Source: Mesobacillus sp. S13 (GTDB taxonomy: Bacteria > Bacillota > Bacilli > Bacillales > Cytobacillaceae). Taken from it: a stretch of DNA of 64,000 bases. This document shows, piece after piece, positions 1 to 64,000 of this stretch. Location of the stretch: the NCBI RefSeq assembly GCF_020422885.1, contig NZ_CP084622.1:606001-670000 (forward strand), written 5' to 3'. The notes under the pieces were generated by a model. It was not told the origin of the DNA and did no database searches. It saw only the letters and a list, made by a program, of their open reading frames with translations. Position 1 is the first letter of the stretch. Every line of letters begins with the position of its first letter. The translations under genes were made by a program, and so were the position numbers.

Positions 1-711
1 ATAATTCATAGGATTGAAAGCTCTAAAATGAATATGCTTGCACGGTTGATGGTCAGTCCTACCAGAGCCTTTAGCAAAAAAACCTTATCTGAACTTATTT
101 ATAAGCGGGCGGCCAATTATTTTCCGAAAGATATAGCAGGCCTTAGCAACAGCGTTTCCAAGCTTATGGATGATGCCAAAAGCGGAACGATGCTTAATGC
201 AGTGAAAAATAATGCGGGTAGTGTATTGAAAAACGGATTAAGACTTGGAAAATCAAATGCCGCACTGGCCGTACTGATAACAGCGGGAGCCGAGACAATT
301 GGCGCAGGGATTAAAATTACCGAAAATTATAACATGTATAGCGGCGAGAAATTGAAAGAAGAAAACGCGAAAGTGGTAGGCAGTGCCGTATATAAAACGA
401 CGGTTGTTTCTGCAACCTCTGTCGCTGGAGCAGTAGCAGGCGGGGCTCTTCTAAGTGTGTTCGGCCCTGTAGGCACAGTTGTCGGTGCTTCTATCGGAGG
501 GTTTGTAGGCAGCTGGGTTGGCGACAAGATTGCTGACAAAACTCCTGCATGGGTTGATAAAACAGCCCTGCATTTTAAAGATGGAATCCATAAAGGAACC
601 GAGGCGATTGCTTCAGGTGTCAGCAAGGTAAAGGATGGTTTTAATAATGTAAAAGAACATGCTTCAGGCCTTTTGAGCGGAGCAAAATCAATCCTTGGAT
701 TTGGGGGCTAG
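1..711 (+). CDS. C-terminal part of a glycine-zipper protein (YfjB/LXG-toxin-like), 5' end outside window
   Basis: The frame is open from base 1, and the first internal ATG (base 28) has no ribosome site, so this is probably the tail of a larger gene that starts upstream. About residues 130-170 form a glycine-rich hydrophobic stretch (GAVAGGALLSVFGPVGTVVG) typical of membrane-inserting glycine-zipper segments in LXG-type toxins and related secreted proteins. An amphipathic tail rich in Lys and Gly follows. It lies 9 bp upstream of the next gene and is followed by DUF5381-type membrane proteins, an order that recalls the B. subtilis yfjB-yfjE locus, which is linked to type VII-like secretion. 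Toxin function is inference; no catalytic motif is visible. Confidence 0.55.
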   Translation: MIHRIESSKMNMLARLMVSPTRAFSKKTLSELIYKRAANYFPKDIAGLSNSVSKLMDDAKSGTMLNAVKNNAGSVLKNGLRLGKSNAALAVLITAGAETIGAGIKITENYNMYSGEKLKEENAKVVGSAVYKTTVVSATSVAGAVAGGALLSVFGPVGTVVGASIGGFVGSWVGDKIADKTPAWVDKTALHFKDGIHKGTEAIASGVSKVKDGFNNVKEHASGLLSGAKSILGFGG

Positions 712-720
712 GAGGGAAAC

Positions 721-1503
721 ATGGATAAAATTTCACTTTCTATTGAGGAATTAATTTATTGTTTTTACAGCGAAGGATATTTTGAGCAGGGGAATGCCTT
801 GAAGCAGGTTTATTTTGGGGAACTGGACGATGAAAAAATGGATCTTTTGCTGCAAATCTCGACTCGTTCGCTTCTGTCGAAAGATCTCTTGATATACAAA
901 AATCATAAGTTTACGCTAGTGGAAGAGCTGGCAGAGGTCATCTCCATGTTAAATTACTCAGACCAATCAATCAAAGCTTCCCGTCATGGGGAAGAAGGCG
1001 GGGAGGAGTCGGTTTCCTTCCATTTCAATGGAAAGACGGTCCTCCAGCATTCTCTGCTTTATGATGAGCAGGTACATGTTTTTGAAATAGTATCTGCAGA
1101 AATGGCGGGAGAGATCATATCTGGATTTTACCGAATAAGTAATCAAAGCAGTAGCAGCGGATTTGAAATAAGCCAGCCTGAATTCGAACAGATGCTGGAC
1201 TCGCTGGAAGATAATCAAAAGCTCTTCGGTCTCCCTGTGATGGAGGGGGAAAAGCAGCAATTCTATCAAACACTGAAAACAACAAATGGCCAGTTAAATA
1301 CGCTGCTATTTATGGAGTTCACTGAGCAAAAGGAACCAGTAGCAAAGAATGTGGTGTTATTTACAAACGATCGCAAGAATAACTGGATCATTGAAAAAAA
1401 TGAGGATGCTTTTTATGTGAACCAGTGCGATAGCAGTAAAGTGGACCTATTAATCAAAGAAAATGTCATAGAGTCATTGGAAAAGGTGCCATATGGAAAA
1501 TGA
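721..1503 (+). CDS. Hypothetical protein, YfjC-like by position
   Basis: This is a 260-residue soluble, acidic protein without signal peptide or membrane segment. The start is set by a GGAGGG ribosome site a few bases upstream. It sits between the glycine-zipper gene and the first DUF5381-type gene, overlapping the latter by 11 bp, so the three are translationally coupled. In B. subtilis the equivalent slot is held by yfjC, of unknown function. A chaperone, adaptor or immunity role for the upstream protein would fit the order, but no sequence motif shows it. Confidence 0.6.
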   Translation: MDKISLSIEELIYCFYSEGYFEQGNALKQVYFGELDDEKMDLLLQISTRSLLSKDLLIYKNHKFTLVEELAEVISMLNYSDQSIKASRHGEEGGEESVSFHFNGKTVLQHSLLYDEQVHVFEIVSAEMAGEIISGFYRISNQSSSSGFEISQPEFEQMLDSLEDNQKLFGLPVMEGEKQQFYQTLKTTNGQLNTLLFMEFTEQKEPVAKNVVLFTNDRKNNWIIEKNEDAFYVNQCDSSKVDLLIKENVIESLEKVPYGK

Positions 1504-2011
1504 AATGCAAGAGAATAATATAAAAGTTTACGATGATCGAGTAGAGGTAGTTTACACCAGCGGAGGGGCAGGCTGTCTGTTGACTGCTGGCGGTATCATG
1601 TTCTTGGCATCCCTCTTCATCTTATTTTACATAGTTCCTACATCAGGGGTAGTAAGAGCATTTATAGGAGTGATAATTGGAGGCATTGGCTTCTTGTTTA
1701 TCAGCACAATGTTGATAAAAGTGTTAAGAGCTATCCTAACCGGAAAGGCAGTATATACAGTTCAGGATGGATATTTTAAAGGGAAAAACAAGGCAGTCCG
1801 GATTGATGAAATCACAGATATGAAATGGGCTGGCAGTTCATTGAAGTATCTGGCAATCAAAACGACAAATAAAAAGACCGTCAAGTTATCTTCTTATAAC
1901 CTTGTTCCTGAAGAGAAAGTGAACCAGGTGATTAATGATTATGTCGTTCCATATGCGACCCCAGAATTTAAGGAGAACTGGAATAAGCGTATGAGCAATA
2001 AAGGTGCATAA
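1493..2011 (+). CDS. DUF5381-type (YfjD/YfjE-like) membrane protein, copy 1
   Basis: This 172-residue protein has two adjacent transmembrane segments near the N-terminus (about residues 22-44 and 50-72) and a C-terminal cytoplasmic domain containing IDEITDMKWAGSSLKYLAIKT, a signature shared by the next two genes. It starts inside the end of the preceding gene after an AAAAGGTG ribosome site. Family assignment to DUF5381 (B. subtilis YfjD/YfjE) is from recall of the family. The PH-like layout suggests a membrane-anchored accessory or immunity protein, which is inference. Confidence 0.7.
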   Translation: MENEMQENNIKVYDDRVEVVYTSGGAGCLLTAGGIMFLASLFILFYIVPTSGVVRAFIGVIIGGIGFLFISTMLIKVLRAILTGKAVYTVQDGYFKGKNKAVRIDEITDMKWAGSSLKYLAIKTTNKKTVKLSSYNLVPEEKVNQVINDYVVPYATPEFKENWNKRMSNKGA

Positions 2012-2080
2012 CTTTATAGAAGCTTGCAGGCTAAAGCGATTAGCTCTGTAAGCTTTTCTTATGTGAAAGGTGAGCTTTAT

Positions 2081-2587
2081 ATGGAAGAACATAATGTAAA
2101 AGTTTCAGAAGGAAAGGTCGAGATCCTCTACACGAATCCAGGTGCCGGATGCATGGTGTCATCTGCGTTATTTGGTACATTGCTTTCCGCCTTTGTTTTG
2201 TTTGTTGTTGCGCCTGATTCCGGTTTCGTAAGAGGCTTTTTCAGTATCGTGATCGGATTGATCGGACTGATTTTTTCAGGATCCATTTTACTCAAGCTCA
2301 TAAGTGTGATCCTTTCAGGCAAGACATTGTTAACGATTGAGTCTGGACTGTTAAAAGGTCGTAAAGATCATGTTCCAATCAATGAAATCAAAGATATCAA
2401 ATGGGGCGGCTCCAGCTTAAAGTATCTTGTTGTCCAAACCACAAACAAAAAGAAAATCAAATTTCCTACGTATAACCTGGTAGGTGAAGAAAAGGTGAAC
2501 CAGGTTATACAGGAATATCTAGTTCCTCATGCGACACCTGAATTAAAGTTGAATTGGGAAAAGCGCATGGGGAATAAAGGAGCCTGA
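2081..2587 (+). CDS. DUF5381-type (YfjD/YfjE-like) membrane protein, copy 2
   Basis: This 168-residue paralogue of the upstream gene has the same plan: a short cytoplasmic N-terminus (VKVSEGKVEILYT), two membrane helices, then a basic domain with INEIKDIKWGGSSLKYL and a conserved end NWEKRMGNKGA. The frame is open further upstream, but the ATG at 2081 is preceded by AAAGGTGAG at proper distance and aligns with the start of copy 1. It is more diverged from copy 1 than copy 3 is, so it is the older duplicate. Function unknown; likely works with the products upstream. Confidence 0.7.
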   Translation: MEEHNVKVSEGKVEILYTNPGAGCMVSSALFGTLLSAFVLFVVAPDSGFVRGFFSIVIGLIGLIFSGSILLKLISVILSGKTLLTIESGLLKGRKDHVPINEIKDIKWGGSSLKYLVVQTTNKKKIKFPTYNLVGEEKVNQVIQEYLVPHATPELKLNWEKRMGNKGA

Positions 2588-2707
2588 GTGTGAGACTTAG
2601 GGACACAGGGACGGTATATTGTCCCATTCGGGAGTTGAAATAAGGAGCCTTTTGTTTCTTTTTCGTAATTGCTTTAGGAAGAAACTATGCTTCTAAATTA
2701 ATCCAAT

Positions 2708-3299
2708 AAAATGTCATATAGTCATTGGAAAAGGTGCCATATGGAAAATGAAATGCAAGAGAATAATATAAAAGTTTACGATGATCGAGTTGAAGTAGTC
2801 TATACCAGCGGAGGGGCAGGTTGTCTGTTGACTGGTGGCGGTATCATGCCCTCTTCATCTTATTTTACATAGTTCCTACATCAGGGGTAGTAAGAGCATT
2901 TATAGGAGTTATAATTGGGGGCATTGGCTTCTTGCTTATCAGCACAATGTTGATAAAAGTGTTAAGAGCTATCCTAACCGGTAAGGCAGTATACACGGTT
3001 CAGGATGGGTATTTTAAAGGAAAAAACAAGGCAGTTCGAATTGATGAAATCACAGATATGAAATGGACTGGCAGTTCATTGAAGTATCTCGCCATCAAAA
3101 CGATAAACAAGAAGACAATCAAATTATCTTCTTACAATCTCGTTCCAGTAGAAAAAGTGAACAAGGTGATCGATGATTATGTAATTCCATATGCGATCCC
3201 AGAATTTAAGCAGAACTGGAATAAGCGTATGAGCAATAGAGGCGCATAAGATTATAGAAGCTTGCAGGCTAAAGCAATTAGCTCTGTAAGCTTTACTTC
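2708..3299 (+). repeat. Segmental duplication of 1460-2057
   Basis: About 590 bp are duplicated from copy 1. The copy includes the last ~30 bp of the preceding YfjC-like gene (GTCATTGGAAAAGGTGCC) and the 3' flank (AGAAGCTTGCAGGCTAAAGC). Because the duplicate carries a fragment of the upstream gene, the direction of copying was from 1460-2057 to here. A GGGACA...TGTCCC dyad lies just before it at about 2600-2628. Confidence 0.85.
2741..3249 (+). pseudogene. DUF5381-type copy 3, frameshifted by a 10-bp deletion
   Basis: The sequence aligns nearly base for base with copy 1, including its start at 2741 and the ribosome site. The ten bases TTCTTGGCAT present in copy 1 are missing after base 2848. 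Translation from the native start therefore ends at a TAG about seven codons later, leaving roughly 43 residues and losing both membrane helices. The remaining frame stays open as a 142-codon ORF that begins only with an unsupported TTG at 2821. Substitutions downstream are mostly conservative, so inactivation looks recent. Confidence 0.85.
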
Positions 3300-3364
3300 T
3301 ATATGGATGTGAAAAGGCTAAGTAGGAAGCAGCTCATATATTAAAACTAAGTTGGTGAACAAAC

Positions 3365-3445
3365 GTACTTAAATTTTTAGGGTGTGTTGATCTAAGGAAG
3401 GATTGCCGCCCTTTTTTAGGGGATTTTACATAAGGGCAGTTTAGT
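3365..3445 (+). repeat. R1 intergenic repeat copy with terminator hairpin
   Basis: This copy contains GGGTGTGTTGATCTAAGGAA and then a T-run (CCCTTTTTTAGG), followed by GGGCAGTTTAGTTCA. It is a degenerate member of the repeat described at 7962-8043. The stretch 3250-3506 holds nothing else recognisable besides the duplicated flank. Confidence 0.6.
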
Positions 3446-3506
3446 TCACTAAGGAATAACAAAAATAATGAGCATTTACTAAAAATAAGATTAAACGGAG
3501 GTTGAG

Positions 3507-3971
3507 ATGCGAAAAGTTTATCTAGATAGAACCGAACTAATGGGAGCCATAAATATAAATTTAAAAGATACAGAGGTTATACCAGCAGGTACAACAATTT
3601 ATCCTATGAGTGTTAATCATAAAAATGAGGAGTATCAAAAATATGCTAACGATTATGATATTCAATTTATCTTTGACGATGATATTCCACATATAGAATT
3701 TTATACGGTTCCATATGTAGATATTATGGCAAAAGATAGTAAAGGTGGGTTTATCGGAACTGTTGGTAAACAATGTGATTTGAAAAGTGACGCACCAATT
3801 TGTTATATCAATAGGCATTTAGAGTGCTTGATAATTTCTGTAAACGGAGAAGATTTTCTGAGTAACATAGGAACCTGGCAAGACAACTTGAAACCCTATG
3901 GTAAAATTACGGTTTATCGTTCGAAAGCAGAAGCAGAAATGGAACTAGAGTTTATCGATTTGCCTGTTTAA
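3507..3971 (+). CDS. Hypothetical protein, 154 aa
   Basis: This is a soluble, Asp/Ile/Tyr-rich protein with two or three cysteines (QCDLKSDAPICY, HLEC). The start is set by CGGAGGTTGAG directly before ATG. No signal peptide, membrane segment or family motif is recognised. It stands alone between two copies of the R1 repeat in the AT-rich accessory zone, directly after the Yfj-like cluster. A role as an immunity-type protein is possible from that position but nothing in the sequence shows it. Confidence 0.6.
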   Translation: MRKVYLDRTELMGAININLKDTEVIPAGTTIYPMSVNHKNEEYQKYANDYDIQFIFDDDIPHIEFYTVPYVDIMAKDSKGGFIGTVGKQCDLKSDAPICYINRHLECLIISVNGEDFLSNIGTWQDNLKPYGKITVYRSKAEAEMELEFIDLPV

Positions 3972-4007
3972 AAGTCCACCATCCTTATATATTCATATTC
4001 AACGAGA

Positions 4008-4082
4008 GTGTTGATGCGGAAGGGTTACACGCTTTTTTGCTGAACTACTTATTGAACAAACGAAGCAGGGATTTTTAAGAAG
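4008..4082 (+). repeat. R1 intergenic repeat copy
   Basis: The copy carries GAGTGTTGATGCGGAAGGGT followed by a T-run, then CTTATTGAACAAACGAAGCA. The hairpin and T-tract can act as a terminator for the 3507-3971 gene. Confidence 0.6.
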
Positions 4083-4120
4083 AAAGTGTATTTGTTTCAA
4101 AATAGATACATTTTACGCAT

Positions 4121-4145
4121 TAAAAAAACTGCTATTTTCTAGCAG
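4121..4145 (-). terminator. Rho-independent terminator of the 4132-4284 gene
   Basis: On the minus strand CTGCTA-GAAAA-TAGCAG is followed by seven T residues. The hairpin includes the stop codon of the small gene. Confidence 0.75.
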
Positions 4146-4284
4146 TCATAGATAATGCCCTACGGAGTAGAAGAATGTCTTGATGAATAGCATTACGTAC
4201 TTGGTTATCGCTACAGTTTTTGAAATCTTCTTGTAGACGTCCAAGTTCTCTAATAAATAGTAAGTATTCATCCTTACTAAGCAT
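4132..4284 (-). CDS. Small hypothetical protein, 50 aa
   Basis: The minus strand encodes a 50-residue protein beginning MLSKDEYLLFIRELGRLQED and ending in ALSMTARK. The ATG at 4284 follows an AAGGAGTAA ribosome site at ideal spacing, and the stop lies inside a clean terminator hairpin, so the unit is a complete monocistronic gene. It is predicted helical, charged and soluble. No family is recognised. It runs against its neighbours in the accessory zone. Confidence 0.65.
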   Translation of the reverse strand: MLSKDEYLLFIRELGRLQEDFKNCSDNQVRNAIHQDILLLRRALSMTARK

Positions 4285-4491
4285 AGTGTACTTACTCCTT
4301 TACATAGGAAAAAAACACTATGTCTGTACAGGCTAACACTTATACATAGTATTTACAACTTTAATGGTTCATTTAGGCTGCTAATGAGTTCGAAGACATT
4401 CTACCCAGTCTGGAGTCGAAATAGAACGGTGGTTTTAGTAGAAGAGCAAATCTATAAAAGGGCTTGGTTTGGCCCAATAAGGGGGAATTAG

Positions 4492-4875
4492 ATGAAAAAG
4501 GTTGGATTTATACTAGGTATAGCATTAGGTATGATAGCTGTGTTCATATTTGTAAATAAATTATACTATCCCTCTCTTCCAATAGAGAATGTATCAGCAA
4601 AAGAAGCCATTGATCAACTAAAAGAATCGGAAAGTAAAATAGCAGAAATTGCAGTAGAAGGCGATTCTATTTGGTATATCACAAGAAGTGAGAACAAAGG
4701 TATATCGATTGCTGATGAAACGATCAAACAAATGATTGGTTCAAATGGATGGGAATTTAAAGAAAAAGATGGTGCTGGCCTGTTCTTTGAAAAAGACGGA
4801 AGGAGATTAATTGCCACCACTCAAATGTGGACTAGTAATTATGTTCTTGTTAAAATCCCAGGTGATTTTAAATAG
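4492..4875 (+). CDS. Membrane-anchored hypothetical protein, 127 aa
   Basis: An N-terminal hydrophobic helix (about residues 4-22, VGFILGIALGMIAVFIFVNK) without a clear cleavage site anchors an extracellular domain of about 100 residues. The domain contains YITRSENKGISIADETIKQM and a C-terminal beta-rich part. The start follows AGGGGGAATTAG. No family is recognised. The stretch 4285-4491 upstream holds only promoter-like AT-rich DNA. Confidence 0.6.
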   Translation: MKKVGFILGIALGMIAVFIFVNKLYYPSLPIENVSAKEAIDQLKESESKIAEIAVEGDSIWYITRSENKGISIADETIKQMIGSNGWEFKEKDGAGLFFEKDGRRLIATTQMWTSNYVLVKIPGDFK

Positions 4876-4973
4876 TCAATAACGAGGGAGTTTAGTGAAA
4901 GAAAAAATAATGTTTATTTGAAAAATTTAGTTGAACTAAAAGGTCATAATAAGTTGAAAAAGGTGTGATCTTT

Positions 4974-5429
4974 GTGAAACAAACATTATTTTTCATCGCA
5001 TTCATTTCTTTACCATTACTTTTGGGATTAGTTAAGGAAAAACAAGATGCGTGTCTTCTTTGTAAAGAATGCTACGATATAGCTTGGGATGATGGATATG
5101 GACTGGGATTGGCAACAGGGGAAATACGTGAAAGATATAGTATCGTTCGAACCCTTTTAAAAATGGGGAAAACAGACAAAGAAATCGTTCAAATGGCAAC
5201 AACCAGCTATGTTGAGCTAAAAGACATAAAAAATCAGCTTAAAGAGTATAATGGTTTTTTTGAATTTGAAGTAACCAGGTTTGAACTTATCAGGACTCTA
5301 TTAATAGAAGGCAAATCAAATGAAGAAATTGTCCAAAAAGCACATACCAGTTTTTATGAATTAGAGCAGGTTAAAAAACGACTTAAACAGTACAATGGAA
5401 AATTCAAATGGGAAGTGCGCGGGCAATAA
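4974..5429 (+). CDS. Hypothetical protein with two 39-residue internal repeats
   Basis: After an N-terminal hydrophobic segment (residues 2-20) and two closely spaced cysteines (CLLCKEC), the protein repeats a unit twice: RTLLKMGKTDKEIVQMATTS...YNG and RTLLIEGKSNEEIVQKAHTS...YNG. Each unit resembles a helix-turn-helix of the kind seen in resolvase-like and flagellar regulator tails. A GTG at 4965 is possible, but the AAAAAGG ribosome site is better placed for the GTG at 4974. Function unknown; the repeat could be a small protein- or DNA-binding module. Confidence 0.55.
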   Translation: MKQTLFFIAFISLPLLLGLVKEKQDACLLCKECYDIAWDDGYGLGLATGEIRERYSIVRTLLKMGKTDKEIVQMATTSYVELKDIKNQLKEYNGFFEFEVTRFELIRTLLIEGKSNEEIVQKAHTSFYELEQVKKRLKQYNGKFKWEVRGQ

Positions 5430-5487
5430 TCCAGGAAGGATTATTGCCCTATTTGTTGAATTCCTTATTAAACAAAAGAAGGAGAAT
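5425..5487 (+). repeat. R1 intergenic repeat copy
   Basis: The hairpin GCAATAATCC/GGATTATTGC with CCTATTTG follows the stop codon. It is followed by the R1 right half TTGAATTCCTTATTAAACAA and a degraded TAGTTAAA end. It probably terminates the preceding gene. Confidence 0.65.
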
Positions 5488-5522
5488 AGTTAAAGAAGCT
5501 TTTTGAAAAGGAGTGGTGCGGT

Positions 5523-5738
5523 TTGAATGAAAGATTTAATAAAGAACAATTAATTAATTTAAGAATTAAGTGGAGTTTAATTTATCTTTTTACCTTGGTA
5601 TTTCTGACTATTGCAATATACTTTATTGTTGATTCTATCTCATTTAAAGGGATATTTGATGAATTTGAACCAGTATGTATGCTACTTTCTCTAATAGCAT
5701 CACATTTGATTACTACCAAGATCTTGAATAATCAATAG
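5523..5738 (+). CDS. Small two-helix membrane protein, 71 aa
   Basis: Two transmembrane segments are visible, at about residues 16-37 and 47-64, with a charged N-terminus (MNERFNKEQL). The TTG start is preceded by AAAAGGAGTGG about ten bases away. No family is recognised. It is another single orphan gene between R1 copies. Confidence 0.5.
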   Translation: MNERFNKEQLINLRIKWSLIYLFTLVFLTIAIYFIVDSISFKGIFDEFEPVCMLLSLIASHLITTKILNNQ

Positions 5739-5741
5739 ATT

Positions 5742-5800
5742 GCATTTGAACTAACTGGGTGCCTGGATTCAGAGCGGGTTAACCCATTTTTTTATAATAT
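5742..5800 (+). repeat. R1 intergenic repeat copy, left half
   Basis: The copy starts with the end-type sequence TTGAACTAACTGGGTGCCTG, then GGGTTAACCCATTTTTTTATA. It shows the best-preserved left end of the repeat family. Confidence 0.6.
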
Positions 5801-5877
5801 CCGTATTTAACATAAGAGGCAGTAATGTTTAATTAGCAAGTCACAGATGGGTAGTAGACTCCTTTAGTTCAACAAAA

Positions 5878-5905
5878 AGAGTGAATTAAAACATTAATTC
5901 ACTCT
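5878..5905. terminator. Bidirectional terminator
   Basis: The dyad AGAGTGAATTA...TAATTCACTCT lies after the DUF2164 gene. On the minus strand it is followed by TTTTT. Confidence 0.75.
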
Positions 5906-5914
5906 AAATAAATT

Positions 5915-6160
5915 CTATCTTTTTATAGGACGTTCAAGGGTGAGTATCTCTTCTTCTATTGATGAAAACTGTTGTTCTAACACATGCTTGGCATCCAAAA
6001 CAGCAACATTATAAAAATGAGGAGCAAGAGACTCTTTGAAAAAGTCTAAGACTCTTTCTGCAGCAAATTCAGTTAAATCTTCCCCTTTTTCCCTTGAAAA
6101 AAAATCTTGGATGTCAGCAATCATTAATTGTTGTTGTTCTTTCGTTAGTTTTATAAACAT
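5915..6160 (-). CDS. DUF2164 domain protein
   Basis: This 81-residue protein matches the DUF2164 family in length and layout: KEQQQLMIADIQDFFSREKG, then DLTEFAAERVLDFFKESLAPHFYN, and a C-terminal helix. The family is widespread in Bacillaceae and its function is unknown. The start is ATG after GGAGTG on the minus strand. It has its own terminator and no operon partners. Confidence 0.75.
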   Translation of the reverse strand: MFIKLTKEQQQLMIADIQDFFSREKGEDLTEFAAERVLDFFKESLAPHFYNVAVLDAKHVLEQQFSSIEEEILTLERPIKR

Positions 6161-6342
6161 TCAAAAACACTCCTTTAAATAAATTTCATTTCTAACTATA
6201 CAAGGAGGATATAATAAATTGCAGACTTAAAAAAATATTAATTTTATGTACAGTAAAGGTATTACGCAGTTCGAAGATGCTGTTCAGTCGAAAACATTAG
6301 AGTAAAGATGCAGGTTAGTGAAATAAACATGTAAATAAATAT

Positions 6343-6418
6343 GGTAAGTGATGTGTAAAAAGTATTTGACACATCACTTACCTTGTTTTAACATTAAGGT
6401 GTAAAAAGTGTTTTACAC
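6343..6418 (+). promoter_or_regulatory. Promoter with two operator palindromes upstream of the Xre gene
   Basis: TTGACA (6366-6371), a 17-bp spacer and TAACAT (6389-6394) form a sigma-A promoter. The dyad GTGTAAAA-AGTG-TTTTACAC occurs at 6399-6418 and nearly identically as GTGTAAAAAGTATTTGACAC at 6353-6372, overlapping the -35 box. The second is extended to a 14-bp perfect arm pair (GGTAAGTGATGTGT). The placement fits autorepression by the Xre protein encoded directly downstream. Confidence 0.8.
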
Positions 6419-6442
6419 TTTGGCGATTTGGTGGTGAAATTC

Positions 6443-6655
6443 ATGGAAAATCTGATTAAAGAGTATCGAGAAAAGAAGGGGTTTTCACAAGGAAAGTTAG
6501 CTGAACTCTGTAGCGTGAGTAGGCAAACAATCAACGCTATTGAAAATAATAAATATGACCCAAGTTTGACGCTCGCATTTCAATTAGCAAATAGTTTAAG
6601 TGTGACTGTTGACCAACTTTTCTTATATGAATCGAAAGGGGATGTGAAAAAATGA
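6443..6655 (+). CDS. Xre-family HTH transcriptional regulator (YozG/YgzD-like)
   Basis: The 70-residue protein is almost only a helix-turn-helix: IKEYREKKGFSQGKLAELCS then VSRQTINAIENNKYDPSLTL. The frame opens at a TTG at 6428, but GGTGGTG is correctly spaced from the ATG at 6443. It overlaps the next gene by ATGA. Small Xre repressors of this type are typically co-transcribed with an integral membrane protein that they regulate. Two matched palindromes at its promoter suggest autoregulation. Confidence 0.85.
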   Translation: MENLIKEYREKKGFSQGKLAELCSVSRQTINAIENNKYDPSLTLAFQLANSLSVTVDQLFLYESKGDVKK

Positions 6656-7038
6656 GTAAGAAAGACCTTGTAGGTTTATTATTTTTAATTGCCATTACTA
6701 TGTATTTTGGAGGAACATTACTAAGTTATATTGTGATAGATGGTGCAACATACGGTGTAACGGAGTTTCTTTTAATTATTGCTTTAGTAGTAGCTTGGGG
6801 ACAGTTTTTTACATGGGGAACTCGAAAAGAAGTACAAAGAGATGAAATGGGCAAACAAATAATTAAGAGTAGTGCTTACGTTAGTTATTATGTTGTATTT
6901 TATTCCCTGTTAATACTTTGGGTTGTTGACTTCTTCTTTATTAGTAAAGGAGGAAACTTTTTATTATTTATTGCCTTATGCTTAGCGTATATAACTTATC
7001 CGATTATTCAGTTTGTATTAGTGAAAAAACATATATAA
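6652..7038 (+). CDS. Four-helix membrane protein paired with the Xre regulator
   Basis: The 128-residue integral membrane protein has four predicted transmembrane segments, with a polar loop TRKEVQRDEMGKQIIKSSAY between the second and third. That loop is typical of the DUF2178-like/YvaZ-like proteins found downstream of small Xre repressors. The start overlaps the regulator stop by four bases. The role is unknown; a second, diverged pair is at 40191-40792. Confidence 0.7.
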   Translation: MSKKDLVGLLFLIAITMYFGGTLLSYIVIDGATYGVTEFLLIIALVVAWGQFFTWGTRKEVQRDEMGKQIIKSSAYVSYYVVFYSLLILWVVDFFFISKGGNFLLFIALCLAYITYPIIQFVLVKKHI

Positions 7039-7051
7039 TGATATCCTTATC

Positions 7052-7124
7052 TTCAGCTAACAGGTGCGTTGATCCAACAAGGATTAAGCACCTTTTTTGA
7101 TGAATTCCTTATTGAACTAGCAAT
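7052..7124 (+). repeat. R1 intergenic repeat copy
   Basis: The copy reads CAGCTAACAGGTGCGTTGAT, then GGATTAAGCACC with a T-run, then GAATTCCTTATTGAACTA. The hairpin GGTGCGTTGATCC/GGATTAAGCACC makes a terminator for the Xre/membrane pair. Its right edge meets the truncated SRPBCC remnant. Confidence 0.75.
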
Positions 7125-7407
7125 TCACTTTGGGATTAGACAAAGGCTGACTGCGAAAGTAACTATAATGGAAAAGCCTCATAAATTTGTGGATGTAATG
7201 ATTAAAGGAGCTTTTCAATCCTTTGTTCATATTCACGAGTTTATCGAACAAACGGACGGAACAATGATGATCGATATATTTCAGTATAAGTCACCACTAG
7301 GTATATTTGGAACAGTTGCAGATAAGTTGTTTTTAGAGAAGTATATGAGTGTATTTATTGCAACTCGTGCAAAAGAATTGAAAAGGATAGCTGAGAATTT
7401 AGCTTAA
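7117..7407 (+). pseudogene. SRPBCC-family protein remnant, N-terminus lost
   Basis: The C-terminal ~95 residues match the end of SRPBCC (polyketide-cyclase/START-like) ligand-binding proteins: HFGIRQRLTAKVTIMEKPHK, then GAFQSFVHIHEFIEQTDGT and IFGTVADKLFLEKYM. Normal length is about 150 residues. The missing first third is replaced exactly by an R1 repeat copy, through which the frame happens to stay open back to a TTG at 7069 that lies inside the terminator hairpin. Expression is unlikely. Confidence 0.75.
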
Positions 7408-7411
7408 CATT

Positions 7412-7450
7412 ACTCCTATTAAACAAACGAAGCAGGATAGTTGAAAAAGG
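7412..7450 (+). repeat. R1 intergenic repeat, right half only
   Basis: CTATTAAACAAACGAAGCAG followed by GATAGTTGAAAAAGG is the right end of the R1 repeat without its hairpin half. Its position after the SRPBCC remnant means the remnant is flanked by two R1 pieces. Confidence 0.6.
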
Positions 7451-7494
7451 TTTACAATTATTTGGTAAAGTAAACATAGAAGGGAGATAGATAA

Positions 7495-7953
7495 ATGAAA
7501 AAATTTATAACAATATTTTTAATATTATTTATGTCTGCTGGTTGTTCAAATAAAGAAATGAAAACCATAAACCCAGATGAAATTACTTTTGGAATGCTTA
7601 AAATTCATAAAGATGGTACCCTTGTGAACAATATCAGGTTGATTGAAAATGAAAAATTGTTGAAGGAAGCTATTGAGACCTATAATAACGCTAAATTTCT
7701 ATTAGTTGAGGAAGGGAAAAATGAAAATCAAGTAAGTATTGACCCTATTCCAACAGATGGAACTTTAGAGGAAGAATTTTCAGCATCTTACTTTACTATA
7801 AACGTCGAATCCTCGGGCAACGATTATTATATCGGCTACAAAGGGGATAACATCTTTAAAGTAATCGCTTCGGGAGATAGTTTTAAGAATAGCCCTTTAG
7901 AATACTTCGTTGAAAGTAAAAAGTTAAAGGAAATTATTATGGATAATGAATAA
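7495..7953 (+). CDS. Putative lipoprotein, 152 aa
   Basis: An N-terminal signal (MKKFITIFLILFMSAGC) ends in a lipobox MSAGC with Cys17 as the predicted lipidation site, so the mature protein is anchored outside the membrane. The mature domain has no recognised family; it contains KTINPDEITFGMLKIHKDGT and ends in a Lys/Glu-rich helix. The start follows AAGGGAGATAG. It is followed directly by an R1 copy that can terminate it. Confidence 0.65.
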   Translation: MKKFITIFLILFMSAGCSNKEMKTINPDEITFGMLKIHKDGTLVNNIRLIENEKLLKEAIETYNNAKFLLVEEGKNENQVSIDPIPTDGTLEEEFSASYFTINVESSGNDYYIGYKGDNIFKVIASGDSFKNSPLEYFVESKKLKEIIMDNE

Positions 7954-7961
7954 ATTTTTAG

Positions 7962-8043
7962 CTTTCACTAACGGGTGCGTTGATCTAGAAGGATTAACCG
8001 CCTTTTTGTGAATTCCTTATTAAGCTAAGGGCAGGTTAGTTCA
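7962..8043 (+). repeat. R1 intergenic repeat, best complete copy
   Basis: The left end is TTTCACTAACGGGTGCGTTG and the right end is GGGCAGGTTAGTTCA, so the ends are imperfect inverted repeats (ACTAAC...GTTAGT). Between them are the hairpin GCGTTGATC/GGATTAACCGC with CTTTTTG and the conserved GAATTCCTTATTAAG. Size is about 80 bp. The terminal dyad and compact size are MITE-like; the hairpin acts as a terminator. Confidence 0.7.
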
Positions 8044-8146
8044 TAAAAATAATACAAAAAATACCAATGCAGAGGACTGAATAATGTTATAATTTAATGA
8101 TAAAATCGCCTTTATACATAATTGAATATAGAAAGGATATCATAAA

Positions 8147-8548
8147 ATGAAAAGAATAATTTGTGGTTTAGTGGGAGTAGGAATCATGTCAGCAGGATTA
8201 ATCTTCGGTAGTGGAACTATAGAAAAACAAGCGGAAGGTAGTGAAAAACCCAATATAGACGCATTGTTAGCTGAAAATGGATTTACAGCAGAACCACTGT
8301 CGAATGATGAAATGAAAGAAATGGATTTATATCTTGAAAAATACACAAAAAATTCTTCAATTGATAGAACTGTAATAGGAAAAGTGAAAAATCAGGAAAA
8401 GTCAAAGGTTATAGAAGTTGCCATATCACAAACATCTGGTATTCTTAGTGAAATTCAGGCTGGAAATCCAGAAGAAGCTGAAAAGGTTAGAAAAGAAAAG
8501 GGTTTGTCTTTCATTCCCATATATTTTAATCATGATTCGGATAAATAA
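8147..8548 (+). CDS. Secreted or membrane-anchored hypothetical protein, 133 aa
   Basis: The N-terminus MKRIICGLVGVGIMSAGLIF is a signal peptide or membrane anchor, followed by a charged, mostly helical domain with no recognised family. The start has an AAAGGATATC ribosome site. A strong terminator (8552-8584) follows immediately, so it is probably monocistronic. It ends the AT-rich zone of orphan genes. Confidence 0.6.
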   Translation: MKRIICGLVGVGIMSAGLIFGSGTIEKQAEGSEKPNIDALLAENGFTAEPLSNDEMKEMDLYLEKYTKNSSIDRTVIGKVKNQEKSKVIEVAISQTSGILSEIQAGNPEEAEKVRKEKGLSFIPIYFNHDSDK

Positions 8549-8551
8549 AGT

Positions 8552-8584
8552 AAATCCCCTTTATTAATTTAAAGGGGATTTGTA
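8552..8584 (+). terminator. Rho-independent terminator
   Basis: AAATCCCCTTTA...TAAAGGGGATTT right after the 8147-8548 gene. Confidence 0.85.
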
Positions 8585-8670
8585 TTTAAGACGGATAATC
8601 TGTATTATGTGAAAAAATTCACTTGAACTATCGGGTAGCTAATCTTCAACATAGTGCTACTATAAAATAG

Positions 8671-8700
8671 GCTCGGAGCATAATTGCTCCGAGCTTTTAT
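8671..8700 (+). terminator. Rho-independent terminator
   Basis: GCTCGGAGC-ATAATT-GCTCCGAGC followed by TTTTATT. No gene lies between this and the previous terminator, so it may end a read-through or an untranslated RNA. Confidence 0.8.
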
Positions 8701-8837
8701 TGTGCTATTTTACTGCTAAAGTATCGGTTAATTCAACTACGAATTACCGTGCAAAAAGCTATGTTAATATAAATTTGTACTTCAAAAACGACCCCGTTAT
8801 ACTCAAGTAGCTACACTTGCAGACAAAGTATCCATAT

Positions 8838-8901
8838 AAAAAACCCCCATAAAAGCCACATGCTGCTTTAGAGGCAACGTAGTGGATGTTTTATAGGGGG
8901 C
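8838..8901 (-). terminator. Long terminator hairpin for the RRNPP regulator-propeptide operon
   Basis: On the minus strand the paired arms CCCCCTATAAAA and TTTTATGGGGG, with inner CCAC/GTGG pairing, enclose about 20 nt and end in TTTTTT. It lies 155 bp beyond the propeptide stop. The intervening 8902-9055 holds no further ORF. Confidence 0.75.
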
Positions 8902-9055
8902 AATTTCAAACGTTAAGTTTTTTTCAATGAGAAATGGCACAGAATTAATAATTTGACCTTGCTAATCCTTAACATCAACGATTCAGTCATTAAGGAAAAT
9001 CTCTTCTCCAATAAGTTTTAAAGCTTTTTTATAGCCTTAGATTTCAATTCAATTC

Positions 9056-9220
9056 TTATGTTAAGACTTCTGGCACTTCAACTGGTTCATCATTATTTGG
9101 TGGTTTTATATCTGGGTCAGCATATAAGTTGTTATTATTGTTGTATGTTACTGTAAAGTTATTGGTTGTAATAGGGGTGAAAAGAATTAACATTGAAATA
9201 ATCATTAAGACTTTCTTCAA
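9056..9220 (-). CDS. Secreted propeptide of an RRNPP-type quorum-sensing pair, 54 aa
   Basis: The TTG start overlaps the TGA stop of the upstream HTH-TPR regulator, giving translational coupling; GGAGG lies 13 bp upstream inside the regulator. The 54 residues begin MKKVLMIISMLILFTPITTN (basic start plus hydrophobic core, a Sec-type signal) and end in a polar, Pro-rich tail with YADPDIKPPNNDEP. This is the layout of pheromone precursors such as PapR, NprX and Phr, which are exported, trimmed and re-imported by an oligopeptide permease. The PDI core recalls the NprX signal SKPDIVG, but the actual mature peptide cannot be read from sequence. The pairing is inference from position and layout. Confidence 0.75.
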   Translation of the reverse strand: MKKVLMIISMLILFTPITTNNFTVTYNNNNNLYADPDIKPPNNDEPVEVPEVLT

Positions 9221-10458
9221 ATTACATCAGCCTCCAAAGCTAAACTTAGTTTTTCATAGCAAGAAAAAGCATGTTTATAAGAATTTTGCGCGCTATAGTG
9301 TACTGCTAACTCTTTAAGACAACTAATATATTCTTCTTTTAGATTGTGTTTCTTTAATAAAGGAATAATTTCTTTAATACGTTTGACAATATCCCCTGTA
9401 TTTCCTCTTTTCAAAAAAACAACGTTGAAATATTCTAAAATTAATTCTTCCTTTTTTGTTTTTGTGTTATTAAGAAGATCATAATGTAAAGATTTAAATC
9501 TCTCATCAGCCCCTTTTAAAAAGAAACATTTTAACAATTTGAATTTGCTAGAAAAATTATAAATACTCATCTTATTCTTAAGTGAAATTGATTTATTTAA
9601 AAAATCCACTGCCAAATCCAGTGAGCCTTCCTCTAGGTGTATGGAACCTAAATTGTGATATACTCTGTGGCATTCTGAATAGTTTTTGATTTCACCTATT
9701 TCTAGAGCTTTAGAGCCATATTCTTTTGCAATCTCTAAATCCTTGTCTTCCCAGTGTATAACCATTAGTAAATTATAAATGTCAAAACTAACCTCCCAAT
9801 TATGCGCGCTGAGACTATAACTAAGTGCTTTTTCCGCACTTTTAGCGGCTCTTATATAAAATTTTGAATAATATTCAAGAAGGGCGAGGTTATATAGTAA
9901 AAATGAATACTCTTTTGATGAATATGTTAGTTTAATTAGTTCGTTAAAGTACCTAAGGGAGTTATTATAATTTCCCTTATAGAAGTGCTTCTGGCCCTTA
10001 TAATAATAAAAGCTTTTTATTAGGAGAGGATCTAGTGAACTAATCTTATCTATTTCATAAAAACTTAATTGATTTTCTTCTTCTATTGGATTTAATTTAC
10101 ATTTGTATTTATAACATGAGATTAACATTAAAAAGATGGTTTCTTGAAGAATATTATTTATAGGTTTCTGAGATAATTTGTCTACAGTTAATTTTGCATC
10201 TGGAGAACCAAGAATTAAGGAATCTAAAAGATTAACCAATAAGTCTTGGATTTCCGAATCAAATTTATTGTAATTAGTCAGATACCCCAACCTAACATTT
10301 AATCTTTCTGAAAGAGAGGCTAGAATCTCATCGGAAGGGTTAAATCTACCTCTCTCGATATTACTTAAATGAGTTGCAGATACGATTCCTCGACCTAGAT
10401 CAGATAAGGAAAGCTTACTTCTTGTCCTAATATATTTAATTCTATTGCCAATCTTCAA
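9217..10458 (-). CDS. RRNPP-family HTH-TPR transcriptional regulator (PlcR/NprR-like)
   Basis: Residues about 5-65 form an Xre-type helix-turn-helix (RIKYIRTRSKLSLSDLGRGI, then ATHLSNIERGRFNPSDEIL). The remaining ~340 residues are helical TPR-like repeats, such as SFYYYKGQKHFYKGNYNNSL and CHRVYHNLGSIHLEEGSLDL. At 413 residues it is nearer to NprR (~420) than to PlcR (~285). The TTG start has an excellent AAAAGGAGG site. Such proteins bind a re-imported peptide in the TPR groove and then switch target genes; the peptide is likely encoded by the overlapping 54-codon gene. Divergent secreted-protein genes are the obvious targets. Confidence 0.85.
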   Translation of the reverse strand: MKIGNRIKYIRTRSKLSLSDLGRGIVSATHLSNIERGRFNPSDEILASLSERLNVRLGYLTNYNKFDSEIQDLLVNLLDSLILGSPDAKLTVDKLSQKPINNILQETIFLMLISCYKYKCKLNPIEEENQLSFYEIDKISSLDPLLIKSFYYYKGQKHFYKGNYNNSLRYFNELIKLTYSSKEYSFLLYNLALLEYYSKFYIRAAKSAEKALSYSLSAHNWEVSFDIYNLLMVIHWEDKDLEIAKEYGSKALEIGEIKNYSECHRVYHNLGSIHLEEGSLDLAVDFLNKSISLKNKMSIYNFSSKFKLLKCFFLKGADERFKSLHYDLLNNTKTKKEELILEYFNVVFLKRGNTGDIVKRIKEIIPLLKKHNLKEEYISCLKELAVHYSAQNSYKHAFSCYEKLSLALEADVI

Positions 10459-10482
10459 TACTAAACCTCCTTTTCATATATT

Positions 10483-10517
10483 TATAAAATACAAATTCTA
10501 CCACCTATTATTTTATA
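10483..10517. promoter_or_regulatory. Inverted repeat in the divergent promoter region of the RRNPP regulator
   Basis: TATAAAATA (10483-10491) and TATTTTATA (10509-10517) form a perfect 9-bp dyad with a 17-bp spacer, inside the 119-bp region between the regulator and the divergent secreted-protein gene. The region is very AT-rich, so this may be a promoter element rather than an operator. Confidence 0.4.
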
Positions 10518-10577
10518 CCAAAAAATTCAAAAAATATATTACTATTTGATTATTCTGATAAAAGGAGATGATTAAAA

Positions 10578-11423
10578 GTGAAAAAAGTACTAATTTTGGT
10601 TTTTGTACTCTTGGTGTCCTTTACAACTAGTGCATTAGCAAGTTCAGTAGAGAACTCCGACAGCAAGAAGTGGAACGAAAAGCAGGTAAACAAAAGGTTG
10701 CTCCAACTTGGTTTAACAGAAGAACAAATTGGATATCTAAATTGGGAATCTAAGGTTGAGATTGCAAAGGACAAAGAAGCTAAGAAAGTATTGAATTTTT
10801 CAAGAAAAGCATATTCATTCGATGAGGAAACAGGTGAAGTCTCAGAGGCAACAGGGGAATTCTCAACTATGGCTTTAGTAGATGACATCTACTTAAATAC
10901 CGTAGCCATCGATTACGGACAAAGCAATGGGCACCCTTATATAAAGATTGTTGGAGACTATAACTGGTCAAAAATGCCTTTTTATAGACTGCAAGATGGA
11001 TTTGCACTTTCTTGGAGTGAGGGATGGTACGCTAAATCATGGGGCTTTACTAACAAACAAAAATATTGTTCCTGGACAAGTGGGGGAACATGTTATGATC
11101 CTTACTGGAAATCAACATCACACTCTACTCCATATGATCAGGATCGTTTAGCTGGTGTGGGTTGGAAATATGATATAACAGGTAATGCTTGGGATGCAAC
11201 TGGTACTGCATATGTTTATCTAGAGGCTAACGATGAATCAAAAGTGAAAAGCACAACTTACTCTGGCTTTGCCAGCTGGTATGGACATGACAAATGGCAA
11301 TCAGACCTTGGTATCTCAATCGGTCTACCAAAAGGTGCGGGAATAGCTGCAGGTGTAAGCTTTGGTGGGGAAGAATACGTAAAGGATAGTACATCTATTT
11401 ATAATCCAGGTTTAACTTACTGA
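10578..11423 (+). CDS. Secreted protein, unknown family, 281 aa
   Basis: A signal peptide (MKKVLILVFVLLVSFTTSALA, cleavage after ALA) precedes a helical prodomain-like stretch (VNKRLLQLGLTEEQIGYLNW) and, from about residue 105, an aromatic- and Gly-rich beta domain with WSEGWYAKSWGFTNKQKYCS, a possible disulfide pair (CSWTSGGTC) and a Gly-rich tail (GISIGLPKGAGIAAGVSFGG). The GTG start follows AAAGGAGATGATT. The gene is divergent from the RRNPP regulator, so peptide-controlled expression is likely. A short leader-like segment plus compact Trp/Tyr-rich domain could suit a secreted effector or bacteriocin, but no family is recognised. Confidence 0.75.
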   Translation: MKKVLILVFVLLVSFTTSALASSVENSDSKKWNEKQVNKRLLQLGLTEEQIGYLNWESKVEIAKDKEAKKVLNFSRKAYSFDEETGEVSEATGEFSTMALVDDIYLNTVAIDYGQSNGHPYIKIVGDYNWSKMPFYRLQDGFALSWSEGWYAKSWGFTNKQKYCSWTSGGTCYDPYWKSTSHSTPYDQDRLAGVGWKYDITGNAWDATGTAYVYLEANDESKVKSTTYSGFASWYGHDKWQSDLGISIGLPKGAGIAAGVSFGGEEYVKDSTSIYNPGLTY

Positions 11424-11441
11424 TTGGAGGAATTTTAAAGT

Positions 11442-11831
11442 ATGATAGACTTAATAAAAAAAATATCTATTTTTATTCTTCTAATATCAACAGTTCTTTT
11501 ACCGTTTAATAGTCAGGCCAAAGCAAGTATTGATCCAGAATCTTGGCCATTAGAGGTTTACCTCTATACTGATAAATCTTCTTATGTTACTAGTGAAGTT
11601 GTTACTTGGAAGGTAAGTATCTCGGGGGGATCAACTACAGGCCCGAATTTTGATGTAAAGTTCACAGATAGTAGGGGGCATGCTGTTTGGGCATACGATT
11701 TAAAATCTTATACAACATCTTTTAGTATGGATTACCCTACATCGGGAAAAGTTACTGCTTATGTTACTGTTCATGGCGTAAACGGTCCAGTAACCGATAG
11801 CCATACAATAACAATTAAAACTAATCAGTAA
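11442..11831 (+). CDS. Secreted Ig-like beta-sandwich protein, 129 aa
   Basis: A signal peptide (ISIFILLISTVLLPFNSQAKA) is followed by a single ~95-residue domain with the strand pattern of a bacterial Ig-like fold: LEVYLYTDKSSYVTSEVVTW, FDVKFTDSRGHAVWAYDL, then VTAYVTVHGVNG. GGAGG precedes the ATG and only 18 bp separate it from the gene upstream, so the two form an operon closed by a terminator. It may be a binding or inhibitory partner of the first secreted protein; that is inference. Confidence 0.7.
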   Translation: MIDLIKKISIFILLISTVLLPFNSQAKASIDPESWPLEVYLYTDKSSYVTSEVVTWKVSISGGSTTGPNFDVKFTDSRGHAVWAYDLKSYTTSFSMDYPTSGKVTAYVTVHGVNGPVTDSHTITIKTNQ

Positions 11832-11835
11832 TTGA

Positions 11836-11862
11836 GAAGGCACCTAGAGTGCCTTCTTATTT
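11836..11862 (+). terminator. Rho-independent terminator
   Basis: GAAGGCAC-CTAGA-GTGCCTTC followed by TTATTTTA ends the two-gene secreted-protein operon. Confidence 0.85.
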
Positions 11863-11926
11863 TATCCTTTTGACTTTCAAGCATATTTTCATCAAACTTA
11901 GGCTAAATACTAACAAAGGAGGTTAA

Positions 11927-12028
11927 ATGATGGAGAAATATAAACTTACGTTATTAATAGTAATAACTATAACTCTGTTATATATTGCTTTTATACTTAC
12001 TGATATGTCTCAGAATTATGGTTATTAA
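11927..12028 (+). CDS. 33-residue single-helix membrane peptide
   Basis: An optimal AAAGGAGGTTAA ribosome site precedes ATGATG. The peptide is MMEK followed by a hydrophobic helix of about 20 residues (LTLLIVITITLLYIAFILTD) and a polar tail MSQNYGY. It has the layout of small membrane toxins or regulators of membrane proteins. It sits between the secreted-protein operon and another tiny ORF in the quorum-sensing island. Coding is supported by the ribosome site only. Confidence 0.5.
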   Translation: MMEKYKLTLLIVITITLLYIAFILTDMSQNYGY

Positions 12029-12124
12029 CTCGAAATTATTTAAAAACAAGCTGTGCAGGTTTGTGCAATAAGGTAAAACTTATTTTATAGTAGAATCGTA
12101 AACACTTCTAAAGGAGGAGTTACT

Positions 12125-12193
12125 TTGGAAGATGTCATCGGAACTTGGCTGCCATTATTGTTATCTACCGGTATCACTGTTGCCATTATTTAA
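12125..12193 (+). CDS. 22-residue hydrophobic peptide, holin-like/type I toxin-like
   Basis: AAAGGAGGAG lies seven bases before the TTG start. The peptide MEDVIGTWLPLLLSTGITVA ends two residues later at TAA. Just past the point where the frame closes, another frame reads LFNVIKALKK before stopping, the kind of Lys-rich end seen in Bacillus holin-like toxins, so a one-base frameshift near 12188 may have shortened it. A strong terminator follows at once. Very short hydrophobic ORF, strong ribosome site and tight terminator recall type I toxin genes; no antisense RNA promoter was demonstrated. Confidence 0.4.
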   Translation: MEDVIGTWLPLLLSTGITVAII

Positions 12194-12224
12194 CGTTATA
12201 AAAGCTTTAAAAAAATAAAAATTA

Positions 12225-12260
12225 AGGAAACCTCGACTACTGTCTAGCCGAGGTTTCCTC
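12225..12260 (+). terminator. Rho-independent terminator
   Basis: AGGAAACCTCG...CGAGGTTTCCT with a 13-nt loop and TCTTGT tail; near-symmetric, so it could also work on the minus strand. Confidence 0.75.
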
Positions 12261-12333
12261 TTGTACTAAAGGTGCAGTTTTGCATAATAATCATACATAG
12301 ATATTTTAGGGGTTTTTTTGAGGTGATTTAAAA

Positions 12334-12684
12334 ATGCGACCCTTTTTAAAAAAGTTTGTAGTTCTACCATTGATGTTTCTTATATCCTGCATTTTTGTTT
12401 ATTCTACCGCTTTTTTTGACGGAAAAATGATCAAAACATATGACGAGTTAAAAGAGAGTTTCCCTATGTTTATAGGTTTTCCAATAGGATTTGTGGAGCT
12501 GACAGTAGTTAACATTGATCCGCCTTTACCTTATTTTTATGGAATAAGATGTTGTGGAACAGTATGGCATCAAGATAAGTTCTTACTTTCAGTTTTAATA
12601 GTATTCCTCTTTTTGTGCCTAATATATCTGGTTGCTTATTTTGTAATTTCAAGAGTAAAAAAGAACACTTCTAATTCCAACTAA
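12334..12684 (+). CDS. Two-helix membrane protein, 116 aa
   Basis: Membrane segments lie at about residues 8-28 and 88-110. The extracellular loop between them contains adjacent cysteines (YGIRCCGTVWHQDK), and the C-terminus is basic (SRVKKNTSNSN). The start follows GAGGTGATT. No family is recognised. It is the last gene of the AT-rich island before the NO synthase; a function linked to the tiny membrane peptides upstream is possible but unsupported. Confidence 0.6.
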   Translation: MRPFLKKFVVLPLMFLISCIFVYSTAFFDGKMIKTYDELKESFPMFIGFPIGFVELTVVNIDPPLPYFYGIRCCGTVWHQDKFLLSVLIVFLFLCLIYLVAYFVISRVKKNTSNSN

Positions 12685-12689
12685 AGTGC

Positions 12690-12808
12690 AGCATTCCTGT
12701 TATACATCTAAGTTTGTGAACAAATGTACTTAAACATAAGGGTGCATTACTTTAACAAAGAATACAAAAGAAAGGAGCTAGGATTTCAGTATCCGGCTCC
12801 TTTTTTAT
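12690..12808 (+). terminator. R1-like fragment followed by a terminator
   Basis: AAGTTTGTGAACAAATGTAC and AGGGTGCATTACTTTAACA resemble the R1 copy at 3345-3390. AAAGGAGC...GGCTCCTTTTTTA at 12772-12808 is a good terminator for the 12334-12684 gene. Confidence 0.65.
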
Positions 12809-12856
12809 TGCTGGATAGTATGTGAAGAACCGTCCCCATGTCCCACATGTCCCTCA

Positions 12857-13939
12857 TTAATAGGGTTTCTCCTGATAAAAATAATTGGGCTTTACGATTT
12901 CGTTTTCGTAGGATTTGTGGAAGATATGCGTCGTGGCAGGAGATACTGGTGGAATCAGCCATGTCCAGTCTCCTGTCAGGTCCCTTCCAGCTCCTTTTTC
13001 CTTTTCTTCGAAAACCGTGAACTGCATTCCCGCAGTATGGTGATCGACAATTGCCACTCTGTCTTCATTAAATGAATAGAGAACGCTGCTATTAAGTTCA
13101 ATAAGGGCCCGGTCTTTCCATAAGGAAGCATTTTTCTTCCTATTCAATCCCATTCGATCTGCGATTCTTGGCAAAAGGTTGTAGCGGTTTTCATCTGCCA
13201 AATTTCGTGCGCCGATTTCTGTTCCCATATACCAGCCGTTGAATGGGGCGGCTGTATATTCAATTCCGCCAATTTCAAGCTTCATATCGGATATGAACGG
13301 AACGGCATACCATTTCAAGCCTAAATCCTCGAACCATTCAAATTCCTCATGGCGCAACGGGACCTCAAGCACTAAGCTCTCGGGTATGGGGTAGTATTTT
13401 GGCTGATTGCCGTCGACTTGAATAACCAATGGCAGGATATCAAAATCTGTTCCAGCCCCTGACCAGCCAAGTTGTTCACACGTTTTTGTAAAATCAATAG
13501 AGCTTGAATCACCGATGATACCAGTTTCCGTTTCATAACCTGCATACCGTACAAGCTGATGGTTCCAGATCCGGGCAGAATCCTTCTCGTTTTTTTTTGG
13601 TTTTAAAATGGTGATTGTCGGTCTGATCCTCCCCTGATTCGTTGCATATTCTATATGATGGAACAAGGCATGCTTTATTTCGTCTTCCTGTTGCAGGTCT
13701 CGAGCATCAAACACAGTCAAAGTATCCCAAAAAAGACGGCCGATGCAGCGGTTGCTATTCCTCCACGCCATTTTCGCACCATGTTCAAGTTCCTCAAAGG
13801 TATGTTCATAAGTCCCAGTTTGAGCAATTTCCTGTTTAATGAATTGAATTCTGCTTTCAATTTCCTGTTCCGATTTTTGCAGCTCTCCATAACAGTTCAC
13901 TATAAATCTTTCCGCTTCGATGACCAACTGATTAACCAA
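12857..13939 (-). CDS. nos: Nitric oxide synthase oxygenase
   Basis: The 360-residue protein is the oxygenase-only bacterial NO synthase that oxidises L-arginine to citrulline and nitric oxide, using heme, tetrahydrobiopterin or folate and electrons from cellular flavodoxin-type reductases. The heme-thiolate motif [10 protein letters not shown] is at about residues 58-67, and the arginine-binding [13 protein letters not shown] with its Glu lies in the second half. Length agrees with the B. subtilis enzyme (363). The TTG start has AGGAGG at good spacing. In Bacillus the NO made is known to protect against oxidative stress and antibiotics. It appears monocistronic. Confidence 0.95.
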
Positions 13940-14286
13940 GCTTGAATCCTCCTGTTACTGATGTCGTCATTATTTTAACATGAAGGCTGCATTATCAATA
14001 AATTTGTGGACTATGGGGAGGGGTCTCATGGCAAAATCGGCAACAAACTATTGTTTTTCCCAAAGAGGGATTTTGTAGAACCTATCTATTGATTTTTTTT
14101 CCTCTTACGGAAAGAAGGGAGTCTTCTCTTTTTGGAGAACTATTAGCGATAGGATTCTGAAATTGGGAAAACTAACATGAATTTACCGGTATTCGCGTAC
14201 GGATTTTTTAGAACACTCTGATCCTAAAAATGATAAAACCCAATGTTTAAAACTGAATCATAAATGGATACACAAGGAGTGGAGGG
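13940..14286. other. Intergenic stretch between divergent nos and CoA-disulfide reductase
   Basis: The 347 bp hold the two divergent promoters. No ORF with a ribosome site, repeat or clear operator was seen. A weak AAGAGAAGACTCCC-type dyad lies near 14116-14140. Confidence 0.4.
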
Positions 14287-15630
14287 ATGAAGATGAAAAT
14301 GAAAATACTTATTATTGGCGGCGATGCGGCGGGTATGAGCGCTGCCATGCAAATGGTCCGGAACAGTTCTGGACATGAAATCACTGTATTGGAAAAGGGT
14401 GGCGTGTATTCATACGGACAATGTGGCCTGCCTTATGTGATCAGCGGGAAGATTGAGTCCACAGATAAGTTAATCGCGCGCACTCAGTCTGATTTTAAAG
14501 AGAAGTACGGCATTGATGCTCGTGTATTTCATGAAGTCCAGAAGGTAGACGCAGAAAATAAAACGGTAAGCGGAATAAACCATAGCAATGGTGAGGCATT
14601 CAGCCTTGCCTTTGACCGCCTTCTGATTGCAACGGGTGTAAGCTCGGTCATTCCCAAGTGGGACGGTGTGACACTTCCAGGTATTTTCTCATTAAAGACC
14701 ATCCCGGATGCAAAAGCAATCATGGATTATCTGGAAAGAGATATAAAGAATGTGACGGTGATTGGCGGCGGATACATTGGGCTTGAGATGGCCGAAAGTT
14801 TTGCGGAGCTCGGCAAGAAGGTCACCATCATTGAAAGAAATGAGCAATTAGCTAAAATCTTTGATCCAGACATGGCCGAACTGATCCACGAAGAAGCAGT
14901 AAAGCAAAACATTGTGTTGAAAATGGGTGAATCCGTGGAAGCATTTGGCGGAAGTGACCTTGTGAAATCGGTGAAAACCGATAAAGGGGAGTATGACACA
15001 GATTTGGTGCTAGTCGCTGTAGGTGTGAAGCCCAATACTTCCTTTTTAGAAGGAACAGGAATCAAAACCTTTGGAAATGGTGCGATCCAGGTAAATGCCT
15101 ATATGCAAACAAGTGTGGAGGATATCTACGCAGCAGGAGATTGTGCCACCCAATATCACCGGGTAAAAGAGAAGGACGACCATGTCCCGTTAGGAACACA
15201 TGCCAATAAGCAAGGACAAATCGCCGGATTGAACATGGTTGATGTACATAAAACCTTTAAAGGAATAGTCGGCACTTCGATTATTAAGTTTTTCGACTTA
15301 ACCCTTGGCAGAACAGGGCTATCAGAAAAAGAGGCCAGCATGCTGAACATTCCATATGGCTCTGTAACCATCACAGCAAGGGATATCGCTGGTTATTATC
15401 CCGATGATAAAAAAATGAAATTGAAACTGGTCTATCATAAAGAGACACATAAGGTACTTGGCGGGCAAATCATTGGCGGAAATGGAGTCGATAAACGAAT
15501 CGATGTCCTGGCGACGGCCTTATTCCATTCCATGACAACCGAAGAGCTGCTTGATTTAGATCTGGCATATGCTCCACCGTATAATGGCGTATGGGATCCT
15601 ATTCAGCAAGCGGCTAGGAGAGTGGAGTAG
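14287..15630 (+). CDS. cdr: CoA-disulfide reductase / FAD-dependent pyridine nucleotide-disulfide oxidoreductase
   Basis: An N-terminal FAD motif ([19 protein letters not shown]), a redox cysteine in [10 protein letters not shown] (Cys46) and a central NAD(P)H-binding [18 protein letters not shown] define a single-cysteine flavin disulfide reductase. The 447-residue length and SYGQCGLPY fit CoA-disulfide reductases, which keep coenzyme A reduced in low-GC bacteria that lack glutathione, more than NADH oxidases. No rhodanese domain is fused. An AAGGAG/GGAGGG run precedes several in-frame ATGs (14287 and 14293 both possible). Confidence 0.85.
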
Positions 15631-15670
15631 GTTGAAATAGTAGAAATGAATACTGTCGACTGAAGAAAAA

Positions 15671-15722
15671 ATACCATCTAGTTAGGCAGTGTTCAGTGTC
15701 TAGCTAGATTGTATCTTTATTG
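15671..15722 (+). terminator. Rho-independent terminator of the CoA-disulfide reductase gene
   Basis: ATACCATCTAGTTAG and CTAGCTAGATTGTAT pair almost completely around a 14-nt loop, followed by CTTTATTG. Confidence 0.7.
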
Positions 15723-16003
15723 TGAATTATATAATCCGAAGATCTCTTTTTAATTCTTCATATTCTCTTAATGAATATTCACCTTCTAAACTAAAGATAT
15801 TGTGTTTTTACTTCGCGCTCCATTTTACCCACCCTGAGGAATAGAGCAAGGGACAGCATTTCCGTCCTACTGTCTCAAGGGTGAATAATTTTTATCTGCA
15901 GAGATCTTGCGTAGTGCAAGGGTTTTTTCTTCCGTCTGGAGAATAAATAAAAAGAGGGATGTTATAATGTTGGTATGAATTATGAGGAAATGGCGGTGAT
16001 AAG
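15723..16003. other. Intergenic stretch before mntA
   Basis: It holds a GGGACAG...CTGTCTC dyad (about 15850-15880), a second terminator-like hairpin CTTGC-GTAGT-GCAAG with a T-run (15904-15927) and a TATAAT box at 15963 that may serve mntA. A minus-strand open stretch at 15740-15815 without a start codon looks like a gene remnant. Confidence 0.4.
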
Positions 16004-16300
16004 ATGGTATCACAACAAGAAATCCTTCATGTATTCTCAAAAAATCTAAATACCTGGAGTGAAAAATACGGTGTTAAGCGAATTGGCCTGTTTGGTTCGT
16101 ATAGCCGGGAAGAACAAAAAGATTCCAGTGATATTGATGTGATTGTTGAATTTAGTGATTCTCATTTATCCTTTGATAACTATATGGATTTGAAGTTTTA
16201 CCTTGAAGATACATTTCAAAAACCAGTCGATCTCGTCATTATAAATGATATCAAGCCTGCCCTGAAGCCAAGCATTTTAAGGAGTGCCAAGTATGCATAG
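16004..16300 (+). CDS. mntA: MntA-type nucleotidyltransferase antitoxin
   Basis: The 98-residue protein has the minimal nucleotidyltransferase motif GSX10[23 protein letters not shown], with a further acidic VDLVI later. In characterised MntA-HepT systems MntA neutralises the HEPN RNase HepT by AMPylating the tyrosine of the toxin's RX4HXY motif. It overlaps the downstream hepT by eight bases, the usual antitoxin-first order. The start follows GGCGGTGATA. No mobile element borders the pair. Confidence 0.9.
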
Positions 16301-16631
16301 GGATCCGGAAATCTTTTTGGAGGATATACTAATCGCTGCTAATAAGGTGTTAAAGTATACAAAAGGGCTATCATATGATGATTTAATCGACAATGACTTA
16401 GTCTTAGACGCAGTGATTAAAAACATTTTAGTGATCGGAGAAGCAACGAAGAATATTCCAGATGAAATTAGAGAAGCTAATCCGCATATTGAGTGGAGAA
16501 AGATGGCAGGTATGAGGGATATAATGATACATGGTTATTTCTCCATCAATTATCAAATAGTTTGGGATGTTGTCCAAAATAAGATACCAACACTGAAAAA
16601 ACAAGTGGAACAACTTTTAACAAAGCAATAG
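16293..16631 (+). CDS. hepT: HepT-like HEPN ribonuclease toxin (DUF86)
   Basis: A GTG at 16284 opens the frame, but AAGGAG inside the antitoxin gene is spaced for the ATG at 16293. The product is 112 residues, all-helical, with the catalytic and target motif RX4HXY seen as RDIMIHGYF near residue 75. HepT toxins cleave or inactivate RNA unless AMPylated by MntA. The length is normal and the motif intact, so the pair looks functional. A stem-loop (16644-16680) follows. Confidence 0.9.
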
Positions 16632-16643
16632 ATTGGTTTTTCT

Positions 16644-16680
16644 GAAGCATAGGGAATTGCACCCTATGCTTCTGGTGTTT
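16644..16680 (+). terminator. Terminator hairpin of the AGCATAGGG family
   Basis: GAAGCATAGGG-AATTGCA-CCCTATGCTTC after hepT. Similar arms recur at 20332, 26840, 32377, 39253, 48203, 51901 and 63376. Confidence 0.7.
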
Positions 16681-16767
16681 AAAGGATTTTTACCAGGACA
16701 GACAGACGATTCAAACACAGCATGAATTCTTGCCTTCTGGGTAAAGCCATCGATTTATCATCAGTTC

Positions 16768-17076
16768 ATGAAGAAAGAACATGATAAGATCTTCATAGAA
16801 TCAGGGCAAGGAAAAACGTACGATGCTATCTCCGTTGATTTTTTTGATATGGAACAACAGCCACAGCAGTTAGCTTCATTAGTGGAAAAGGCTGATGCCC
16901 TTAAAGCAGAAGTATTGGATACTACTCTGAGGATTTCAAAAGGAAGCAGCAGTGAAGAGCCAATCCTAACTGCCATTGCCAGCAGTATCTCTGGACATCC
17001 AGTATCTAGCCTTTCTGACAGAATCCAAGTCGAAGAAGCATGGAGGGTTTTTAGGAAGGATTCATCCACTTCTTGA
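16768..17076 (+). CDS. Doubtful ORF, 102 aa, possible gene fragment
   Basis: The frame reads MKKEHDKIFIESGQGKTYDA, then ISVDFFDMEQQPQQLASLVE, and is hydrophilic and protein-like, unlike the opposite frame. There is no ribosome site before the ATG, and readable sequence without a start continues a little upstream, so it may be the remaining piece of a larger lost gene. No family is recognised. Confidence 0.3.
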   Translation: MKKEHDKIFIESGQGKTYDAISVDFFDMEQQPQQLASLVEKADALKAEVLDTTLRISKGSSSEEPILTAIASSISGHPVSSLSDRIQVEEAWRVFRKDSSTS

Positions 17077-17161
17077 ATTTAACAATCTGGACTTTGAAGG
17101 GACGTACCAGGAGAAGCAAAGGGTACGTCGATTTGCTTCTCATCCTAAATCTTTATTTTTG

Positions 17162-17974
17162 CTATCCTCGTAAAATGGAGCTGACAATGTGGCGAGAGTC
17201 CCACTCTCCTCCGGAAAACTTTATGATCGGGTACTTTTTAGGAAAGAGTTGTTTACAAATCTCATTGGCAGATTCCCCTTTTTCATGAAGCATGATGACT
17301 TCATCTTGGATGGACAGCAGGTAATCAAGCTTGCGGGTTAGCGCAACACGTCCATTTTCTACATACCCTGCATGACTGCAAAACATCTCCTCAAAGTCAT
17401 AGGTCAATACCCGTTTAATAGAGTCGATGATTTGCGGGATACTTTCGTCTGTCATCACCACCTTGGTGCGCTCCTGAACAAATAAATCACCTGTGAACAA
17501 TTGACCTGTTTCTCGGTTTAAAAGTGCTTTATGGTCATGTGCATGGCCGGGGGTTTCGATGGCATCCCAGGTTGCGGTGTTGGAAGTGAATGTTTCAGGC
17601 ATCGGCTGAGCGAGGAATGGCTTTCTTCGACCCCAGAAAAGCTGTCGGTAAAAAGGATAGTCCGCCTTCAAGGAGCAAGACTGAATGGAATTTTGATTTA
17701 AATAGATAGGATGCTGTGTTGATTTGGCGGCATAGGCGGCACAGCCAGTATGGTCTTCATGAAAATGGGTCAGCACGACCTGATGGAAATCCACCTCATC
17801 GATGAAGGCTTCAAAATACTTTTTCAAGGATTGTGCCCCGGTATCGATTAACACCCCATCCACGGCAAAACTATAAACATTCAAGGCCACACCCTGGAAA
17901 CGAACTTTTCCATTCAAAAAGGTAACCCCGTTTTTCTCACCTTTCACTGCACTTTTTTTCAAAAGCAAATTCAT
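17162..17974 (-). CDS. MBL-fold metallo-hydrolase
   Basis: The metallo-beta-lactamase metal site is clear: LTHFHEDHTGCAAY (HxHxDH) near residue 90, ETPGHAHDHKALL (second metal His) and LFTGDLFVQERTKV (bridging Asp). The N-terminal half resembles the minimal MBL core, and the C-terminal ~80 residues form an extra helical domain. Substrate is unknown; such stand-alone proteins include glyoxalase II-like thioesterases and lactonases. The ATG at 17974 is better spaced from GAGGG than the GTG at 17977. It is monocistronic. Confidence 0.85.
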   Translation of the reverse strand: MNLLLKKSAVKGEKNGVTFLNGKVRFQGVALNVYSFAVDGVLIDTGAQSLKKYFEAFIDEVDFHQVVLTHFHEDHTGCAAYAAKSTQHPIYLNQNSIQSCSLKADYPFYRQLFWGRRKPFLAQPMPETFTSNTATWDAIETPGHAHDHKALLNRETGQLFTGDLFVQERTKVVMTDESIPQIIDSIKRVLTYDFEEMFCSHAGYVENGRVALTRKLDYLLSIQDEVIMLHEKGESANEICKQLFPKKYPIIKFSGGEWDSRHIVSSILRG

Positions 17975-18117
17975 CACACCCTCATCGTTAAATCTCCTGT
18001 TACGCTAACTATAACTCAAAACAGGTTAAGTAGAGTATCTATTAAAAATTATATTAACTTTTCATATTCAAGGATTAATATCAATCTTAGGTAGCGGTTA
18101 GATCTGATTCAATCTTA

Positions 18118-18150
18118 AACAAGCTGGCAGACAAAACTGCCAGCTTGTTT
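18118..18150. terminator. Strong bidirectional hairpin
   Basis: AAACAAGCTGGCAG and CTGCCAGCTTGTTT pair perfectly around ACAAAA. It lies in the 18.0-18.3 kb gap between divergently oriented genes, so it may terminate a short transcript or attenuate one. The rest of the gap is AT-rich promoter-like DNA. Confidence 0.75.
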
Positions 18151-18328
18151 GGGGCAATATGGATACCCGCATAAAATGCCGTCTTTAAATGGTTTATACC
18201 TACAAGTATACTTCGCGATCCCTTTGCAAAAAAACTAACAAAAAAATAGCTTTAAAGAAATGTTAAACTTCAAACTAAAGTTCATTCTTTTCTCACACTT
18301 GCAGAATATGATTAAGGAGTTTGAAGCA

Positions 18329-18421
18329 GTGGAAACAGTAAAAACAAACGCAAACCCGATAAAAGCAAATCCACGAATTCTTAAAACTACAACTAACAAA
18401 TTGATTGAACGGAGTGTTTAA
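18329..18421 (+). CDS. Possible 30-residue leader ORF
   Basis: A GTG at 18329 has AAGGAG nine bases upstream and reads through a Thr/Asn/Lys-rich peptide (ANPIKANPRILKTTTNKLIE) to a TAA that directly abuts the ATG of the lipoprotein gene. It may be a short translated leader that couples to the lipoprotein. Coding is unproven. Confidence 0.3.
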   Translation: METVKTNANPIKANPRILKTTTNKLIERSV

Positions 18422-18422
18422 A

Positions 18423-19196
18423 ATGAAAAAATTTCTGATTCTATTCATTACTCTATTTTTTATTTTTATTACAGGATGCACCAATTCAGGATCGGATGTA
18501 AACAAAGAGGAAGAACCTGAATTATTGGAAGTGGACCTTATTGCTCCAGAAGATATTCCGGTAGGTGACGAAGTCGTTCTGGCGGCGGAAGTGACACAAG
18601 GGGAAGAAAAAGTGGAAGATGCTGATGAAGTCAAATTCGAAGTTCGCAAAGTTGGAGACGAGGATTCGGAAATGATTGAGGCAGCTCACAAAGGAAAAGG
18701 TATGTATGAAATAAAGAAAAGCTTTCAAGAAGATGGGGAGTATATGGTAACGGCTCATGTTACTGCAAGATCGATGCATAATATGCCAAGTGAAAAAATA
18801 ACGGTTGGAAATCCTGCTGGAACTGGCAGTGAAACAGAGAATCAACATGATGAATCAACGGACTCCCACGAGACTGGGGAACCAGCAGAAGGTGACCACC
18901 ATCATAGTCACGTATCAATTGACCTGGATACTAACCAAGATTTTAAAGTGAATCAGAAAGTGAATCTATCAGCTCAAATTAAAAACGATAATCAGCCTTT
19001 AACAGAAGCAGCAGTCCGATTCGAGATTTGGCATGGAGAGGATTCCGTCCATGAATTTGTCGAAGCGGCTGAAATGGAAAATGGTGTCTATCATTTTGAA
19101 AAAGTATTCCCGAAATCAGGTACTTATCATATAAAGGTTCATGTTGAAAAGGGTGAGATTCACGACCATCAAGAGGAAGAAATTACAGTGAATTAG
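18423..19196 (+). CDS. Lipoprotein with two FixH/YtkA-like domains
   Basis: The signal FLILFITLFFIFITGC ends in a lipobox with Cys19 from the chosen ATG. Two copies of a beta-rich YtkA/FixH-like domain follow: LEVDLIAPEDIPVGDEVVLA...MYEIKKSFQEDGEYMVTAHV and VSIDLDTNQDFKVNQKVNLS...VYHFEKVFPKSGTYHIKVHV. They are joined by a His/Glu/Asp-rich linker (GDHHHSH). Such proteins are proposed to handle copper or assist oxidase maturation; the His-rich linker fits metal binding, which is inference. The frame opens at a TTG at 18405, but the signal starts at 18423. Confidence 0.8.
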   Translation: MKKFLILFITLFFIFITGCTNSGSDVNKEEEPELLEVDLIAPEDIPVGDEVVLAAEVTQGEEKVEDADEVKFEVRKVGDEDSEMIEAAHKGKGMYEIKKSFQEDGEYMVTAHVTARSMHNMPSEKITVGNPAGTGSETENQHDESTDSHETGEPAEGDHHHSHVSIDLDTNQDFKVNQKVNLSAQIKNDNQPLTEAAVRFEIWHGEDSVHEFVEAAEMENGVYHFEKVFPKSGTYHIKVHVEKGEIHDHQEEEITVN

Positions 19197-19230
19197 TGAA
19201 CAGAAAACCACTTTTAAAGAGATCAGTAAT

Positions 19231-19275
19231 CAGAGCGTTGATCCAAGATGAAGGATTAACGCTCTTTTTGTTGAA
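19231..19275 (+). terminator. R1-type terminator hairpin
   Basis: AGAGCGTTGATCC and GGATTAACGCTC pair around a short loop, with TTTTTG after. Its right side TGTTGAACTTAATTAACAG is a degenerate R1 end. It is the only clear R1 copy outside the 3-13 kb zone. Confidence 0.85.
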
Positions 19276-19332
19276 CTTAATTAACAGTCTGGCTGCATTC
19301 TTGTTAACAGGCTATTAAAAGGGGAGAAATAA

Positions 19333-20271
19333 ATGGACCGATTTTATTCACTGTGTCTTCAAGGAGATCTAAATACAGCAATGAAATACCTTGATTCTAT
19401 CCAGCCAAAGACAAAGGAAATGGAAAAAATACATCAAATGTATATGGAAAGGTTTTATTATCCAGAATATGCTGAACAGATTCTTGATGGAGATAGGTGG
19501 ATTAAAGATGTACTAGCTGCCTATCATCATTATTTTCGAACCGTATTGACCAATGCAGACTCACTTCATGAGGCGGAGGCAGACTTGAACAATAGATTGA
19601 AAAGTCTCTTGGAAATTGAGTCACCATTCATGATTGATGAAACTGAAAATGAGCTGGCTGCTATTTTTGCTAAAAAAGGCTATCACTTCTTGGGCGGCGT
19701 TACTCCTCCATATAGAGGCGCATATATATGGAAACGTTGTGAACCAATTGATTTTAAAGTTGAAATTCCTCACCAATCGATCAAAGTGACTGTACACATG
19801 ATGTCCGATTTCTTGCTAGAAGGCTGGATGGGATTCGCCACTTTTAACAATAGAACAGTCGGTGGATGGGCACAAGAAGATGGATTGTATTGTAATGCGA
19901 AGCGGTATGAAAACCTAGATCACGACGATTTTCAGGTATCCTATTTAAAACACGAAGCTCAGCATATAGCTGACTACAAATCCTTTCCTGGTTTGCCGTC
20001 CGCTGAATTAGAATACCGGGCAAAACTAGTTGAGCTTATCTATACCAAAGATCACTCACTACTAAAGAAATTCTTAAATGATGCAAAAAATGACCCTGAT
20101 TTTCCTCATCCGTATGCTTCTTACAAGATTATTAGGAATCTGTCATTTGAAATCTTTGCAAAAGATTATGAGTCTGATATACATGTTTGGTTAGAAGAAG
20201 ATTATCAAAAAATCTCCTCCGCAGCCCTGGAGCTTTATGATCAGAACACTAGTGAACTAGTGGGAGCTTAG
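19333..20271 (+). CDS. HExxH-motif protein, putative metallopeptidase, 312 aa
   Basis: The C-terminal half contains YLKHEAQHIADYKSF at about residues 204-218, a canonical HExxH zinc site, followed 14-18 residues on by SAELEYRAKLVEL, with Glu residues that could supply the third ligand as in gluzincins. The N-terminal third is helical, with no signal peptide, so the protein is cytoplasmic. An aromatic core (GWMGFATFNNRTVGGWAQED) precedes the zinc site. The start follows AGGGGAGAAATAA. Family not recognised; peptidase activity is inference from the motif. Confidence 0.7.
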   Translation: MDRFYSLCLQGDLNTAMKYLDSIQPKTKEMEKIHQMYMERFYYPEYAEQILDGDRWIKDVLAAYHHYFRTVLTNADSLHEAEADLNNRLKSLLEIESPFMIDETENELAAIFAKKGYHFLGGVTPPYRGAYIWKRCEPIDFKVEIPHQSIKVTVHMMSDFLLEGWMGFATFNNRTVGGWAQEDGLYCNAKRYENLDHDDFQVSYLKHEAQHIADYKSFPGLPSAELEYRAKLVELIYTKDHSLLKKFLNDAKNDPDFPHPYASYKIIRNLSFEIFAKDYESDIHVWLEEDYQKISSAALELYDQNTSELVGA

Positions 20272-20331
20272 CGATCACAAGAGATAAATTCATGAGTGAT
20301 GATAGTAACATTAATTGTTCATATATCTACC

Positions 20332-20366
20332 AAGCATAGGGAACTTCACAGACCCTATGCTTTTGT
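20332..20366 (+). terminator. Terminator of the AGCATAGGG family
   Basis: AAGCATAGGG...CCCTATGCTT with TTTGTTG. The remainder of 20272-20655 holds only a weak, unsupported minus-strand frame and AT-rich promoter-like DNA. Confidence 0.75.
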
Positions 20367-20655
20367 TGTGAAACGAACCATGAGCAATCTCTAAAAATGG
20401 TGTAAACACAAAACGATTGGGTGATCCAGGGAGGTTCCCACCAATAAACACGAGAACTCTTCTGTTTCATGTATTTTGAAGTAGAAGTGATAGTCCCTTT
20501 GTAAAGCTTCCATTCTATAAGAGCGGAGAAATGTCTAATTGTTGAGCATCCATTTTTCACTATTGATGGAAAAATAGATATTTTACATACACAGTTTGTC
20601 CATACATTAAGTACGGAAGTGAATAAATTATAGTATCAACAAGGAAAGGGGGGAA

Positions 20656-21093
20656 ATGAAATTGGGAAAAAAGCTCACATCAGGACCGTTTTTTGTACCA
20701 TTGTTTCAGGATGGAACGGCAGTAGAGTATCTATTGATAGGTTTTAAAAATCTTGCAGACGAGCAGTCTACTGTGAATTTATCTGTGCAAGTTTGCCGTG
20801 ATCCTTTCTTGTACCCGGGTATTTCTCCAGAAGTTGCAGTTCCGATTACGATTTCTACTGGAACCTATACAGAACTGGCTGTCGATATACCTGCAGGAAG
20901 TTGCACAGTTGTGAAAGTGGATGCTGGTCCAGAAACATTCCAAGGTAACAACATGCTCAGGGTTACGTTAGAAGGAGATTTAGACGAGGATGGTGAAGAA
21001 GTGGTCGTAGCGTTGTCCGGTGTCAAAACAGGTGGAGAGACAGTAGTTTCAATGGTGTTCAAGCATAACGATTTTATCGAGTTAGACGACTAA
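20656..21093 (+). CDS. Hypothetical beta-rich protein, 145 aa
   Basis: The protein has no signal peptide or membrane segment and a high content of Thr, Val and Gly in strand-like blocks (VEYLLIGFKNLADEQSTVNL, VVVALSGVKTGGETVVSMVF), ending acidic (FIELDD). The composition resembles spore-coat or surface-associated proteins of Bacilli, but no family is recognised. GGGGGG lies just before the ATG at 20656; the TTG two codons on has better spacing. It is flanked by terminators, so monocistronic. Confidence 0.6.
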   Translation: MKLGKKLTSGPFFVPLFQDGTAVEYLLIGFKNLADEQSTVNLSVQVCRDPFLYPGISPEVAVPITISTGTYTELAVDIPAGSCTVVKVDAGPETFQGNNMLRVTLEGDLDEDGEEVVVALSGVKTGGETVVSMVFKHNDFIELDD

Positions 21094-21108
21094 TCTGGCA
21101 AAGTTGGG

Positions 21109-21142
21109 TAAGCCTCATTTGTTGCTGATGAGGCTTAATCCA
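21109..21142 (+). terminator. Rho-independent terminator
   Basis: AAGCCTCAT...ATGAGGCTT after the 20656-21093 gene, without a long T-run. Confidence 0.65.
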
Positions 21143-21190
21143 ACTATAGGAAAATGAAACAAATGACACATCGCGGTTCTATGTAATTCT

Positions 21191-21226
21191 AAGAGACAGT
21201 GGAGTAGCCCCCGCTGTCTCTTATTA
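21191..21226 (+). terminator. Hairpin of the GAGACAGC family
   Basis: AGAGACAG...CTGTCTCT followed by TATT. The same arms recur at 26871 and 36045. A further GAAAAAGC/GCTTTTTC hairpin lies at 21324-21352, just before the next gene. Confidence 0.65.
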
Positions 21227-21394
21227 TGGGAATTTCATTGTAATTGTTATATATTGGTTTAAAATTATGAGTAGTAAATCATATGTAAGGTGAGGTTGGA
21301 TCGGATTAGTATGATCCGTGTGAAAAAGCGTGCATGAAAATGAGCTTTTTCGTCGGTTTTTCTATCAGCAATAGTCTTATAGAGGAGGATGAAT

Positions 21395-21640
21395 TTGCAA
21401 AGCGCCATAAAGTTTAAACCTGAGTATATTACAATTCTTTTAATCGCAATAGTGAGTGTTGTTCTGGTTTTAACCTTTTTTACTGGACAGACTTCACTTA
21501 AGGAAGTTCTTACCTATTCTTTGATCATTATTTTGCTCTCTTTTTTAACGAAGGATATTAAAGAAAGATTCGCTACAGATAACAGGGCTTATAAGTATAT
21601 TGTTCTGGTATTTTTGTTTGCTTACTTATCCCTGTTCTAG
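21395..21640 (+). CDS. Small three-helix membrane protein, 81 aa
   Basis: Three hydrophobic segments span about residues 14-30, 36-50 and 65-80, with a basic loop TKDIKERFATDNRAYKY. An ATG at 21389 abuts the AGAGGAGG site; the TTG at 21395 has proper spacing and is preferred. No family is recognised. It lies 41 bp before the alpha/beta hydrolase gene and may share its transcript. Confidence 0.55.
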   Translation: MQSAIKFKPEYITILLIAIVSVVLVLTFFTGQTSLKEVLTYSLIIILLSFLTKDIKERFATDNRAYKYIVLVFLFAYLSLF

Positions 21641-21681
21641 TCGTTCATTTTCGAAGCAAAAAGGAAAGCGAGGAGTCTAAT

Positions 21682-22566
21682 ATGCTGACAGAAAGAAAAG
21701 TCAAATTACCTAATTCAATAGAGTTGAACGTGAAGTATTCGGATTCAAATAAACCTGTTCTCTTGTTTCTCCATTTTAGCGGAGGGACTTTGAATATGTG
21801 GGATGGCATTTTGCACATGTTCAGTGAGGAGTATCGAGTTATTGCTCCTGATTTCAGGGGGCATGGGAAATCGGATAAGCCAACGACGGGCTATCATGTT
21901 GATGATTTTGCCCATGATTTATACTTGCTGCTCCAAGCTCTTGATGTCCAGAGCTGTCATGTTGTAGGCAGTTCGATGGGAGCTGAGATTGGGTTGAGTT
22001 TGGCAGCGTCCCACCCTGACATGGTGAAGTCGCTTGTTTGTGAGGGTGCTCTATACAATGAGTTTGGGGAGTATGGAATCTTCAATGGGACTGCAGAAGA
22101 AATTGCTGTTGAAAAAGAGAGGCAGAGGGAGAAGCTGATGGAACGAAGAATGCCTGAACATCCTTCCCTCACCGAGTTCCTCTCTAAAGTGAAGAAGCCG
22201 GTTGAACGGATGGGAATTCTGAATGACCATTTCCTGAGCTACCTTGAGAGTACGGCAGAAGAGCTGGATGACGGCACCGTAACCAGTCATTACCGGAATC
22301 ACGTAAGGATGGAGTACATGGAAAAATACTGGGACCTTCAATTTGAGGAATATTATCAGAAGATAAAATGTCCCGTTCTTTTTATGCCAAGTGAAGAGGA
22401 ATATGCTGATGAAAAAATCAGGAGAAGTTTGGATGCTTTTTCAAAGCTTGTGGATTCACATGAAATCATTAAAATTGAAGGTTCCATGCACGCCTATGTT
22501 TGGATGCAGCTTCCGATAGAAGCAGGTATGGCGGTTCAAGGTTTCTTGAATACTCGGTTTCTTTAA
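21682..22566 (+). CDS. Alpha/beta-fold hydrolase
   Basis: The fold signature is clear: an oxyanion-hole region LLFLHFSGGTLNMWD, the APDFRGHGKSDKPTTGYHVD block, the nucleophile elbow VVGSSMGAEIGLS (Ser100 region) and a C-terminal catalytic His in EGSMHAYVWMQ. The cap domain between strands six and seven is helical and charged. Length (294) is normal for single-domain esterase/lipase-type hydrolases. Substrate is unknown. The start follows GAGGAG; a strong terminator follows. Confidence 0.85.
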   Translation: MLTERKVKLPNSIELNVKYSDSNKPVLLFLHFSGGTLNMWDGILHMFSEEYRVIAPDFRGHGKSDKPTTGYHVDDFAHDLYLLLQALDVQSCHVVGSSMGAEIGLSLAASHPDMVKSLVCEGALYNEFGEYGIFNGTAEEIAVEKERQREKLMERRMPEHPSLTEFLSKVKKPVERMGILNDHFLSYLESTAEELDDGTVTSHYRNHVRMEYMEKYWDLQFEEYYQKIKCPVLFMPSEEEYADEKIRRSLDAFSKLVDSHEIIKIEGSMHAYVWMQLPIEAGMAVQGFLNTRFL

Positions 22567-22571
22567 GAAAG

Positions 22572-22604
22572 AAAGCCTTATCCTATTGGTGGATAAGGCT
22601 TAAT
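22572..22604 (+). terminator. Rho-independent terminator
   Basis: AAGCCTTATCC-TATTGGT-GGATAAGGCTT after the hydrolase gene. Confidence 0.8.
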
Positions 22605-22667
22605 GTAGCAGGAATTGTTGTGCATTCGAATCTTGAATGAAACGAATCACAGTTCTCGTGGTTGACA

Positions 22668-23585
22668 TTATCTAATAATGTAGCCATCTCCACCTATAGA
22701 AAAGGCGAGGAAAGGCTCTCCCTCAGGATTAGGCATCACAAAGTCTAACTTGTCGTATCCCAGCTCGATAGCAAGGCTCATTACTGCATCAGAATTAGCA
22801 CCCGTATCTTTTAGAACCTGGGCATTGGTATCCTGGGTAATGACATAAGCCAGTTGTCCATCTACTGCCTCTACTCCGATGATGTCTACATAGGTGTCAA
22901 AGTTATTCAGCTCTGCTTCAATCTGCGGTACAGCCTGATCCATTGCCTTTACACCTTCCGCATTTTGCTCGATGGCATCCTGGTCTACCAATTCTGGGTA
23001 AAAGTTATCCAGTATTGCATCAGGAGTGTCTGTAGGTGCAGACTCCCAGTTATCCTCGATTTCTACAGGTTCTACATCATATTGAGTCTTGTCTTCAGAA
23101 GTATAGTCTGTCTCTGCTGTCAATCTGGATACTTCTGCCTCTAGTCCTGCAATCTCTGTATTCGCTCTGTCCAGCTGTTCCTCAAGTCCATTTATTACAT
23201 TCTGCAGTTCTGCCTGAGCCTCGGCTTTTTCTTCCTCTGATATTCCTGCCTCTTGTAGTCTAGCAATCTCTGCCTGAGCCTCTTCTAGCTGAGCAGTGAG
23301 CTGATTGACTGAGTACTCAAGGTCTGCCTTATCTGTCTTTAAAGAGCCGATCGTATTGTTAGCCTCTGTAGCAGCATCTTTGTACATAGTCTTTAGGTCT
23401 TGAAATTTACCTTTGATGTAATCCTTATCGGATACTGCCTGTGCAAAGTTATTTCTCATATCCTCGGCCATGCCCTTAATGTTGTTAATATCCTCTGTGC
23501 CGTTGTAGTTGATACCTGCTACTGTTATACCTCCTGCAAAGACTGCTCCTGCTAGTACCTTTGTAAGAATCGAGTCGAATGCCAT
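22668..23585 (-). CDS. Membrane-anchored coiled-coil protein, 305 aa
   Basis: A short hydrophobic N-terminus (VLAGAVFAGGITVAGINY) is followed by a long coiled coil at about residues 60-160, with heptads such as VNQLTAQLEEAQAEIARLQE and LEEQLDRANTEIAGLEAEVS. An acidic linker and a ~110-residue C-terminal globular domain come next, the latter ending AFSIGGDGYIIR. The start follows AGGAGAGGTG. The layout suggests an extracytoplasmic structural or adaptor protein. No family is recognised. It is convergent with the hydrolase gene and has no operon partner. Confidence 0.65.
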   Translation of the reverse strand: MAFDSILTKVLAGAVFAGGITVAGINYNGTEDINNIKGMAEDMRNNFAQAVSDKDYIKGKFQDLKTMYKDAATEANNTIGSLKTDKADLEYSVNQLTAQLEEAQAEIARLQEAGISEEEKAEAQAELQNVINGLEEQLDRANTEIAGLEAEVSRLTAETDYTSEDKTQYDVEPVEIEDNWESAPTDTPDAILDNFYPELVDQDAIEQNAEGVKAMDQAVPQIEAELNNFDTYVDIIGVEAVDGQLAYVITQDTNAQVLKDTGANSDAVMSLAIELGYDKLDFVMPNPEGEPFLAFSIGGDGYIIR

Positions 23586-23964
23586 TCTTTACACCTCTCC
23601 TATTAGTTGTTTAGTCTTTACCGTTCATATAGAAATAACCTCTTTACAGGATTAGTTCTATAGTCCTTAGATGGCTGACAAAATGCCTTAAGGGTACACT
23701 ATACTATGACTAAAGATGCTCTTCAATGGAATAGACAGTGGTAGGTTATGGCAGTTAACAAGAACAAAAAAAGGCAGATTCATAGCGTTGCCCCTTGTGT
23801 TTAATTTCTCTAGAATATCAAGTCTTTGCTTGCCTGATATAAGCTCGGCAAGCAGTTCGTTTCTTTTACGATATGAAGGAAAGCAGAAGCCAGTAGCACA
23901 CTTTTGATTTTCGACTGGAAAATTATGCTACAATTAAAAAATAGACCATTAGGAGCGGATGATC
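23586..23964. other. Intergenic stretch between divergent genes
   Basis: About 380 bp hold the promoters of the coiled-coil gene (minus) and the 23965 gene (plus). No ribosome-site-supported ORF, repeat or palindrome of note was seen. Confidence 0.4.
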
Positions 23965-24327
23965 GTGAACATACTAACAGAAGGTTCAGTTGTGCAAAGC
24001 GAGAAATTTGTAAATGGTATTCTTGAGAATGGCCAACTGTATGTTGGTGATTATGAAGAGAATAGTATTTTCGATTTTTCAAAGGGGACTAGGGCTAACG
24101 ACTTTTCCCGGGGAGATAAAAAATACGTCGTGATTGGCTGTTGGGAAATGGAAGCAGCGGGCATCATTATGTACCAGAATCGATTTCTTGCCAAAGAACT
24201 GAATGAAGATGGCACCTACAATGCCAAGGGCGAGGAAATCAATTTTTCAACTGCGGGTGTATATCGTGGATCTATCCGCGAATCAGATATTTCTATCATT
24301 AAAGTGATGAAAAAGGTATTTATCTAG
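23965..24327 (+). CDS. Hypothetical protein, 120 aa
   Basis: A beta-rich soluble protein, with ENGQLYVGDYEENSIFDFSK and YVVIGCWEMEAAGIIMYQNR. An ATG at 23959 lies too near the AGGAGCGG site, so the GTG at 23965 is chosen. No family is recognised. It lies 20 bp upstream of the zinc-ribbon gene and may form an operon with it and the EVE-Mrr nuclease gene. Confidence 0.55.
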   Translation: MNILTEGSVVQSEKFVNGILENGQLYVGDYEENSIFDFSKGTRANDFSRGDKKYVVIGCWEMEAAGIIMYQNRFLAKELNEDGTYNAKGEEINFSTAGVYRGSIRESDISIIKVMKKVFI

Positions 24328-24347
24328 ATTCATAAGGGGGAGCCTTA

Positions 24348-24518
24348 ATGAAGACGGAGCTTTGTCCAAAGTGCGGCTGCAGGATGATGGAGGATGCGTT
24401 CGAAGAGATTGTTGAGCTTAAGGATGGGTCCATTCAGTTGGAGACAGTTTATCCCGCCTGGGTGTGCAGTGATTTCTGCGGTTATTATGAAAAAATGGAT
24501 GCTAATAGGAGGGAATGA
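24348..24518 (+). CDS. Small zinc-ribbon protein, 56 aa
   Basis: The product begins MKTELCPKCGCRMMEDAFEE and has a second cysteine pair near the end (WVCSDFCGYYEK), giving two CxxC/CxxxC knuckles for one zinc ion. AAGGGGGAG precedes the ATG. Only two bases separate its stop from the start of the EVE-Mrr nuclease gene, whose ribosome site lies within it, so translation is coupled. Small zinc ribbons often act as nucleic-acid or partner-binding accessories. Confidence 0.65.
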   Translation: MKTELCPKCGCRMMEDAFEEIVELKDGSIQLETVYPAWVCSDFCGYYEKMDANRRE

Positions 24519-24520
24519 AT

Positions 24521-25516
24521 ATGTCGCGTTATTTTAAGTTTGTGTCAATAAGGAAAGGTCACGAAGATTGGATGCTAACAGAGCTGGAGGAGGGACGGGC
24601 GAGGTTTGGATGGAGCAGTGCCGGTTCTGACTTGAGGTTGATCAAGACAAAACCTTCATCTGCCAGGACGGCGGAAGAAAAAATTGTATGGCGGTACACG
24701 CAGTTTTTAATCAACAGGTTGACGAAAGGGGATCGGCTGATCATTCAGTTGAACAGGCCGTTGCGAAAATTCGTTATTGCTGAAGTGACAGGTGAGTATC
24801 ATTCTACAGAGCCGCAAGAGAGTGATTTTAATCATTATATTGAGTGCAAGCTTTTAACGGATACGTCTATCAATGTGGAATCCCAGGCAGTATCACAGTC
24901 ATTGAGGCACCATCTCTCGAAACGAGGCCATTATTATGAGATTTATGAGGATCTTGCCAAAGAGGAACTGGATTGGATTGTGGAAAAATCACTGCAAGGG
25001 GATGCAGAGTTCTTGAAAGCCAATGAGATTGAACATACTGCTGAGTTCGAATCAAAAATTCTCGAAGAAGATGTCATTACTCAAACCTATAAGCGGATTT
25101 CTACCAAATGGCCGAGCGCTTACTTTGAAAAATTTGTTGCAGACCTTATTCGTTCGACTCCTGGGCTTGAAGTCAAGAAACAGGGCGATTCTGGACTCGG
25201 CTGGGATCTCACGATGAGGATTCTAGACCCAATCGATGGGTCTATTTTACACGAAGATATTCCAGTTCAGTGCAAGAACTATATCGGGGCAGTGAAGACG
25301 AAAAGACCGATAGATGATTTGGAAAGATGTATAAGAAACTCAGGTTCCTCTATTGCCTATCTTTTTATCATCGGAGATTTAACAAAGGAATTTGAGGATG
25401 AATTTGATAATAGACTTGAGGCATTGCAATCAGAGAATGAACACATCAAACTGAAAGTCATTGGTCAGGAGCAAATAGCGAAAATGTACTTGAATCGGGT
25501 TGGGGCTGGATTTTAA
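24521..25516 (+). CDS. Putative modification-dependent endonuclease: EVE/PUA-like domain plus Mrr-type nuclease
   Basis: The N-terminal ~130 residues (RYFKFVSIRKGHEDWMLTEL, DRLIIQLNRPLRKFVIAEVT) resemble EVE/PUA-fold modules that read modified bases. The C-terminal ~140 residues are an Mrr-type PD-(D/E)XK nuclease: FEKFVADLIRSTPGLEVKKQ, catalytic Asp229 in GLGWDLTM and Gln250-Cys-Lys252 in IPVQCKNY. This reader-plus-Mrr layout is typical of type IV-like restriction of modified phage DNA. All active-site residues are present. The frame opens at 24515, but AGGAGGG suits the ATG at 24521. No methylase is nearby, consistent with a modification-dependent enzyme. Function is inferred. Confidence 0.75.
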   Translation: MSRYFKFVSIRKGHEDWMLTELEEGRARFGWSSAGSDLRLIKTKPSSARTAEEKIVWRYTQFLINRLTKGDRLIIQLNRPLRKFVIAEVTGEYHSTEPQESDFNHYIECKLLTDTSINVESQAVSQSLRHHLSKRGHYYEIYEDLAKEELDWIVEKSLQGDAEFLKANEIEHTAEFESKILEEDVITQTYKRISTKWPSAYFEKFVADLIRSTPGLEVKKQGDSGLGWDLTMRILDPIDGSILHEDIPVQCKNYIGAVKTKRPIDDLERCIRNSGSSIAYLFIIGDLTKEFEDEFDNRLEALQSENEHIKLKVIGQEQIAKMYLNRVGAGF

Positions 25517-25585
25517 TCCGATGAACAAGTTTGACGGCCAATGTTCAATTACTGAATTACATAGGTTTAAAAGGGTGGATTTTTT

Positions 25586-25801
25586 ATGAAAAAGTATCTT
25601 TACTCTGCTTTCGTTCTAATTATAGGTGTGGTTTTTACTATGTTCATTGGTGGAAGTCTTGGAGATGGAGATGGAACCATTAGTAGCGGTGTCTTCAACT
25701 CGGCTATGGCCGGACTGATCTTTGCCATTATTTTTCTAAGTGCCACTATCATGCTATGTACATTAATGATTATTGAAGAACTGAAAAGGCGAACTAAGTA
25801 G
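25586..25801 (+). CDS. Two-helix membrane protein, 71 aa
   Basis: Two transmembrane segments (about residues 5-24 and 41-63) flank a Gly/Ser-rich loop (GGSLGDGDGTISSGVFNSAM), with a basic C-terminus (EELKRRTK). The start follows AAAAGGGTGG. No family is recognised. It follows the nuclease gene by 69 bp. Confidence 0.55.
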   Translation: MKKYLYSAFVLIIGVVFTMFIGGSLGDGDGTISSGVFNSAMAGLIFAIIFLSATIMLCTLMIIEELKRRTK

Positions 25802-25917
25802 GTTTCAGCTTTTAGCTGTTTTGGTAGAAGTGCGGCGGGTCCAGTAGCTCTCATTTTACAAAAGTGAGAATCGGAACCCTTGCCTAATATACGAAAATTC
25901 CACACGGAGGCAGTAAA

Positions 25918-26067
25918 ATGGGAATATTTATTATTGTTGTTGGCCTCGGCCTTGATAGATGGGATTTGGTTAGTTGCAAAGACAACTAGTAAACTTCTTA
26001 TTTCGCTGGAAAAAATCGGCTGTTTTTTCCAGTTCGCTATAAAACCGAAAAAGTCGCTATATAAATG
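25918..26067 (+). pseudogene. Possible small membrane protein, frameshifted
   Basis: GGAGG precedes the ATG at good distance and the first codons read MGIFIIVVGLGL. That frame stops at 25989, but one base shorter it would continue IDGIWLVAKTTSKLL, joining into a sensible membrane-peptide sequence. A one-base insertion near 25952 is suspected. The tail runs into the 20-bp tandem array, which may have replaced the original end. Confidence 0.3.
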
Positions 26068-26113
26068 AGAAACTCGCTATAAAAACAAAAAAGTCGCTAT
26101 ATAAACCAAATGG
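26034..26113. repeat. Tandem array F: four units of 20 bp
   Basis: TCGCTAT recurs at 26034, 26054, 26074 and 26094, each followed by an A-rich segment (for example TCGCTATAAAACCGAAAAAG). A perfect dyad CTGGAAAAAA/TTTTTTCCAG lies at 26006-26032, immediately before the first unit. Confidence 0.8.
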
Positions 26114-26222
26114 GGACAGACGGACGGGCTTCCATGCACGGAAACTTGAAATGGGTTGCCTGTTTACCGATAGAAATATAGGCACAAACGGTATTTATTA
26201 ATAGTAAAAGAGGGAGTAAACC

Positions 26223-26828
26223 ATGTTTTGGTTCTTTATTGTGATATTTTTTGCTGATTTGTTATTAGGCTTGATGCAAGCGTCACTATGGCTCATTATT
26301 TTGGTTAATCTTGTTATTATCTTAGTTTTTATGTACAAGAGCTTTTATCCGTTTCTTTTTGAGAAGGATCCGGATAAGATCATGGACTTTATGAAGAAAT
26401 CGAAGCATCCGCAATTTCAGTTTCATTATTATTTTTTCAATGATGAGTTGGAGGAAGCGGAGGACAGGATGTATAAAATTAAATCTCCTTTTTATCAAAA
26501 GCTGAGTCATGTAAACCTGCTTGTAAAAAGGAAGCAGTATGATGAAGCGGAAGAGATGGCGAGAGGATTAAAGGACAATATGTATAAATGGTATTCCCTT
26601 GCTGGGATTGCGATTGAGCAGGGGGATCGTGAATCATATAGGAAGTACAAAGATAAAGTGAAGAATCCTTTTTACCGCAGGTTATTGGAATTGGATGAGC
26701 TGGTCCATGTCGGGGAGAAGGAAAAGGTGCTCAGCGAATTGGAGACTATGATTCCGAGTTTGCGGGGAGCCAAGCTGCTTAGCGTGATTCAGTATAAGCA
26801 GGAACTCTTGAAGCAGAATGAGGATTAA
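26223..26828 (+). CDS. Membrane-anchored TPR-like protein, 201 aa
   Basis: Two N-terminal membrane helices (about residues 2-20 and 24-40) anchor a cytoplasmic domain of paired helices. The domain has repeats around the phrase SPFYQKL...NPFYRRLLEL and a TPR-like unit KRKQYDEAEEMARGLKD. GAGGGAG precedes the ATG. The protein probably mediates protein contacts at the membrane; partner and process are unknown. It is monocistronic, closed by two terminators in a row. Confidence 0.6.
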   Translation: MFWFFIVIFFADLLLGLMQASLWLIILVNLVIILVFMYKSFYPFLFEKDPDKIMDFMKKSKHPQFQFHYYFFNDELEEAEDRMYKIKSPFYQKLSHVNLLVKRKQYDEAEEMARGLKDNMYKWYSLAGIAIEQGDRESYRKYKDKVKNPFYRRLLELDELVHVGEKEKVLSELETMIPSLRGAKLLSVIQYKQELLKQNED

Positions 26829-26839
26829 GGCAAATACTT

Positions 26840-26868
26840 AGCACGGGGGCGTACCCTGTGCTTTTTAT
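26840..26868 (+). terminator. Terminator of the AGCAYRGGG family
   Basis: AGCACGGGGGCGTACCCTGT hairpin closing with GCT and TTTTATTT. Confidence 0.8.
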
Positions 26869-26870
26869 TT

Positions 26871-26903
26871 AGGAGACAGCAGAACCATCCGCTGTCTCTT
26901 TCA
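26871..26903. terminator. Hairpin of the GAGACAGC family
   Basis: GGAGACAGC...GCTGTCTCTTT lies between the convergent genes ending at 26828 and 26913 and can serve both strands. Confidence 0.7.
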
Positions 26904-26912
26904 CCCTCCTAG

Positions 26913-27071
26913 CTAACTTCTCTTTTCAGCAAATAACAAAAATAGTGTTGCTAAAGGACCTAATAAAAGAGAAAGCAAAAACCAATTCAATCCGGTCCTA
27001 TTCTTTCCTTGTGCAAGTCCAGCATTTATTAATGCTAAGGTTCCCCAACCAACAAAATATTGATTATCCAT
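26913..27071 (-). CDS. Small membrane protein, 52 aa
   Basis: The minus strand encodes MDNQYFVGWGTLALINAGLA followed by a polar turn (QGKNRTGLNW) and a second helix FLLSLLLGPLATLFLLF, ending EKRS. GGAGG lies nine bases before the ATG. The two-helix plan with a polar GKNRTGLNWF turn is seen in many short bacterial membrane proteins of unknown function. It is convergent with the 26223-26828 gene. Confidence 0.65.
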   Translation of the reverse strand: MDNQYFVGWGTLALINAGLAQGKNRTGLNWFLLSLLLGPLATLFLLFAEKRS

Positions 27072-27323
27072 TATCTTACGCCTCCGGTCCAATAAAAAGT
27101 GCAGCTAACGAATTAGCTATCTATATATAACAATTATACTACTAATTATTTGCAATTTGAGAAATGTTGGAAATAAATACACGAAAAACTGCTCCTTTCC
27201 ATTTTTTTAGAAGGCATAATCTTGAGACAGCAGAACCGTCCTCTGGGAACAAAATAACGTAAAGGAAATTTATGTTAAGATTTATATACAGGGTCCAAGC
27301 ATCAATTGACAAAGAGGTGCAAT

Positions 27324-27763
27324 ATGAAATTTCGTATAACCAATGAGATGAATGAGACAAATAAAAGCCATGTTAATCAAAAACTTTATGAATATAATTT
27401 AAAGCATTTTCCTGAAGATCTAAGAGGAAGATATCGAGAAGTGAATTTCTTTTTATTAGATGAGGATGGGAATGTTCGTGGGGGCATTTTGGGAGAGGTA
27501 TGTTGGAATTGGCTGGAAATACATATGTTATGGTCGATGAAGATCTCCGCGGCTCAGGATATGGAACTCAATTGTTAGGAGAAATGGAACAAATCGCCGT
27601 AGAGAGCAAGTGCGATTTTATAAAGGTGGATACTCTGAGCTTTCAGGCGCTGGATTTTTATCAAAAGAATGGTTATACCGTTTACGGCACACTGGATAAT
27701 GTGGGAAGAGAATTCAAGCATTTCTATTTAAAGAAGGATCTTTTAAGCGGGGAATCATTGTGA
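27324..27763 (+). pseudogene. GNAT acetyltransferase, frameshifted
   Basis: The first frame (from ATG 27324 after AGAGGTG) reads VNFFLLDEDGNVRGGILGEV and WNWLEIHMLW. The acetyl-CoA-binding half, VDEDLRGSGYGTQLLGEMEQ and AVESKCDFIKVDTLSFQALD, continues in another frame. Restoring one G after base 27533 joins WNWLEIHMLW to VDEDLRGSGYG, exactly the order of intact GNAT proteins. The damage is thus a single-base deletion in a GG run, either a recent mutation or a sequencing error. It overlaps the next GNAT gene by four bases (GTGA). Confidence 0.8.
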
Positions 27764-28185
27764 AAGTAGTCACGGCACAGTTAAGAGATCTAAACACGAT
27801 TGTTCAAGTAGACCGTCAAGTGATAGGAAATACAAGCAGAAAAGATTTTATTGAGCAAGCGATTAAACAAGGGCGTTGTATTCTAGTGAATGAAAATGAG
27901 GATGTTGCTGGATTTTTGATATATGATACTCATTTTTTTGAATGTACGTTTATATCCCTGGTTATTGTATCTCCCGCAAAGAGACGAAAGGGTATTGCGA
28001 GTCAATTGATGAATGATCTGGTTCGCACTGCTCCTACTGACAAAATTTTCTCTTCTGCCAATCGTTCTAACAAAAGCATGCAGAAGGTCTTTGAAGCAAA
28101 TGGATTTGTCGAGAGTGGTATTGTCAAAAACTTGGATGAAGGCGACCCTGAAATCATTTACTTTAAATCTAAGATTCTATCATAA
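27760..28185 (+). CDS. GNAT family N-acetyltransferase
   Basis: A 141-residue single-domain acetyltransferase. The acetyl-CoA pyrophosphate-binding motif A is ISLVIVSPAKRRKGIASQLM (RxxGxA), followed by motif B SSANRSNKSMQKVFEANGFV. The GTG start overlaps the stop of the upstream GNAT frame, with AGCGGGGAA as ribosome site, so the two were a tandem operon. Acceptor substrate unknown. Confidence 0.85.
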   Translation: MKVVTAQLRDLNTIVQVDRQVIGNTSRKDFIEQAIKQGRCILVNENEDVAGFLIYDTHFFECTFISLVIVSPAKRRKGIASQLMNDLVRTAPTDKIFSSANRSNKSMQKVFEANGFVESGIVKNLDEGDPEIIYFKSKILS

Positions 28186-28302
28186 GGTTTCGGAGGCTAG
28201 GGTTCTGTGTTGATCAGAGATGGGGAAGGCAGCAGGATGCCTAGGATACTGTGTTTGACTTCTAGGGTTTGGTACAAAGATTCCAATGCTTAATAAAAGG
28301 AA

Positions 28303-28332
28303 AAAGCAAAGGTTGATTCCTTTGCTTTTACT
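28303..28332. terminator. Bidirectional terminator
   Basis: AAAAGCAAAGG-TTGATT-CCTTTGCTTTTA between convergent genes, overlapping the end of the rsbR-type gene. Confidence 0.8.
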
Positions 28333-29197
28333 TTTGATCGTCAATAGTATTCGATAGGACAATCTTATTCGCCTTCAATGCTTGCTTTAAGGTTGCCTGT
28401 GTTGGTACTTTATGAAAGTTGATGCCTAGTTGGACTGCTGTCTGGGCGATTTCTGGGCGGATCCCGCTAATATGTACTTTTACTCCGATTAACTTCAAGA
28501 TGTCGATAATTTGGAATAACTGATTTGCTACCATTGTATCAATAATGGAGACGCCTGATAAATCGATAAACAGGTGTGTTAGATGGTAATCTTTGCTTTG
28601 CATCAGGACGGATTCTGTAATGTGCTTTGCACGCTGGGTATCGATATCTCCCACAAGCGGCAATACTCCGATAGAATCTGAGAGTGGTATGATCGGGGCG
28701 CTCAATTCATTGATCAATTCACTTTGGACAGAAATTCGATCATTGTAATAGTTATAATATTCTTCAGCAAAGGTTTCGATGATGGTATCAAATGTGGAGT
28801 GGATCAATGTGCTCCAATGCAGGATTTCTGTATCGGAAATTTCCCCTTTATTCTCCATGACGAACAGGTGAACATGCTCCCAGAAAATACCTCTGAATAC
28901 CTTGAATTGATGAATGACCTCGTGGAGAGGAGTTCTTGTCTCGACACGATCCATCGCAACGGCTTGAGCCCAAGTTTTAATCTCTTGATTCACTTCGTTT
29001 TCGCTGGTAACCAGTACACTGGCTACCGTTCTAATAAAAAGTCCATTTTGCTCCCTTAATCGGTCCTCAGCTCGATGGTTGTCACAAGAGGAGTATACGC
29101 TTGTAGGATCGTTGGCTCTCTTGCTTAACCATTTATTGGTGAGAATGGAAGGGTCTTCAGTGATGAAATCATAGAGTTTCTGATTATTAGGATTCAT
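28328..29197 (-). CDS. RsbR-type stressosome protein with STAS domain
   Basis: The 289-residue protein has an N-terminal RsbRD-like helical sensor domain (SILTNKWLSKRANDPTSVYS, HEVIHQFKVFRGIFWEHVH) and a C-terminal STAS domain with the conserved phospho-acceptor loop LFIDLSGVSIIDTMVANQLF. RsbR paralogues form the stressosome with RsbS, sequester the RsbT kinase and release it on stress, which activates sigma-B. No rsbS, rsbT or sigma-B genes are nearby, so it is an orphan paralogue. AAGGAG places the start at the ATG of 29197 rather than the ORF opening at 29233. Confidence 0.85.
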   Translation of the reverse strand: MNPNNQKLYDFITEDPSILTNKWLSKRANDPTSVYSSCDNHRAEDRLREQNGLFIRTVASVLVTSENEVNQEIKTWAQAVAMDRVETRTPLHEVIHQFKVFRGIFWEHVHLFVMENKGEISDTEILHWSTLIHSTFDTIIETFAEEYYNYYNDRISVQSELINELSAPIIPLSDSIGVLPLVGDIDTQRAKHITESVLMQSKDYHLTHLFIDLSGVSIIDTMVANQLFQIIDILKLIGVKVHISGIRPEIAQTAVQLGINFHKVPTQATLKQALKANKIVLSNTIDDQK

Positions 29198-29500
29198 GAT
29201 TTTCTCCTTAATTTCTGATATCAAAATGGTCATTTCTAGTTAAATATAAAGAATATATTAGATAAAATCAATTTTTTGTATGCTAAGGATTGGGCTTGCA
29301 TTTATTGGCTGCTATTAGTTTAAAGAAAGAGATTTACCCATCTTCAGAGTGACTGTGATGGAGAAAAAGACGGCTGCCCATTCGGCTAAGTTCTAGACCT
29401 TGAAAGCAGGATATATTCTGTGGAAAAAAGAATTGTTATTGAAGTATGGCCAGAGAGAAATGTCTTTTTATTAAATGACTAATTTGAGAGGATGGGCATC

Positions 29501-30397
29501 ATGAAGGTCGAAGCACTAAAAATGGAGCGACAGGGAGATTTTTTTGAATACTGTAAAAAACATCGAAAGGAACTGGATGATTCCTTTTTGTATGATGAAG
29601 ATCTGGAGAACTTCAAGGCGGATGCCGAAAACCCTACTTATATAATGACTGACTCAAATGGGCAAATAAAGGGTGCTGCCTCTCTTATTCTGGATGACTA
29701 CCATCGAAGGGGCAATAGGGCAAGATTCCGGATTTTTCATTGTGAATCACATGATGACCAGGACTATAAAAGACTGTTTGAGGCATTTTTAAAACATACA
29801 ATGTCATTGGATCATGTTTTTCTATTTGTTCCTTTGCTCAACGAGAAATTGAAGGTCGTCATGGAAAAGCTTAATTTTGACGTGGAAAGATATACTTTTC
29901 TGCTGGTCAGGGAGGACTTGGAGGTTCGGGAACCGGCTATTCCAAAAGGTTATCAGATTAAGAGTTTCCGGCCTGGCAAGGATGAGGATGCTTGGTGCCT
30001 GGTAAGGAATGCGGCGTTCTCGACGCTGAAGGGAAGTGAAACGGCGATTACACCCGAGATGGTCGCAAAAATGCCGGCAGAGTCTGATTACCTGGATGGC
30101 GGTATGATGATTCTCTATGAGAACGACGAGCCAGTTGGAGTGGTGAGAGGGTCGGACGATGAATATGAAGATTCACCAATCATGAACATCGGACCAGTCG
30201 CTGTTTTGCCGGAATACCAGGGGAGAGGATTAGGCAGGGTCCTGTTAAGAGCCGCAATCAAGTTTTCGAAGGAAAAAGGGTACAACAGATGTGTGCTTTG
30301 TGTGAATGGAGACAATGAACAAGCTAAAGCCCTCTACCTGCAGGAAGGGTTCGAACAGACAGAAGGAGTAGTCTGTTATCGATATGAACTTAAGTGA
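29501..30397 (+). CDS. GNAT acetyltransferase with two GNAT-like domains
   Basis: The N-terminal ~145 residues form a degenerate GNAT fold (ITYIMT-like start and HVFLFVPLLNEKLKVVMEKL). The C-terminal half is a full catalytic domain with MNIGPVAVLPEYQGRGLGRV (acetyl-CoA motif QxxGxG) and CVNGDNEQAKALYLQEGFEQ. An ATG at 29492 abuts the GAGAGG site; the ATG at 29501 has proper spacing and is chosen. Substrate is unknown. A terminator follows directly. Confidence 0.85.
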   Translation: MKVEALKMERQGDFFEYCKKHRKELDDSFLYDEDLENFKADAENPTYIMTDSNGQIKGAASLILDDYHRRGNRARFRIFHCESHDDQDYKRLFEAFLKHTMSLDHVFLFVPLLNEKLKVVMEKLNFDVERYTFLLVREDLEVREPAIPKGYQIKSFRPGKDEDAWCLVRNAAFSTLKGSETAITPEMVAKMPAESDYLDGGMMILYENDEPVGVVRGSDDEYEDSPIMNIGPVAVLPEYQGRGLGRVLLRAAIKFSKEKGYNRCVLCVNGDNEQAKALYLQEGFEQTEGVVCYRYELK

Positions 30398-30433
30398 AGC
30401 ATCGGGATCGCCCCCGGTGTTTCTCTTTTTTTA
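30396..30433 (+). terminator. Rho-independent terminator
   Basis: GAAGCATCGGG...CCCGGTGTTTC and a long T-rich tail, starting inside the stop codon region of the GNAT gene. Confidence 0.8.
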
Positions 30434-30513
30434 GCGTATGGGTAAAAGGGGGGAGAGTCACCGGTTGAATGTCTAAAAGTATGAGGGGGGAGAACAGAAA
30501 CAGGGTCTCCTTC

Positions 30514-30609
30514 TTACTTTCTTCTCCTCAGTTTTTCTAAATACAGTGCCATCCCTATGTAGATGCTGAAGAGAAGAACTATGAATAAGGGAGTGGATAG
30601 AGAATCCAT
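30514..30609 (-). CDS. 31-residue single-helix membrane peptide
   Basis: Directly downstream (11 bp) of the CBO0543-type gene on the minus strand, AAGGTGAT precedes an ATG. The product is MDSLSTPLFIVLLFSIYIGM, then ALYLEKLRRRK: one membrane helix with a strongly basic end (positive-inside). Its operon position suggests a small partner subunit of the CBO0543-type membrane protein. Confidence 0.5.
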   Translation of the reverse strand: MDSLSTPLFIVLLFSIYIGMALYLEKLRRRK

Positions 30610-30620
30610 CGGATCACCTT

Positions 30621-31136
30621 CTATTTTAAATCGTGTAATGCTGGATGAAAAAATAATAGGAGAACCGCAATAATAGGTGCCGATATAAGGAATGCGGCCA
30701 GCGCGTTTTTATAGTGGATCCTAACTACAGTAAAAGTAATGATGTTGAACAATACAGACCACCAAGCATTCCAGCCATTTTCATAGACAAACAAACCTTT
30801 AGCCTCGAATAGATATTCAATCCCGGAGAAATAGGCCACCCAGATCAGCACATACAAAAGTCCTCTTAACCTTTCTTTTGGAAAATACTCCAGGTAAATC
30901 ATCAAGACGACAGGGACAATGAAAAATGTGAAGGCAATCTCGATCAGCGTGTGATTTAACCAATCAACTGTAACAGCTTTATACTTCCATAGAGTATGTT
31001 GATAGAAGAGGAAATTATACAATAAATTACAGATAATATAGAACTGGACCGTAGGGTAGTATTCTTTCCACTTATGCCACTTAACGAACTTTTTTGCAAA
31101 AATAATATATACCACAATGACTAATAACAAATACAT
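30621..31136 (-). CDS. CBO0543-family membrane protein
   Basis: The 171-residue protein has five predicted membrane helices and the features of the CBO0543 family of Firmicutes: NLLYNFLFYQHTLWKYK, then a central LEYFPKERLRGLLYVLIWVA and WWSVLFNIITF. Function of the family is unknown. It leads a two-gene minus-strand unit with a 31-residue membrane peptide. Confidence 0.75.
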   Translation of the reverse strand: MYLLLVIVVYIIFAKKFVKWHKWKEYYPTVQFYIICNLLYNFLFYQHTLWKYKAVTVDWLNHTLIEIAFTFFIVPVVLMIYLEYFPKERLRGLLYVLIWVAYFSGIEYLFEAKGLFVYENGWNAWWSVLFNIITFTVVRIHYKNALAAFLISAPIIAVLLLFFHPALHDLK

Positions 31137-31345
31137 ATCTATAACCTCTTATAACTTTTAGTAGAATTCTCTCCAAAAAGAATCTTTCTTAGACACGATG
31201 GAGACACAGGCGGTTCAAGCGCCAAAAAAAGTGCGAATGGCTTTTTAACGATCTTCCATGTGTGCTTGAAAAATATCGTAGTATAATGGACAAACAAGGT
31301 CTGTTTTCTATTGGGCTACTCGTTACTTAAGGAGTTGAATGAACG

Positions 31346-32332
31346 ATGGACGAAAAAGTGATCAAGTGGGGAATATTAGGGACTGGCGGAATTGCCAGTG
31401 CTTTTGCAAGGGATTTAAACTTTGCTGAGAATACGGAAAAGTGTGCTGTTGGTTCACGTACGAAAGAGAGCGCGGAGAAGTTTGCGGAGGAGCATGGTGT
31501 GGCCCGTGCCTATGGGAGCTATGAAGAACTTGTGACAGATCCGGATGTAAATGCGATTTATATTGCGACGCCACACCCGTTTCATAAAGAAAATGTATTG
31601 GCCTGTCTTCGTGCTGGCAAGGCCGTGCTCTGCGAGAAGCCTTTTACTATCAATAGCGGTGAGCTGGAAGAAGTCATTCAGTTTGCGAGAGAACAAAAGC
31701 TGTTCTTGATGGAGGCGATGTGGACACGTTTCCTGCCGCCGATTGTGAAAGTGAAAGAATGGATCGACAGCGGTGAAATCGGTGAAGTTCTGTTGGTGAA
31801 GGCCGACTTTGGCTTCCGTGCGCCATGGAATCCTGAGGGACGATTGCTCAATCCGGCCCTTGGAGGAGGAGCCTTGCTGGATGTGGGGATTTATCCTGTC
31901 ACCTTTGCATCCATGATTTTCGGAACAAAACCGGAAAAGATTTTGAGCACGGCTCATATTGGGGAAACGGGAGTGGATGAACAGTTTTCCATCCTGCTAT
32001 CCTATCCTGGTGGAAAGACGGCCACCCTTAATGGTGCTTTCCGCGTCGACTTAACGAATGAAGCCTATATCCTTGGGACAGAGGGTCATATTCGGATTCC
32101 GTCATTCCATAGTGCAAAATCTGCCTTCCTATATAAAAATGGTGAGGAAGCAGATTCATTCAACGATGACAGACAGTCGGCTGGATACGCATTTGAAATA
32201 GTAGAAGTAGGCAGATGCCTGAGGCAAGGCCTTCTTGAAAGCCCTGTCGTTCCCCTGGATGAATCCCTGGAAATCATGAAACTGATGGATGAAATCCGCG
32301 GACAGTGGGGACTGAAGTATCCGGGTGAGTAA
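31346..32332 (+). CDS. Gfo/Idh/MocA-family oxidoreductase
   Basis: An N-terminal Rossmann fold for NAD(P) (WGILGTGGIASAFARDLN), the family's catalytic CEKP motif (AVLCEKPFTINSGELEEV), and the C-terminal substrate domain with GGGALLDVGIYPVTFASMIF (conserved Asp-x-x-x-His-like position has Tyr-Pro here) identify a 328-residue sugar- or polyol-type dehydrogenase. The substrate is unknown; the closest familiar group is trans-dihydrodiol/glucose-fructose oxidoreductase-like. It is monocistronic and closed by an AGCATGGGG terminator. Confidence 0.85.
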   Translation: MDEKVIKWGILGTGGIASAFARDLNFAENTEKCAVGSRTKESAEKFAEEHGVARAYGSYEELVTDPDVNAIYIATPHPFHKENVLACLRAGKAVLCEKPFTINSGELEEVIQFAREQKLFLMEAMWTRFLPPIVKVKEWIDSGEIGEVLLVKADFGFRAPWNPEGRLLNPALGGGALLDVGIYPVTFASMIFGTKPEKILSTAHIGETGVDEQFSILLSYPGGKTATLNGAFRVDLTNEAYILGTEGHIRIPSFHSAKSAFLYKNGEEADSFNDDRQSAGYAFEIVEVGRCLRQGLLESPVVPLDESLEIMKLMDEIRGQWGLKYPGE

Positions 32333-32376
32333 TGGATGTTTTAGATGAAAGCATGAGGAATAACGTCCTTTTTTCA

Positions 32377-32410
32377 GGAGCATGGGGACGTACCCTGTGC
32401 TTCTTTTTTC
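32377..32410 (+). terminator. Terminator of the AGCAYRGGG family
   Basis: GAGCATGGGGACGTACCCTG closing with TGCTTC and a T-run. Confidence 0.8.
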
Positions 32411-32449
32411 ATGGGCGCAGCTCTTTTTAAAAGTAGATCAAAGTAAGTT

Positions 32450-32955
32450 CAGACAGCTTTCACGAGGGCCCCGAAAAGCTGTCAAAAGAAAGCCCGACTT
32501 GCGACAGGTTTGGGGTTAAATGCAGAAAAGCTGTCAAAAGAAAGGGCAACTTAAGACAGGGTTGGGGCCAACAGCTTAAATCTGTCAAGAAACCGAAGAA
32601 ATTAAGACAAGTTTGGCACCAACAAGCAAAAAGCTGTCAAGAACCCGAAGGAATTAAGACAGGTTTGGGTTCAACAAGCAAAAAGCTGTCAAGAACCCGA
32701 AGGAATTAAGACAGGTTTGGGTTCAACAAGCAAAAAGCTGTCAAGAAAATGAAGGAATTAAGACAGGTTTGGGTTCAACAAGCAAAAAGCTGTCAAGAAA
32801 ATGAAGGAATTAAGACAGGTTTGGGTTCAACAAGCGAAAAGCTGTCAAGAAAATGAAGGAATTAAGACAGGTTTGGGTTCAACAAGCATAAAGCTGTCAA
32901 GAAATCGAAGGAATTAAGACAGGTTTGGTGCCAAATGAAGAAAAGCTGTCAAAAG
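32450..32955. repeat. Tandem array C: about 9.5 units of 52 bp with alternating half-sites
   Basis: AAGCTGTC recurs with its C residue at 32479, 32531, 32582, 32634, 32686, 32738, 32790, 32842, 32894 and 32946, a spacing of 52 bp (once 51). In each unit the near-inverse GACAGGTT lies 26 bp after AGCTGTC, so half-sites alternate in orientation every 26 bp. Outer units are more diverged than inner ones. No start codon or ribosome site accompanies any open frame across the array. Confidence 0.9.
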
Positions 32956-33088
32956 TAGTCCTGCTCACTACTTTTTCATCGGAAGGCGGTTACGCGCTAC
33001 AACCCACGGCCTTTCATTATTATCCATCATCGTAATATGGTAGAATGGCTTGCAAAGGATTTTACTTTTACATCAGGAGGAATCTAGA

Positions 33089-34066
33089 TTGAGAAAGCTG
33101 CCTATTAATGAAAATGGATTGAATGCTTCTGAGCTTGTTTTTGGCTGCATGGGGCTGGGAGGAAGCTGGGATTCTCAGCCGATTGAGCCGGAACATGTCA
33201 AGCAGGCGCATGAAGCGGTCGAAGCTGTACTGGCTTCGGGAATCAATATGTTTGATCATGCTGATATATATACATTGGGGAAAGCGGAGAAAGTTTTTGG
33301 TCAGGTTTTAAAAGAAAAGCCGGGACTTCGCGATGAAATCATCATCCAGTCGAAGTGCGGCATCCGTTTCGGTAATCAGGAAGCGGGACTGCCGACAAGG
33401 TACGATTTTTCAAAAGAGTATATTCTTGATAGTGTGGATGGCATTCTTTCAAGGCTTGGAATTGAGCACCTGGACATCCTGTTGCTGCACCGTCCTGATC
33501 CACTGATGGATCCAAACGAGGTAGGAGAGGCCTTCCATCAGCTCAAGGCTTCCGGCAAAGTGCGTTCATTCGGTGTTTCCAACATGAGTGCCGGGCAAAT
33601 GCGCTTACTGCAGAAGCATACGGATGAAAAAATCATCGTCAACCAGCTGGAAATGAGCTTACATAAAATTGGCTGGCTCGATACGGGTGTCCATGTCAAT
33701 CAGGAGGCGGCACGCCAGAATACCTTCCCGGAAGGAACGCTGGAGTATTGCCAGATGGAGAATATCCAGATTCAATCATGGGGTTCCCTTGCAAAAGGGC
33801 TCTATTCCGGGAAAAATATTGATAAGGAAAGCACAAGTGTCAAAAACACCGCAGCTCTGGTACAAAAGCTGGCTGAAGAAAAGCAAACCACACCAGAAGC
33901 CATCGTTCTCGCCTGGCTGATGAGGCATCCAGCAGGAATTCAGCCTGTCATTGGCACGGCAAACCCTGAACGGATCAAGGCAAGTGCAGATGCAGTCAAT
34001 GTGACTCTGACTCGTGACGAATGGTATACATTGTACGTGAGCTCACGAGGCGTTAACCTGCCTTAA
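33089..34066 (+). CDS. Aldo/keto reductase
   Basis: The TIM-barrel reductase has the usual catalytic tetrad context: NMFDHADIYTLGKAE (Asp and Tyr), IIIQSKCGIRFG (Lys) and DILLLHRPDPLMD (His). The NADP-binding end is PVIGTANPERIKAS. Length (325) is typical of the YdhF/YghZ-like group. The frame opens further upstream at 33050, but AGGAGG is set for the TTG at 33089, which also matches family N-termini (MRKLPI). Substrate unknown. Confidence 0.88.
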   Translation: MRKLPINENGLNASELVFGCMGLGGSWDSQPIEPEHVKQAHEAVEAVLASGINMFDHADIYTLGKAEKVFGQVLKEKPGLRDEIIIQSKCGIRFGNQEAGLPTRYDFSKEYILDSVDGILSRLGIEHLDILLLHRPDPLMDPNEVGEAFHQLKASGKVRSFGVSNMSAGQMRLLQKHTDEKIIVNQLEMSLHKIGWLDTGVHVNQEAARQNTFPEGTLEYCQMENIQIQSWGSLAKGLYSGKNIDKESTSVKNTAALVQKLAEEKQTTPEAIVLAWLMRHPAGIQPVIGTANPERIKASADAVNVTLTRDEWYTLYVSSRGVNLP

Positions 34067-34078
34067 TTTTTTGATGTA

Positions 34079-34117
34079 AAAAGAGGGACGGATTCTGTAG
34101 ATCCGTTCCTCTTTTAC
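34079..34117. terminator. Bidirectional terminator
   Basis: AAAAGAGGGACGGAT...ATCCGTTCCTCTTTT between the convergent reductase and VTT-protein genes. Confidence 0.85.
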
Positions 34118-34965
34118 AATCCGCGTTCTTTGCTTAAAAATCTCTTCGATATGGCGGTAATCCCAAAAAGAATAATGGCCATAGCTGAAAATCCAAACAT
34201 CAATTGCGGGGGTGTCAAAGACAGTCTCTCAGCCAATTCCACTGAGTATGCGAGCATCGTTGCTGTGAAAAATTTTGAGATTGAAGCAATCAGTAAGAAC
34301 CTTTTGGGTGATACTTGCCCAATGCCTGCTCCTACACAGATGATTTCGTCTGGGAGGATTGGAATGATGAATAGCAGGAACATGATCAGCGTTTCATTTT
34401 TCGAGACATATTGCTGGTATCTTTCTAGCTGCTGTTCCTTGATGAACTTGGAAATGAATTTCCTTCCTCCGTATCTAGCGGCAAAAAACATGACCGAGAT
34501 TCCAAGCAGTGTTCCGGGAAAGGCAATGGCTGCTGCAACGCCCGGCCCGAATACCGCGCTCGCACCCGGGATTGTAACAGCTTCAGGGATCGGAAGGAGG
34601 ATGGGCTGGGCAAAGCTGATGAAAAAGAATATATATTTTGCTGTATGCAGATGTTCTTTTAACAAACCTTCAAACCCATACACATCGGTAAAAACAATCA
34701 CTTTTGAGACATAAAAGATCGTCAATGTCAGAAGCACAATCGCCCCTAAATAATACAGAATCATTCTATTAATTCTAATAAGACTGTTCCGCCCCGTCAT
34801 GACGAAATATCCATCCAATGCTAAAACCACGAGCAAAGCGCTTAAATAGAGCCATTTGTAAATTGGAAGTACTGTAGGCAATAGCGCAAATACAAAATAG
34901 ATGGCCACGATGCTTATAGATAGGTGCAGAATCCATTCATGCGCTTTTTCTCTATGTGTAATCAA
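34114..34965 (-). CDS. VTT-domain (TVP38/TMEM64, DedA-like) membrane protein
   Basis: The 283-residue protein has about seven membrane segments. The central VTT/SNARE-associated block is FAQPILLPIPEAVTIPGASA, GPGVAAAIAFPGTLLGISVM and FAARYGGRKFISKF, followed by the family's second re-entrant loop FIIPILPDEIICVGAGIGQV. Proteins of this superfamily flip or scavenge lipids, notably undecaprenyl phosphate and phosphatidylethanolamine carriers. The specific substrate here is not evident. An N-terminal pair of extra helices precedes the core. Confidence 0.8.
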   Translation of the reverse strand: MITHREKAHEWILHLSISIVAIYFVFALLPTVLPIYKWLYLSALLVVLALDGYFVMTGRNSLIRINRMILYYLGAIVLLTLTIFYVSKVIVFTDVYGFEGLLKEHLHTAKYIFFFISFAQPILLPIPEAVTIPGASAVFGPGVAAAIAFPGTLLGISVMFFAARYGGRKFISKFIKEQQLERYQQYVSKNETLIMFLLFIIPILPDEIICVGAGIGQVSPKRFLLIASISKFFTATMLAYSVELAERLSLTPPQLMFGFSAMAIILFGITAISKRFLSKERGL

Positions 34966-35194
34966 GTTGAATTCTCCTTTATCTTTGCTTGTGTTTTCAT
35001 TATAGGAAAGGCAAGGGCAGGAATCGACGCGCTTAGGTTTGAAGTTTCGCTAGGACTTGAGGCTGATGAAGCATGACAGGAAAGGCGGCTGTACGGTAGC
35101 CTTTTTAAAAAAGGAAAGGATTAACCTTTGTTTTGTTGAATATGTATTTGACTAAACTTAATAGCGAATGAATCTGTGAGAGGATCGTGAAAAA

Positions 35195-35995
35195 TTGAGG
35201 TTACGATACATGTTCGGAAGTATAATCATGGTCCCTTTTCTGCCATTTTTATATTTTCAGGGAAAAAGAGTCCGAGCCCGTACACCGCGGTTACCGGAGG
35301 CGATCGGGAATACGGGCAGTGTGAGATTAGAAGGGGAAAGGGAGTTTCGCGTTATTTTTCTAGGGGAGAGTTCGATCGCCGGTGTTGGGGTCACGCACCA
35401 TGATGAAGGGTTCGCTGGAGTTTTCGCAAAAGAACTATCCGCAAACATGAATGCGACGATCCACTGGGAAGTGTATGCCAAAAGCGGCTATACTCTAAGA
35501 AAGGTGACAGAAAGAATCGTTCCGATGATACCTGACCAGAAGGTGGATTTGGTTGTGATAGGCCTTGGTGCCAATGATGCCTTTACCCTTAATAATCCCT
35601 GGTCCTGGCAAAAGCAATCAGAAAAACTAGTTTCAGACTTGAGATCCAAATTTGAGGATGTGCCCATCGTTTTTGCCAATATGCCGCCTATTAAGGACTT
35701 TCCGGCATTTCCATTGTTAATAAGAGTATTCATCGGCAATTTGGTTGAGATTTTAGGAAATGAGCTGTTGGCTACTGCATCAAAGTTCGATGGGGTCCAT
35801 TACAGCGATACGAAAATCCGGGTACGAGATTGGAAGGCAAAATTCAATAAGGAGGATGGCGCCTTTTTTAGTGATGGAGTCCATCCTTCAAAGCTCACAT
35901 ATGGGCTGTGGGCGAAGGAATTATCTTCATTTGTTTGGGAGACAGAGGCACTTAGGGAGAAGCTGAACAGCAAAGAAATGTCAGGTGTCCAGTGA
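35195..35995 (+). CDS. SGNH/GDSL-type hydrolase, membrane-anchored
   Basis: An N-terminal hydrophobic anchor (MFGSIIMVPFLPFLYFQGKR) precedes a complete SGNH hydrolase: block I FLGESSIAGVGVTHHDEGF (nucleophile Ser in GES/S), block III LVVIGLGANDAFTL (Gly, Asn) and block V FFSDGVHPSKLTYGLWA (Asp, His). Likely a cell-surface esterase or deacetylase. The TTG start follows GAGAGGATCG. It is monocistronic and convergent with the hxlR-type gene. Confidence 0.85.
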   Translation: MRLRYMFGSIIMVPFLPFLYFQGKRVRARTPRLPEAIGNTGSVRLEGEREFRVIFLGESSIAGVGVTHHDEGFAGVFAKELSANMNATIHWEVYAKSGYTLRKVTERIVPMIPDQKVDLVVIGLGANDAFTLNNPWSWQKQSEKLVSDLRSKFEDVPIVFANMPPIKDFPAFPLLIRVFIGNLVEILGNELLATASKFDGVHYSDTKIRVRDWKAKFNKEDGAFFSDGVHPSKLTYGLWAKELSSFVWETEALREKLNSKEMSGVQ

Positions 35996-36044
35996 ATTTT
36001 ATTTAATCGATAAACCTGAACGACTGTCTATTAGGGTAAATAGC

Positions 36045-36076
36045 AAGAGACAGCGGAATCGGCCCGCTGTCTCTTC
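36045..36076. terminator. Bidirectional hairpin of the GAGACAGC family
   Basis: AAGAGACAGCGG...CCCGCTGTCTCTT between convergent genes. Confidence 0.75.
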
Positions 36077-36077
36077 C

Positions 36078-36434
36078 TTATTCCTTAGGGTCACGAGTAA
36101 CCAAAACATCCTCTTTATTCGGGTAATTTTTTTCAATATGCTGCTCTCCCCAGTAGCATAATGAATCCAGTATCCCTTTCAATGACCATCCATATTCCGT
36201 TAATGAATATTCCACTTTAGGAGGGACCTGGTTATAGACTTCCCGCAAGATGACATTATCTTCTTCCAGCTCACGTAATTGCTGTGTGAGCATTTTTTGC
36301 GTGATGCCAGGCATGAGTTTCTTCAGCTCACTTGTCCGCTTCTTGCCTTCGATCAAATGGCAAAGAATGACGACTTTCCATTTGCCGCCGATGACCTCGA
36401 GAGCCGCTTCGACTGGTATATTGTATTTCTTCAA
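36078..36434 (-). CDS. HxlR-family winged-helix regulator
   Basis: The 118-residue protein has the full HxlR winged helix: NIPVEAALEVIGGKWKVVIL, KRTSELKKLMPGITQKMLTQ and QVPPKVEYSLTEYGWSLKGI. The ORF opens at 36473, but GAGGG suits the TTG at 36434 and homologues start at MKKYNIPVEA. The gene is divergent from an MFS exporter; such regulators often respond to quinones, aldehydes or drugs through cysteines. From the chosen start the only cysteines are Cys in VILCHL and SLCYWG. Confidence 0.85.
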   Translation of the reverse strand: MKKYNIPVEAALEVIGGKWKVVILCHLIEGKKRTSELKKLMPGITQKMLTQQLRELEEDNVILREVYNQVPPKVEYSLTEYGWSLKGILDSLCYWGEQHIEKNYPNKEDVLVTRDPKE

Positions 36435-36489
36435 AATGCACCCTCTTTTCTTTCCGATCGATTGTAGTGTCATTATAACCCTACATTTC

Positions 36490-36560
36490 TATAAGTAGTA
36501 TAAGGCACTTTTTGGTGCCTATATAACCTTCAGGTGCCTACGGAACTTTAAAGTGCGTAC
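36490..36560. promoter_or_regulatory. Operator region between hxlR-type and MFS genes
   Basis: GGTGCCTATATAACCTTCA (from 36514) is repeated 19 bp on as GGTGCCTACGGAACTTTAA (from 36533), and a weaker third copy starts AGTGCGTACTT. TAAGGCACTTTTTGGTGCCTA also forms a dyad. The repeats lie between the divergent starts and are the probable HxlR-type binding sites. Confidence 0.6.
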
Positions 36561-36665
36561 TTCTCAACTTTTCCGGTATCCTTCATAATTGCATTCATGT
36601 TGGCCAGACACGAAAGGCGCCTTTCGCGGGTCAACTTAATAATCTGCAATGGAGGATACCTTTTT

Positions 36666-37853
36666 ATGAGTTCACATATAAAAAATAATAAGGGAACACT
36701 TTCCCTTTTGGCACTGGCAATCAGTGCATTTGGCATCGGTACGACTGAGTTTGTACCAGTTGGGTTATTATCGACGATTTCAAATGATCTCAATATCTCG
36801 ATTACTTTGGCTGGATTGTTGATATCCGGGTATGCAATGGGTGTTGCATTTGGAGCACCGATTTTAACAGCTTTGACAAATAAAATGAGCCGCAAAACAT
36901 TGCTTATGGCTTTGATGGTCATCTTCATCATCGGTAATTCCATTGCCGCCATTTCCAGCAGCTTTGGCCTGTTGCTTGCTGCAAGGATCATCACGGCGTT
37001 TTCCCATGGTGTATTCTTTTCAATTGGCTCAACCATTGCCGCAGACCTTGTCCCTGAGGATAAAAGAGCGAGTGCGATTGCCTTTATGTTCACAGGGTTG
37101 ACGGTAGCAACTGTGACCGGTGTGCCGCTTGGAACCTTCATTGGCCAGCTGTTCGGCTGGAGAGCGACTTTTTGGGGAGTGGCATTGTTAGGAGTGATCG
37201 GGATTATCGCAAGTGCAATCCTAATACCAAAAAATATGAAAGAGGCACCGCCAGCTAAATTCAGTGATCAATTGAAAATACTGGGCAACGGCCCATTGCT
37301 GCTGGCTTTTGCGATTACCGCTCTTGGATATGGCGGCACCTTTGTCGCCTTCACTTACTTGACTCCGATTCTTCAAGACATCACGGGGTTCTCTCCGAAA
37401 GTGGTAAGCATCATCCTGCTTGTATATGGAGTGGCAGTTGCCATCGGGAATTCCATTGGAGGTAAGGCTGCCGACAAAAATCCTTTAAAGGCATTATTAT
37501 GGATGTTCATTGCTCAAGCAATCATTCTCTTTATTCTGACGTTTACAGCTCCATTCAAGGTGGCTGGACTGATCACAATCTTCTTGATGGGCATGTTTGC
37601 GTTCATGAATGTGCCAGGCCTGCAGGTTTTGGTCGTACGATTGGCCGAACGCTATGTTCCGACCGCTGTGAATGTGGCATCCGCTTTGAATATAGCTGCC
37701 TTTAATCTTGGGATTGCCATTGGAGCATTTGTTGGAGGATTGATTGTTGACTCAATCGGGCTGATCCACACCCCGTGGATTGGGGGAGTTATGGTGGTTG
37801 GAGCGGTTCTGTTAACAGCCTGGAGCCGTCATATTGAAATAAAAGGAAGATAA
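36666..37853 (+). CDS. MFS transporter, AraJ/YdhP-like drug:proton antiporter group
   Basis: Twelve predicted membrane helices in 395 residues. The DHA1-type opening LLALAISAFGIGTTEFVPVG, motif A variant between helices 2 and 3 (APILTALTNKMSRKTLLMAL) and motif C-like VTGVPLGTFIGQLFGWRATF place it with AraJ/chloramphenicol-resistance-type exporters. The frame opens at 36597, but GGAGG serves the ATG at 36666. Regulation by the divergent HxlR protein is likely from the operator repeats between them. Confidence 0.85.
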   Translation: MSSHIKNNKGTLSLLALAISAFGIGTTEFVPVGLLSTISNDLNISITLAGLLISGYAMGVAFGAPILTALTNKMSRKTLLMALMVIFIIGNSIAAISSSFGLLLAARIITAFSHGVFFSIGSTIAADLVPEDKRASAIAFMFTGLTVATVTGVPLGTFIGQLFGWRATFWGVALLGVIGIIASAILIPKNMKEAPPAKFSDQLKILGNGPLLLAFAITALGYGGTFVAFTYLTPILQDITGFSPKVVSIILLVYGVAVAIGNSIGGKAADKNPLKALLWMFIAQAIILFILTFTAPFKVAGLITIFLMGMFAFMNVPGLQVLVVRLAERYVPTAVNVASALNIAAFNLGIAIGAFVGGLIVDSIGLIHTPWIGGVMVVGAVLLTAWSRHIEIKGR

Positions 37854-37870
37854 AACTAGTTTTTTGGCAG

Positions 37871-37906
37871 AGGAGCAAGGGGGTGTTTACCCTTTGCTTC
37901 TTTTTA
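37871..37906 (+). terminator. Rho-independent terminator
   Basis: GAGCAAGGGGGTGTTTACCC closing with TTTGCTTC and TTTTTAC. Confidence 0.75.
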
Positions 37907-38040
37907 CATTATAGATAGGATCATTAAAGTTGAAAAATGTTGAGATGCAAGGACCGGCCCTCTGTCTCACATGTCTCCGCATACTTTCTCTGCCCCTGAG
38001 CAACATAAGAGGAAAATGGAGGAAATAAGGTGGGTCTGCA

Positions 38041-39246
38041 ATGAATTTGGATGAAGTGATTTTAGCGCGTGAAAAAATGAAGGGGATTGTGCACTCGACC
38101 CCACTTGATTATTCTAAAACGTTTAGCACCCTCTCGAATAATGAAGTGTATTTGAAGCTAGAAAACCTGCAAAAGACGGGGAGCTTTAAGGTTAGAGGTT
38201 CTTATAATAAGTTAATATCTTTGTCTCCAGAAGAGCTTCAAAAGGGGGTAGTGGCAGCCTCAGCCGGCAATCATGCCCAGGGTGTGGCCTATTCGAGCCA
38301 GATGCTTGGCATTCCGTGTACGATTGTCATGCCAAAGGGGGCACCGCTCAGCAAGGTACTGGCAACACGGCAATACGGAGCAGAGGTGATACTGGAAGGA
38401 GCCGTGTTTGATGAGGCGTTAGCTTATGCCTTGGAACTGAAAGACAAGCTTGGCGCCACTTTTATCCATGCGTTTGATGATGAGCCGGTCATTGCCGGCC
38501 AAGGGACCGTTGGACTGGAAATCCTTGATCAGATGCCGGATGTCGAGGCCATTTTTTGCCCTGTTGGCGGGGGAGGACTTATTGCAGGGGTCGCTTTGGC
38601 AGTAAAGGAGAAAAATCCCGACATTAAGGTATATGGTGTCCAGACGCTTGCGTGTCCGAGCATGAAACAGTCACTTGCAGAGAACCAGCCTGTCGCTGTT
38701 GAATCCGCTCCAACAATGGCGGATGGAATAGCTGTTCAGAAACCGGGGCAGAAGACGTTTACGATCATCAAGGAGTATGTTGACGACATTTTTTGTGTCG
38801 ATGAAATGGAAATAGCCAGGACAATGCTTCTTCTTCTCGAGAGAAATAAGCTGCTGGTAGAAGGTTCAGGAGCAAGCCCGCTGGCTGCATTGCTTTATGA
38901 CAAGGTGAAGCTTACCGGCAAGAAGGTTGCTGCAGTTATAAGCGGCGGAAATGTCGATGTCAATTTCATCTCCCGGATTATTGAACGTGGCCTGGTTGAA
39001 TCCGGACGGTTCGCTCATTTTACCATTCATTTAAAAGATAAGCCTGGAGAGCTGCAAAAAGTGCTCAGCTCCGTAACTGAACTGAATGCAAACGTACAAT
39101 TTGTCAACCTTCACCGGATCGGCAAGCATATCTATCCAGGCAATGCGCTGCTGGAGATTTCAGTGGAAACAAAGGACCATGCTCATATAGAGCAACTTTA
39201 TAGTATGTTAAAGAATAAAGGGTTTCAGCTAAAACAAGAGGAATAA
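38041..39246 (+). CDS. ilvA: Threonine ammonia-lyase with ACT-like C-terminal domain
   Basis: This PLP enzyme converts L-threonine to 2-oxobutanoate and ammonia. The PLP lysine is Lys50 in LENLQKTGSFKVRGSYNKL; the phosphate-binding glycine loop is CPVGGGGLIAGVALAVK and the serine-binding SAGNHAQGVAYS is present. Residues about 325-401 form a single ACT-like regulatory domain (FAHFTIHLKDKPGELQKVLS). The 401-residue form with one ACT domain is the medium type found in catabolic or isoleucine routes; no ilv/leu operon is near. AAGGTGGG precedes the ATG. Confidence 0.9.
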   Translation: MNLDEVILAREKMKGIVHSTPLDYSKTFSTLSNNEVYLKLENLQKTGSFKVRGSYNKLISLSPEELQKGVVAASAGNHAQGVAYSSQMLGIPCTIVMPKGAPLSKVLATRQYGAEVILEGAVFDEALAYALELKDKLGATFIHAFDDEPVIAGQGTVGLEILDQMPDVEAIFCPVGGGGLIAGVALAVKEKNPDIKVYGVQTLACPSMKQSLAENQPVAVESAPTMADGIAVQKPGQKTFTIIKEYVDDIFCVDEMEIARTMLLLLERNKLLVEGSGASPLAALLYDKVKLTGKKVAAVISGGNVDVNFISRIIERGLVESGRFAHFTIHLKDKPGELQKVLSSVTELNANVQFVNLHRIGKHIYPGNALLEISVETKDHAHIEQLYSMLKNKGFQLKQEE

Positions 39247-39252
39247 CGACTA

Positions 39253-39285
39253 GGAGCATGGGGGCGTAACCTGTGCTTTTTTTGC
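39253..39285 (+). terminator. Terminator of the AGCAYRGGG family
   Basis: GGAGCATGGGGGCGTAACCT closing with GTGCTTTTTTTGC. Confidence 0.8.
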
Positions 39286-39436
39286 ATAAGGGGCAAATGG
39301 GGAAGACCAGGAGAAGGTTCATCGGATCGTTAAAGATAAAATACACAGGAACCCTGCCTATGTCTCAAGTTTGTGAGTCGAAGATCGTAATTAGGTCACT
39401 CTAATAAGAGAAATGAACGGAATGGAGGAGTGAAAT

Positions 39437-40042
39437 TTGAAGCGGATTTTCATGCCTAGGTTTGGTATGGCAGTGTTCTCTGCTTTGATTGTTTGTTGTG
39501 GAATCTTCATTTTTTCACAGGGAGCTCTAGCTAACATGATGACTAGTCAAGTTCAACAATTGAAGAATGTGACCTTTGTAAAATCAGAATCAAAGCCGGA
39601 TCCTGAATTGGAAAGGGCGTTCAGTAAAGAATTTGGGATCAAGCGAGGAGAGGACAAGGTGCGGTATTATTATAATCGTATCGACTTGAACGGGGATGAA
39701 GTGCCCGAGACGTTTGTCTATCTGACAGGCCCTGCTGTTTGTGGAACAGGAGGATGCAGCGGCCTTATTTTACAACGTGCCAATGGCAGCTATAAGGTCA
39801 TATCCCGATTTAGTTTAGTTAGAACGCCAGTCCTTATCAGTGAAACGAAAACAAATGGTTGGAAAGATATCATCTTGTATGTAGCCGGAGGGGGAATTGA
39901 ACCAAGTTACAGGGTATTAGAGTTTGATGGTCAAACTTACCCTTTGAATCCCTCGATTCAACCTGAGGTTGATCCCAACAACATAAAAGGGATTGGAATC
40001 ATTAGTGGGGAAATAACCGAAAACACTGGTATTGAGTTTTAA
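39437..40042 (+). CDS. Secreted hypothetical protein, 201 aa
   Basis: A signal peptide (MAVFSALIVCCGIFIFSQGALA, cleavage after ALA) is followed by a mature domain with an FG-GAP-like Asp-rich turn (DLNGDEVPETFVYLTG) and the pattern GPAVCGTGGCSGLILQ. That pattern is seen in many secreted bacterial proteins of unknown function and probably holds a disulfide. The TTG start has GGAGGAG. Monocistronic, closed by a GAGGGACG hairpin. Confidence 0.7.
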   Translation: MKRIFMPRFGMAVFSALIVCCGIFIFSQGALANMMTSQVQQLKNVTFVKSESKPDPELERAFSKEFGIKRGEDKVRYYYNRIDLNGDEVPETFVYLTGPAVCGTGGCSGLILQRANGSYKVISRFSLVRTPVLISETKTNGWKDIILYVAGGGIEPSYRVLEFDGQTYPLNPSIQPEVDPNNIKGIGIISGEITENTGIEF

Positions 40043-40088
40043 CGCGGAACAAGGAAGCATTCCAAGCTTCTCGTGAATAATAATTTTT

Positions 40089-40118
40089 CGAGGGACGGCA
40101 TAAACGTCCCTCTTTTCC
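40089..40118 (+). terminator. Rho-independent terminator
   Basis: CGAGGGACG-GCATAAA-CGTCCCTC followed by TTTTCC. Confidence 0.8.
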
Positions 40119-40139
40119 TGGAAGTGATGTAAAGTTTCC

Positions 40140-40168
40140 TTGACGTAAAGCTTGCTTTACAATAAAAT
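40140..40168 (+). promoter_or_regulatory. Promoter with palindromic operator upstream of the second Xre gene
   Basis: TTGACG (40140-40145) and TAAAAT (40163-40168) are spaced by 17 bp. Between them lies the perfect 16-bp palindrome GTAAAGCTTGCTTTAC (40145-40160). A further GTAAAG half-site is at 40129. A repressor bound here would block polymerase directly, so autorepression by the downstream Xre protein is likely. Confidence 0.8.
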
Positions 40169-40190
40169 GGAAATAGATGGGGTGAACGTG

Positions 40191-40394
40191 TTGAAAAACA
40201 ATTTAGTTGAATTCAGGAAAAAACATGGTTATTCACAGGACCGGCTTGCAGCCACACTCGGTGTGTCCAGGCAGACAATCATATCGATCGAGAAAGGGAA
40301 GTATGATCCTTCGCTTCCGCTGGCATTCGAATTGGCAAGGACATTTGGTACGACAATAGAAGAATTGTTTACATACGAGGGGAAGAAAGGATGA
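40191..40394 (+). CDS. Xre-family HTH transcriptional regulator, second copy
   Basis: The 67-residue protein is a minimal HTH domain: LVEFRKKHGYSQDRLAATLG, VSRQTIISIEKGKYDPSLPL. It is a diverged paralogue of the 6443-6655 protein. The frame opens at 40152, but GGGGTG before the TTG at 40191 and alignment with its paralogue set the start. It overlaps the next gene by ATGA. The recognition helix is SRQTIISI versus SRQTINAI in the other copy, and the operators differ as well. Confidence 0.85.
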   Translation: MKNNLVEFRKKHGYSQDRLAATLGVSRQTIISIEKGKYDPSLPLAFELARTFGTTIEELFTYEGKKG

Positions 40395-40792
40395 GTTCTT
40401 TGGATGATAAAAAGGTCATGAAAGAGCAAATTACATTTTTAGTCTTCGGGATTTTCTTTTTAGGTATGAGTGGTTTCCTCGCTTTCGCTGGCATGATGGC
40501 TGATTCCGCTCCGCCTTCCATTACAATAATCATGATAGGAATGGCCGTTATGTGCTTTTGCCTGAGTTATCTTTATCCACAATTCAAGCAGAAAGACGAA
40601 CGGATGAAGCTTATTAGAGAGAAGGGGATGTTCGCTTCATTCTTTGCCATGATGGTTTATTTTATCGTTTTCAATCTCGGGTTGCAGTTGGAACTGATCG
40701 AATTATCGGCCAGTGCAGTTGTCCACATCTTATCCACATTGATGATTTGTACGGTTTTTTTATCATTCGTGGTATATTCGAAGATTTATTGA
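40391..40792 (+). CDS. Membrane protein paired with the second Xre regulator
   Basis: Four predicted membrane helices in 133 residues, with a charged loop QFKQKDERMKLIREKGMFAS between the second and third. This is the same plan and loop position as the 6652-7038 protein, though sequence identity is low. Translationally coupled to the regulator. Family (DUF2178-like) and function uncertain. Confidence 0.7.
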   Translation: MSSLDDKKVMKEQITFLVFGIFFLGMSGFLAFAGMMADSAPPSITIIMIGMAVMCFCLSYLYPQFKQKDERMKLIREKGMFASFFAMMVYFIVFNLGLQLELIELSASAVVHILSTLMICTVFLSFVVYSKIY

Positions 40793-40872
40793 TTTTAGAG
40801 GATGGATTGAAGGCAACGAATAACTAGGGATGAATTATCAGGTAAGATTTCCGCTGCTTAACTGGCTCGCCT

Positions 40873-41151
40873 TCAGTTGTATTTTCGGTATGACATAAGT
40901 TGAGTTTTTAATGAAGAATACAAGCCAACCCCTGCATTTCCATAAAAGAATCCCATGAACAACCCGGCCCACAAATTATGGCGATGTGCGAAAAAGATGG
41001 AAATGCCCAATCCAATGATATTGGCCACTCCAGGAATAAAGGGTTTCGGTATTCTGATAAGGTTTTTTACTATTTGAGTTAGCAAAACCACCAAAGGGAC
41101 AGCAATCATTGCATCCCAAAAGTTCGTGTGTATAATCGGGAAAGCCTCCAC
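40873..41151 (-). CDS. Small membrane protein, holin-like layout, 92 aa
   Basis: Hydrophobic segments lie at about residues 12-30, 38-55 and 62-78, with a basic end (QLMSYRKYN). WDAMIAVPLVVLLTQIVKNL followed by IPGVANIIGLGISIFFAHRH gives a holin-like pattern. A GTG at 41160 is possible, but GAGGTG suits the GTG at 41151. No endolysin or phage gene is nearby, so a holin role is only a possibility. Confidence 0.5.
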   Translation of the reverse strand: MEAFPIIHTNFWDAMIAVPLVVLLTQIVKNLIRIPKPFIPGVANIIGLGISIFFAHRHNLWAGLFMGFFYGNAGVGLYSSLKTQLMSYRKYN

Positions 41152-41362
41152 ATCAAGCACCTCATATATAACGGAATCCGTTTTATTACCTATAGTTATT
41201 GCATTTTGGAGATGCTTTATCCGTCATTAGCTTAAAAATTCAATAAACACTGGAGTAGAGTAGAAGGCAGATAGAGAGGAGCAGAGTGCCGGCTTTCAGA
41301 TGTCCGTGCGAATAAGAATAACCCTCCAGGAGAAAAATACAGAAAAAACTCTGGAGGAACGC

Positions 41363-41530
41363 ATGAGAAATCAAAAACAAAAGCATAAGGATCCCCAAGT
41401 AATCAACAATGTACAGAACGACGAGTCACTAGAGATCAGCCAAACCGGATATGGGTTGGAATCCGTAACAGAAGGAACGGACTATATGGAGGGAGATAGA
41501 AAGGACTCAACAAACTGTGGCGAGTTATGA
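41363..41530 (+). CDS. Small hydrophilic protein resembling DUF4025 (YozQ-like), 55 aa
   Basis: TGGAGGAACGC precedes the ATG at 41363, a better start than the unsupported ATG at 41300. The C-terminal half (ISQTGYGLESVTEGTDYMEG) resembles the conserved QTGxGLExxxExxxDxYMEG pattern of DUF4025 proteins, small Bacillus proteins of unknown function. Highly charged and probably disordered. Confidence 0.5.
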   Translation: MRNQKQKHKDPQVINNVQNDESLEISQTGYGLESVTEGTDYMEGDRKDSTNCGEL

Positions 41531-41587
41531 GTGAAACAGCAGTTATTTGGAAGCTCCTCTTTTAAAAAGCGAATCATTTATATCAGA

Positions 41588-41625
41588 AGCAGGTGATCCG
41601 TCGGTGGAGCGGCACCTGCTTTTTC
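41588..41625 (+). terminator. Rho-independent terminator
   Basis: AGCAGGTG...CACCTGCT followed by TTTTCT. Confidence 0.8.
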
Positions 41626-41690
41626 TAATGAAGGTTGTGGTTCAGCGAGGGCGGTACCCTTATGAAGCTGGATTAGGCTGAAGGTAAGCC

Positions 41691-42113
41691 CTAGCTTTTG
41701 CTATCATTTTGATCTGCTCGGGATAGAGCATTATAATGTTTGAGGCTTTTAAAGCGCTTCTTCTTTTTTAAGTATTTTTCGTTCAGTACGAGAACTTTCC
41801 CATTGTCGGCTGCTGAAAATTTGCGGTAAACGGATTTGTATTTTTCAAAGGCAAAGTGTCCGGAAATATATACAGGTACGATGATCGCGAGCAGAATCAG
41901 GATGTCCCGGACGATATGGAATGGTTGGCTGAAAACATATCTCGTCATTACGGCCTGAGATGCAAAAGCCACCATCAAGATAATCAGTACATTGCAGATG
42001 TGAAAGGGGAAAAACTCTTTTCCTCTAAGAAACATCCGCTCCAGTTCATTTTTAAAAATAAGGGAAATGAATGCTGAAATCACAATGAAAATGAGGGAAA
42101 TGAAAAACGCCAT
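41691..42113 (-). CDS. Membrane protein with basic cytoplasmic tail, 140 aa
   Basis: Three membrane segments (about residues 3-20, 38-55 and 68-88) are followed by a lysine-rich tail (NEKYLKKKKRFKSLKHYNAL). GGAGG precedes the ATG. No family is recognised. The gap 42114-42403 beyond it holds two plus-strand hairpins (see next entry) and no ORF. Confidence 0.6.
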   Translation of the reverse strand: MAFFISLIFIVISAFISLIFKNELERMFLRGKEFFPFHICNVLIILMVAFASQAVMTRYVFSQPFHIVRDILILLAIIVPVYISGHFAFEKYKSVYRKFSAADNGKVLVLNEKYLKKKKRFKSLKHYNALSRADQNDSKS

Positions 42114-42246
42114 TTGCCCGACCTCCTTTGTAGATAATCCCTTTTCGGTATTGTAACATATTGGAATCCCAACTGGGAGAGAAGGGAACAGAGTCGAGTA
42201 GTTATGCGTGGATTAGGTCTTAGGGGGAAAAGCCATCGTAAGCAAA

Positions 42247-42320
42247 AGGGTGGTTCTCATCGAAGAGCCACCCTGACGGTAGAGTGCAGGGAGAAGTATT
42301 GAAGCACTTCTCTCTTTATT
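42247..42320 (+). terminator. Two adjacent hairpins
   Basis: AGGGTGGTTC...GAGCCACCCT (42247-42275) and GAGAAGT...ACTTCTC with TCTTTATTT (42291-42320). They lie downstream of no plus-strand gene, so their transcript is unknown. Confidence 0.45.
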
Positions 42321-42403
42321 TATAGGAAAATATTCTGAATGAGAAGGTTACGAGTCCACTGTCTGAGAAGGTTTATGAGGCAGCACATCTTCCCCCAGCT
42401 TCA

Positions 42404-42577
42404 TTACTCAACCATTCCAAACCAACTCGCAAATGAATAGGTCAGGAATCCAGTTCCGAAGAGGATAATCAGGAATCTTACCATCCAATAATATCGGTAG
42501 GGGCGAAAGAAGGAAACTACGCCGATTCCTACGAATAAAATCCCTAATAAAAAAGTAATGATTGAAATCATCAACAT
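42404..42577 (-). CDS. Small two-helix membrane protein, 57 aa
   Basis: GAAGGA lies five bases before the ATG at 42577. The product has the helices MISIITFLLGILFVGIGVVS and MVRFLIILFGTGFLTYSFAS joined by a short loop FFRPYRYYW. It is 54 bp downstream of the NTR-domain protein gene on the same strand and may share its transcript. No family recognised. Confidence 0.6.
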   Translation of the reverse strand: MLMISIITFLLGILFVGIGVVSFFRPYRYYWMVRFLIILFGTGFLTYSFASWFGMVE

Positions 42578-42630
42578 TCACATCCTTCAGTTAGTCTCCT
42601 GCTTTTTCTAGGCGAAATTGACGGAGAATC

Positions 42631-43182
42631 TTACTTTTTCTTACGCTTCATGAAAAAGAAAGCTGCGAGGGTGACAACTGCTAAAGCTCCTGCAATTCCT
42701 AGATAAAAGGGAGTTGAGTTTTGATTGCTGCTGCTTAGGTCGGCTTTTTTCGTTGGGGTTTCTCCTGCACCTAAAACCTCCAGATCGTTTTGCAAAGCTC
42801 TAAATGTATTGGTTCGGTCACACATGATGGTCGTAAGCGATTTTGCGCCGTACATATCTGATTCTTTTGCATAGACCAGGTATTCCTGCCCCTCGATAAA
42901 TCGAAAACCACAGTCCCCGCCGCCAAATCCTGTCGTGATGATCGCTTGTGATTCATCCATGCCTTTCCACGTGTTTGTCACCTCAAACAGCACTTTTTTC
43001 GTCATGTACCCTTTTACCTTCTCTTCTTTTATCTCGATGACCTTCCCGCTAAAAACAGCATCTGAACGCTCTAGTTCGTCTGCAGCGGTCGGTAATTCCG
43101 CACAAGAGCATGCATTTGATACAGCAGGGAAAGATCCTATTAGGAACAAACTTAAAACCATAAATGCGAGTAACTTTTTCAA
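42631..43182 (-). CDS. Secreted NTR/TIMP-like domain protein with C-terminal membrane anchor
   Basis: A signal peptide (MKKLLAFMVLSLFLIGSFPAVSNA) precedes a mature N-terminus starting CSCAELPTAADELERSDAVF, the Cys-x-Cys start typical of NTR/TIMP-like domains. Three further cysteines are present (GGDCGFRF, TTIMCDRT). A Ser/Asn-rich linker and a terminal helix FYLGIAGALAVVTLAAFFFM with KRKKK anchor it to the membrane. The TTG start has GGAGGTG. Function unknown; such proteins occur widely in Bacilli. Confidence 0.8.
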   Translation of the reverse strand: MKKLLAFMVLSLFLIGSFPAVSNACSCAELPTAADELERSDAVFSGKVIEIKEEKVKGYMTKKVLFEVTNTWKGMDESQAIITTGFGGGDCGFRFIEGQEYLVYAKESDMYGAKSLTTIMCDRTNTFRALQNDLEVLGAGETPTKKADLSSSNQNSTPFYLGIAGALAVVTLAAFFFMKRKKK

Positions 43183-43278
43183 AATCGCACCTCCTGATAC
43201 ATATTGATTCTATTATATGAAGTTTATATCCTTCTTTTGATAGCCTCTTAAGGAAGCTAATAAGATTAATGTCTAAAT

Positions 43279-43437
43279 GTGCCCTTATAGAAGCCAAACC
43301 GCCCTCATAAGGGTACGATTAAGCAGGAAATGTGCCCTTATAGAAGGCAAGCCGCCTGCATAAGGGTACGATAAAGCAGGAAATGTGCCCTTATAGGAGG
43401 TAAATCTCCCGCATAAGGGTACGGTTAGTCCTGAATA
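43279..43437. repeat. Tandem array B: three units of 53 bp, related to array A
   Basis: GTGCCCTTAT recurs at 43279, 43332 and 43385 (53-bp period). In each unit the near-inverse ATAAGGGTAC starts 28 bp later. The linker AAGCAGGAAAT matches the AAGCGGAATC linker of array A at 51972-52440. It lies between divergent genes (NTR-domain protein and bceR). Confidence 0.9.
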
Positions 43438-43680
43438 ATGCTAATTGACTCATGATTATTCTATAAAATGGAAAAAACACTTTCATAGTTGCCTAAAAAA
43501 ACAGAAACAAAAAATGAGGTCACTATGAAGCAGATTGGCGCCATTTATTCCATAAACATGAAAATGCGGTTACCAATAACCCAGGACCTAAACTCTTGTT
43601 CCCCATCACCCCTGCTATCTCTGGTGTATAGAAAATATTTCCTATAAAATAGAGGTGATAGATGTGGAAGTGTGGTGGTT

Positions 43681-44373
43681 ATGGTGTTGAAGCTTTTGCT
43701 GATTGAGGATGATGCTTCTTTGTTTCATGAGATTCGGGAGCGTCTGACTCAGTGGTCGTATGAGGTGCATGGGGTGACGGATTTTGGGGATGTGATGGGT
43801 GATTTTACGAGGGTGCAGCCTGACTTGGTGATCATCGATATCCAGCTGCCGCGGTTTGATGGGTTTCATTGGTGCCGGATGATCAGGTCGCATTCGAATG
43901 TCCCGATTATTTTCCTGTCATCACGGGACCATCCTACGGATATGGTCATGTCGATGCAGCTGGGGGCGGATGATTTTGTCCAAAAGCCGTTCCACTTTGA
44001 GGTGCTGATTGCGAAGATCCAAGCAATCCTGCGCCGTGCTTATAATTATAATACGACCCAGAACCAGTTGAAGACCTGGTGCGGGGCGACGATTGATTAT
44101 GATAAAAATATGGTTGAAAATGAGATGGGCCGGATTGAATTGACTAAAAATGAAATCTTCATTTTAAAGCTGCTGATCGATCAGAAAAACAAGATTGTCA
44201 GCCGCGATGAGGTGATGAACAGCTTGTGGGATGATAAGCGGTTCATCAGCGACAATACGTTGACGGTCAATGTCAATCGGCTGCGGAAAAAGCTGGATGA
44301 GATTGGTTTGGGCAGTAAAATCCAAACGAAGATTGGACAGGGCTATATGGCCGTTGAAGAGGAACATGCCTGA
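43681..44373 (+). CDS. bceR: BceR-type response regulator (OmpR family)
   Basis: The receiver domain starts LKLLLIEDDASLFHEIRERL, with phospho-acceptor Asp in VIIDIQLPRFDGFHWCRMIR. SSRDHPTDMVMSMQLGADDF is nearly identical to B. subtilis BceR. The C-terminal winged helix contains SDNTLTVNVNRLRKKLDEIG. It activates the bceAB genes when the intramembrane kinase BceS is stimulated by the transporter. The ORF opens at 43672; the ATG at 43681 aligns with BceR. It overlaps bceS by one base (TGATG). Confidence 0.92.
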   Translation: MVLKLLLIEDDASLFHEIRERLTQWSYEVHGVTDFGDVMGDFTRVQPDLVIIDIQLPRFDGFHWCRMIRSHSNVPIIFLSSRDHPTDMVMSMQLGADDFVQKPFHFEVLIAKIQAILRRAYNYNTTQNQLKTWCGATIDYDKNMVENEMGRIELTKNEIFILKLLIDQKNKIVSRDEVMNSLWDDKRFISDNTLTVNVNRLRKKLDEIGLGSKIQTKIGQGYMAVEEEHA

Positions 44374-45374
44374 TGTTTATTAACTATCTAAAGGAGCGGC
44401 GAAGCTGGATTCTGTTATTTTTGCTCCTCCAGTTTTTGCTCGTTTTTATTGCTTATATAGATTCCGCTGTATCCATACAGTCGATTCTTTATTATGTATT
44501 TCTGTCAGCTCTTCTATTTGTGATTTTTATCTTGATTCGTTACCAGAAAGAAATGAAATTTTACCAGGACCTGAAGGATACAGAGGATCTCCTTGATTTT
44601 TCAGACAGGGAACAGCTCAGTCCGTTTGAAGGGATGGTAGCAGAAAGCATCACATATCACTTTGAAGCGCTAAAAAAATCAGTTTCCAAAAATGAACGGA
44701 GGCTGGACCAGGAAAAGGATGAACTGCTTTCCTGGATCCATGAAGTGAAAACGCCGCTGACGGCTTTGAAATTGATGATTGACCGGCTCGTGGACCAGGC
44801 GCTGAAAAGGGAAATGACTTATGAGTGGCTGCGCATCCATCTTTTATTGGACCAGCAGCTGCATCAGAAACGAATTCCGTTCATGGAGAATGACTTATAT
44901 ATTGAACAGACCGATCTGGAGAGTTTGATCTTTGGGGAGGTCAAAACCCTGCAGTCGTGGTGCATCCAAAAAGGGATTGGCTTCGATATTGATCTGGAAT
45001 ACAACGAGGTCATGACGGATGGTAAATGGCTTTCGTTTATCCTGCGGCAGATGTTGACGAATGCTGTGAAATACAGCGATGCATCTGATATCCAGATTAA
45101 AAGTGCAGAGAGGGAAGGCCAGATTATCCTTGAAATTGCCGACAAGGGCAGGGGCATTGATTCCAGGGATCTCCCGCGGATTTTTGAAAAAGGGTTTACG
45201 TCCACTGCCCATCACCAGGATCACGCCGCAACTGGAATGGGCTTATACCTTGCAAAACAAGCGGCAGAGCCGCTGAAAATCAGGATCGATGTGGAGTCCG
45301 CACCTGGCAAGGGAAGCACATTCACCCTTACCTTCCCGAAAAGCAATGAATTTGTGCAAATAACAGGCATGTGA
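44373..45374 (+). CDS. bceS: BceS-type intramembrane-sensing histidine kinase
   Basis: The 333-residue kinase has two close membrane helices (about residues 12-30 and 36-56) with only a few residues between them and no extracellular sensor, the hallmark of Bce-type kinases that sense flux through their transporter. The phospho-accepting His lies in LSWIHEVKTPLTALKLMIDR. The ATPase boxes are LRQMLTNAVKYS (N), DKGRGID (G1) and ATGMGLYLAK (G2). Directly followed by the operator-like dyad at 45363. Confidence 0.92.
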   Translation: MFINYLKERRSWILLFLLLQFLLVFIAYIDSAVSIQSILYYVFLSALLFVIFILIRYQKEMKFYQDLKDTEDLLDFSDREQLSPFEGMVAESITYHFEALKKSVSKNERRLDQEKDELLSWIHEVKTPLTALKLMIDRLVDQALKREMTYEWLRIHLLLDQQLHQKRIPFMENDLYIEQTDLESLIFGEVKTLQSWCIQKGIGFDIDLEYNEVMTDGKWLSFILRQMLTNAVKYSDASDIQIKSAEREGQIILEIADKGRGIDSRDLPRIFEKGFTSTAHHQDHAATGMGLYLAKQAAEPLKIRIDVESAPGKGSTFTLTFPKSNEFVQITGM

Positions 45375-45394
45375 CAAAAATGTCACATGCCTGT
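45363..45394. promoter_or_regulatory. Perfect dyad between bceS and bceA, candidate BceR operator
   Basis: ACAGGCATGTGACA-AAAA-TGTCACATGCCTGT has 14-bp perfect arms. The core TGTGACAAAAATGTCACA resembles, from recall, BceR-type binding sites upstream of bceAB in Bacillus. A TATAAT box lies at 45440-45445, 46 bp on, without a good -35, as expected of an activated promoter. The dyad overlaps the end of bceS. It could also form a terminator stem, but the T-tract is poor. Confidence 0.7.
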
Positions 45395-45473
45395 GTTCAT
45401 TTGTTAGCTGAATCGAAGGAAGGCATAGTGCGAGGATTTTATAATGAAACTATCAAAGAAAGGATGTGCGGAC

Positions 45474-46235
45474 ATGATTTTACTGGAAGCTGCCAAACTT
45501 CATAAAACATATGGAAATAAATTTAATAAACAAGAAGTGTTGAAAGGGCTCGACCTGAAGATTTTCAAAGGTGAGTTCGTGAGCATCATGGGGGCCTCTG
45601 GCTCAGGAAAAACGACGTTGCTGAATGTACTTTCCTCGATCGACCGGGTGTCCAACGGATCCATCAAGATTGAAGGAAAAGACATTACCGGGATGAAGGA
45701 GAAACAGCTCGCTGAATTCCGCAAGCAGCATTTGGGTTTCTTGTTCCAGGATTACAATTTGCTCGACACGCTGACGGTGAAGGAAAACATCCTTTTGCCG
45801 CTCTCAGTCAGCAAAACGCCGAGGAAGGAAGCGAACCAAAGGTTTGAGCAGATTGCCAGTGAACTAGGAATTCTCAAACTGAAGGATAAGTATCCGAATG
45901 AAATTTCCGGAGGGCAAAAGCAGCGGACGTCTGCTGCACGCGCTTTTATCCATGATCCGAGCATCATTTTTGCCGATGAGCCGACAGGGGCTCTCGATTC
46001 GAAATCGGCATCAGACTTGTTAAATAAACTGAGCGACTTGAATCAAAAACGGCAGGCGACGATCCTGATGGTCACACACGATCCTGTTGCGGCAAGCTAT
46101 TGCGGCCGGGTTATTTTTATAAAGGATGGCCTGATTTACACAGAATTGAATAAAGGTGACCAGAGTAGACAGGAATTTTTCAAGGATATCATGAAAACCC
46201 AGAGCGTATTGGGCGGTGTGCACCATGAGCGTTAA
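45474..46235 (+). CDS. bceA: BceA-type ABC transporter ATP-binding protein
   Basis: The 253-residue ATPase equals B. subtilis BceA in length. Walker A is GASGSGKTT, the signature ISGGQKQR and Walker B IIFADEP. With BceB it protects cell-wall lipid carriers against bacitracin-like peptides, and flux through it drives BceS. The frame opens at 45444 upstream, but AAAGGATGTG suits the ATG at 45474. It overlaps bceB by 11 bp. Confidence 0.93.
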
Positions 46236-48165
46236 TCAACTCATCCTCCGCAATCTGAAAAAGAACCTGAAAAACTATTATTTGTATGTATTTGCGCTGA
46301 TGTTCAGTGTCGCCCTTTACTTTGCGTTCGTCACTCTCCAATATGACCCGTCGATGGATGAAACAAAGGGTTCGATCAAAGGGGCGGCCGCCGTCAAGTC
46401 TGCATCTGTCTTGCTTGTCGGGATTGTCGCTATTTTTCTGACGTACGCGAATGCGATTTTTATTAAAAGGAGAAGCAAGGAAATCGGTCTATTCCAACTC
46501 GTAGGGATGACGAAGGGCAAGATTTTCCGGATCCTGAGTGTTGAGAACTTCCTGCTTTACTATGGTTCCTTGCTGGCAGGCGTTTTCCTTGGATTCTCAA
46601 TTTCCAAGCTGATCATAATGGTTCTGTTCAAAATCACCCAGGTCGATGGGATTGCAACGCTTCATTTTTCCATGACAGCCCTGACGCAGACGCTGATTGT
46701 TTTTTCGCTGATCTTTGTTTTGCTGATGGTGCTGAACTTTATTTTTATAAAAAGACAAAGCATCCTGAGCTTGTTCAGGGTGGTATCAAAAACGGAAGGC
46801 CGGGTGAAGAAGCTCTCTTTCTGGGAGATGTTGATGGGTGTCCTTGGCATTGCGTTGATTGGAATCGGCTATTATGTGTCATCGATGCTGTTCGAAGGGG
46901 ACTTCACCTCTGTGAACGAACTCTTCGCGGCCATGGTGTTCATTTTAGCTTCGGTCATCTTCGGGACCTATCTGCTTTACAAAGGGTCTGTCAGTTTTAT
47001 CGCCAATATCATCCGGAAAAAGAAGGACGGTTATTTGAGTATAAATGAGGTGCTTTCGCTCTCCTCGATCATGTTCAGGATGAAGTCGAATGCGCTGCTG
47101 TTGACGATCATCACGACAGTATCGGCATTGGCGATCGGGTTGTTGTCGTTAAGTTATATCTCCTATTATTCCGCTGAGCAGAGTGCGAAAAATATGGTGC
47201 CAGACAACTTTGCCTTTGTGGATGAGAACTCTGCTAGCGATTTTATGGAGAAATTGAATGCAGAGGGCATTGATTTTACGGAAAAAAGAATTGAGGTTCT
47301 TCAGGCGGTCATGAATGCAGAGGACATCATTGGCATGAAAATGGAGGGGTATACGCAGGACCCTCGATCCATGGGTGTTTCGGTCATCAGCGAGAAGTCT
47401 GAAGGGCAGAGGGAAGTAAGCAAGGATGAAGCCTACTTGACAGGGTACAGCGATATCATGATGAAATTCATCTCGATGAAGGACTCAGGGCCGATTGAGA
47501 TCATTGGGGAAAATCTCTCCATTCCGCTGAATTATCAGGGGATGAAAAAGGATTATCCGGTTTCCCGGTATTTCGGGAGCTCTCCGGTAGCCGTGGTGGA
47601 TGAGACTGTTTTCGAAAAGCTCAAGAAAGATGCGGACCCTGAGATTCAAAGAGGCTCTTCTCTCTATATTGGAATCGAGATTCAAAGTGAAAACGATTTG
47701 GAGAAAGCGAATGACCTGTTCAATGAAAATAAGTACCATGAAGCAGGGATGAATGAATCCCGCCTGGACAGTGAAAACATCCAAAAGAAACAGATGGGCT
47801 TGACCATGTTCATAGTCGGCTTTCTTGGACTGACGTTCCTCGTCACATCAGGCTGCATTTTGTATTTCAAGCAAATGGACCAGACAGAAGACGAAAAACC
47901 GAATTATACGATTTTACGAAAACTGGGCTTCACCCAGGGAGATTTGCTGAAAGGAATCCAGGCAAAGCAGGCGTTCAACTTCGGAATCCCGCTAGCAATC
48001 GGGCTGCTGCATAGCTACTTCGCCGTCCAATCCGGCTGGTTCTTCTTCGGTACAGAACTATGGTGGCCGATGCTGATTGTCATGGGACTTTACACTGCTT
48101 TGTATTCCATTTTTGCTGTACTTTCGGTGGTGCATTCAAAGAAAGTCATCCGGGAATCGCTTTGA
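46225..48165 (+). CDS. bceB: BceB-type ABC transporter permease
   Basis: The 646-residue permease starts [20 protein letters not shown], like BceB. It has ten predicted membrane helices, with a large extracellular domain of about 200 residues between the seventh and eighth (about 310-510), the type-defining feature of peptide-antibiotic sensing permeases. The ATG at 46225 lies within bceA. Two terminators follow. Which peptide is recognised cannot be read from sequence; bacitracin is the best guess by similarity. Confidence 0.92.
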
Positions 48166-48202
48166 ATGCGGAGCCCAAGTGAATCCAAGTGAACCCAACT
48201 CC

Positions 48203-48283
48203 GAAGCAAGGGACATGTGTACCCTTGCTTTTTTGATGCTGGAAAAATGACCGAAGCACGGGACAAGTACCCTGTGCTTTATC
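48203..48283 (+). terminator. Two consecutive terminators of the AGCAYRGGG family
   Basis: GAAGCAAGGG...CCCTTGCTTTTTT (48203-48234) and GAAGCACGGG...CCCTGTGCTTTATCT (48253-48283) follow bceB. Confidence 0.8.
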
Positions 48284-48319
48284 TGTTACTGGAAAATTGA
48301 TTCTCTTAAGAAATTAGGC

Positions 48320-48424
48320 TAATTGCGCCGTAAATCATACTAATTGCACCAATCCCAGCATTAATTGCGTAAACACAGCCTAGAATTGCATGGAAAAAAG
48401 GTTTAATTGCACTTTTAAACAAAT
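48320..48424. repeat. Tandem array E: five units of 21 bp
   Basis: TAATTGC (once GAATTGC) recurs at 48320, 48341, 48362, 48383 and 48404, an exact 21-bp period. The bases between are A/C-rich and partly conserved. It lies between bceB and the next co-directional gene. Confidence 0.85.
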
Positions 48425-48505
48425 ATTTCCATGAAAACGTCTCTATGAAACTTTATATTGGTTGATTCGTATATAGAGAATACAAAAATAAAAGGGGATT
48501 TTTCT

Positions 48506-50176
48506 ATGGGAAATATAATATTATTTGCTCTTTTAGTTGGATTAGCTTCTGCTCTGATTCTTACTCCTTTTACAAGAGGAGAAGATAAGGGTTGGAAGAT
48601 GAGATCTTCCTTTATGATTGCTGTGATTGTCCTTGTTACAATAGGGACTTTTGCATTCTATTATGCATTTAATTTGGACCGGAATCTTTCTTCTGTGTGG
48701 CCGTTTGCGGTTCTGATCACATTTGGCGGAACGTTTTTTGCGGTGGGGAAGGAAAGAATGGTGAAAGGAATCTTATTCCTGGCAACCCTACTAATTGGCG
48801 CATACTTTATGATTGCCTTTCTTTTTAACGCAGGGGAAAAATATGAATCGGCGAAAATGGAGGAGAAGACGGAGATTTCGACTTTTGATGAAAAAGAAAC
48901 GCCGGCGAGTGTTCCTCCACAGTTCGCTCGCAATAAAATGAAGAAGGCGTTCGGCCAGGTTCCGAATACGAGTTACTATGAGCTTGGGAATCTGCAGATC
49001 CAGAAAGTCAATGGCGAGTATGTCTATATTGCTCCCGTGGAGTTTTCAGGCTTTTTCAAATGGTTGAACGGTGACTCGACACCAGGTTATTTTACAGTGA
49101 GTGCCACTGATTCATCAGCAAACCCGAAATTCATGAAGTCGGAGATGATATACACACCATCTTCTTATTTCAATAAAAATCTCGAACGTCATATTCGGAT
49201 GCAGTATCCTGAGACCATTTTTTACGGAGAAACGCAGCTGGAAATTGATGATGAAGGAAAACCTTATTATATCAGGACTTTCGGTGAGTTCATCTCAGCC
49301 AGGAATGGTTTTGATGTGAAAGGCGTCGTCGTCGTGGACCCTGCATCAGGGAAGACGGAATCCTATGGTTTGGGTGATGTTCCGGAATTCATTGATGGTG
49401 CGGTTTCTCCTGAGGCAGTCAGTCTGCAAAACAGCTATTTCGGGAATTATGTCCATGGTTATTGGAACAGTGTGTTCGGAAAGACAGATGTGAGGCTGCC
49501 TTCAGATGAAGGAACAGAGGCACAGGTCAGCCCGATTTTCGATGAAAATGGCGATATGTATTACTTCACCGATTTTACCAGCCCGAAAGAAGGAGTCGAC
49601 TCGATGCTCGGATATGCGCTGACCAACTCGCGCACGGGGAAGGCGACCTTCTATACCGGCAATCTCGAAGAATCCTATATGGATTCTGAAGGTGCGCTGC
49701 AGATTATTGAAAAGAAATTCATCGAGAAAAAATGGCACGGTGAAATGCCGATCATCTATAATTTCTATGGCGAGGCAAGCTGGTTGTCAGGTGTACTTGA
49801 TTCGAACGGCTTCCTGCAAAACTACTTTATCGTGTCAGCAGCGAACCCGGAGATTTCCGTATACGGAAACACTCCGAATGATGCATTGAAAAAGTATAAG
49901 ACCGCGCTCCAGCGTGGCGGCGGAACGGTCGATGGCAGTTCAAAGGCAGAGGAAAAGCAAACGAATGGAACCGTGCTGCGCGTCTACAAAGAAAAAACAG
50001 GCGACTACACAATTGTTTCCATCCTGCTGGATAATAAAAAGAACTACATCATTTCATCAGAAACGAACCCACTGGCGATTTATGTAAAAGAAGGCGACCA
50101 GGTCAATGTCAGATACATGGATACCGGCGAAACCTTCCTGCCAGTAAAAGAGTTAGTGATCCAAGGATTAGAATAA
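48506..50176 (+). CDS. Membrane protein with large extracellular domain, 556 aa
   Basis: Four N-terminal membrane helices (about residues 2-20, 30-50, 60-78 and 85-108) lead into a 440-residue domain with repeated beta-rich blocks (YYELGNLQIQKVNGEYVYIA, DEEGKPYYIRTFGEFISARN) and a C-terminal OB-like part (NGTVLRVYKEKTGDYTIVSI, GDQVNVRYMDTGETFLPVKE). It resembles large Bacillus CvpA-less membrane proteins of unknown role. AAAGGGGA sets the ATG at 48506 rather than the opening at 48458. Confidence 0.65.
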   Translation: MGNIILFALLVGLASALILTPFTRGEDKGWKMRSSFMIAVIVLVTIGTFAFYYAFNLDRNLSSVWPFAVLITFGGTFFAVGKERMVKGILFLATLLIGAYFMIAFLFNAGEKYESAKMEEKTEISTFDEKETPASVPPQFARNKMKKAFGQVPNTSYYELGNLQIQKVNGEYVYIAPVEFSGFFKWLNGDSTPGYFTVSATDSSANPKFMKSEMIYTPSSYFNKNLERHIRMQYPETIFYGETQLEIDDEGKPYYIRTFGEFISARNGFDVKGVVVVDPASGKTESYGLGDVPEFIDGAVSPEAVSLQNSYFGNYVHGYWNSVFGKTDVRLPSDEGTEAQVSPIFDENGDMYYFTDFTSPKEGVDSMLGYALTNSRTGKATFYTGNLEESYMDSEGALQIIEKKFIEKKWHGEMPIIYNFYGEASWLSGVLDSNGFLQNYFIVSAANPEISVYGNTPNDALKKYKTALQRGGGTVDGSSKAEEKQTNGTVLRVYKEKTGDYTIVSILLDNKKNYIISSETNPLAIYVKEGDQVNVRYMDTGETFLPVKELVIQGLE

Positions 50177-50180
50177 ACAG

Positions 50181-50232
50181 AAATCGCCTGCCCTCCGGTG
50201 TGAATGATGGACCGGAGGCAGGCGATTTTTTT
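50181..50232 (+). terminator. Strong Rho-independent terminator
   Basis: AAATCGCCTGCC and GGCAGGCGATTTTTTT pair, with inner CCGGT/ACCGG pairing. Confidence 0.9.
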
Positions 50233-50314
50233 GGTTATGGATAAATATAGGAAAGGTAAAGTGTCTTGAGGACATTTGGTGTAGGATATTTAGGAGATGG
50301 TATAGGTGAAAAAA

Positions 50315-50674
50315 TTACTGTTGTTTCTCATTCAGTATCTCCAAAACATCCTGATGCTGCTTCTGAATATTGGAAACATGCTTAATTTCACTGGATAGTT
50401 CTGATTTCGTTTCATCCAGCTTCTTCATCAGTGAGCCATAGTAAAATGCCACTTCCTTCCGCATCTCACTTTGTTCTAACTGCAAGGATTGTTGCCCATT
50501 CTCTAAGTTGGTTAAACGAGTCGCCATAGATTTAAACTGTTCATCAACAGCAACAAAGTTTTCATCGACAGCATCAAAGCGGGCATCAACAGAATCAAAA
50601 CGGGCATCAACAGAGTCAAACCGCTTGTCCATGGAATCAAGCCGATCTAAAATCTTATTCAATATTTCCGCCAT
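50315..50674 (-). CDS. Coiled-coil protein with pentapeptide-like heptads, 119 aa
   Basis: The N-terminal half repeats RFDSVDARFDSVDARFDAVD, a seven-residue period of a long coiled coil. The second half is also helical (TRLTNLENGQQSLQLEQSEM). GGAGGTG before the ATG at 50674 sets the start. Such small proteins are common in Bacilli beside phage or stress genes; function unknown. Probably an oligomeric cytoplasmic adaptor. Confidence 0.65.
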   Translation of the reverse strand: MAEILNKILDRLDSMDKRFDSVDARFDSVDARFDAVDENFVAVDEQFKSMATRLTNLENGQQSLQLEQSEMRKEVAFYYGSLMKKLDETKSELSSEIKHVSNIQKQHQDVLEILNEKQQ

Positions 50675-50869
50675 CTTATTCACCTCCTTCTTTATGAATT
50701 TATTATACCCAGCCTAGTAAAATAAGTCACCACAAAAGTATGTTTTAATCAGTCCTCCCGTCGCGCATTAGTTTCATAGGGAAACCGTATAGTTATCCTT
50801 CTGAAAAAGGTGTTTTTCCATATAATGTAGAAATTAATATGAATATAAAAATGGGAGGCACCAATACAT

Positions 50870-51874
50870 ATGTCCTTAAGTAAATCTAGTGAAATAAAAC
50901 TTCGAGATATGAAGGTTCCAGAGGATTATGAACAGCTCACAAGTCTTCTTAATATGATTGATCCGGGCTCCACTACTGCTCAATCTATTGAAGAGGAAGA
51001 TCGGCAAATTCCAACGGTATCTAATCTTAAAATGAACGAAGATGGTCTGTTGGCTGGTTTTGGCAGGACACGGGTAGTTGCTGAGGATGACAAGGGGCAG
51101 ATTATTGGTTATGGCGCTTCGTTTCGTGCTCCCTGGGTTGAACCTGGAAATCTAGGAAGCGTCTTCTGTGTTCACCCTGACTTTCGAAGGAAGGGGATAG
51201 GCGGAAAGATCCTTGCCCATCTTGAAAATTGGGCGAATGAGCATCATGCTTCTGTATTGTCCTCTATCGTAATGGATTGGATTGATGATTCGCTTCCATT
51301 CGTTCAAAACCGCGGCTTTGTAGTGGACGCACATATTTTTGATTTGGAATTGGACCTCAATCAATTTAACAATGCTAAATACGGCGATACCGTTGAACAA
51401 GTTATCCAGTCAGGCATTCAGTTGACGACATTAGCAGACTTAACGCGAGTGGAAACAGAAACCGAATTATATGAATTATGCGTGGAAACTGCCAAAGATA
51501 ATCCTGGCCAATACTCGAGCCTTCCTCCTTTTGAGCAATGGAGAAAAGAATTCCTTCCAGAAGCCAATTCGCGAAAGGAATGGGTTTTCCTTGCCATTGA
51601 TGGAGATCGTCTTATTGGTGTATCTCAACTATTCAGTACGGAAGATGAAGGGGTGCTGTATACAAACTATACAGGTATCTTAAAAGAGTATCGTGGTCGG
51701 GGAATCGCAAAGGCATTGAAATTGCGATCCATAGAGGCAGCCATGAAAGCAGGGGCCCATACGCTGACAACCGATTCGGAGGAAAAGAACGCACCAATGC
51801 AGCTTATTAATAGAAGCCTCGGATATATCCCTGGAAAAGGGCATTATCGGATTTTGAAAAAATTACGGAAGTGA
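50870..51874 (+). CDS. Two-domain GNAT acetyltransferase
   Basis: Both halves have the acetyl-CoA motif: GSVFCVHPDFRRKGIGGKIL in the first and NYTGILKEYRGRGIAKALKL in the second, separated by a linker near residue 165. The tandem plan resembles mycothiol synthase-type proteins, but Bacilli lack mycothiol, so another substrate is expected. GGGAGG sets the ATG at 50870. Closed by a terminator. Confidence 0.85.
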   Translation: MSLSKSSEIKLRDMKVPEDYEQLTSLLNMIDPGSTTAQSIEEEDRQIPTVSNLKMNEDGLLAGFGRTRVVAEDDKGQIIGYGASFRAPWVEPGNLGSVFCVHPDFRRKGIGGKILAHLENWANEHHASVLSSIVMDWIDDSLPFVQNRGFVVDAHIFDLELDLNQFNNAKYGDTVEQVIQSGIQLTTLADLTRVETETELYELCVETAKDNPGQYSSLPPFEQWRKEFLPEANSRKEWVFLAIDGDRLIGVSQLFSTEDEGVLYTNYTGILKEYRGRGIAKALKLRSIEAAMKAGAHTLTTDSEEKNAPMQLINRSLGYIPGKGHYRILKKLRK

Positions 51875-51900
51875 ACAATGGAAGGGAAGAGAACATCGTA

Positions 51901-51932
51901 AAAAGCACAGGGAGAGCCTGTGCTTTTTTTGA
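51901..51932 (+). terminator. Terminator of the AGCAYRGGG family
   Basis: AAAAGCACAGGG-AGA-GCCTGTGCTTTTTTT. Confidence 0.85.
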
Positions 51933-51971
51933 TTAAATTTAGTAGCGGAGGGTGTGTCCGTATGCCAGTTT

Positions 51972-52440
51972 AAGCGAAAGATCCCTTATGAAGGGAATTC
52001 TACCACATAAGGGTACAATGCAAGCGGAATCGTATCCTTATGAAGTCCAATCCAGCCACATAAGGATACGGTACAAGCGGAATCGTATCCTTATGAAGTC
52101 CAATCCAGCCACATAAGGATACAGTACAAGCAGAATCGTATCCTTATGAAGTCCAAGTCAGCCACATAAGGATACGGTACAAGCGGAATCGTATCCTTAT
52201 GAAGTCCAAGTCAGCCACATAAGGATACGGTACAAGCGGAATCGTATCCTTATGAAGTCCAAGTCAGCCACATAAGGGTACAATACAAGCGGAATCGTAT
52301 CCTTATGAAGTCCAATCCAGCCACATAAGGATACGGTACAAGCGGAATCGTATCCTTATGAAGTCCAAATCAGCCACATAAGGATACGGTACAAGCGGAA
52401 TCGTATCCTTATGAAGTCTAATCCACTAACAAAAGGATAA
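51972..52440. repeat. Tandem array A: nine units of 53 bp with alternating half-sites
   Basis: AAGCGGAATC begins units at 52022, 52075, 52128, 52181, 52234, 52287, 52340 and 52393 (all 53 bp apart), with a diverged first unit at 51972. Each unit holds GTATCCTTATG and its exact inverse CATAAGGATAC, whose starts are 27 bp apart; the next unit's half-site comes 26 bp later. Changes inside arms are rare, while the 16-bp spacer varies between CCAATCC, CCAAGTC and CCAAATC. No start codon with ribosome site is present. Confidence 0.93.
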
Positions 52441-52565
52441 GATACCAGCCGTAAAGATCCCCAACTTAGGCAATATTCCCTTTTTTCAAAGATTGCTAGC
52501 ATAATAGGGAATTAAAGGTAAAATAGAGTTAAAGAGATAGAGCGTGTTAAAAGGGGGGAATGATT

Positions 52566-54626
52566 ATGGTCCCAGCGATGGAATCCATTACGATCGTAAC
52601 TTTACGGGAAAAAGGGATCGATTCTGTCGTGGATTGGTTCGAGCAGCGTCAGCAATCCTTTTATGCGTTAGGCTGGTTTTACCTTCGTAATCAACAGCAA
52701 ATGGAGGAGTTATTTTACCGGTCGATCGTTAAGGTGCATAAGGAATTGCCTCGATATAAACAGGATTCTTCTTTCGAATTATGGGTTGCTTCGATTTTCA
52801 TTGATATTTGCCAGGAGCTTTCGGCTGATGATGGCATGCTGGCATCATCAGCCGAAAGTCCATTACATCAGGATTTATTTCATGCACTTGATCCGCTTCC
52901 AAAAGAGGAAAAAGAAGCAATGATCCTGACGTATGGCACAGGGTATTCCCGGGCGGAAGCTGCGCATATTTTACGAGTTTCAGCGGATAAAATGAAAGAG
53001 CTGTTGTTCTCGGGAACTCAGTCGGTCAGAAGACAATTGTACGGAACCAATACCTTCAACGGATGTAAGGAATATCAGCAAAACTACATTGATTATCTTG
53101 AAAAAACGATGGAGCGACCGGAGAAGATAGAGTTTGAGATTCATCTTTACGAGTGCGCAGAATGCCAGGAGGATTTGGCTGCCTTTCAGGATGTTACCTT
53201 GATGTTGCATCATGCTGAGTGGATGAGTGACTTGCCTGTGCCGGACAATTTTATCGCTAAAGTCAAAGAGCGGCTGGCAGAAAAGGAGAAGCAAAAGAAG
53301 CTGAGGAGCAAGAAGCGTAAGAATGTTGCACTTGTTTTTGTAAGTATATTTGCATTCGTGCTCGGGATCGGTTTCTTTACTGGTGCTTTTGCTAACGTCT
53401 ATTATGCTTGGACCGAAGAAGATGAGCAATTGCGTACCTTCCTGCAGGAGGGCCTTGGCCAAAGTGTGAACCTGGAAGCGGAAAGCGATGGCGTGAAAAT
53501 CAGAATTAAAGGCGTCGTTGCTGATGATTATCAGACACTCGTTTTTTACGAAATTGAAGATACAAATGAGGATAAACAATATGTAATGAATTTCGAAGAT
53601 GGGCTTTCCATAGAAAATGAGAGGGAAATCATGAAGCAGGATACCTATCCGCGATATCAATTTCCAGATCTTAAAGCTGAGATGAATAAGAAGGAAAAGA
53701 ATGTTTATCACGGAAAGGTGGGACTGCGGCCTCTTGAGGAAGAAAGTGGCGTTATCAAAATGAATATTGAAAGAATTCAAGAGTTGGCTCTCGACGAACA
53801 AGAGGCAAGGATGGGCTTTGGTTATAGGAGCAATGGATTTAAGACAGGTGAGTGGGAATTCGAGGTCCCGGTTACTAAGCAGCCTTCTATTGAATATGAA
53901 CTGAATGAGCAAGCAGAAATCGAAGGAATCCCGATTCGCCTCGATAAATTGATCATGGCCCCGACAGCCACGCTTTTGGAATATGGTATTCCGATGGATG
54001 GACAAGAAAAAAGGATTGATAGGATTCAATTTGACGATTTAGAAGTGAACAATGTAAAAGTGAAAGCAGACCAGTTTGGCGGTGGGTATAACTATTTGCA
54101 GCCTGAACCAAATTGGCAGATCCTCCAGATGTATTATGACCCGTTTTATGGAGAAGAACCGGAAGACGTTACCGTTCAATTTCATTCTGCCTATTTTTCA
54201 TTCGAAGACCATAAAAGTATCGAATTGGATGTGAATCAGCCTTATCCTCAGACGTTTGAATATGCAGGAAGTACCATCAGCATCGATAAAGTTGAAGTTG
54301 GCCAACCCACCACCGTTGTCATCAGCAATCATGAAATTGAAAACAGGAAATTTGAAACACTTCACTTTAATGTTGTAGGTGAAGATGAAAATGAATCGAT
54401 TTCAATCGGGATGGAAACGGAGGGAGTGATCGTGGATAAGAATGGTGTTCAATACGATATGAATTCACCGACACTCGATTATGAAAAAATTGAACAGCCC
54501 CGCCATTTCGTTACCGACCACATCTTAATGTTAGATGGGAACAAAGTCATCCCTAAAAGGCTCAATCTTTACGGGTATAGCTCGATGAAATATTTGGATG
54601 ATCAGGTGAAGATTTCGCTGGATTGA
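52566..54626 (+). CDS. Sigma-70-family/anti-sigma fusion with extracellular DUF4179-like domain
   Basis: Residues about 20-90 match sigma region 2 (FYALGWFYLRNQQQMEELFY, SFELWVASIFIDICQEL) and about 105-160 region 4 (LDPLPKEEKEAMILTYGTGY, SRAEAAHILRVSADKMKELL). A zinc-binding anti-sigma motif follows: Cys166 with HLYECAEC (HxxxCxxC) near 193-200. A membrane helix (VALVFVSIFAFVLGIGFFTG, about 252-272) leads to a ~410-residue extracellular beta-rich domain. An ECF sigma and its anti-sigma are thus one polypeptide. The ATG at 52566 is better spaced from the GGGGGGA site than the ATG at 52560. Confidence 0.8.
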   Translation: MVPAMESITIVTLREKGIDSVVDWFEQRQQSFYALGWFYLRNQQQMEELFYRSIVKVHKELPRYKQDSSFELWVASIFIDICQELSADDGMLASSAESPLHQDLFHALDPLPKEEKEAMILTYGTGYSRAEAAHILRVSADKMKELLFSGTQSVRRQLYGTNTFNGCKEYQQNYIDYLEKTMERPEKIEFEIHLYECAECQEDLAAFQDVTLMLHHAEWMSDLPVPDNFIAKVKERLAEKEKQKKLRSKKRKNVALVFVSIFAFVLGIGFFTGAFANVYYAWTEEDEQLRTFLQEGLGQSVNLEAESDGVKIRIKGVVADDYQTLVFYEIEDTNEDKQYVMNFEDGLSIENEREIMKQDTYPRYQFPDLKAEMNKKEKNVYHGKVGLRPLEEESGVIKMNIERIQELALDEQEARMGFGYRSNGFKTGEWEFEVPVTKQPSIEYELNEQAEIEGIPIRLDKLIMAPTATLLEYGIPMDGQEKRIDRIQFDDLEVNNVKVKADQFGGGYNYLQPEPNWQILQMYYDPFYGEEPEDVTVQFHSAYFSFEDHKSIELDVNQPYPQTFEYAGSTISIDKVEVGQPTTVVISNHEIENRKFETLHFNVVGEDENESISIGMETEGVIVDKNGVQYDMNSPTLDYEKIEQPRHFVTDHILMLDGNKVIPKRLNLYGYSSMKYLDDQVKISLD

Positions 54627-54682
54627 TACAAAAAAAGGAACGGAGATCTTTTATCATCCTTTTCTTACAAGGAGGCTAAAAT

Positions 54683-54949
54683 ATGAAGCTGTTTTTCCAA
54701 GCCGCCATTGGCTCGATTGCCATTCATGTAATCTATTTTGTCAGCATATTGGTCATTGGTTACATCAAAACGGTTAATTTCACACCGGATATAGAGGAAT
54801 CGTGGAATCGTGTTGATTCGCTACAGAACGAAGTAGCTTTCGGCATGACGAGTTCTCCGTTTTTCTTCCTCTTTACTTTTATCGGAATGACGTTTTTCTG
54901 TGTAATGATCATCGTTTTATTTAGGAAAGTTAAAGGAGCACAAGGGTAA
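54683..54949 (+). CDS. Two-helix membrane protein, 88 aa
   Basis: Membrane helices lie at about residues 5-27 and 58-80 (FFFLFTFIGMTFFCVMIIVL), with a charged loop between (DIEESWNRVDSLQNEV). AAGGAGG precedes the ATG. It follows the sigma/anti-sigma gene by 56 bp and is probably co-transcribed, so it may take part in the same signalling unit. No family recognised. Confidence 0.6.
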   Translation: MKLFFQAAIGSIAIHVIYFVSILVIGYIKTVNFTPDIEESWNRVDSLQNEVAFGMTSSPFFFLFTFIGMTFFCVMIIVLFRKVKGAQG

Positions 54950-54967
54950 AATCCCTGTGCTCCTTTC
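54935..54967. terminator. Terminator overlapping the stop codon
   Basis: GGAGCACAAGGG-TAAAAT-CCCTGTGCTCC contains the stop codon of the 54683-54949 gene in its loop. Convergent genes flank it. Confidence 0.8.
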
Positions 54968-54984
54968 CATAAGGCGCCGTCACT

Positions 54985-55659
54985 TCACTTCTTGCCGATA
55001 TGCTTCAAGGCTTCCCTTTTGCTTAAGTTCGAAAGAGGAAGCCTGTTCGTCATTTCGATGACTTTCTCAGGGTCTTGCTTTGCGTATTCTCTCAGTGCCC
55101 AGCCAATGGCCTTATTGATGAAAAATTCCTTCGTATGGCAGGTTCTTGAGATAATATCCTCGAGCATGGCCACGTCGGTTCTTTCTTTGTAGCCTAATTG
55201 GAATAAGATGCAGGAACGGATCAGCCAGATGTTATCCGAGGCGATCCATCTGTCGATAATAGGCTGCCGTTGCTGCGGGAATTTTTCAAGATAATAACCG
55301 AAATGCTTTTTCGCGATATGGTCGACCGTGTCCCACCACGGCTTGGTCGTGATGATGTATTCAAGAAGCCGGAGATTCTCTTCGGTGAACTGCTTTTTCA
55401 TTAAATCTAACAGGTACGCCCCGCTTATCTGCATTTCGCGTTCGTCCAGCTCCCAGAGGGAAGTAATGACCTCATGCAAGTCTTCCTTTGCAGGCAGGCC
55501 ATAAGTCTTCACATGCTGTTTGAAAACTTCCTGCATCTGCGGAGCTCTCAAACCAATATAGTCAAATTGATTCCTCATGTATTTGGAAAGCCTGACTGCT
55601 TCCGCGCTATTCCGGTGTTTTAATGCTTCCTCATATAGTGCTTCAACGTACTTATTCAT
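54985..55659 (-). CDS. alkD: DNA alkylation repair glycosylase (AlkD-type)
   Basis: The 224-residue all-helical protein is the HEAT-repeat glycosylase AlkD, which removes 3-methyladenine and 7-methylguanine without base flipping. The key residues are in place: Trp and Asp in KPWWDTVDHIAKKHFGYYL, Arg in NIWLIRSCILFQLGYKERTD and Trp in FINKAIGWALREYAKQDPE. Length agrees with the B. cereus enzyme (237). No methyltransferase-type repair gene is adjacent. Confidence 0.9.
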   Translation of the reverse strand: MNKYVEALYEEALKHRNSAEAVRLSKYMRNQFDYIGLRAPQMQEVFKQHVKTYGLPAKEDLHEVITSLWELDEREMQISGAYLLDLMKKQFTEENLRLLEYIITTKPWWDTVDHIAKKHFGYYLEKFPQQRQPIIDRWIASDNIWLIRSCILFQLGYKERTDVAMLEDIISRTCHTKEFFINKAIGWALREYAKQDPEKVIEMTNRLPLSNLSKREALKHIGKK

Positions 55660-55836
55660 CGTTACCTCACCATTAATATTGAATTTTGTATCTTGCCTCT
55701 ATTGTATAGTAATTGGGGAAACCGGGATATGTACGAAAAAAATGTCTTGGAACCGCAACAGCTCATAAGAAGGAATTGGATGATGAAAGTCGAACTTAAT
55801 CTATAAAAATTGGAGTGCGGATTGAGAGGAAGAATC

Positions 55837-56271
55837 ATGAAGGCGATGAATAAATCATATTTGGGCTGGGGCATTTCTTTGGTCACTTTTCTCATCATCA
55901 TGTTTGTTGATCAAACTTTCTATCTTGGCGTCTGGCCATCAACTCTGCCAGTTATACTCCTCGTTACACATGCTCTATATTTTCGGACGGATATAAAGGG
56001 AAAAAGGAGAATGCCGTATTCGATCTTTGTATTGCTTTATTTAAGCATTCTATATGTCTCTCTCCCTGACTACACCTATAATCAGGCGAAGGAAATCGTC
56101 CAGGAGAAATATGAGATCATAAACGAAAAAGAGCAGACCATACCTGTGATGGATCCTGGATTTCATCCTTTCTCCCTCACAAGCTTTTATTCCTTTAAGG
56201 TGAAATCAATGGATGCAGAACAGCGGGTGATGGTCAATCCGGATTCAGGAGAAATCATCGTCCCGCGTTAA
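55837..56271 (+). CDS. Membrane protein with extracellular C-terminal domain, 144 aa
   Basis: Three membrane helices (about residues 8-28, 32-48 and 58-76) are followed by a soluble domain of ~65 residues (NQAKEIVQEKYEIINEKEQT...VMVNPDSGEIIVPR). The end resembles PepSY-like or YpeB-like propeptide folds, which is uncertain. The ORF opens at 55810 with TTG, but AGAGGAAGA suits the ATG at 55837. Confidence 0.6.
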   Translation: MKAMNKSYLGWGISLVTFLIIMFVDQTFYLGVWPSTLPVILLVTHALYFRTDIKGKRRMPYSIFVLLYLSILYVSLPDYTYNQAKEIVQEKYEIINEKEQTIPVMDPGFHPFSLTSFYSFKVKSMDAEQRVMVNPDSGEIIVPR

Positions 56272-56276
56272 TCAAG

Positions 56277-56303
56277 AAAAAAACCACTTAAAGTGGTTTT
56301 TTA
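56277..56303. terminator. Bidirectional terminator
   Basis: AAAAACCACTTAAAGTGGTTTTTT between convergent genes; the minus-strand stop codon lies at its edge. Confidence 0.85.
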
Positions 56304-56459
56304 ATCGCGCATGGCTCCTGCCTCTCGGGAAGTCATGGCCCCCTGGCCTGCAGCTATATCTTTCTGAATCTGCTGTTTAACTTGTTCTGCATCTGTTCCT
56401 GAGTATCCAGGTTGCATAGCAGATCTGGAATTGCCTTTAGCTTGTTGATTTTTCTCCAT
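56301..56459 (-). CDS. Small Gln/Ala-rich hydrophilic protein, gamma-SASP-like, 52 aa
   Basis: AAGGAGGA precedes an ATG opening MEKNQQAKGNSRSAMQPGYS, followed by GTDAEQVKQQIQKDIAAGQG and ending AGAMRD. It has no hydrophobic segment or cysteine. Composition (Gln, Ala, Gly, Ser) and length recall gamma-type small acid-soluble spore proteins, but the match is by composition rather than a clear signature. Confidence 0.6.
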   Translation of the reverse strand: MEKNQQAKGNSRSAMQPGYSGTDAEQVKQQIQKDIAAGQGAMTSREAGAMRD

Positions 56460-56524
56460 AAAAATCCTCCTTCGTTTCCGGTTTTATTATTTACAAAGCT
56501 CTGTTTATCATTCATGCATATATC

Positions 56525-56815
56525 ATAAGCGGAGAATCTCCGTCTATTGTCTATAGAGGGCGCTTTTGAAGCCGGAATAAGCGGAGAGATTCCGGTTAAT
56601 GTATAAAAAGGTCACTTAGTAAGCTGGAATAAGCGGAGAGATTCCGGTTAATGTTTAAAAAGGCCACTCAGGAAGCCGAAATAAGCGGAGTTTTTCCGAT
56701 TAACTACCAAAAATTGATCAAAATTCGACGATTTTGATGAAATAAGCGGAAATATGACCCTTATTTTTAAAGAAATTAGGGAGGTTTTCAATTTAAGCGG
56801 AATTTCTCCGTTTAT
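56525..56815. repeat. Tandem array D: six units, mostly 52 bp
   Basis: ATAAGCGGA recurs at 56525, 56577, 56629 and 56681 (52 bp apart), then at 56742 and 56793. In the inner units ATAAGCGGAGAGATTCCGGT followed by TAAT forms an adjacent imperfect dyad (AATAAGCGGA/TCCGGTTAAT), so the half-sites are close rather than 26 bp apart. It lies between divergent genes. Confidence 0.85.
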
Positions 56816-56942
56816 TTTTTTTCAAAGGCAGTAAATTCTTATATTTTAGAAAAAATAACAAATTTATCTATTATTTGTAAACAACTTCTATATAATGTAT
56901 TTAGATATGAGTCATATTTGTAAAAGTTGGAGGAGAGACAGG

Positions 56943-57413
56943 ATGTCTAATGAGCATGAGGTGTCTTTGGATAAAGCGGTTGAAAGAAAGCCGAAGGTAA
57001 AAGTGGAGAGGAAAGAAGGAGAACCTACCTCGGCATTTAAAGGGGCTTCCTGGGGAGCTCTGTTAATTGGTGTTTCAGCTTATTTGATTGGTTTATTCAA
57101 TGCAACGATGGAACTGAACGAAAAAGGCTATTATTTTGCCGTATTGGTGTTCGGTCTTTATGCAGCGGTATCTCTGCAAAAGGCAGTGAGAGATAAGGAA
57201 GAGGACATCCCCGTTACGAATATTTACTACGGAATCAGCTGGTTTGCGTTGATCGTCTCTATTTCTTTAATGGCAATCGGATTGTACAATGCAGGAAGCA
57301 TTATTTTGAGCGAGAAAGGCTTCTATGCAATGTCCTTTGTCCTTAGTATTTTTGCTGCCATTACGGTCCAGAAGAATATCAGGGATACACAGCGAGCGAA
57401 AGAAAGAGATTGA
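56943..57413 (+). CDS. YiaA/YiaB-family membrane protein
   Basis: Two similar halves each carry a helix pair: FKGASWGALLIGVSAYLIGL...GYYFAVLVFGLYAAVSLQKAVRD and YYGISWFALIVSISLMAIGL...GFYAMSFVLSIFAAITVQKNIRD. The internal duplication and W-A/L-L motif are those of YiaA/YiaB domain proteins, function unknown. GGAGGAG sets the ATG at 56943; an upstream opening at 56895 lacks a site. An Lys/Glu-rich N-terminus of ~40 residues is cytoplasmic. Confidence 0.8.
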   Translation: MSNEHEVSLDKAVERKPKVKVERKEGEPTSAFKGASWGALLIGVSAYLIGLFNATMELNEKGYYFAVLVFGLYAAVSLQKAVRDKEEDIPVTNIYYGISWFALIVSISLMAIGLYNAGSIILSEKGFYAMSFVLSIFAAITVQKNIRDTQRAKERD

Positions 57414-57426
57414 TGAAGTACAGCGG

Positions 57427-57462
57427 GTGCGGATGTCTGAATAAGATTTCCGCACTTTTTTG
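57427..57462 (+). terminator. Rho-independent terminator
   Basis: GTGCGGA...TCCGCAC followed by TTTTTTG. Confidence 0.85.
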
Positions 57463-57540
57463 TTTGTTCTCAACAAGCAAAGGATTTTCACCTATCTTAT
57501 TGAATTTTAAATAATAGTAAATGTTTTGGGAGGACTTCCA

Positions 57541-58491
57541 GTGGATCATTTGAGTTTGAAGAGCGAGTTCCATCACTTTGTCATCAGGAGTATGGACTTG
57601 TTGAGGGCGAATTATGTGTTTCCTGAGGTAGCGGAAGCGATTTGTGGCCATTTGGAGAACCGGATGAAGGATGGCTATTATTTTGATGCTGAGACCTATG
57701 AGGAATTCAAGAAGTTGTTTGAACATGACATTCAGTCTATCAATGGTGATAACCATCTGCACATTTGGCTTCAAGGTGAGGGTAATGATGAATCTGAGGA
57801 GATGATGGAAGAGTATAAGCGGGTAGCTGAGAAGAATAACTTTGGCTTCCATAAGGTAGAGCGGCTGGCTGGAAATATCGGCTATATTGATTTGAGGGTT
57901 TTTTACGATATGGTTACTGTGCCGGAGGCTTCTGAGACAGCTATTTCTGCGATGAACTTTGTCGCTCATAGTGATGCCCTGATCATCGATTTGCGAAAAA
58001 ATATTGGAGGCAGTGCCTTTATGGTTGCACTGATTGCCTCTTATCTTTTAAAAGAGCCTACCCATATCGAGAGCTTTTACAATCGGAGCGATGATAAGAC
58101 GTCCCAGGTTTGGACACAGCCATATGTACCAGGGAAGCTTTTCCTCGAAAAACCGGTATTCATCTTGACGAGTATGAAGACATTTTCAGCGGGAGAATTG
58201 TTTGCATACGCACTCAAACACTTAGGAAGGGCGACCATCATCGGGGAAAGCACTGGCGGAGGGGCACAGCCAGGCAACTATCACCAAGTTACGCCAAAAC
58301 TGCGCTTGTTCATTCCCTCTGGGAGATCGATCAGCCCGTTCACAGGCGACAATTGGGAAGGACAAGGCGTTCTGCCAGATTATGAGACAACAGCAGAAGA
58401 AGCACTCCATATCGCTCACGGAAAGGCACTGGATATATTAAAAGAGAAATATGAGGGGCAGAAAGAGTATCAGTTCTTATTTGAAGATTAG
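57541..58491 (+). CDS. S41-family peptidase (IRBP/C-terminal processing-like)
   Basis: The 316-residue protein has the IRBP-type tail-specific protease core: ALIIDLRKNIGGSAFMVALI, catalytic Ser216 in MKTFSAGELFAYALKHLGRA and GESTGGGAQPGNYHQVTPKL. The N-terminal helical cap (HHFVIRSMDLLRANYVFPEV) matches the same group. No PDZ domain or signal peptide is present, so it is probably cytoplasmic. The GTG start at 57541 has GGGAGG seven bases before it. Substrate unknown. Confidence 0.85.
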   Translation: MDHLSLKSEFHHFVIRSMDLLRANYVFPEVAEAICGHLENRMKDGYYFDAETYEEFKKLFEHDIQSINGDNHLHIWLQGEGNDESEEMMEEYKRVAEKNNFGFHKVERLAGNIGYIDLRVFYDMVTVPEASETAISAMNFVAHSDALIIDLRKNIGGSAFMVALIASYLLKEPTHIESFYNRSDDKTSQVWTQPYVPGKLFLEKPVFILTSMKTFSAGELFAYALKHLGRATIIGESTGGGAQPGNYHQVTPKLRLFIPSGRSISPFTGDNWEGQGVLPDYETTAEEALHIAHGKALDILKEKYEGQKEYQFLFED

Positions 58492-58492
58492 A

Positions 58493-58538
58493 AACGCGTA
58501 AGGGCGGTTCCATCTTGGGAACCGCCCCTTCTCGCGTT
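58493..58538. terminator. Bidirectional terminator
   Basis: AACGCGTAAGGGCGGTTCC and GGAACCGCCCCTTCTCGCG pair almost fully. It separates the convergent S41 and serine-hydrolase genes. Confidence 0.9.
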
Positions 58539-59559
58539 AAGCCTTAACCTGTAATGTCTCTTCAATTGTCTCCATGATTTCGTAAGCACCGCTTGATTTA
58601 TTGGAGCATACTGTTGCAATGGTTTGGGCAGCTGGATAGTAGGCGGAATGGAAGCTGACTCCTGGGTCATAGCCCATGACATGATATTTGAAAATGTCAT
58701 CGTCCTGCTTCTTAATCCAGACTCCGTATCCATAATAGCCTGTATCATTTACCTGTACTTGAGGAGTCAGTAGTTTGGTCAAGGTCTCATCTTTTAGTAA
58801 AAGCTCGCCAAGAAGCGCCTTCCACAGTTTGCTCATATCCTCAACCGTGACGTAAGCGCCTCCGTCAGAACCGCCTTTTACCGGAAGTGAATAGATATTG
58901 GTTTTCCAGCTTTCATCAGGCAAGTCGATATAGCCCAAAGCGGTATTTGAAGGAAGGGCGTCAAAGGAGAAGTAACCAGACTCCGTCATTCCTGCTTTTT
59001 TAAAAATATATTCCTCTACATAGGCGGTGAATTCCATCCCGGAGCTCTGCTCGACAATGAGGCCCAGCAAAATATAGCCTGCGTTATTGTAATGAAATTT
59101 TTCCCCAGGAGTGAACTTCATTTGCTCATTCCGGAACATAGGCAAAAAATCTTTTAGGCTCCGGATATGATACATCGGCCTCGTAATCCAAAGCTCCTCA
59201 AAATCATCCATGACATCCTCATCAAAATAATCAGGCACACCGGACGTATGCGTCAGTAAATGATGGATCGTGATTTCGTCACTGAAATTAGCAAACTCTA
59301 GATCAAGGCAATCTTTCAGTCTAGTATCGAAAGTAAGCTTTCCTTGCTCCACCAGCTGGCAAATCGCAATCGCTGTGAAAAGCTTGCAGCCCGATGCGAT
59401 TCCGTAACGAGTTCCCAGGTTGTTTTTTAAACCATCGGCACGACTAGCATAGCCAAAGCTAGCAGTTGCAGCTTCTCCGTTCTCATCCTGGGCCAAGGCT
59501 GTTCCTGAAAAATCAACCTTGGACTGGGCCTCCTGAATGGCTTTTTCTAAGGTATTCAT
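58537..59559 (-). CDS. Serine hydrolase, class C beta-lactamase-like
   Basis: The penicillin-binding fold motifs are SxxK in YGIASGCKLFTAIAICQLVE (Ser and Lys near residue 55), YxN in GEKFHYNNAGYILLGLIVEQ and the third box near KGGSDGGAYVTVEDM. The HTSGVP phrase is typical of this family. There is no signal peptide, so it is probably an intracellular esterase or peptidase rather than an antibiotic-resistance enzyme. AGGAGG sets the ATG at 59559 rather than the opening at 59601. Confidence 0.85.
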   Translation of the reverse strand: MNTLEKAIQEAQSKVDFSGTALAQDENGEAATASFGYASRADGLKNNLGTRYGIASGCKLFTAIAICQLVEQGKLTFDTRLKDCLDLEFANFSDEITIHHLLTHTSGVPDYFDEDVMDDFEELWITRPMYHIRSLKDFLPMFRNEQMKFTPGEKFHYNNAGYILLGLIVEQSSGMEFTAYVEEYIFKKAGMTESGYFSFDALPSNTALGYIDLPDESWKTNIYSLPVKGGSDGGAYVTVEDMSKLWKALLGELLLKDETLTKLLTPQVQVNDTGYYGYGVWIKKQDDDIFKYHVMGYDPGVSFHSAYYPAAQTIATVCSNKSSGAYEIMETIEETLQVKA

Positions 59560-59754
59560 GATATTCCTCCTAACTCTATCTACTAAAAGGGTAACACTCA
59601 ACTGGAATGAACTGTAGTAAAATATGACAATAAGTGGAATACTTTGATGTTATGAATAGTCATTCGAGCTCCTCAGCACTGCAAAAACGGTGCAGGGATT
59701 GTCGGGTGAATGGATTCAGGTCCTGTTATTGTTGATTAGGAAGGAGGTCGTGAC

Positions 59755-60627
59755 ATGGATATGCTGGAGAGTATGAATGAGGCCATGAGATATATTGAGG
59801 AGAATCTGGCGGAAGAGATCGATTTTAAGGAAGTGGCCAGGCGGGCCTATTGTTCGGAATATCATTTTAAAAGGATGTTCTCTTTTCTCGGGGGTGTTTC
59901 GCTTACTGAATACATTAGGCGGAGGCGGCTTACGCTGGCAGCATTCGAGCTGAAGGATCGCGATGTCAAGGTAATCGATGTGGCGATGAAGTATGGGTAT
60001 ACTTCGCCAGATTCTTTTACAAGGGCGTTCCACAACTTGCATGGAATCACTCCATCAGAAGCAAGGATGCCAGGTCATTCTTTAAAAGCCTATCCGTCTA
60101 TGACCTTCCAATTAACAATAAAGGGAGGTTCTGAAATGAATTACAGAATTGTCGAGAAAGATGCATTTCGCATTGTTGGAATCATGAAAAGAGTGCCGCT
60201 GGTCTACCACGGTGTGAATCCGGAAATTGCTGAAATGTGGCAAAGCTTGAATATGGAAAAAATTCAGGAGATGAAGGAACTGTCGAATACGGAACCGCTG
60301 GGATTGGTGAGCGCATCGGTGAATTTTTCCGAAGGACGAATGGAGGAGAAAGGGGAACTGGATCATTATATTGGTGCCGCTACAACGAAAGATTGCCCGC
60401 CATATCTTGCTTCCCTGGAAGTTGTACCGACGACATGGGCGGTTTTCGAAGCAATCGGCCCGTTCCCAGAGACCCTTCAAAATGTGTGGGGCCGAATCTA
60501 TTCAGAGTGGTTTCCATCTGCAGCCTACGAACAGGCAGAAGGACCCGAAATCCTCTGGAATGAACATAAAGATGTATCTTCGCCTACATTCAAGAGTGAA
60601 ATCTGGATTCCGGTGAAAAGAAAGTAA
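59755..60627 (+). CDS. AraC-family regulator with GyrI-like effector domain
   Basis: Two AraC helix-turn-helices fill residues 1-105 ([40 protein letters not shown]). A GyrI-like (SOUL/BmrR-type) small-molecule binding domain follows from about 125 to 290 ([40 protein letters not shown]). This is the layout of Rob/BltR-like multidrug-responsive activators. AAGGAGGTCG precedes the ATG. Divergent from the serine-hydrolase gene, which may be a target. Confidence 0.88.
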
Positions 60628-60716
60628 TGTACTGGAATGTGAACACTATCTTGTTTGCATATTCCATATTGACACAGTGCCTGTACATGAATTATATTGT
60701 ACTTACATTAATTGAA

Positions 60717-60819
60717 TAGTTCTCCTAAAGGGGAGTAGCTTTTACAGCAGAGTCGTCATTTCGGAAGTTTCGCACTTCCCGGCTTTGTTGGCAACGCCTG
60801 ACGTTGTTAGCAAGACCTT
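60717..60819 (+). ncRNA. yybP-ykoY manganese riboswitch
   Basis: The conserved core is present: a 5' helix strand CTAAAGGGGAGTAGC, the loop TCGTCATTTCGG, GGCTTTGTTGGCAACGCCTGA and GTTGTTAGCAAGACC. In known members Mn2+ bound between the two loops favours read-through of the terminator. Here it precedes an FbpB-like gene and a TerC gene, and TerC/YkoY is the classic target in B. subtilis. Confidence 0.93.
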
Positions 60820-60844
60820 TGCCTATTTGGTAAAGGTCTTTTTT
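60812..60844 (+). terminator. Riboswitch expression-platform terminator 1
   Basis: AAGACCTTTGCC-TATTT-GGTAAAGGTCTTTTTTG. The 5' arm overlaps the 3' end of the riboswitch core, so it can be sequestered when Mn2+ is bound. Confidence 0.88.
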
Positions 60845-60852
60845 GTTTTCTT

Positions 60853-60893
60853 AAGACCTTTGCCATGTCTGGTAAAGGTCTTTTTCTATTTTT
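60853..60893 (+). terminator. Terminator 2, near-copy of terminator 1
   Basis: AAGACCTTTGCC-ATGTCT-GGTAAAGGTCTTTTTCTATTTTT repeats terminator 1 nine bases after it. No riboswitch strand overlaps its 5' arm directly, but it could pair with the arm of the first copy. Confidence 0.85.
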
Positions 60894-60953
60894 CAGACCG
60901 CAGACAAATATGAACTTTCAATCTATGAAACTACTGAAAAGGAGATGGATCAG

Positions 60954-61094
60954 TTGAAAAAGAAAAAAGTGACTTTTGAGGAATTGCTGAAGGCAAACAG
61001 GCTAGAGCTTTTGGAGGATCAGAAGCAGCTGGAAAAAATCGAGGAACGGATTGAAGACAGGCGCTTGGCAGAGAAAAGCGGGAATGCATCTTAA
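60954..61094 (+). CDS. FbpB-family small basic protein
   Basis: The 46 residues (KKKKVTFEELLKANRLELLE, DQKQLEKIEERIEDR) match FbpB, a small basic protein of B. subtilis that helps the iron-sparing sRNA FsrA act on its targets. AAAAGGAG suits the TTG at 60954 better than the ATG at 60945. It lies between the Mn riboswitch and terC, so it is probably governed by manganese here. The usual FbpB gene is Fur-controlled; no Fur box was seen. Confidence 0.75.
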   Translation: MKKKKVTFEELLKANRLELLEDQKQLEKIEERIEDRRLAEKSGNAS

Positions 61095-61115
61095 TTTTAA
61101 AAGGGGGAAAAGCGA

Positions 61116-61883
61116 TTGGAACTGACGATTTTATTTGAATACGGTTGGGTATTGCTGCTATTGATTGCACTGGAAGGATTACTGGCAGCGGACAATGCTT
61201 TGGTTTTAGCGATCATGGTCAAACATCTTCCGGAAGAGCAGCGGAAAAAGGCGCTCTTCTATGGCCTGGCAGGGGCTTTTGTTTTCCGATTTGGGTCTCT
61301 ATTCATCATTTCTTTTCTCGTCGATGTCTGGCAGGTACAGGCAATCGGGGCTCTCTACCTGTTGTTCATTGCCATTAACCACATAGTCAGAAAGCTTTAT
61401 TTTAAGAAAGTGGAAGATGAAAACAAAGCAGATGAGAAAAAGAAGTCTGGCTTCTGGGCAACTGTTTTCAAGGTAGAGCTGGCAGATATCGCGTTTGCGG
61501 TTGATTCAATCCTGGCGGCTGTAGCTCTCGCGATGACGCTGCCGAACACAAACCTGCCGGCGATTGGCGGAATGGATGGCGGCAAGTTCCTCGTCATTTT
61601 TGCAGGAGGGCTAATCGGATTGATCATCATGCGTTTCGCAGCCAATCTGTTTGTCAAATTGCTTCAGTCGAGACCAGGCCTTGAAATTGCAGCGTTCGCT
61701 ATCGTTGGCTGGGTAGGTGTCAAACTGGCTGTGTTGACACTAGGGCATAAAGATATCGGAGTCATTTCCTATGAATTCGCCCATTCTTTGGAATGGAAGC
61801 TGTTCTTCTACACGGTACTCGTCGGCATAGCAGCAACAGGCTGGTTCATGTCGAAGGAAAAGACAGTCAAACAAGCTGCTTAA
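61116..61883 (+). CDS. ykoY: TerC-family membrane protein (YkoY-like)
   Basis: The 255-residue protein has about seven membrane helices and the family's intramembrane acidic motifs LEGLLAADNALVLAIMVKHL and VELADIAFAVDSILAAVALA. YkoY/MeeF-type TerC proteins export manganese or metallate exoenzymes during secretion. The TTG start follows AAAAGGGGGAAAAGCGA. The riboswitch upstream supports manganese control. It is followed 157 bp on by a CNNM transporter gene. Confidence 0.9.
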   Translation: MELTILFEYGWVLLLLIALEGLLAADNALVLAIMVKHLPEEQRKKALFYGLAGAFVFRFGSLFIISFLVDVWQVQAIGALYLLFIAINHIVRKLYFKKVEDENKADEKKKSGFWATVFKVELADIAFAVDSILAAVALAMTLPNTNLPAIGGMDGGKFLVIFAGGLIGLIIMRFAANLFVKLLQSRPGLEIAAFAIVGWVGVKLAVLTLGHKDIGVISYEFAHSLEWKLFFYTVLVGIAATGWFMSKEKTVKQAA

Positions 61884-62040
61884 ATATGTCAAAAGGATAT
61901 AATCGATAATTGCAAAGAATAGTAGTCATTGGAAATGAATTTGCGGCTAAAGGACCGGCAGGGAGAAAAGCTCCTAATGTCCTGACATTTAAATGATGTG
62001 ATACAATTATGAGAAATATGTATTTGGAGGTTGATCCCTT

Positions 62041-63366
62041 TTGGGAACAGAGATAGTGGTATTATTGATCCTGATTGTCTTGAACGCTTTTTTTGCGGCA
62101 TCAGAGATCGCGCTGATTTCTTTGAATGACAATAAAGTAAAATTGATGGCTGAAGGCGGTGACCGCAAAGCGCAAATGCTGTACAATCTGATGTCTGAAC
62201 CAAGCCGTTTCCTGGCGACAATCCAGATTGGCATCACGCTGGCAGGATTCCTGGCGAGTGCATTTGCAGCTGAAAGCTTTGCTGGACGGATGGCAGCATT
62301 TTTAAGCGAAATGGGTGTGCCGCTTTCACAAAGCATGCTGGAATTAATATCTGTCATTACAATCACATTAGTGCTGTCTTATTTTACTCTCGTACTTGGA
62401 GAATTGGTCCCGAAGCGGCTCGCGTTGCAGAAAGCTGAACCAATTGCGATGTTCGCTGCTGCTCCTTTGACAGTCTTATCCAAGGTTTCGTCTCCATTCG
62501 TTAAGTTATTGACGTTATCCACTAATGGGATCGTCAGACTGTTTGGAGTCGATCCAAATGCGGATGAAGAGAATGTAACAGAGGAAGAAATCCGCATGAT
62601 GGTCGATGTGGGTATGGAAAAAGGAACCATCCAGGATACAGAGAAAGAGATGATCAACAATATCTTTGAATTTGATAATAAGACAATCTCTGACATCATG
62701 ACACACAGGACCAATATTGTCGCTCTTTCTGTTGATACCAGCCTGAAAGATACGGTTTCCATAGTGAACAGGGAAAAGTACACAAGAATGCCTGTGTATG
62801 AAGGAAGCATCGACCATATCGTTGGCATTCTCCATACAAAGGATTTGATTCCGTTCATTGAATGTGAGGATCAGGAACAGTTTGATTTGAGAAGCATGCT
62901 TCGCGAACCAAATTTCGTACTGGAATCCATGCGCCTCGATCAGTTCTTTAAAGTGATGCAGAAGAGCAATATCCATATGGCGGTTGCGATTGATGAATAT
63001 GGCGGAACGGATGGAATAGTGACGATCGAGGACCTGCTTGAGGAAATCGTCGGCAATATTTTCGATGAGTATGATGAACCGGAACTTGACGCCGCTGAAA
63101 TTGTCCAGGTAGATGCTAACCAATATATGATGACGGGAACGCTTAATTTATATGAAGTAGAAGATGCTCTAAAAATAGTACTCCCAAGCGAAGAATATGA
63201 TACACTAAGCGGATTTGTCCTTGGCCAGCTTGGATATATCCCTGCCGCGGGTGAACACCCTGAGGTTGAATATCAGGATATCGTGTTTACCGTTGCCGAA
63301 ATGGACGACAGAAGAATTGCTACTGTTAACGTTAGAATAAAAGATTCAGCAATTGCATCTGAATAG
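62041..63366 (+). CDS. CNNM/CorC-family transporter (hemolysin family)
   Basis: The 441-residue protein has an N-terminal CNNM membrane domain ([24 protein letters not shown] start, [40 protein letters not shown]), a pair of CBS domains (about 205-330, containing [15 protein letters not shown] and [18 protein letters not shown]) and a CorC_HlyC transporter-associated domain at the end. Members export Mg2+ and are needed for Mg2+ homeostasis. GGAGGTTGAT sets the TTG start. Confidence 0.9.
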
Positions 63367-63375
63367 TAATAATGA

Positions 63376-63446
63376 AAAATGAAGCATAGGAGCGCCTATG
63401 CTTCATTTTTATTCAAGAAGCGCAGGGATGTGCATCCTGCGCTTCC
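63376..63446 (+). terminator. Two consecutive hairpins after the CNNM gene
   Basis: ATGAAGCATAGG-AGCG-CCTATGCTTCATTTTTA (63376-63411) and GAAGCGCAGG...CCTGCGCTTC (63417-63446). The second serves the convergent ytoQ as well. Confidence 0.85.
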
Positions 63447-63448
63447 AC

Positions 63449-63889
63449 TTATTCATAAATATAACTGATGACTTCCAATGCCTGGTCGACATTTTCTACC
63501 GTTACATTCGCTTTATTGGATAGCTCTTTCAAAGGATGAATCAAGGATTGTGGTCTGACGATAATCGTTGGTTTGTTCATTGTGATCGCAGCGCTTGCAT
63601 CCATTGCGGTGTTCCATTGTTTATACTTTTCGCCGAAAAGAGCGATGACGATATCGGATTTTTGCATTAAAACCTGCGTCCTGAAGTTGTTGATATCAGA
63701 TGCCGCATCATCCTTATACACATTGCCCGGCTGTTCTCCAAGGATATCCTCACCAATATTATCAGAGCGATCATGGTTCGTCTGCGGACCAACGAAGACA
63801 AGAGGCAAATTCTTTTCCTTCGCCTTTTGTGCCACCTGATCCCGCCAATCATCGTGAATCTGCCCAGCTAAATAAACCGTTAATTCCAT
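63449..63889 (-). CDS. ytoQ: YtoQ-family protein
   Basis: The 146-residue protein matches YtoQ of Bacillus across its length: MELTVYLAGQIHDDWRDQVA, LVFVGPQTNHDRSDNIGEDI and DIVIALFGEKYKQWNTAMDA, with the last part resembling nucleoside 2-deoxyribosyltransferase-like folds. The biochemical role is unknown. GGAGGGTG before the ATG at 63889 sets the start; the opening at 63925 lacks a site. Confidence 0.88.
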   Translation of the reverse strand: MELTVYLAGQIHDDWRDQVAQKAKEKNLPLVFVGPQTNHDRSDNIGEDILGEQPGNVYKDDAASDINNFRTQVLMQKSDIVIALFGEKYKQWNTAMDASAAITMNKPTIIVRPQSLIHPLKELSNKANVTVENVDQALEVISYIYE

Positions 63890-64000
63890 CGTAACACCCT
63901 CCAATTTGAATAGATTCTTATTCAATCATAGTAAACTTTCCTGGAAATTCAAAGGAATTAGGATCTCTATTCCTCCATCTAGCGGAGTGTTTGAATAAGT

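Follow-up and report, generated by a model that had tools for sequence, protein, structure and literature searches.

Constant-size repeats in Bacillus and comparable systems

Tandem repeats of constant size but variable sequence, with units of 52 and 20–21 nt, have been described in Bacillus (Subirana & Messeguer 2021, PMC8161180), in a species list which includes close relatives of the strain studied here (B. selenatarsenatis, B. boroniphilus and B. subterraneus). The 52-nt repeats lacked sequence conservation across species, short signals and their reverse often occurred within one repeat, and there was turnover between strains; their function was left open, with either a protein polymerising on the repeats or a small RNA proposed. 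The arrays of Mesobacillus sp. S13 resemble these repeats in their size classes (51–53 and 20–21 nt), their non-coding location and their many sequence families per genome, and neither the phenomenon nor the idea of a polymerising protein, both already published in that study, is new. Our analysis differs from that description, and adds to it, in a register of inverted sites around a dyad that is common to most families, a pitch specific to each family, arms which do not covary, cores conserved over spacers in orthologues and the turnover of arrays between species. A further parallel is BldC of Streptomyces, a developmental regulator described in PMC5859096 as a small MerR-like protein forming a cooperative head-to-tail multimer on direct repeats of varying number. 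This type of mechanism is the one proposed below for the short size class.

Palindromic repeats outside genes also make up the REP/BIME elements with their RAYT transposases, whilst CRISPR arrays combine constant words, variable spacers and a fixed pitch. The arrays here are like the former in being palindromic and outside genes, and like the latter in words, spacers and pitch; they differ from CRISPR, however, in that the words are about 8–14 bp long and fall into many families, each of two short families occupies 14–23 loci, and the long class alternates in orientation. A RAYT/REP origin was rejected, as the genome contains only one Y1_Tnp gene and, judged by eye, the repeats surrounding it have a different sequence. 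A phage or plasmid origin was also rejected, array B (see below) having matched nothing in records of plasmids or phages. Among 80 of at least 120 matches in viral contigs none was a 52-bp CGGACA repeat (50–54 bp scan), and the CGGACA repeats in these 80 had periods that were mostly multiples of three.

Tandem arrays in the 64-kb window

The window is the whole stretch of DNA analysed, 64 kb in length, in which the original prediction had placed six tandem arrays, all intergenic, with periods of whole helical turns. Tandem Repeats Finder recovered all six in the window, and five (A, B, C, D and F) are indeed intergenic, but array E is coding. No strand is assigned to the four long arrays: array A (43275-43427, 53 bp × 2.9) carries inverted TGCCCTTAT / ATAAGGGTAC sites, array B (52003-52439, 53 bp × 8.2, ~8 units) inverted CATAAGGATACG / CGTATCCTTATG sites, array C (32503-32928, 52 bp × 8.2, with a single older unit upstream, from 32451) inverted GACAG / CTGTC sites, and array D (56568-56690, 52 bp × 2.4, flanked by more diverged sites at about 56525-56825) AATAAGCGGA / TCCGGTTAA sites. 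Array F (26034-26110, plus strand, 20 bp × 3.8) consists of four direct TCGCTATA sites at a 20-bp pitch. A palindromic cap, CTGGAAAA...TTTTCCAG (26006..26032, plus strand, letters checked), immediately adjoins its first site; by eye, similar caps adjoin TCGC-type arrays at loci L012, L013, L015, L026, L027 and L061. Overlooked previously was a degenerate short array at 48320..48412 on the minus strand, with five GTGCAATTA-type sites at a 21-bp pitch.

Array E (50542-50620, 21 bp × 3.8) lies inside a minus-strand open-reading frame (50315-50683) that encodes a 122-aa coiled-coil protein. Its repeat unit, RFDSVDA, is one heptad of the coil, seven amino acids corresponding to 21 bp, and we exclude array E from the 21-bp class and its gene from the array phenomenon. 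The protein was found by tblastn at 69–76% identity in five of six relatives' loci tried, with none in L101, and its heptads are gained and lost as whole units between relatives.

Unit length and pitch

Unit length is constrained despite differing sequences, as had been predicted, rather than evenly spread. Of 65 intergenic arrays scoring at least 80 in a sample that covers 26% of the genome, 57 had periods of 51–53 or 20–21 bp or multiples of these, judged by period alone; eight further 52-bp arrays were provisionally scored as coding by a crude ORF call. In the 247.7 kb of sampled intergenic DNA, 3825 exact 8-mer pairs were 52 bp apart and 1002 were 53 bp apart, with mostly fewer than 60 at other distances except the multiples, 51 bp and the peaks at 20–21 and 40–42 bp. 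This clustering is far above chance, and by eye at least eight long and seven short words form sequence families of equal length within the one genome.

Within families the pitch is close to base-exact. Genome-wide, 87 of 88 TCGCTATA pairs were 20 bp apart and one 21 bp (19–22 allowed), and all 34 GTGCAATTA pairs were at 21 bp (19–23 allowed). CGGACA pairs fell at 52 bp in 95 cases and at 53 bp in five among 100 listed of 430, all 100 being on the plus strand below 2.09 Mb (40–70 bp allowed; the reversed control gave 27). The CATAAGGGTAC family has a pitch of 53 bp and the GGACA families 52 bp, some families having 51 bp, and inverted-site spacings are constant within each family with one or two exceptions. 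Exact pitch is not universal among families, since the short TCGCCAATA family mixes six pairs at 20 bp with five at 21 bp among its 12 pairs. Whole helical turns thus hold approximately, at about five and about two turns, but the strict form of the claim is ruled out, as the pitch is 20, 21, 51, 52 or 53 bp depending on the family, a pattern that speaks for the geometry of a protein over the helix repeat by itself.

A shared register around the dyad

The two size classes differ in arrangement: short arrays are direct sites 20 or 21 bp apart, whilst in long arrays short sites form inverted pairs, spaced exactly to the base. A single register around the dyad is common to most long families, with cores 25 and 26–28 bp apart. 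Aligned on their dyads, 55 long arrays gave a top column of 1.30 bits and a total of 6.96 bits, against at most 0.23 and 1.57 bits in 40 random-axis control runs; this alignment omitted 24 of 79 arrays because their dyads were weak, includes six arrays from loci retrieved by the CGGACA pattern, and several of its families have GGACA in common. The fit is poor for array D and some other arrays. We found no description of this register in the literature consulted on constant-size repeats of Bacillus, which are reportedly also the subject of a 2020 paper in J Bacteriol. One word, TTCGGACA, occurs in both the long and the short lattice, in different genera.

Cores, spacers and facing sites

In five orthologues of the 48320 array, which show no length change, the cores are identical at 410 of 450 positions (91%) and the spacers at 254 of 480 (53%), over ten pairs. 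Between different loci of the same family (four families, F1–F4), spacers are 33–47% identical, against about 27% assumed for random sequence, and the pitch is kept; site identity is high by construction in this comparison, and the pattern of a fifth family matched nothing. Spacers within a single array are alike (0.77–0.89), as expected from recent duplication, and TCGCTATA spacers have an A-rich pattern in common (63% identical, against 47% by composition). Units of the ATTGGTGCCC family have a spacer in common across species and loci, which implies that whole units are copied.

An alternative is that the arrays act as RNA, their transcripts folding to hairpins and serving as small RNAs or sponges, in line with the small-RNA role suggested in PMC8161180. 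Segments of two units from array B (z −7.8) and array C (z −3.8) form more stable folds than shuffled sequences do, and 52-nt satellites of B. coagulans are reported to appear in RNA-seq in PMC8625621. Array F does not fold, however (z +1.8), array D does so weakly (z −1.7), and the 64-kb window has no Rfam match at gathering scores. Nor do facing sites covary like RNA stems: 85 changes were one-sided, with three compensatory and two other doubles where 3.5 doubles are expected, the arms varying independently. We consider an RNA role improbable.

Turnover and genomic distribution

Between species, arrays lose or gain units, disappear altogether or give way to other families at the same place. 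The place of array B holds from zero to about nine units in relatives (about nine in L078), that of array C three units in L329, and a seven-unit 53-bp array lies on the 3′ side of an aldo/keto reductase gene in G311 (L336). The 48320 array is present in L315, L316 and L320; the same gap holds a 52-bp array in ISL-41 (L101) and G017 (L314), and in G312 (L312) one half-site is left between similar flanks. Most relatives have no array at any given orthologous place, so no single array is essential, and on the same grounds we reject the idea that an array belongs to one particular gene. Array families are largely species- or group-specific: TCGCTATA triplets (17–20 bp allowed) occur in seven of seven genomes of the genus and in none of 292 others in the order, whilst the CGGACA word is spread more widely (65 of 299 genomes). 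Sister species of one genus, such as G162 compared with G212 and G280, differ in whether they carry CGGACA arrays.

Such gain, loss, shrinkage and change of family, together with the copying of ATTGGTGCCC units along with their spacer, are what would be seen if the arrays were neutral or selfish satellites, spread by slippage and recombination, whose fixed size stems from the birth of the array and not from a function in the host. Duplication alone, however, leaves the same pitch and register with unrelated spacers unexplained, and in the orthologous 48320 array the cores change more slowly than the spacers; we regard a satellite origin of this kind as unlikely.

Along the chromosome, only four of 37 TCGCTATA and GTGCAATTA loci lie between 1.2 and 3.6 Mb (p about 1e-6, with one more locus 0.3 kb outside this interval and the halves chosen after seeing the data). 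Long arrays in sampled tiles show a weaker origin bias (p 0.025), and CGGACA loci, among those listed, show none (8 below and 10 above 1.2 Mb), hence origin bias is not common to all arrays. The leading-strand orientation of TCGCTATA and GTGCAATTA loci is weak (26 of 37, p 0.02).

The gyrase-binding BIMEs of E. coli offer a comparable role for a further alternative, in which the arrays lie outside promoters and act as boundary elements for supercoiling or transcription, with no dedicated lattice protein. Long arrays are rare in divergent gaps (3 of 47 placed, against 21% of gap bases; p 0.011), as such elements would be, but promoter avoidance yields the same pattern, the surplus in convergent gaps falls short of significance (12 of 47, p 0.11), and distances to 3′ ends (median 99 bp, n 56) differ little from those to 5′ ends (median 124 bp, n 38). 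This we judge to be very improbable.

Proposed model and implications

We lean towards reading the arrays as lattices of short sites for sequence-specific DNA-binding proteins. The rigid pitch, the shared register and the retention of cores over spacers make binding in a fixed phase the best reading, in keeping with the side-aligned protein binding originally suggested. Long arrays would be built of one site, roughly 10–14 bp in length, that alternates in orientation, with cores 25 and about 27 bp apart, placing equal sites every 51–53 bp, or about five turns; short arrays would repeat direct sites at steps of 20 or 21 bp, or about two turns. The spacers would be filler, and the pitch of each family may be set by contacts among neighbouring protein molecules. 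Since arrays change in length, are lost and give way to other families, they would more probably serve some general purpose, for instance packing of the local nucleoid or a boundary between genes, than the control of one gene.

No gene family that might encode a binding protein gathers near the arrays among 1427 sampled ORFs. Two array-adjacent families were rejected as candidates: one of seven ORFs proved to be spurious, built of the arrays themselves, and one of five carries its own 60-bp coding repeats. More tentatively, DNA-binding proteins of one family, present throughout the Bacillales and diversified in specificity, could form filaments on chromosomal satellites, the words differing whilst one lattice (inverted at 25/27 bp or direct at 20–21 bp) is kept. 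The presence of TTCGGACA in both lattices would tie both size classes to one type of protein.

The hidden common register and the family-specific pitch lead to a concrete prediction, that a protein would stay on a phased array but come off one whose pitch has been shifted. If this holds, the arrays would represent a system for organising the chromosome in which the geometry is kept even as the sequences are replaced within a genus.

Unit lengths and the structure of the arrays

Tandem Repeats Finder recovered six arrays in the window at the positions and periods first noted: A (43275–43427) and B (52003–52439) at 53 bp, C (32503–32928) and D (56568–56690) at 52 bp, E (50542–50620) at 21 bp and F (26034–26110) at 20 bp. 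All six had been called intergenic, which is true of A, B, C, D and F, whilst E lies inside a minus-strand coiled-coil ORF (50315–50683, 122 aa), its 21 bp repeat being the seven-residue coiled-coil repeat. This protein had sub-threshold Pfam matches only, and shared 69–76% identity with its counterparts at five of six relatives' loci tried, the differences being whole heptads gained or lost. Short 50 bp and 41 bp repeats at 48201–48300 and 60812–60899 resemble doubled terminator hairpins, not phased arrays.

Together, the window and 60 tiles placed at even intervals cover 1.264 Mb, or 26% of the 4.806 Mb genome. They held 65 intergenic arrays with a score of at least 80, of which 33 had periods of 51–53 bp, eight had multiples of these (103–208 bp) and 16 had periods of 20–21, 40–42 or 60–61 bp. 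Pooled by period alone, the two classes account for 57 of the 65, so intergenic unit lengths are not evenly spread; a further eight 52 bp arrays were scored as coding by a crude ORF call. Counting exact 8-mer pairs by distance in 247.7 kb of intergenic DNA, independently of any repeat finder, agreed on both classes, with 3825 pairs at 52 bp, 1002 at 53, 3077 at 104, 123 at 20 and 165 at 21 (other distances mostly <60). Coding DNA gave peaks at multiples of three, and 344 pairs at 52 bp.

Most of the long-class units printed carry a short site twice, in opposite orientations. With spacing left free, TTTGTCYGAA sites faced each other at 21 bp in 49/49 cases and stood back to back at 31 bp in 49/51, and the other long families counted had equally constant inverted spacings, with one or two exceptions. 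Measured from a common point, (G/T/R)(A/C)C, long families fall at 25 bp and at 26–28 bp. This register was aligned by hand and tested statistically afterwards, in 82 long arrays from Mesobacillus and other genera. Local dyad scores were ≥0.9 in 28 of the 79 arrays with at least two units, and in 4/79 after their columns were shuffled. The 55 arrays scoring at least 0.80, which are not independent of each other, were aligned and 24 excluded; the spacing between core and dyad was constant, with C at ~+12 in 84%, and the alignment held 6.96 bits in total (best of 20 starts) against at most 1.57 in 40 random-axis runs (best of five starts each). Array D fits this register poorly.

Short-class arrays consist of direct sites separated by variable spacers, at a pitch specific to each family. 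Genome-wide, 87 of 88 TCGCTATA pairs had a spacing of 20 bp (the other one 21 bp) and 34/34 GTGCAATTA pairs one of 21 bp, and reversed control patterns of both gave no pairs; TCGCCAATA pairs in the tiles were mixed (six at 20 bp, five at 21, one at 41). Spacers in the tiles were 34% identical for GTGCAATTA (26% by composition, n = 9) and 63% for TCGCTATA (47% by composition, n = 16), the latter therefore not being random. By eye, TCGC-type arrays start beside a palindromic cap, CTGGAAAA...TTTTCCAG (window 26006–26032 and loci L012, L013, L015, L026, L027 and L061), and GTGCAATTA arrays seem to start beside TCC-N7-GGATGA (L015, L018, L024). Only 4 of 37 TCGCTATA and GTGCAATTA loci in the whole genome (G000) lie between 1.2 and 3.6 Mb, an enrichment in the origin half.

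Were the inverted arms RNA stems, paired bases would be expected to change together. The variable base of TTCRGACA sites did not track the one in the neighbouring site, either for close pairs (20 C-G, 10 C-A, 16 T-G, 3 T-A; Fisher p 0.21) or for far ones (p 0.49). Site changes across 41 arrays comprised 85 one-sided, three compensatory and two other double changes, the doubles together set against 3.5 expected under independence. Two-unit stretches of B and C folded well as RNA (z −7.8 and −3.8), D weakly (z −1.7), and array F showed no folding (z +1.8). The arms resemble DNA sites that vary independently.

Turnover, spread and gene context

A comparison of related strains for copy-number change at constant pitch had been proposed as a check. 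Copy number does change: at the place of array B, among 12 relatives examined, locus L078 has ~9 units with different spacers, L070 (identical in sequence to ISL-55, L099) ~3, L079 (identical to M. boroniphilus, L102) two, L073 (identical to ISL-37, L100) one and L072 one diverged unit, and seven have none or remnants, including L081, which may be a paralogue. At array C's place, of 14 relatives examined, L329 has three units with different spacers, L335 and L341 a single unit of a different word, and no array was seen in the others. Array D has one unit fewer in ISL-41 and is missing from ISL-55 and ISL-37. At array A's place, TACCCTTAT-type units adjoin ATTGGCGCCC units in M. boroniphilus, and ISL-41 has a single ATTGGTGC unit. 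At array F's place, the 700 bp examined in ten relatives (L362 a distant one) contained no TCGC site. Genome G311 has seven 53 bp CCCTTAT/ATAAGGG units at ~1091–1450 of L336, 3′ of its aldo/keto reductase orthologue.

Constant length held for a short array at 48320–48412, retained in L313, L315, L320 and L325 (partial in L316, one site in L317) and 93 bp long in all five complete copies, the window's included. Across these copies, 410/450 core positions were identical, against 254/480 in the spacers. The same gap holds a 52 bp array in ISL-41 (12 units) and in genome G017, and a single half-site in G312. That arrays which come and go in this way are neutral satellites is our second reading, and an unlikely one.

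TCGCTATA triplets occurred in all seven genomes drawn from the genus and in 0/292 other genomes of the order. CGGACA triplets with gaps of 38–58 bp were found in 65/299 genomes (40/117 genera), often at 52 or 51 bp among the matches listed, some being chance or coding; the reversed control had matches in scattered genomes too, in most of them a few, with a maximum of 29 on one strand. In another genus (G028, G302, G237), TTCGGACA appeared by eye to repeat directly at ~21, 31, 42 and 63 bp; in unbiased tiles it was the top word at lag 21 in G302, albeit in small numbers (seven, with two each at 31 and 63), and barely present in G028. The 52 bp class is strong in G302 and G028 (403 and 233 pairs), with a different word. 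Small samples of G024, G027, Psychrobacillus soli and Bacillus sp. FJAT-27251 showed no 52 bp arrays. Perspicuibacillus lycopersici carries a period-104 (2 × 52) array at L105 18611–19563, whose word does not belong to the Mesobacillus set.

Long arrays are under-represented in divergent gaps (3/47). Their median distance to 3′ ends is 99 bp and to 5′ ends 124 bp, and no gene family is concentrated around them. Single repeats like CGACAAATTTCGGGTGGTGACAGGCACC surround the sole Y1_Tnp (RAYT-like) gene at L127 1260–2490, a separate REP-like element.

Relation to described repeats

The arrays of the window belong to a repeat class already described in 176 Bacillus genomes, including B. boroniphilus and B. 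subterraneus, where 1886 of 4029 tandem repeats were of 51–53 nt and 781 of 20–21 nt, of uniform size but varied sequence, and a polymerising protein or a small RNA was suggested (Subirana & Messeguer 2021, PMC8161180). That account, as we read it, does not mention a register common to different families, a pitch that depends on the family, arms that fail to covary, or cores better conserved than spacers among orthologues. The arrays are best read as putative protein-binding lattices, an interpretation towards which we lean with modest confidence.
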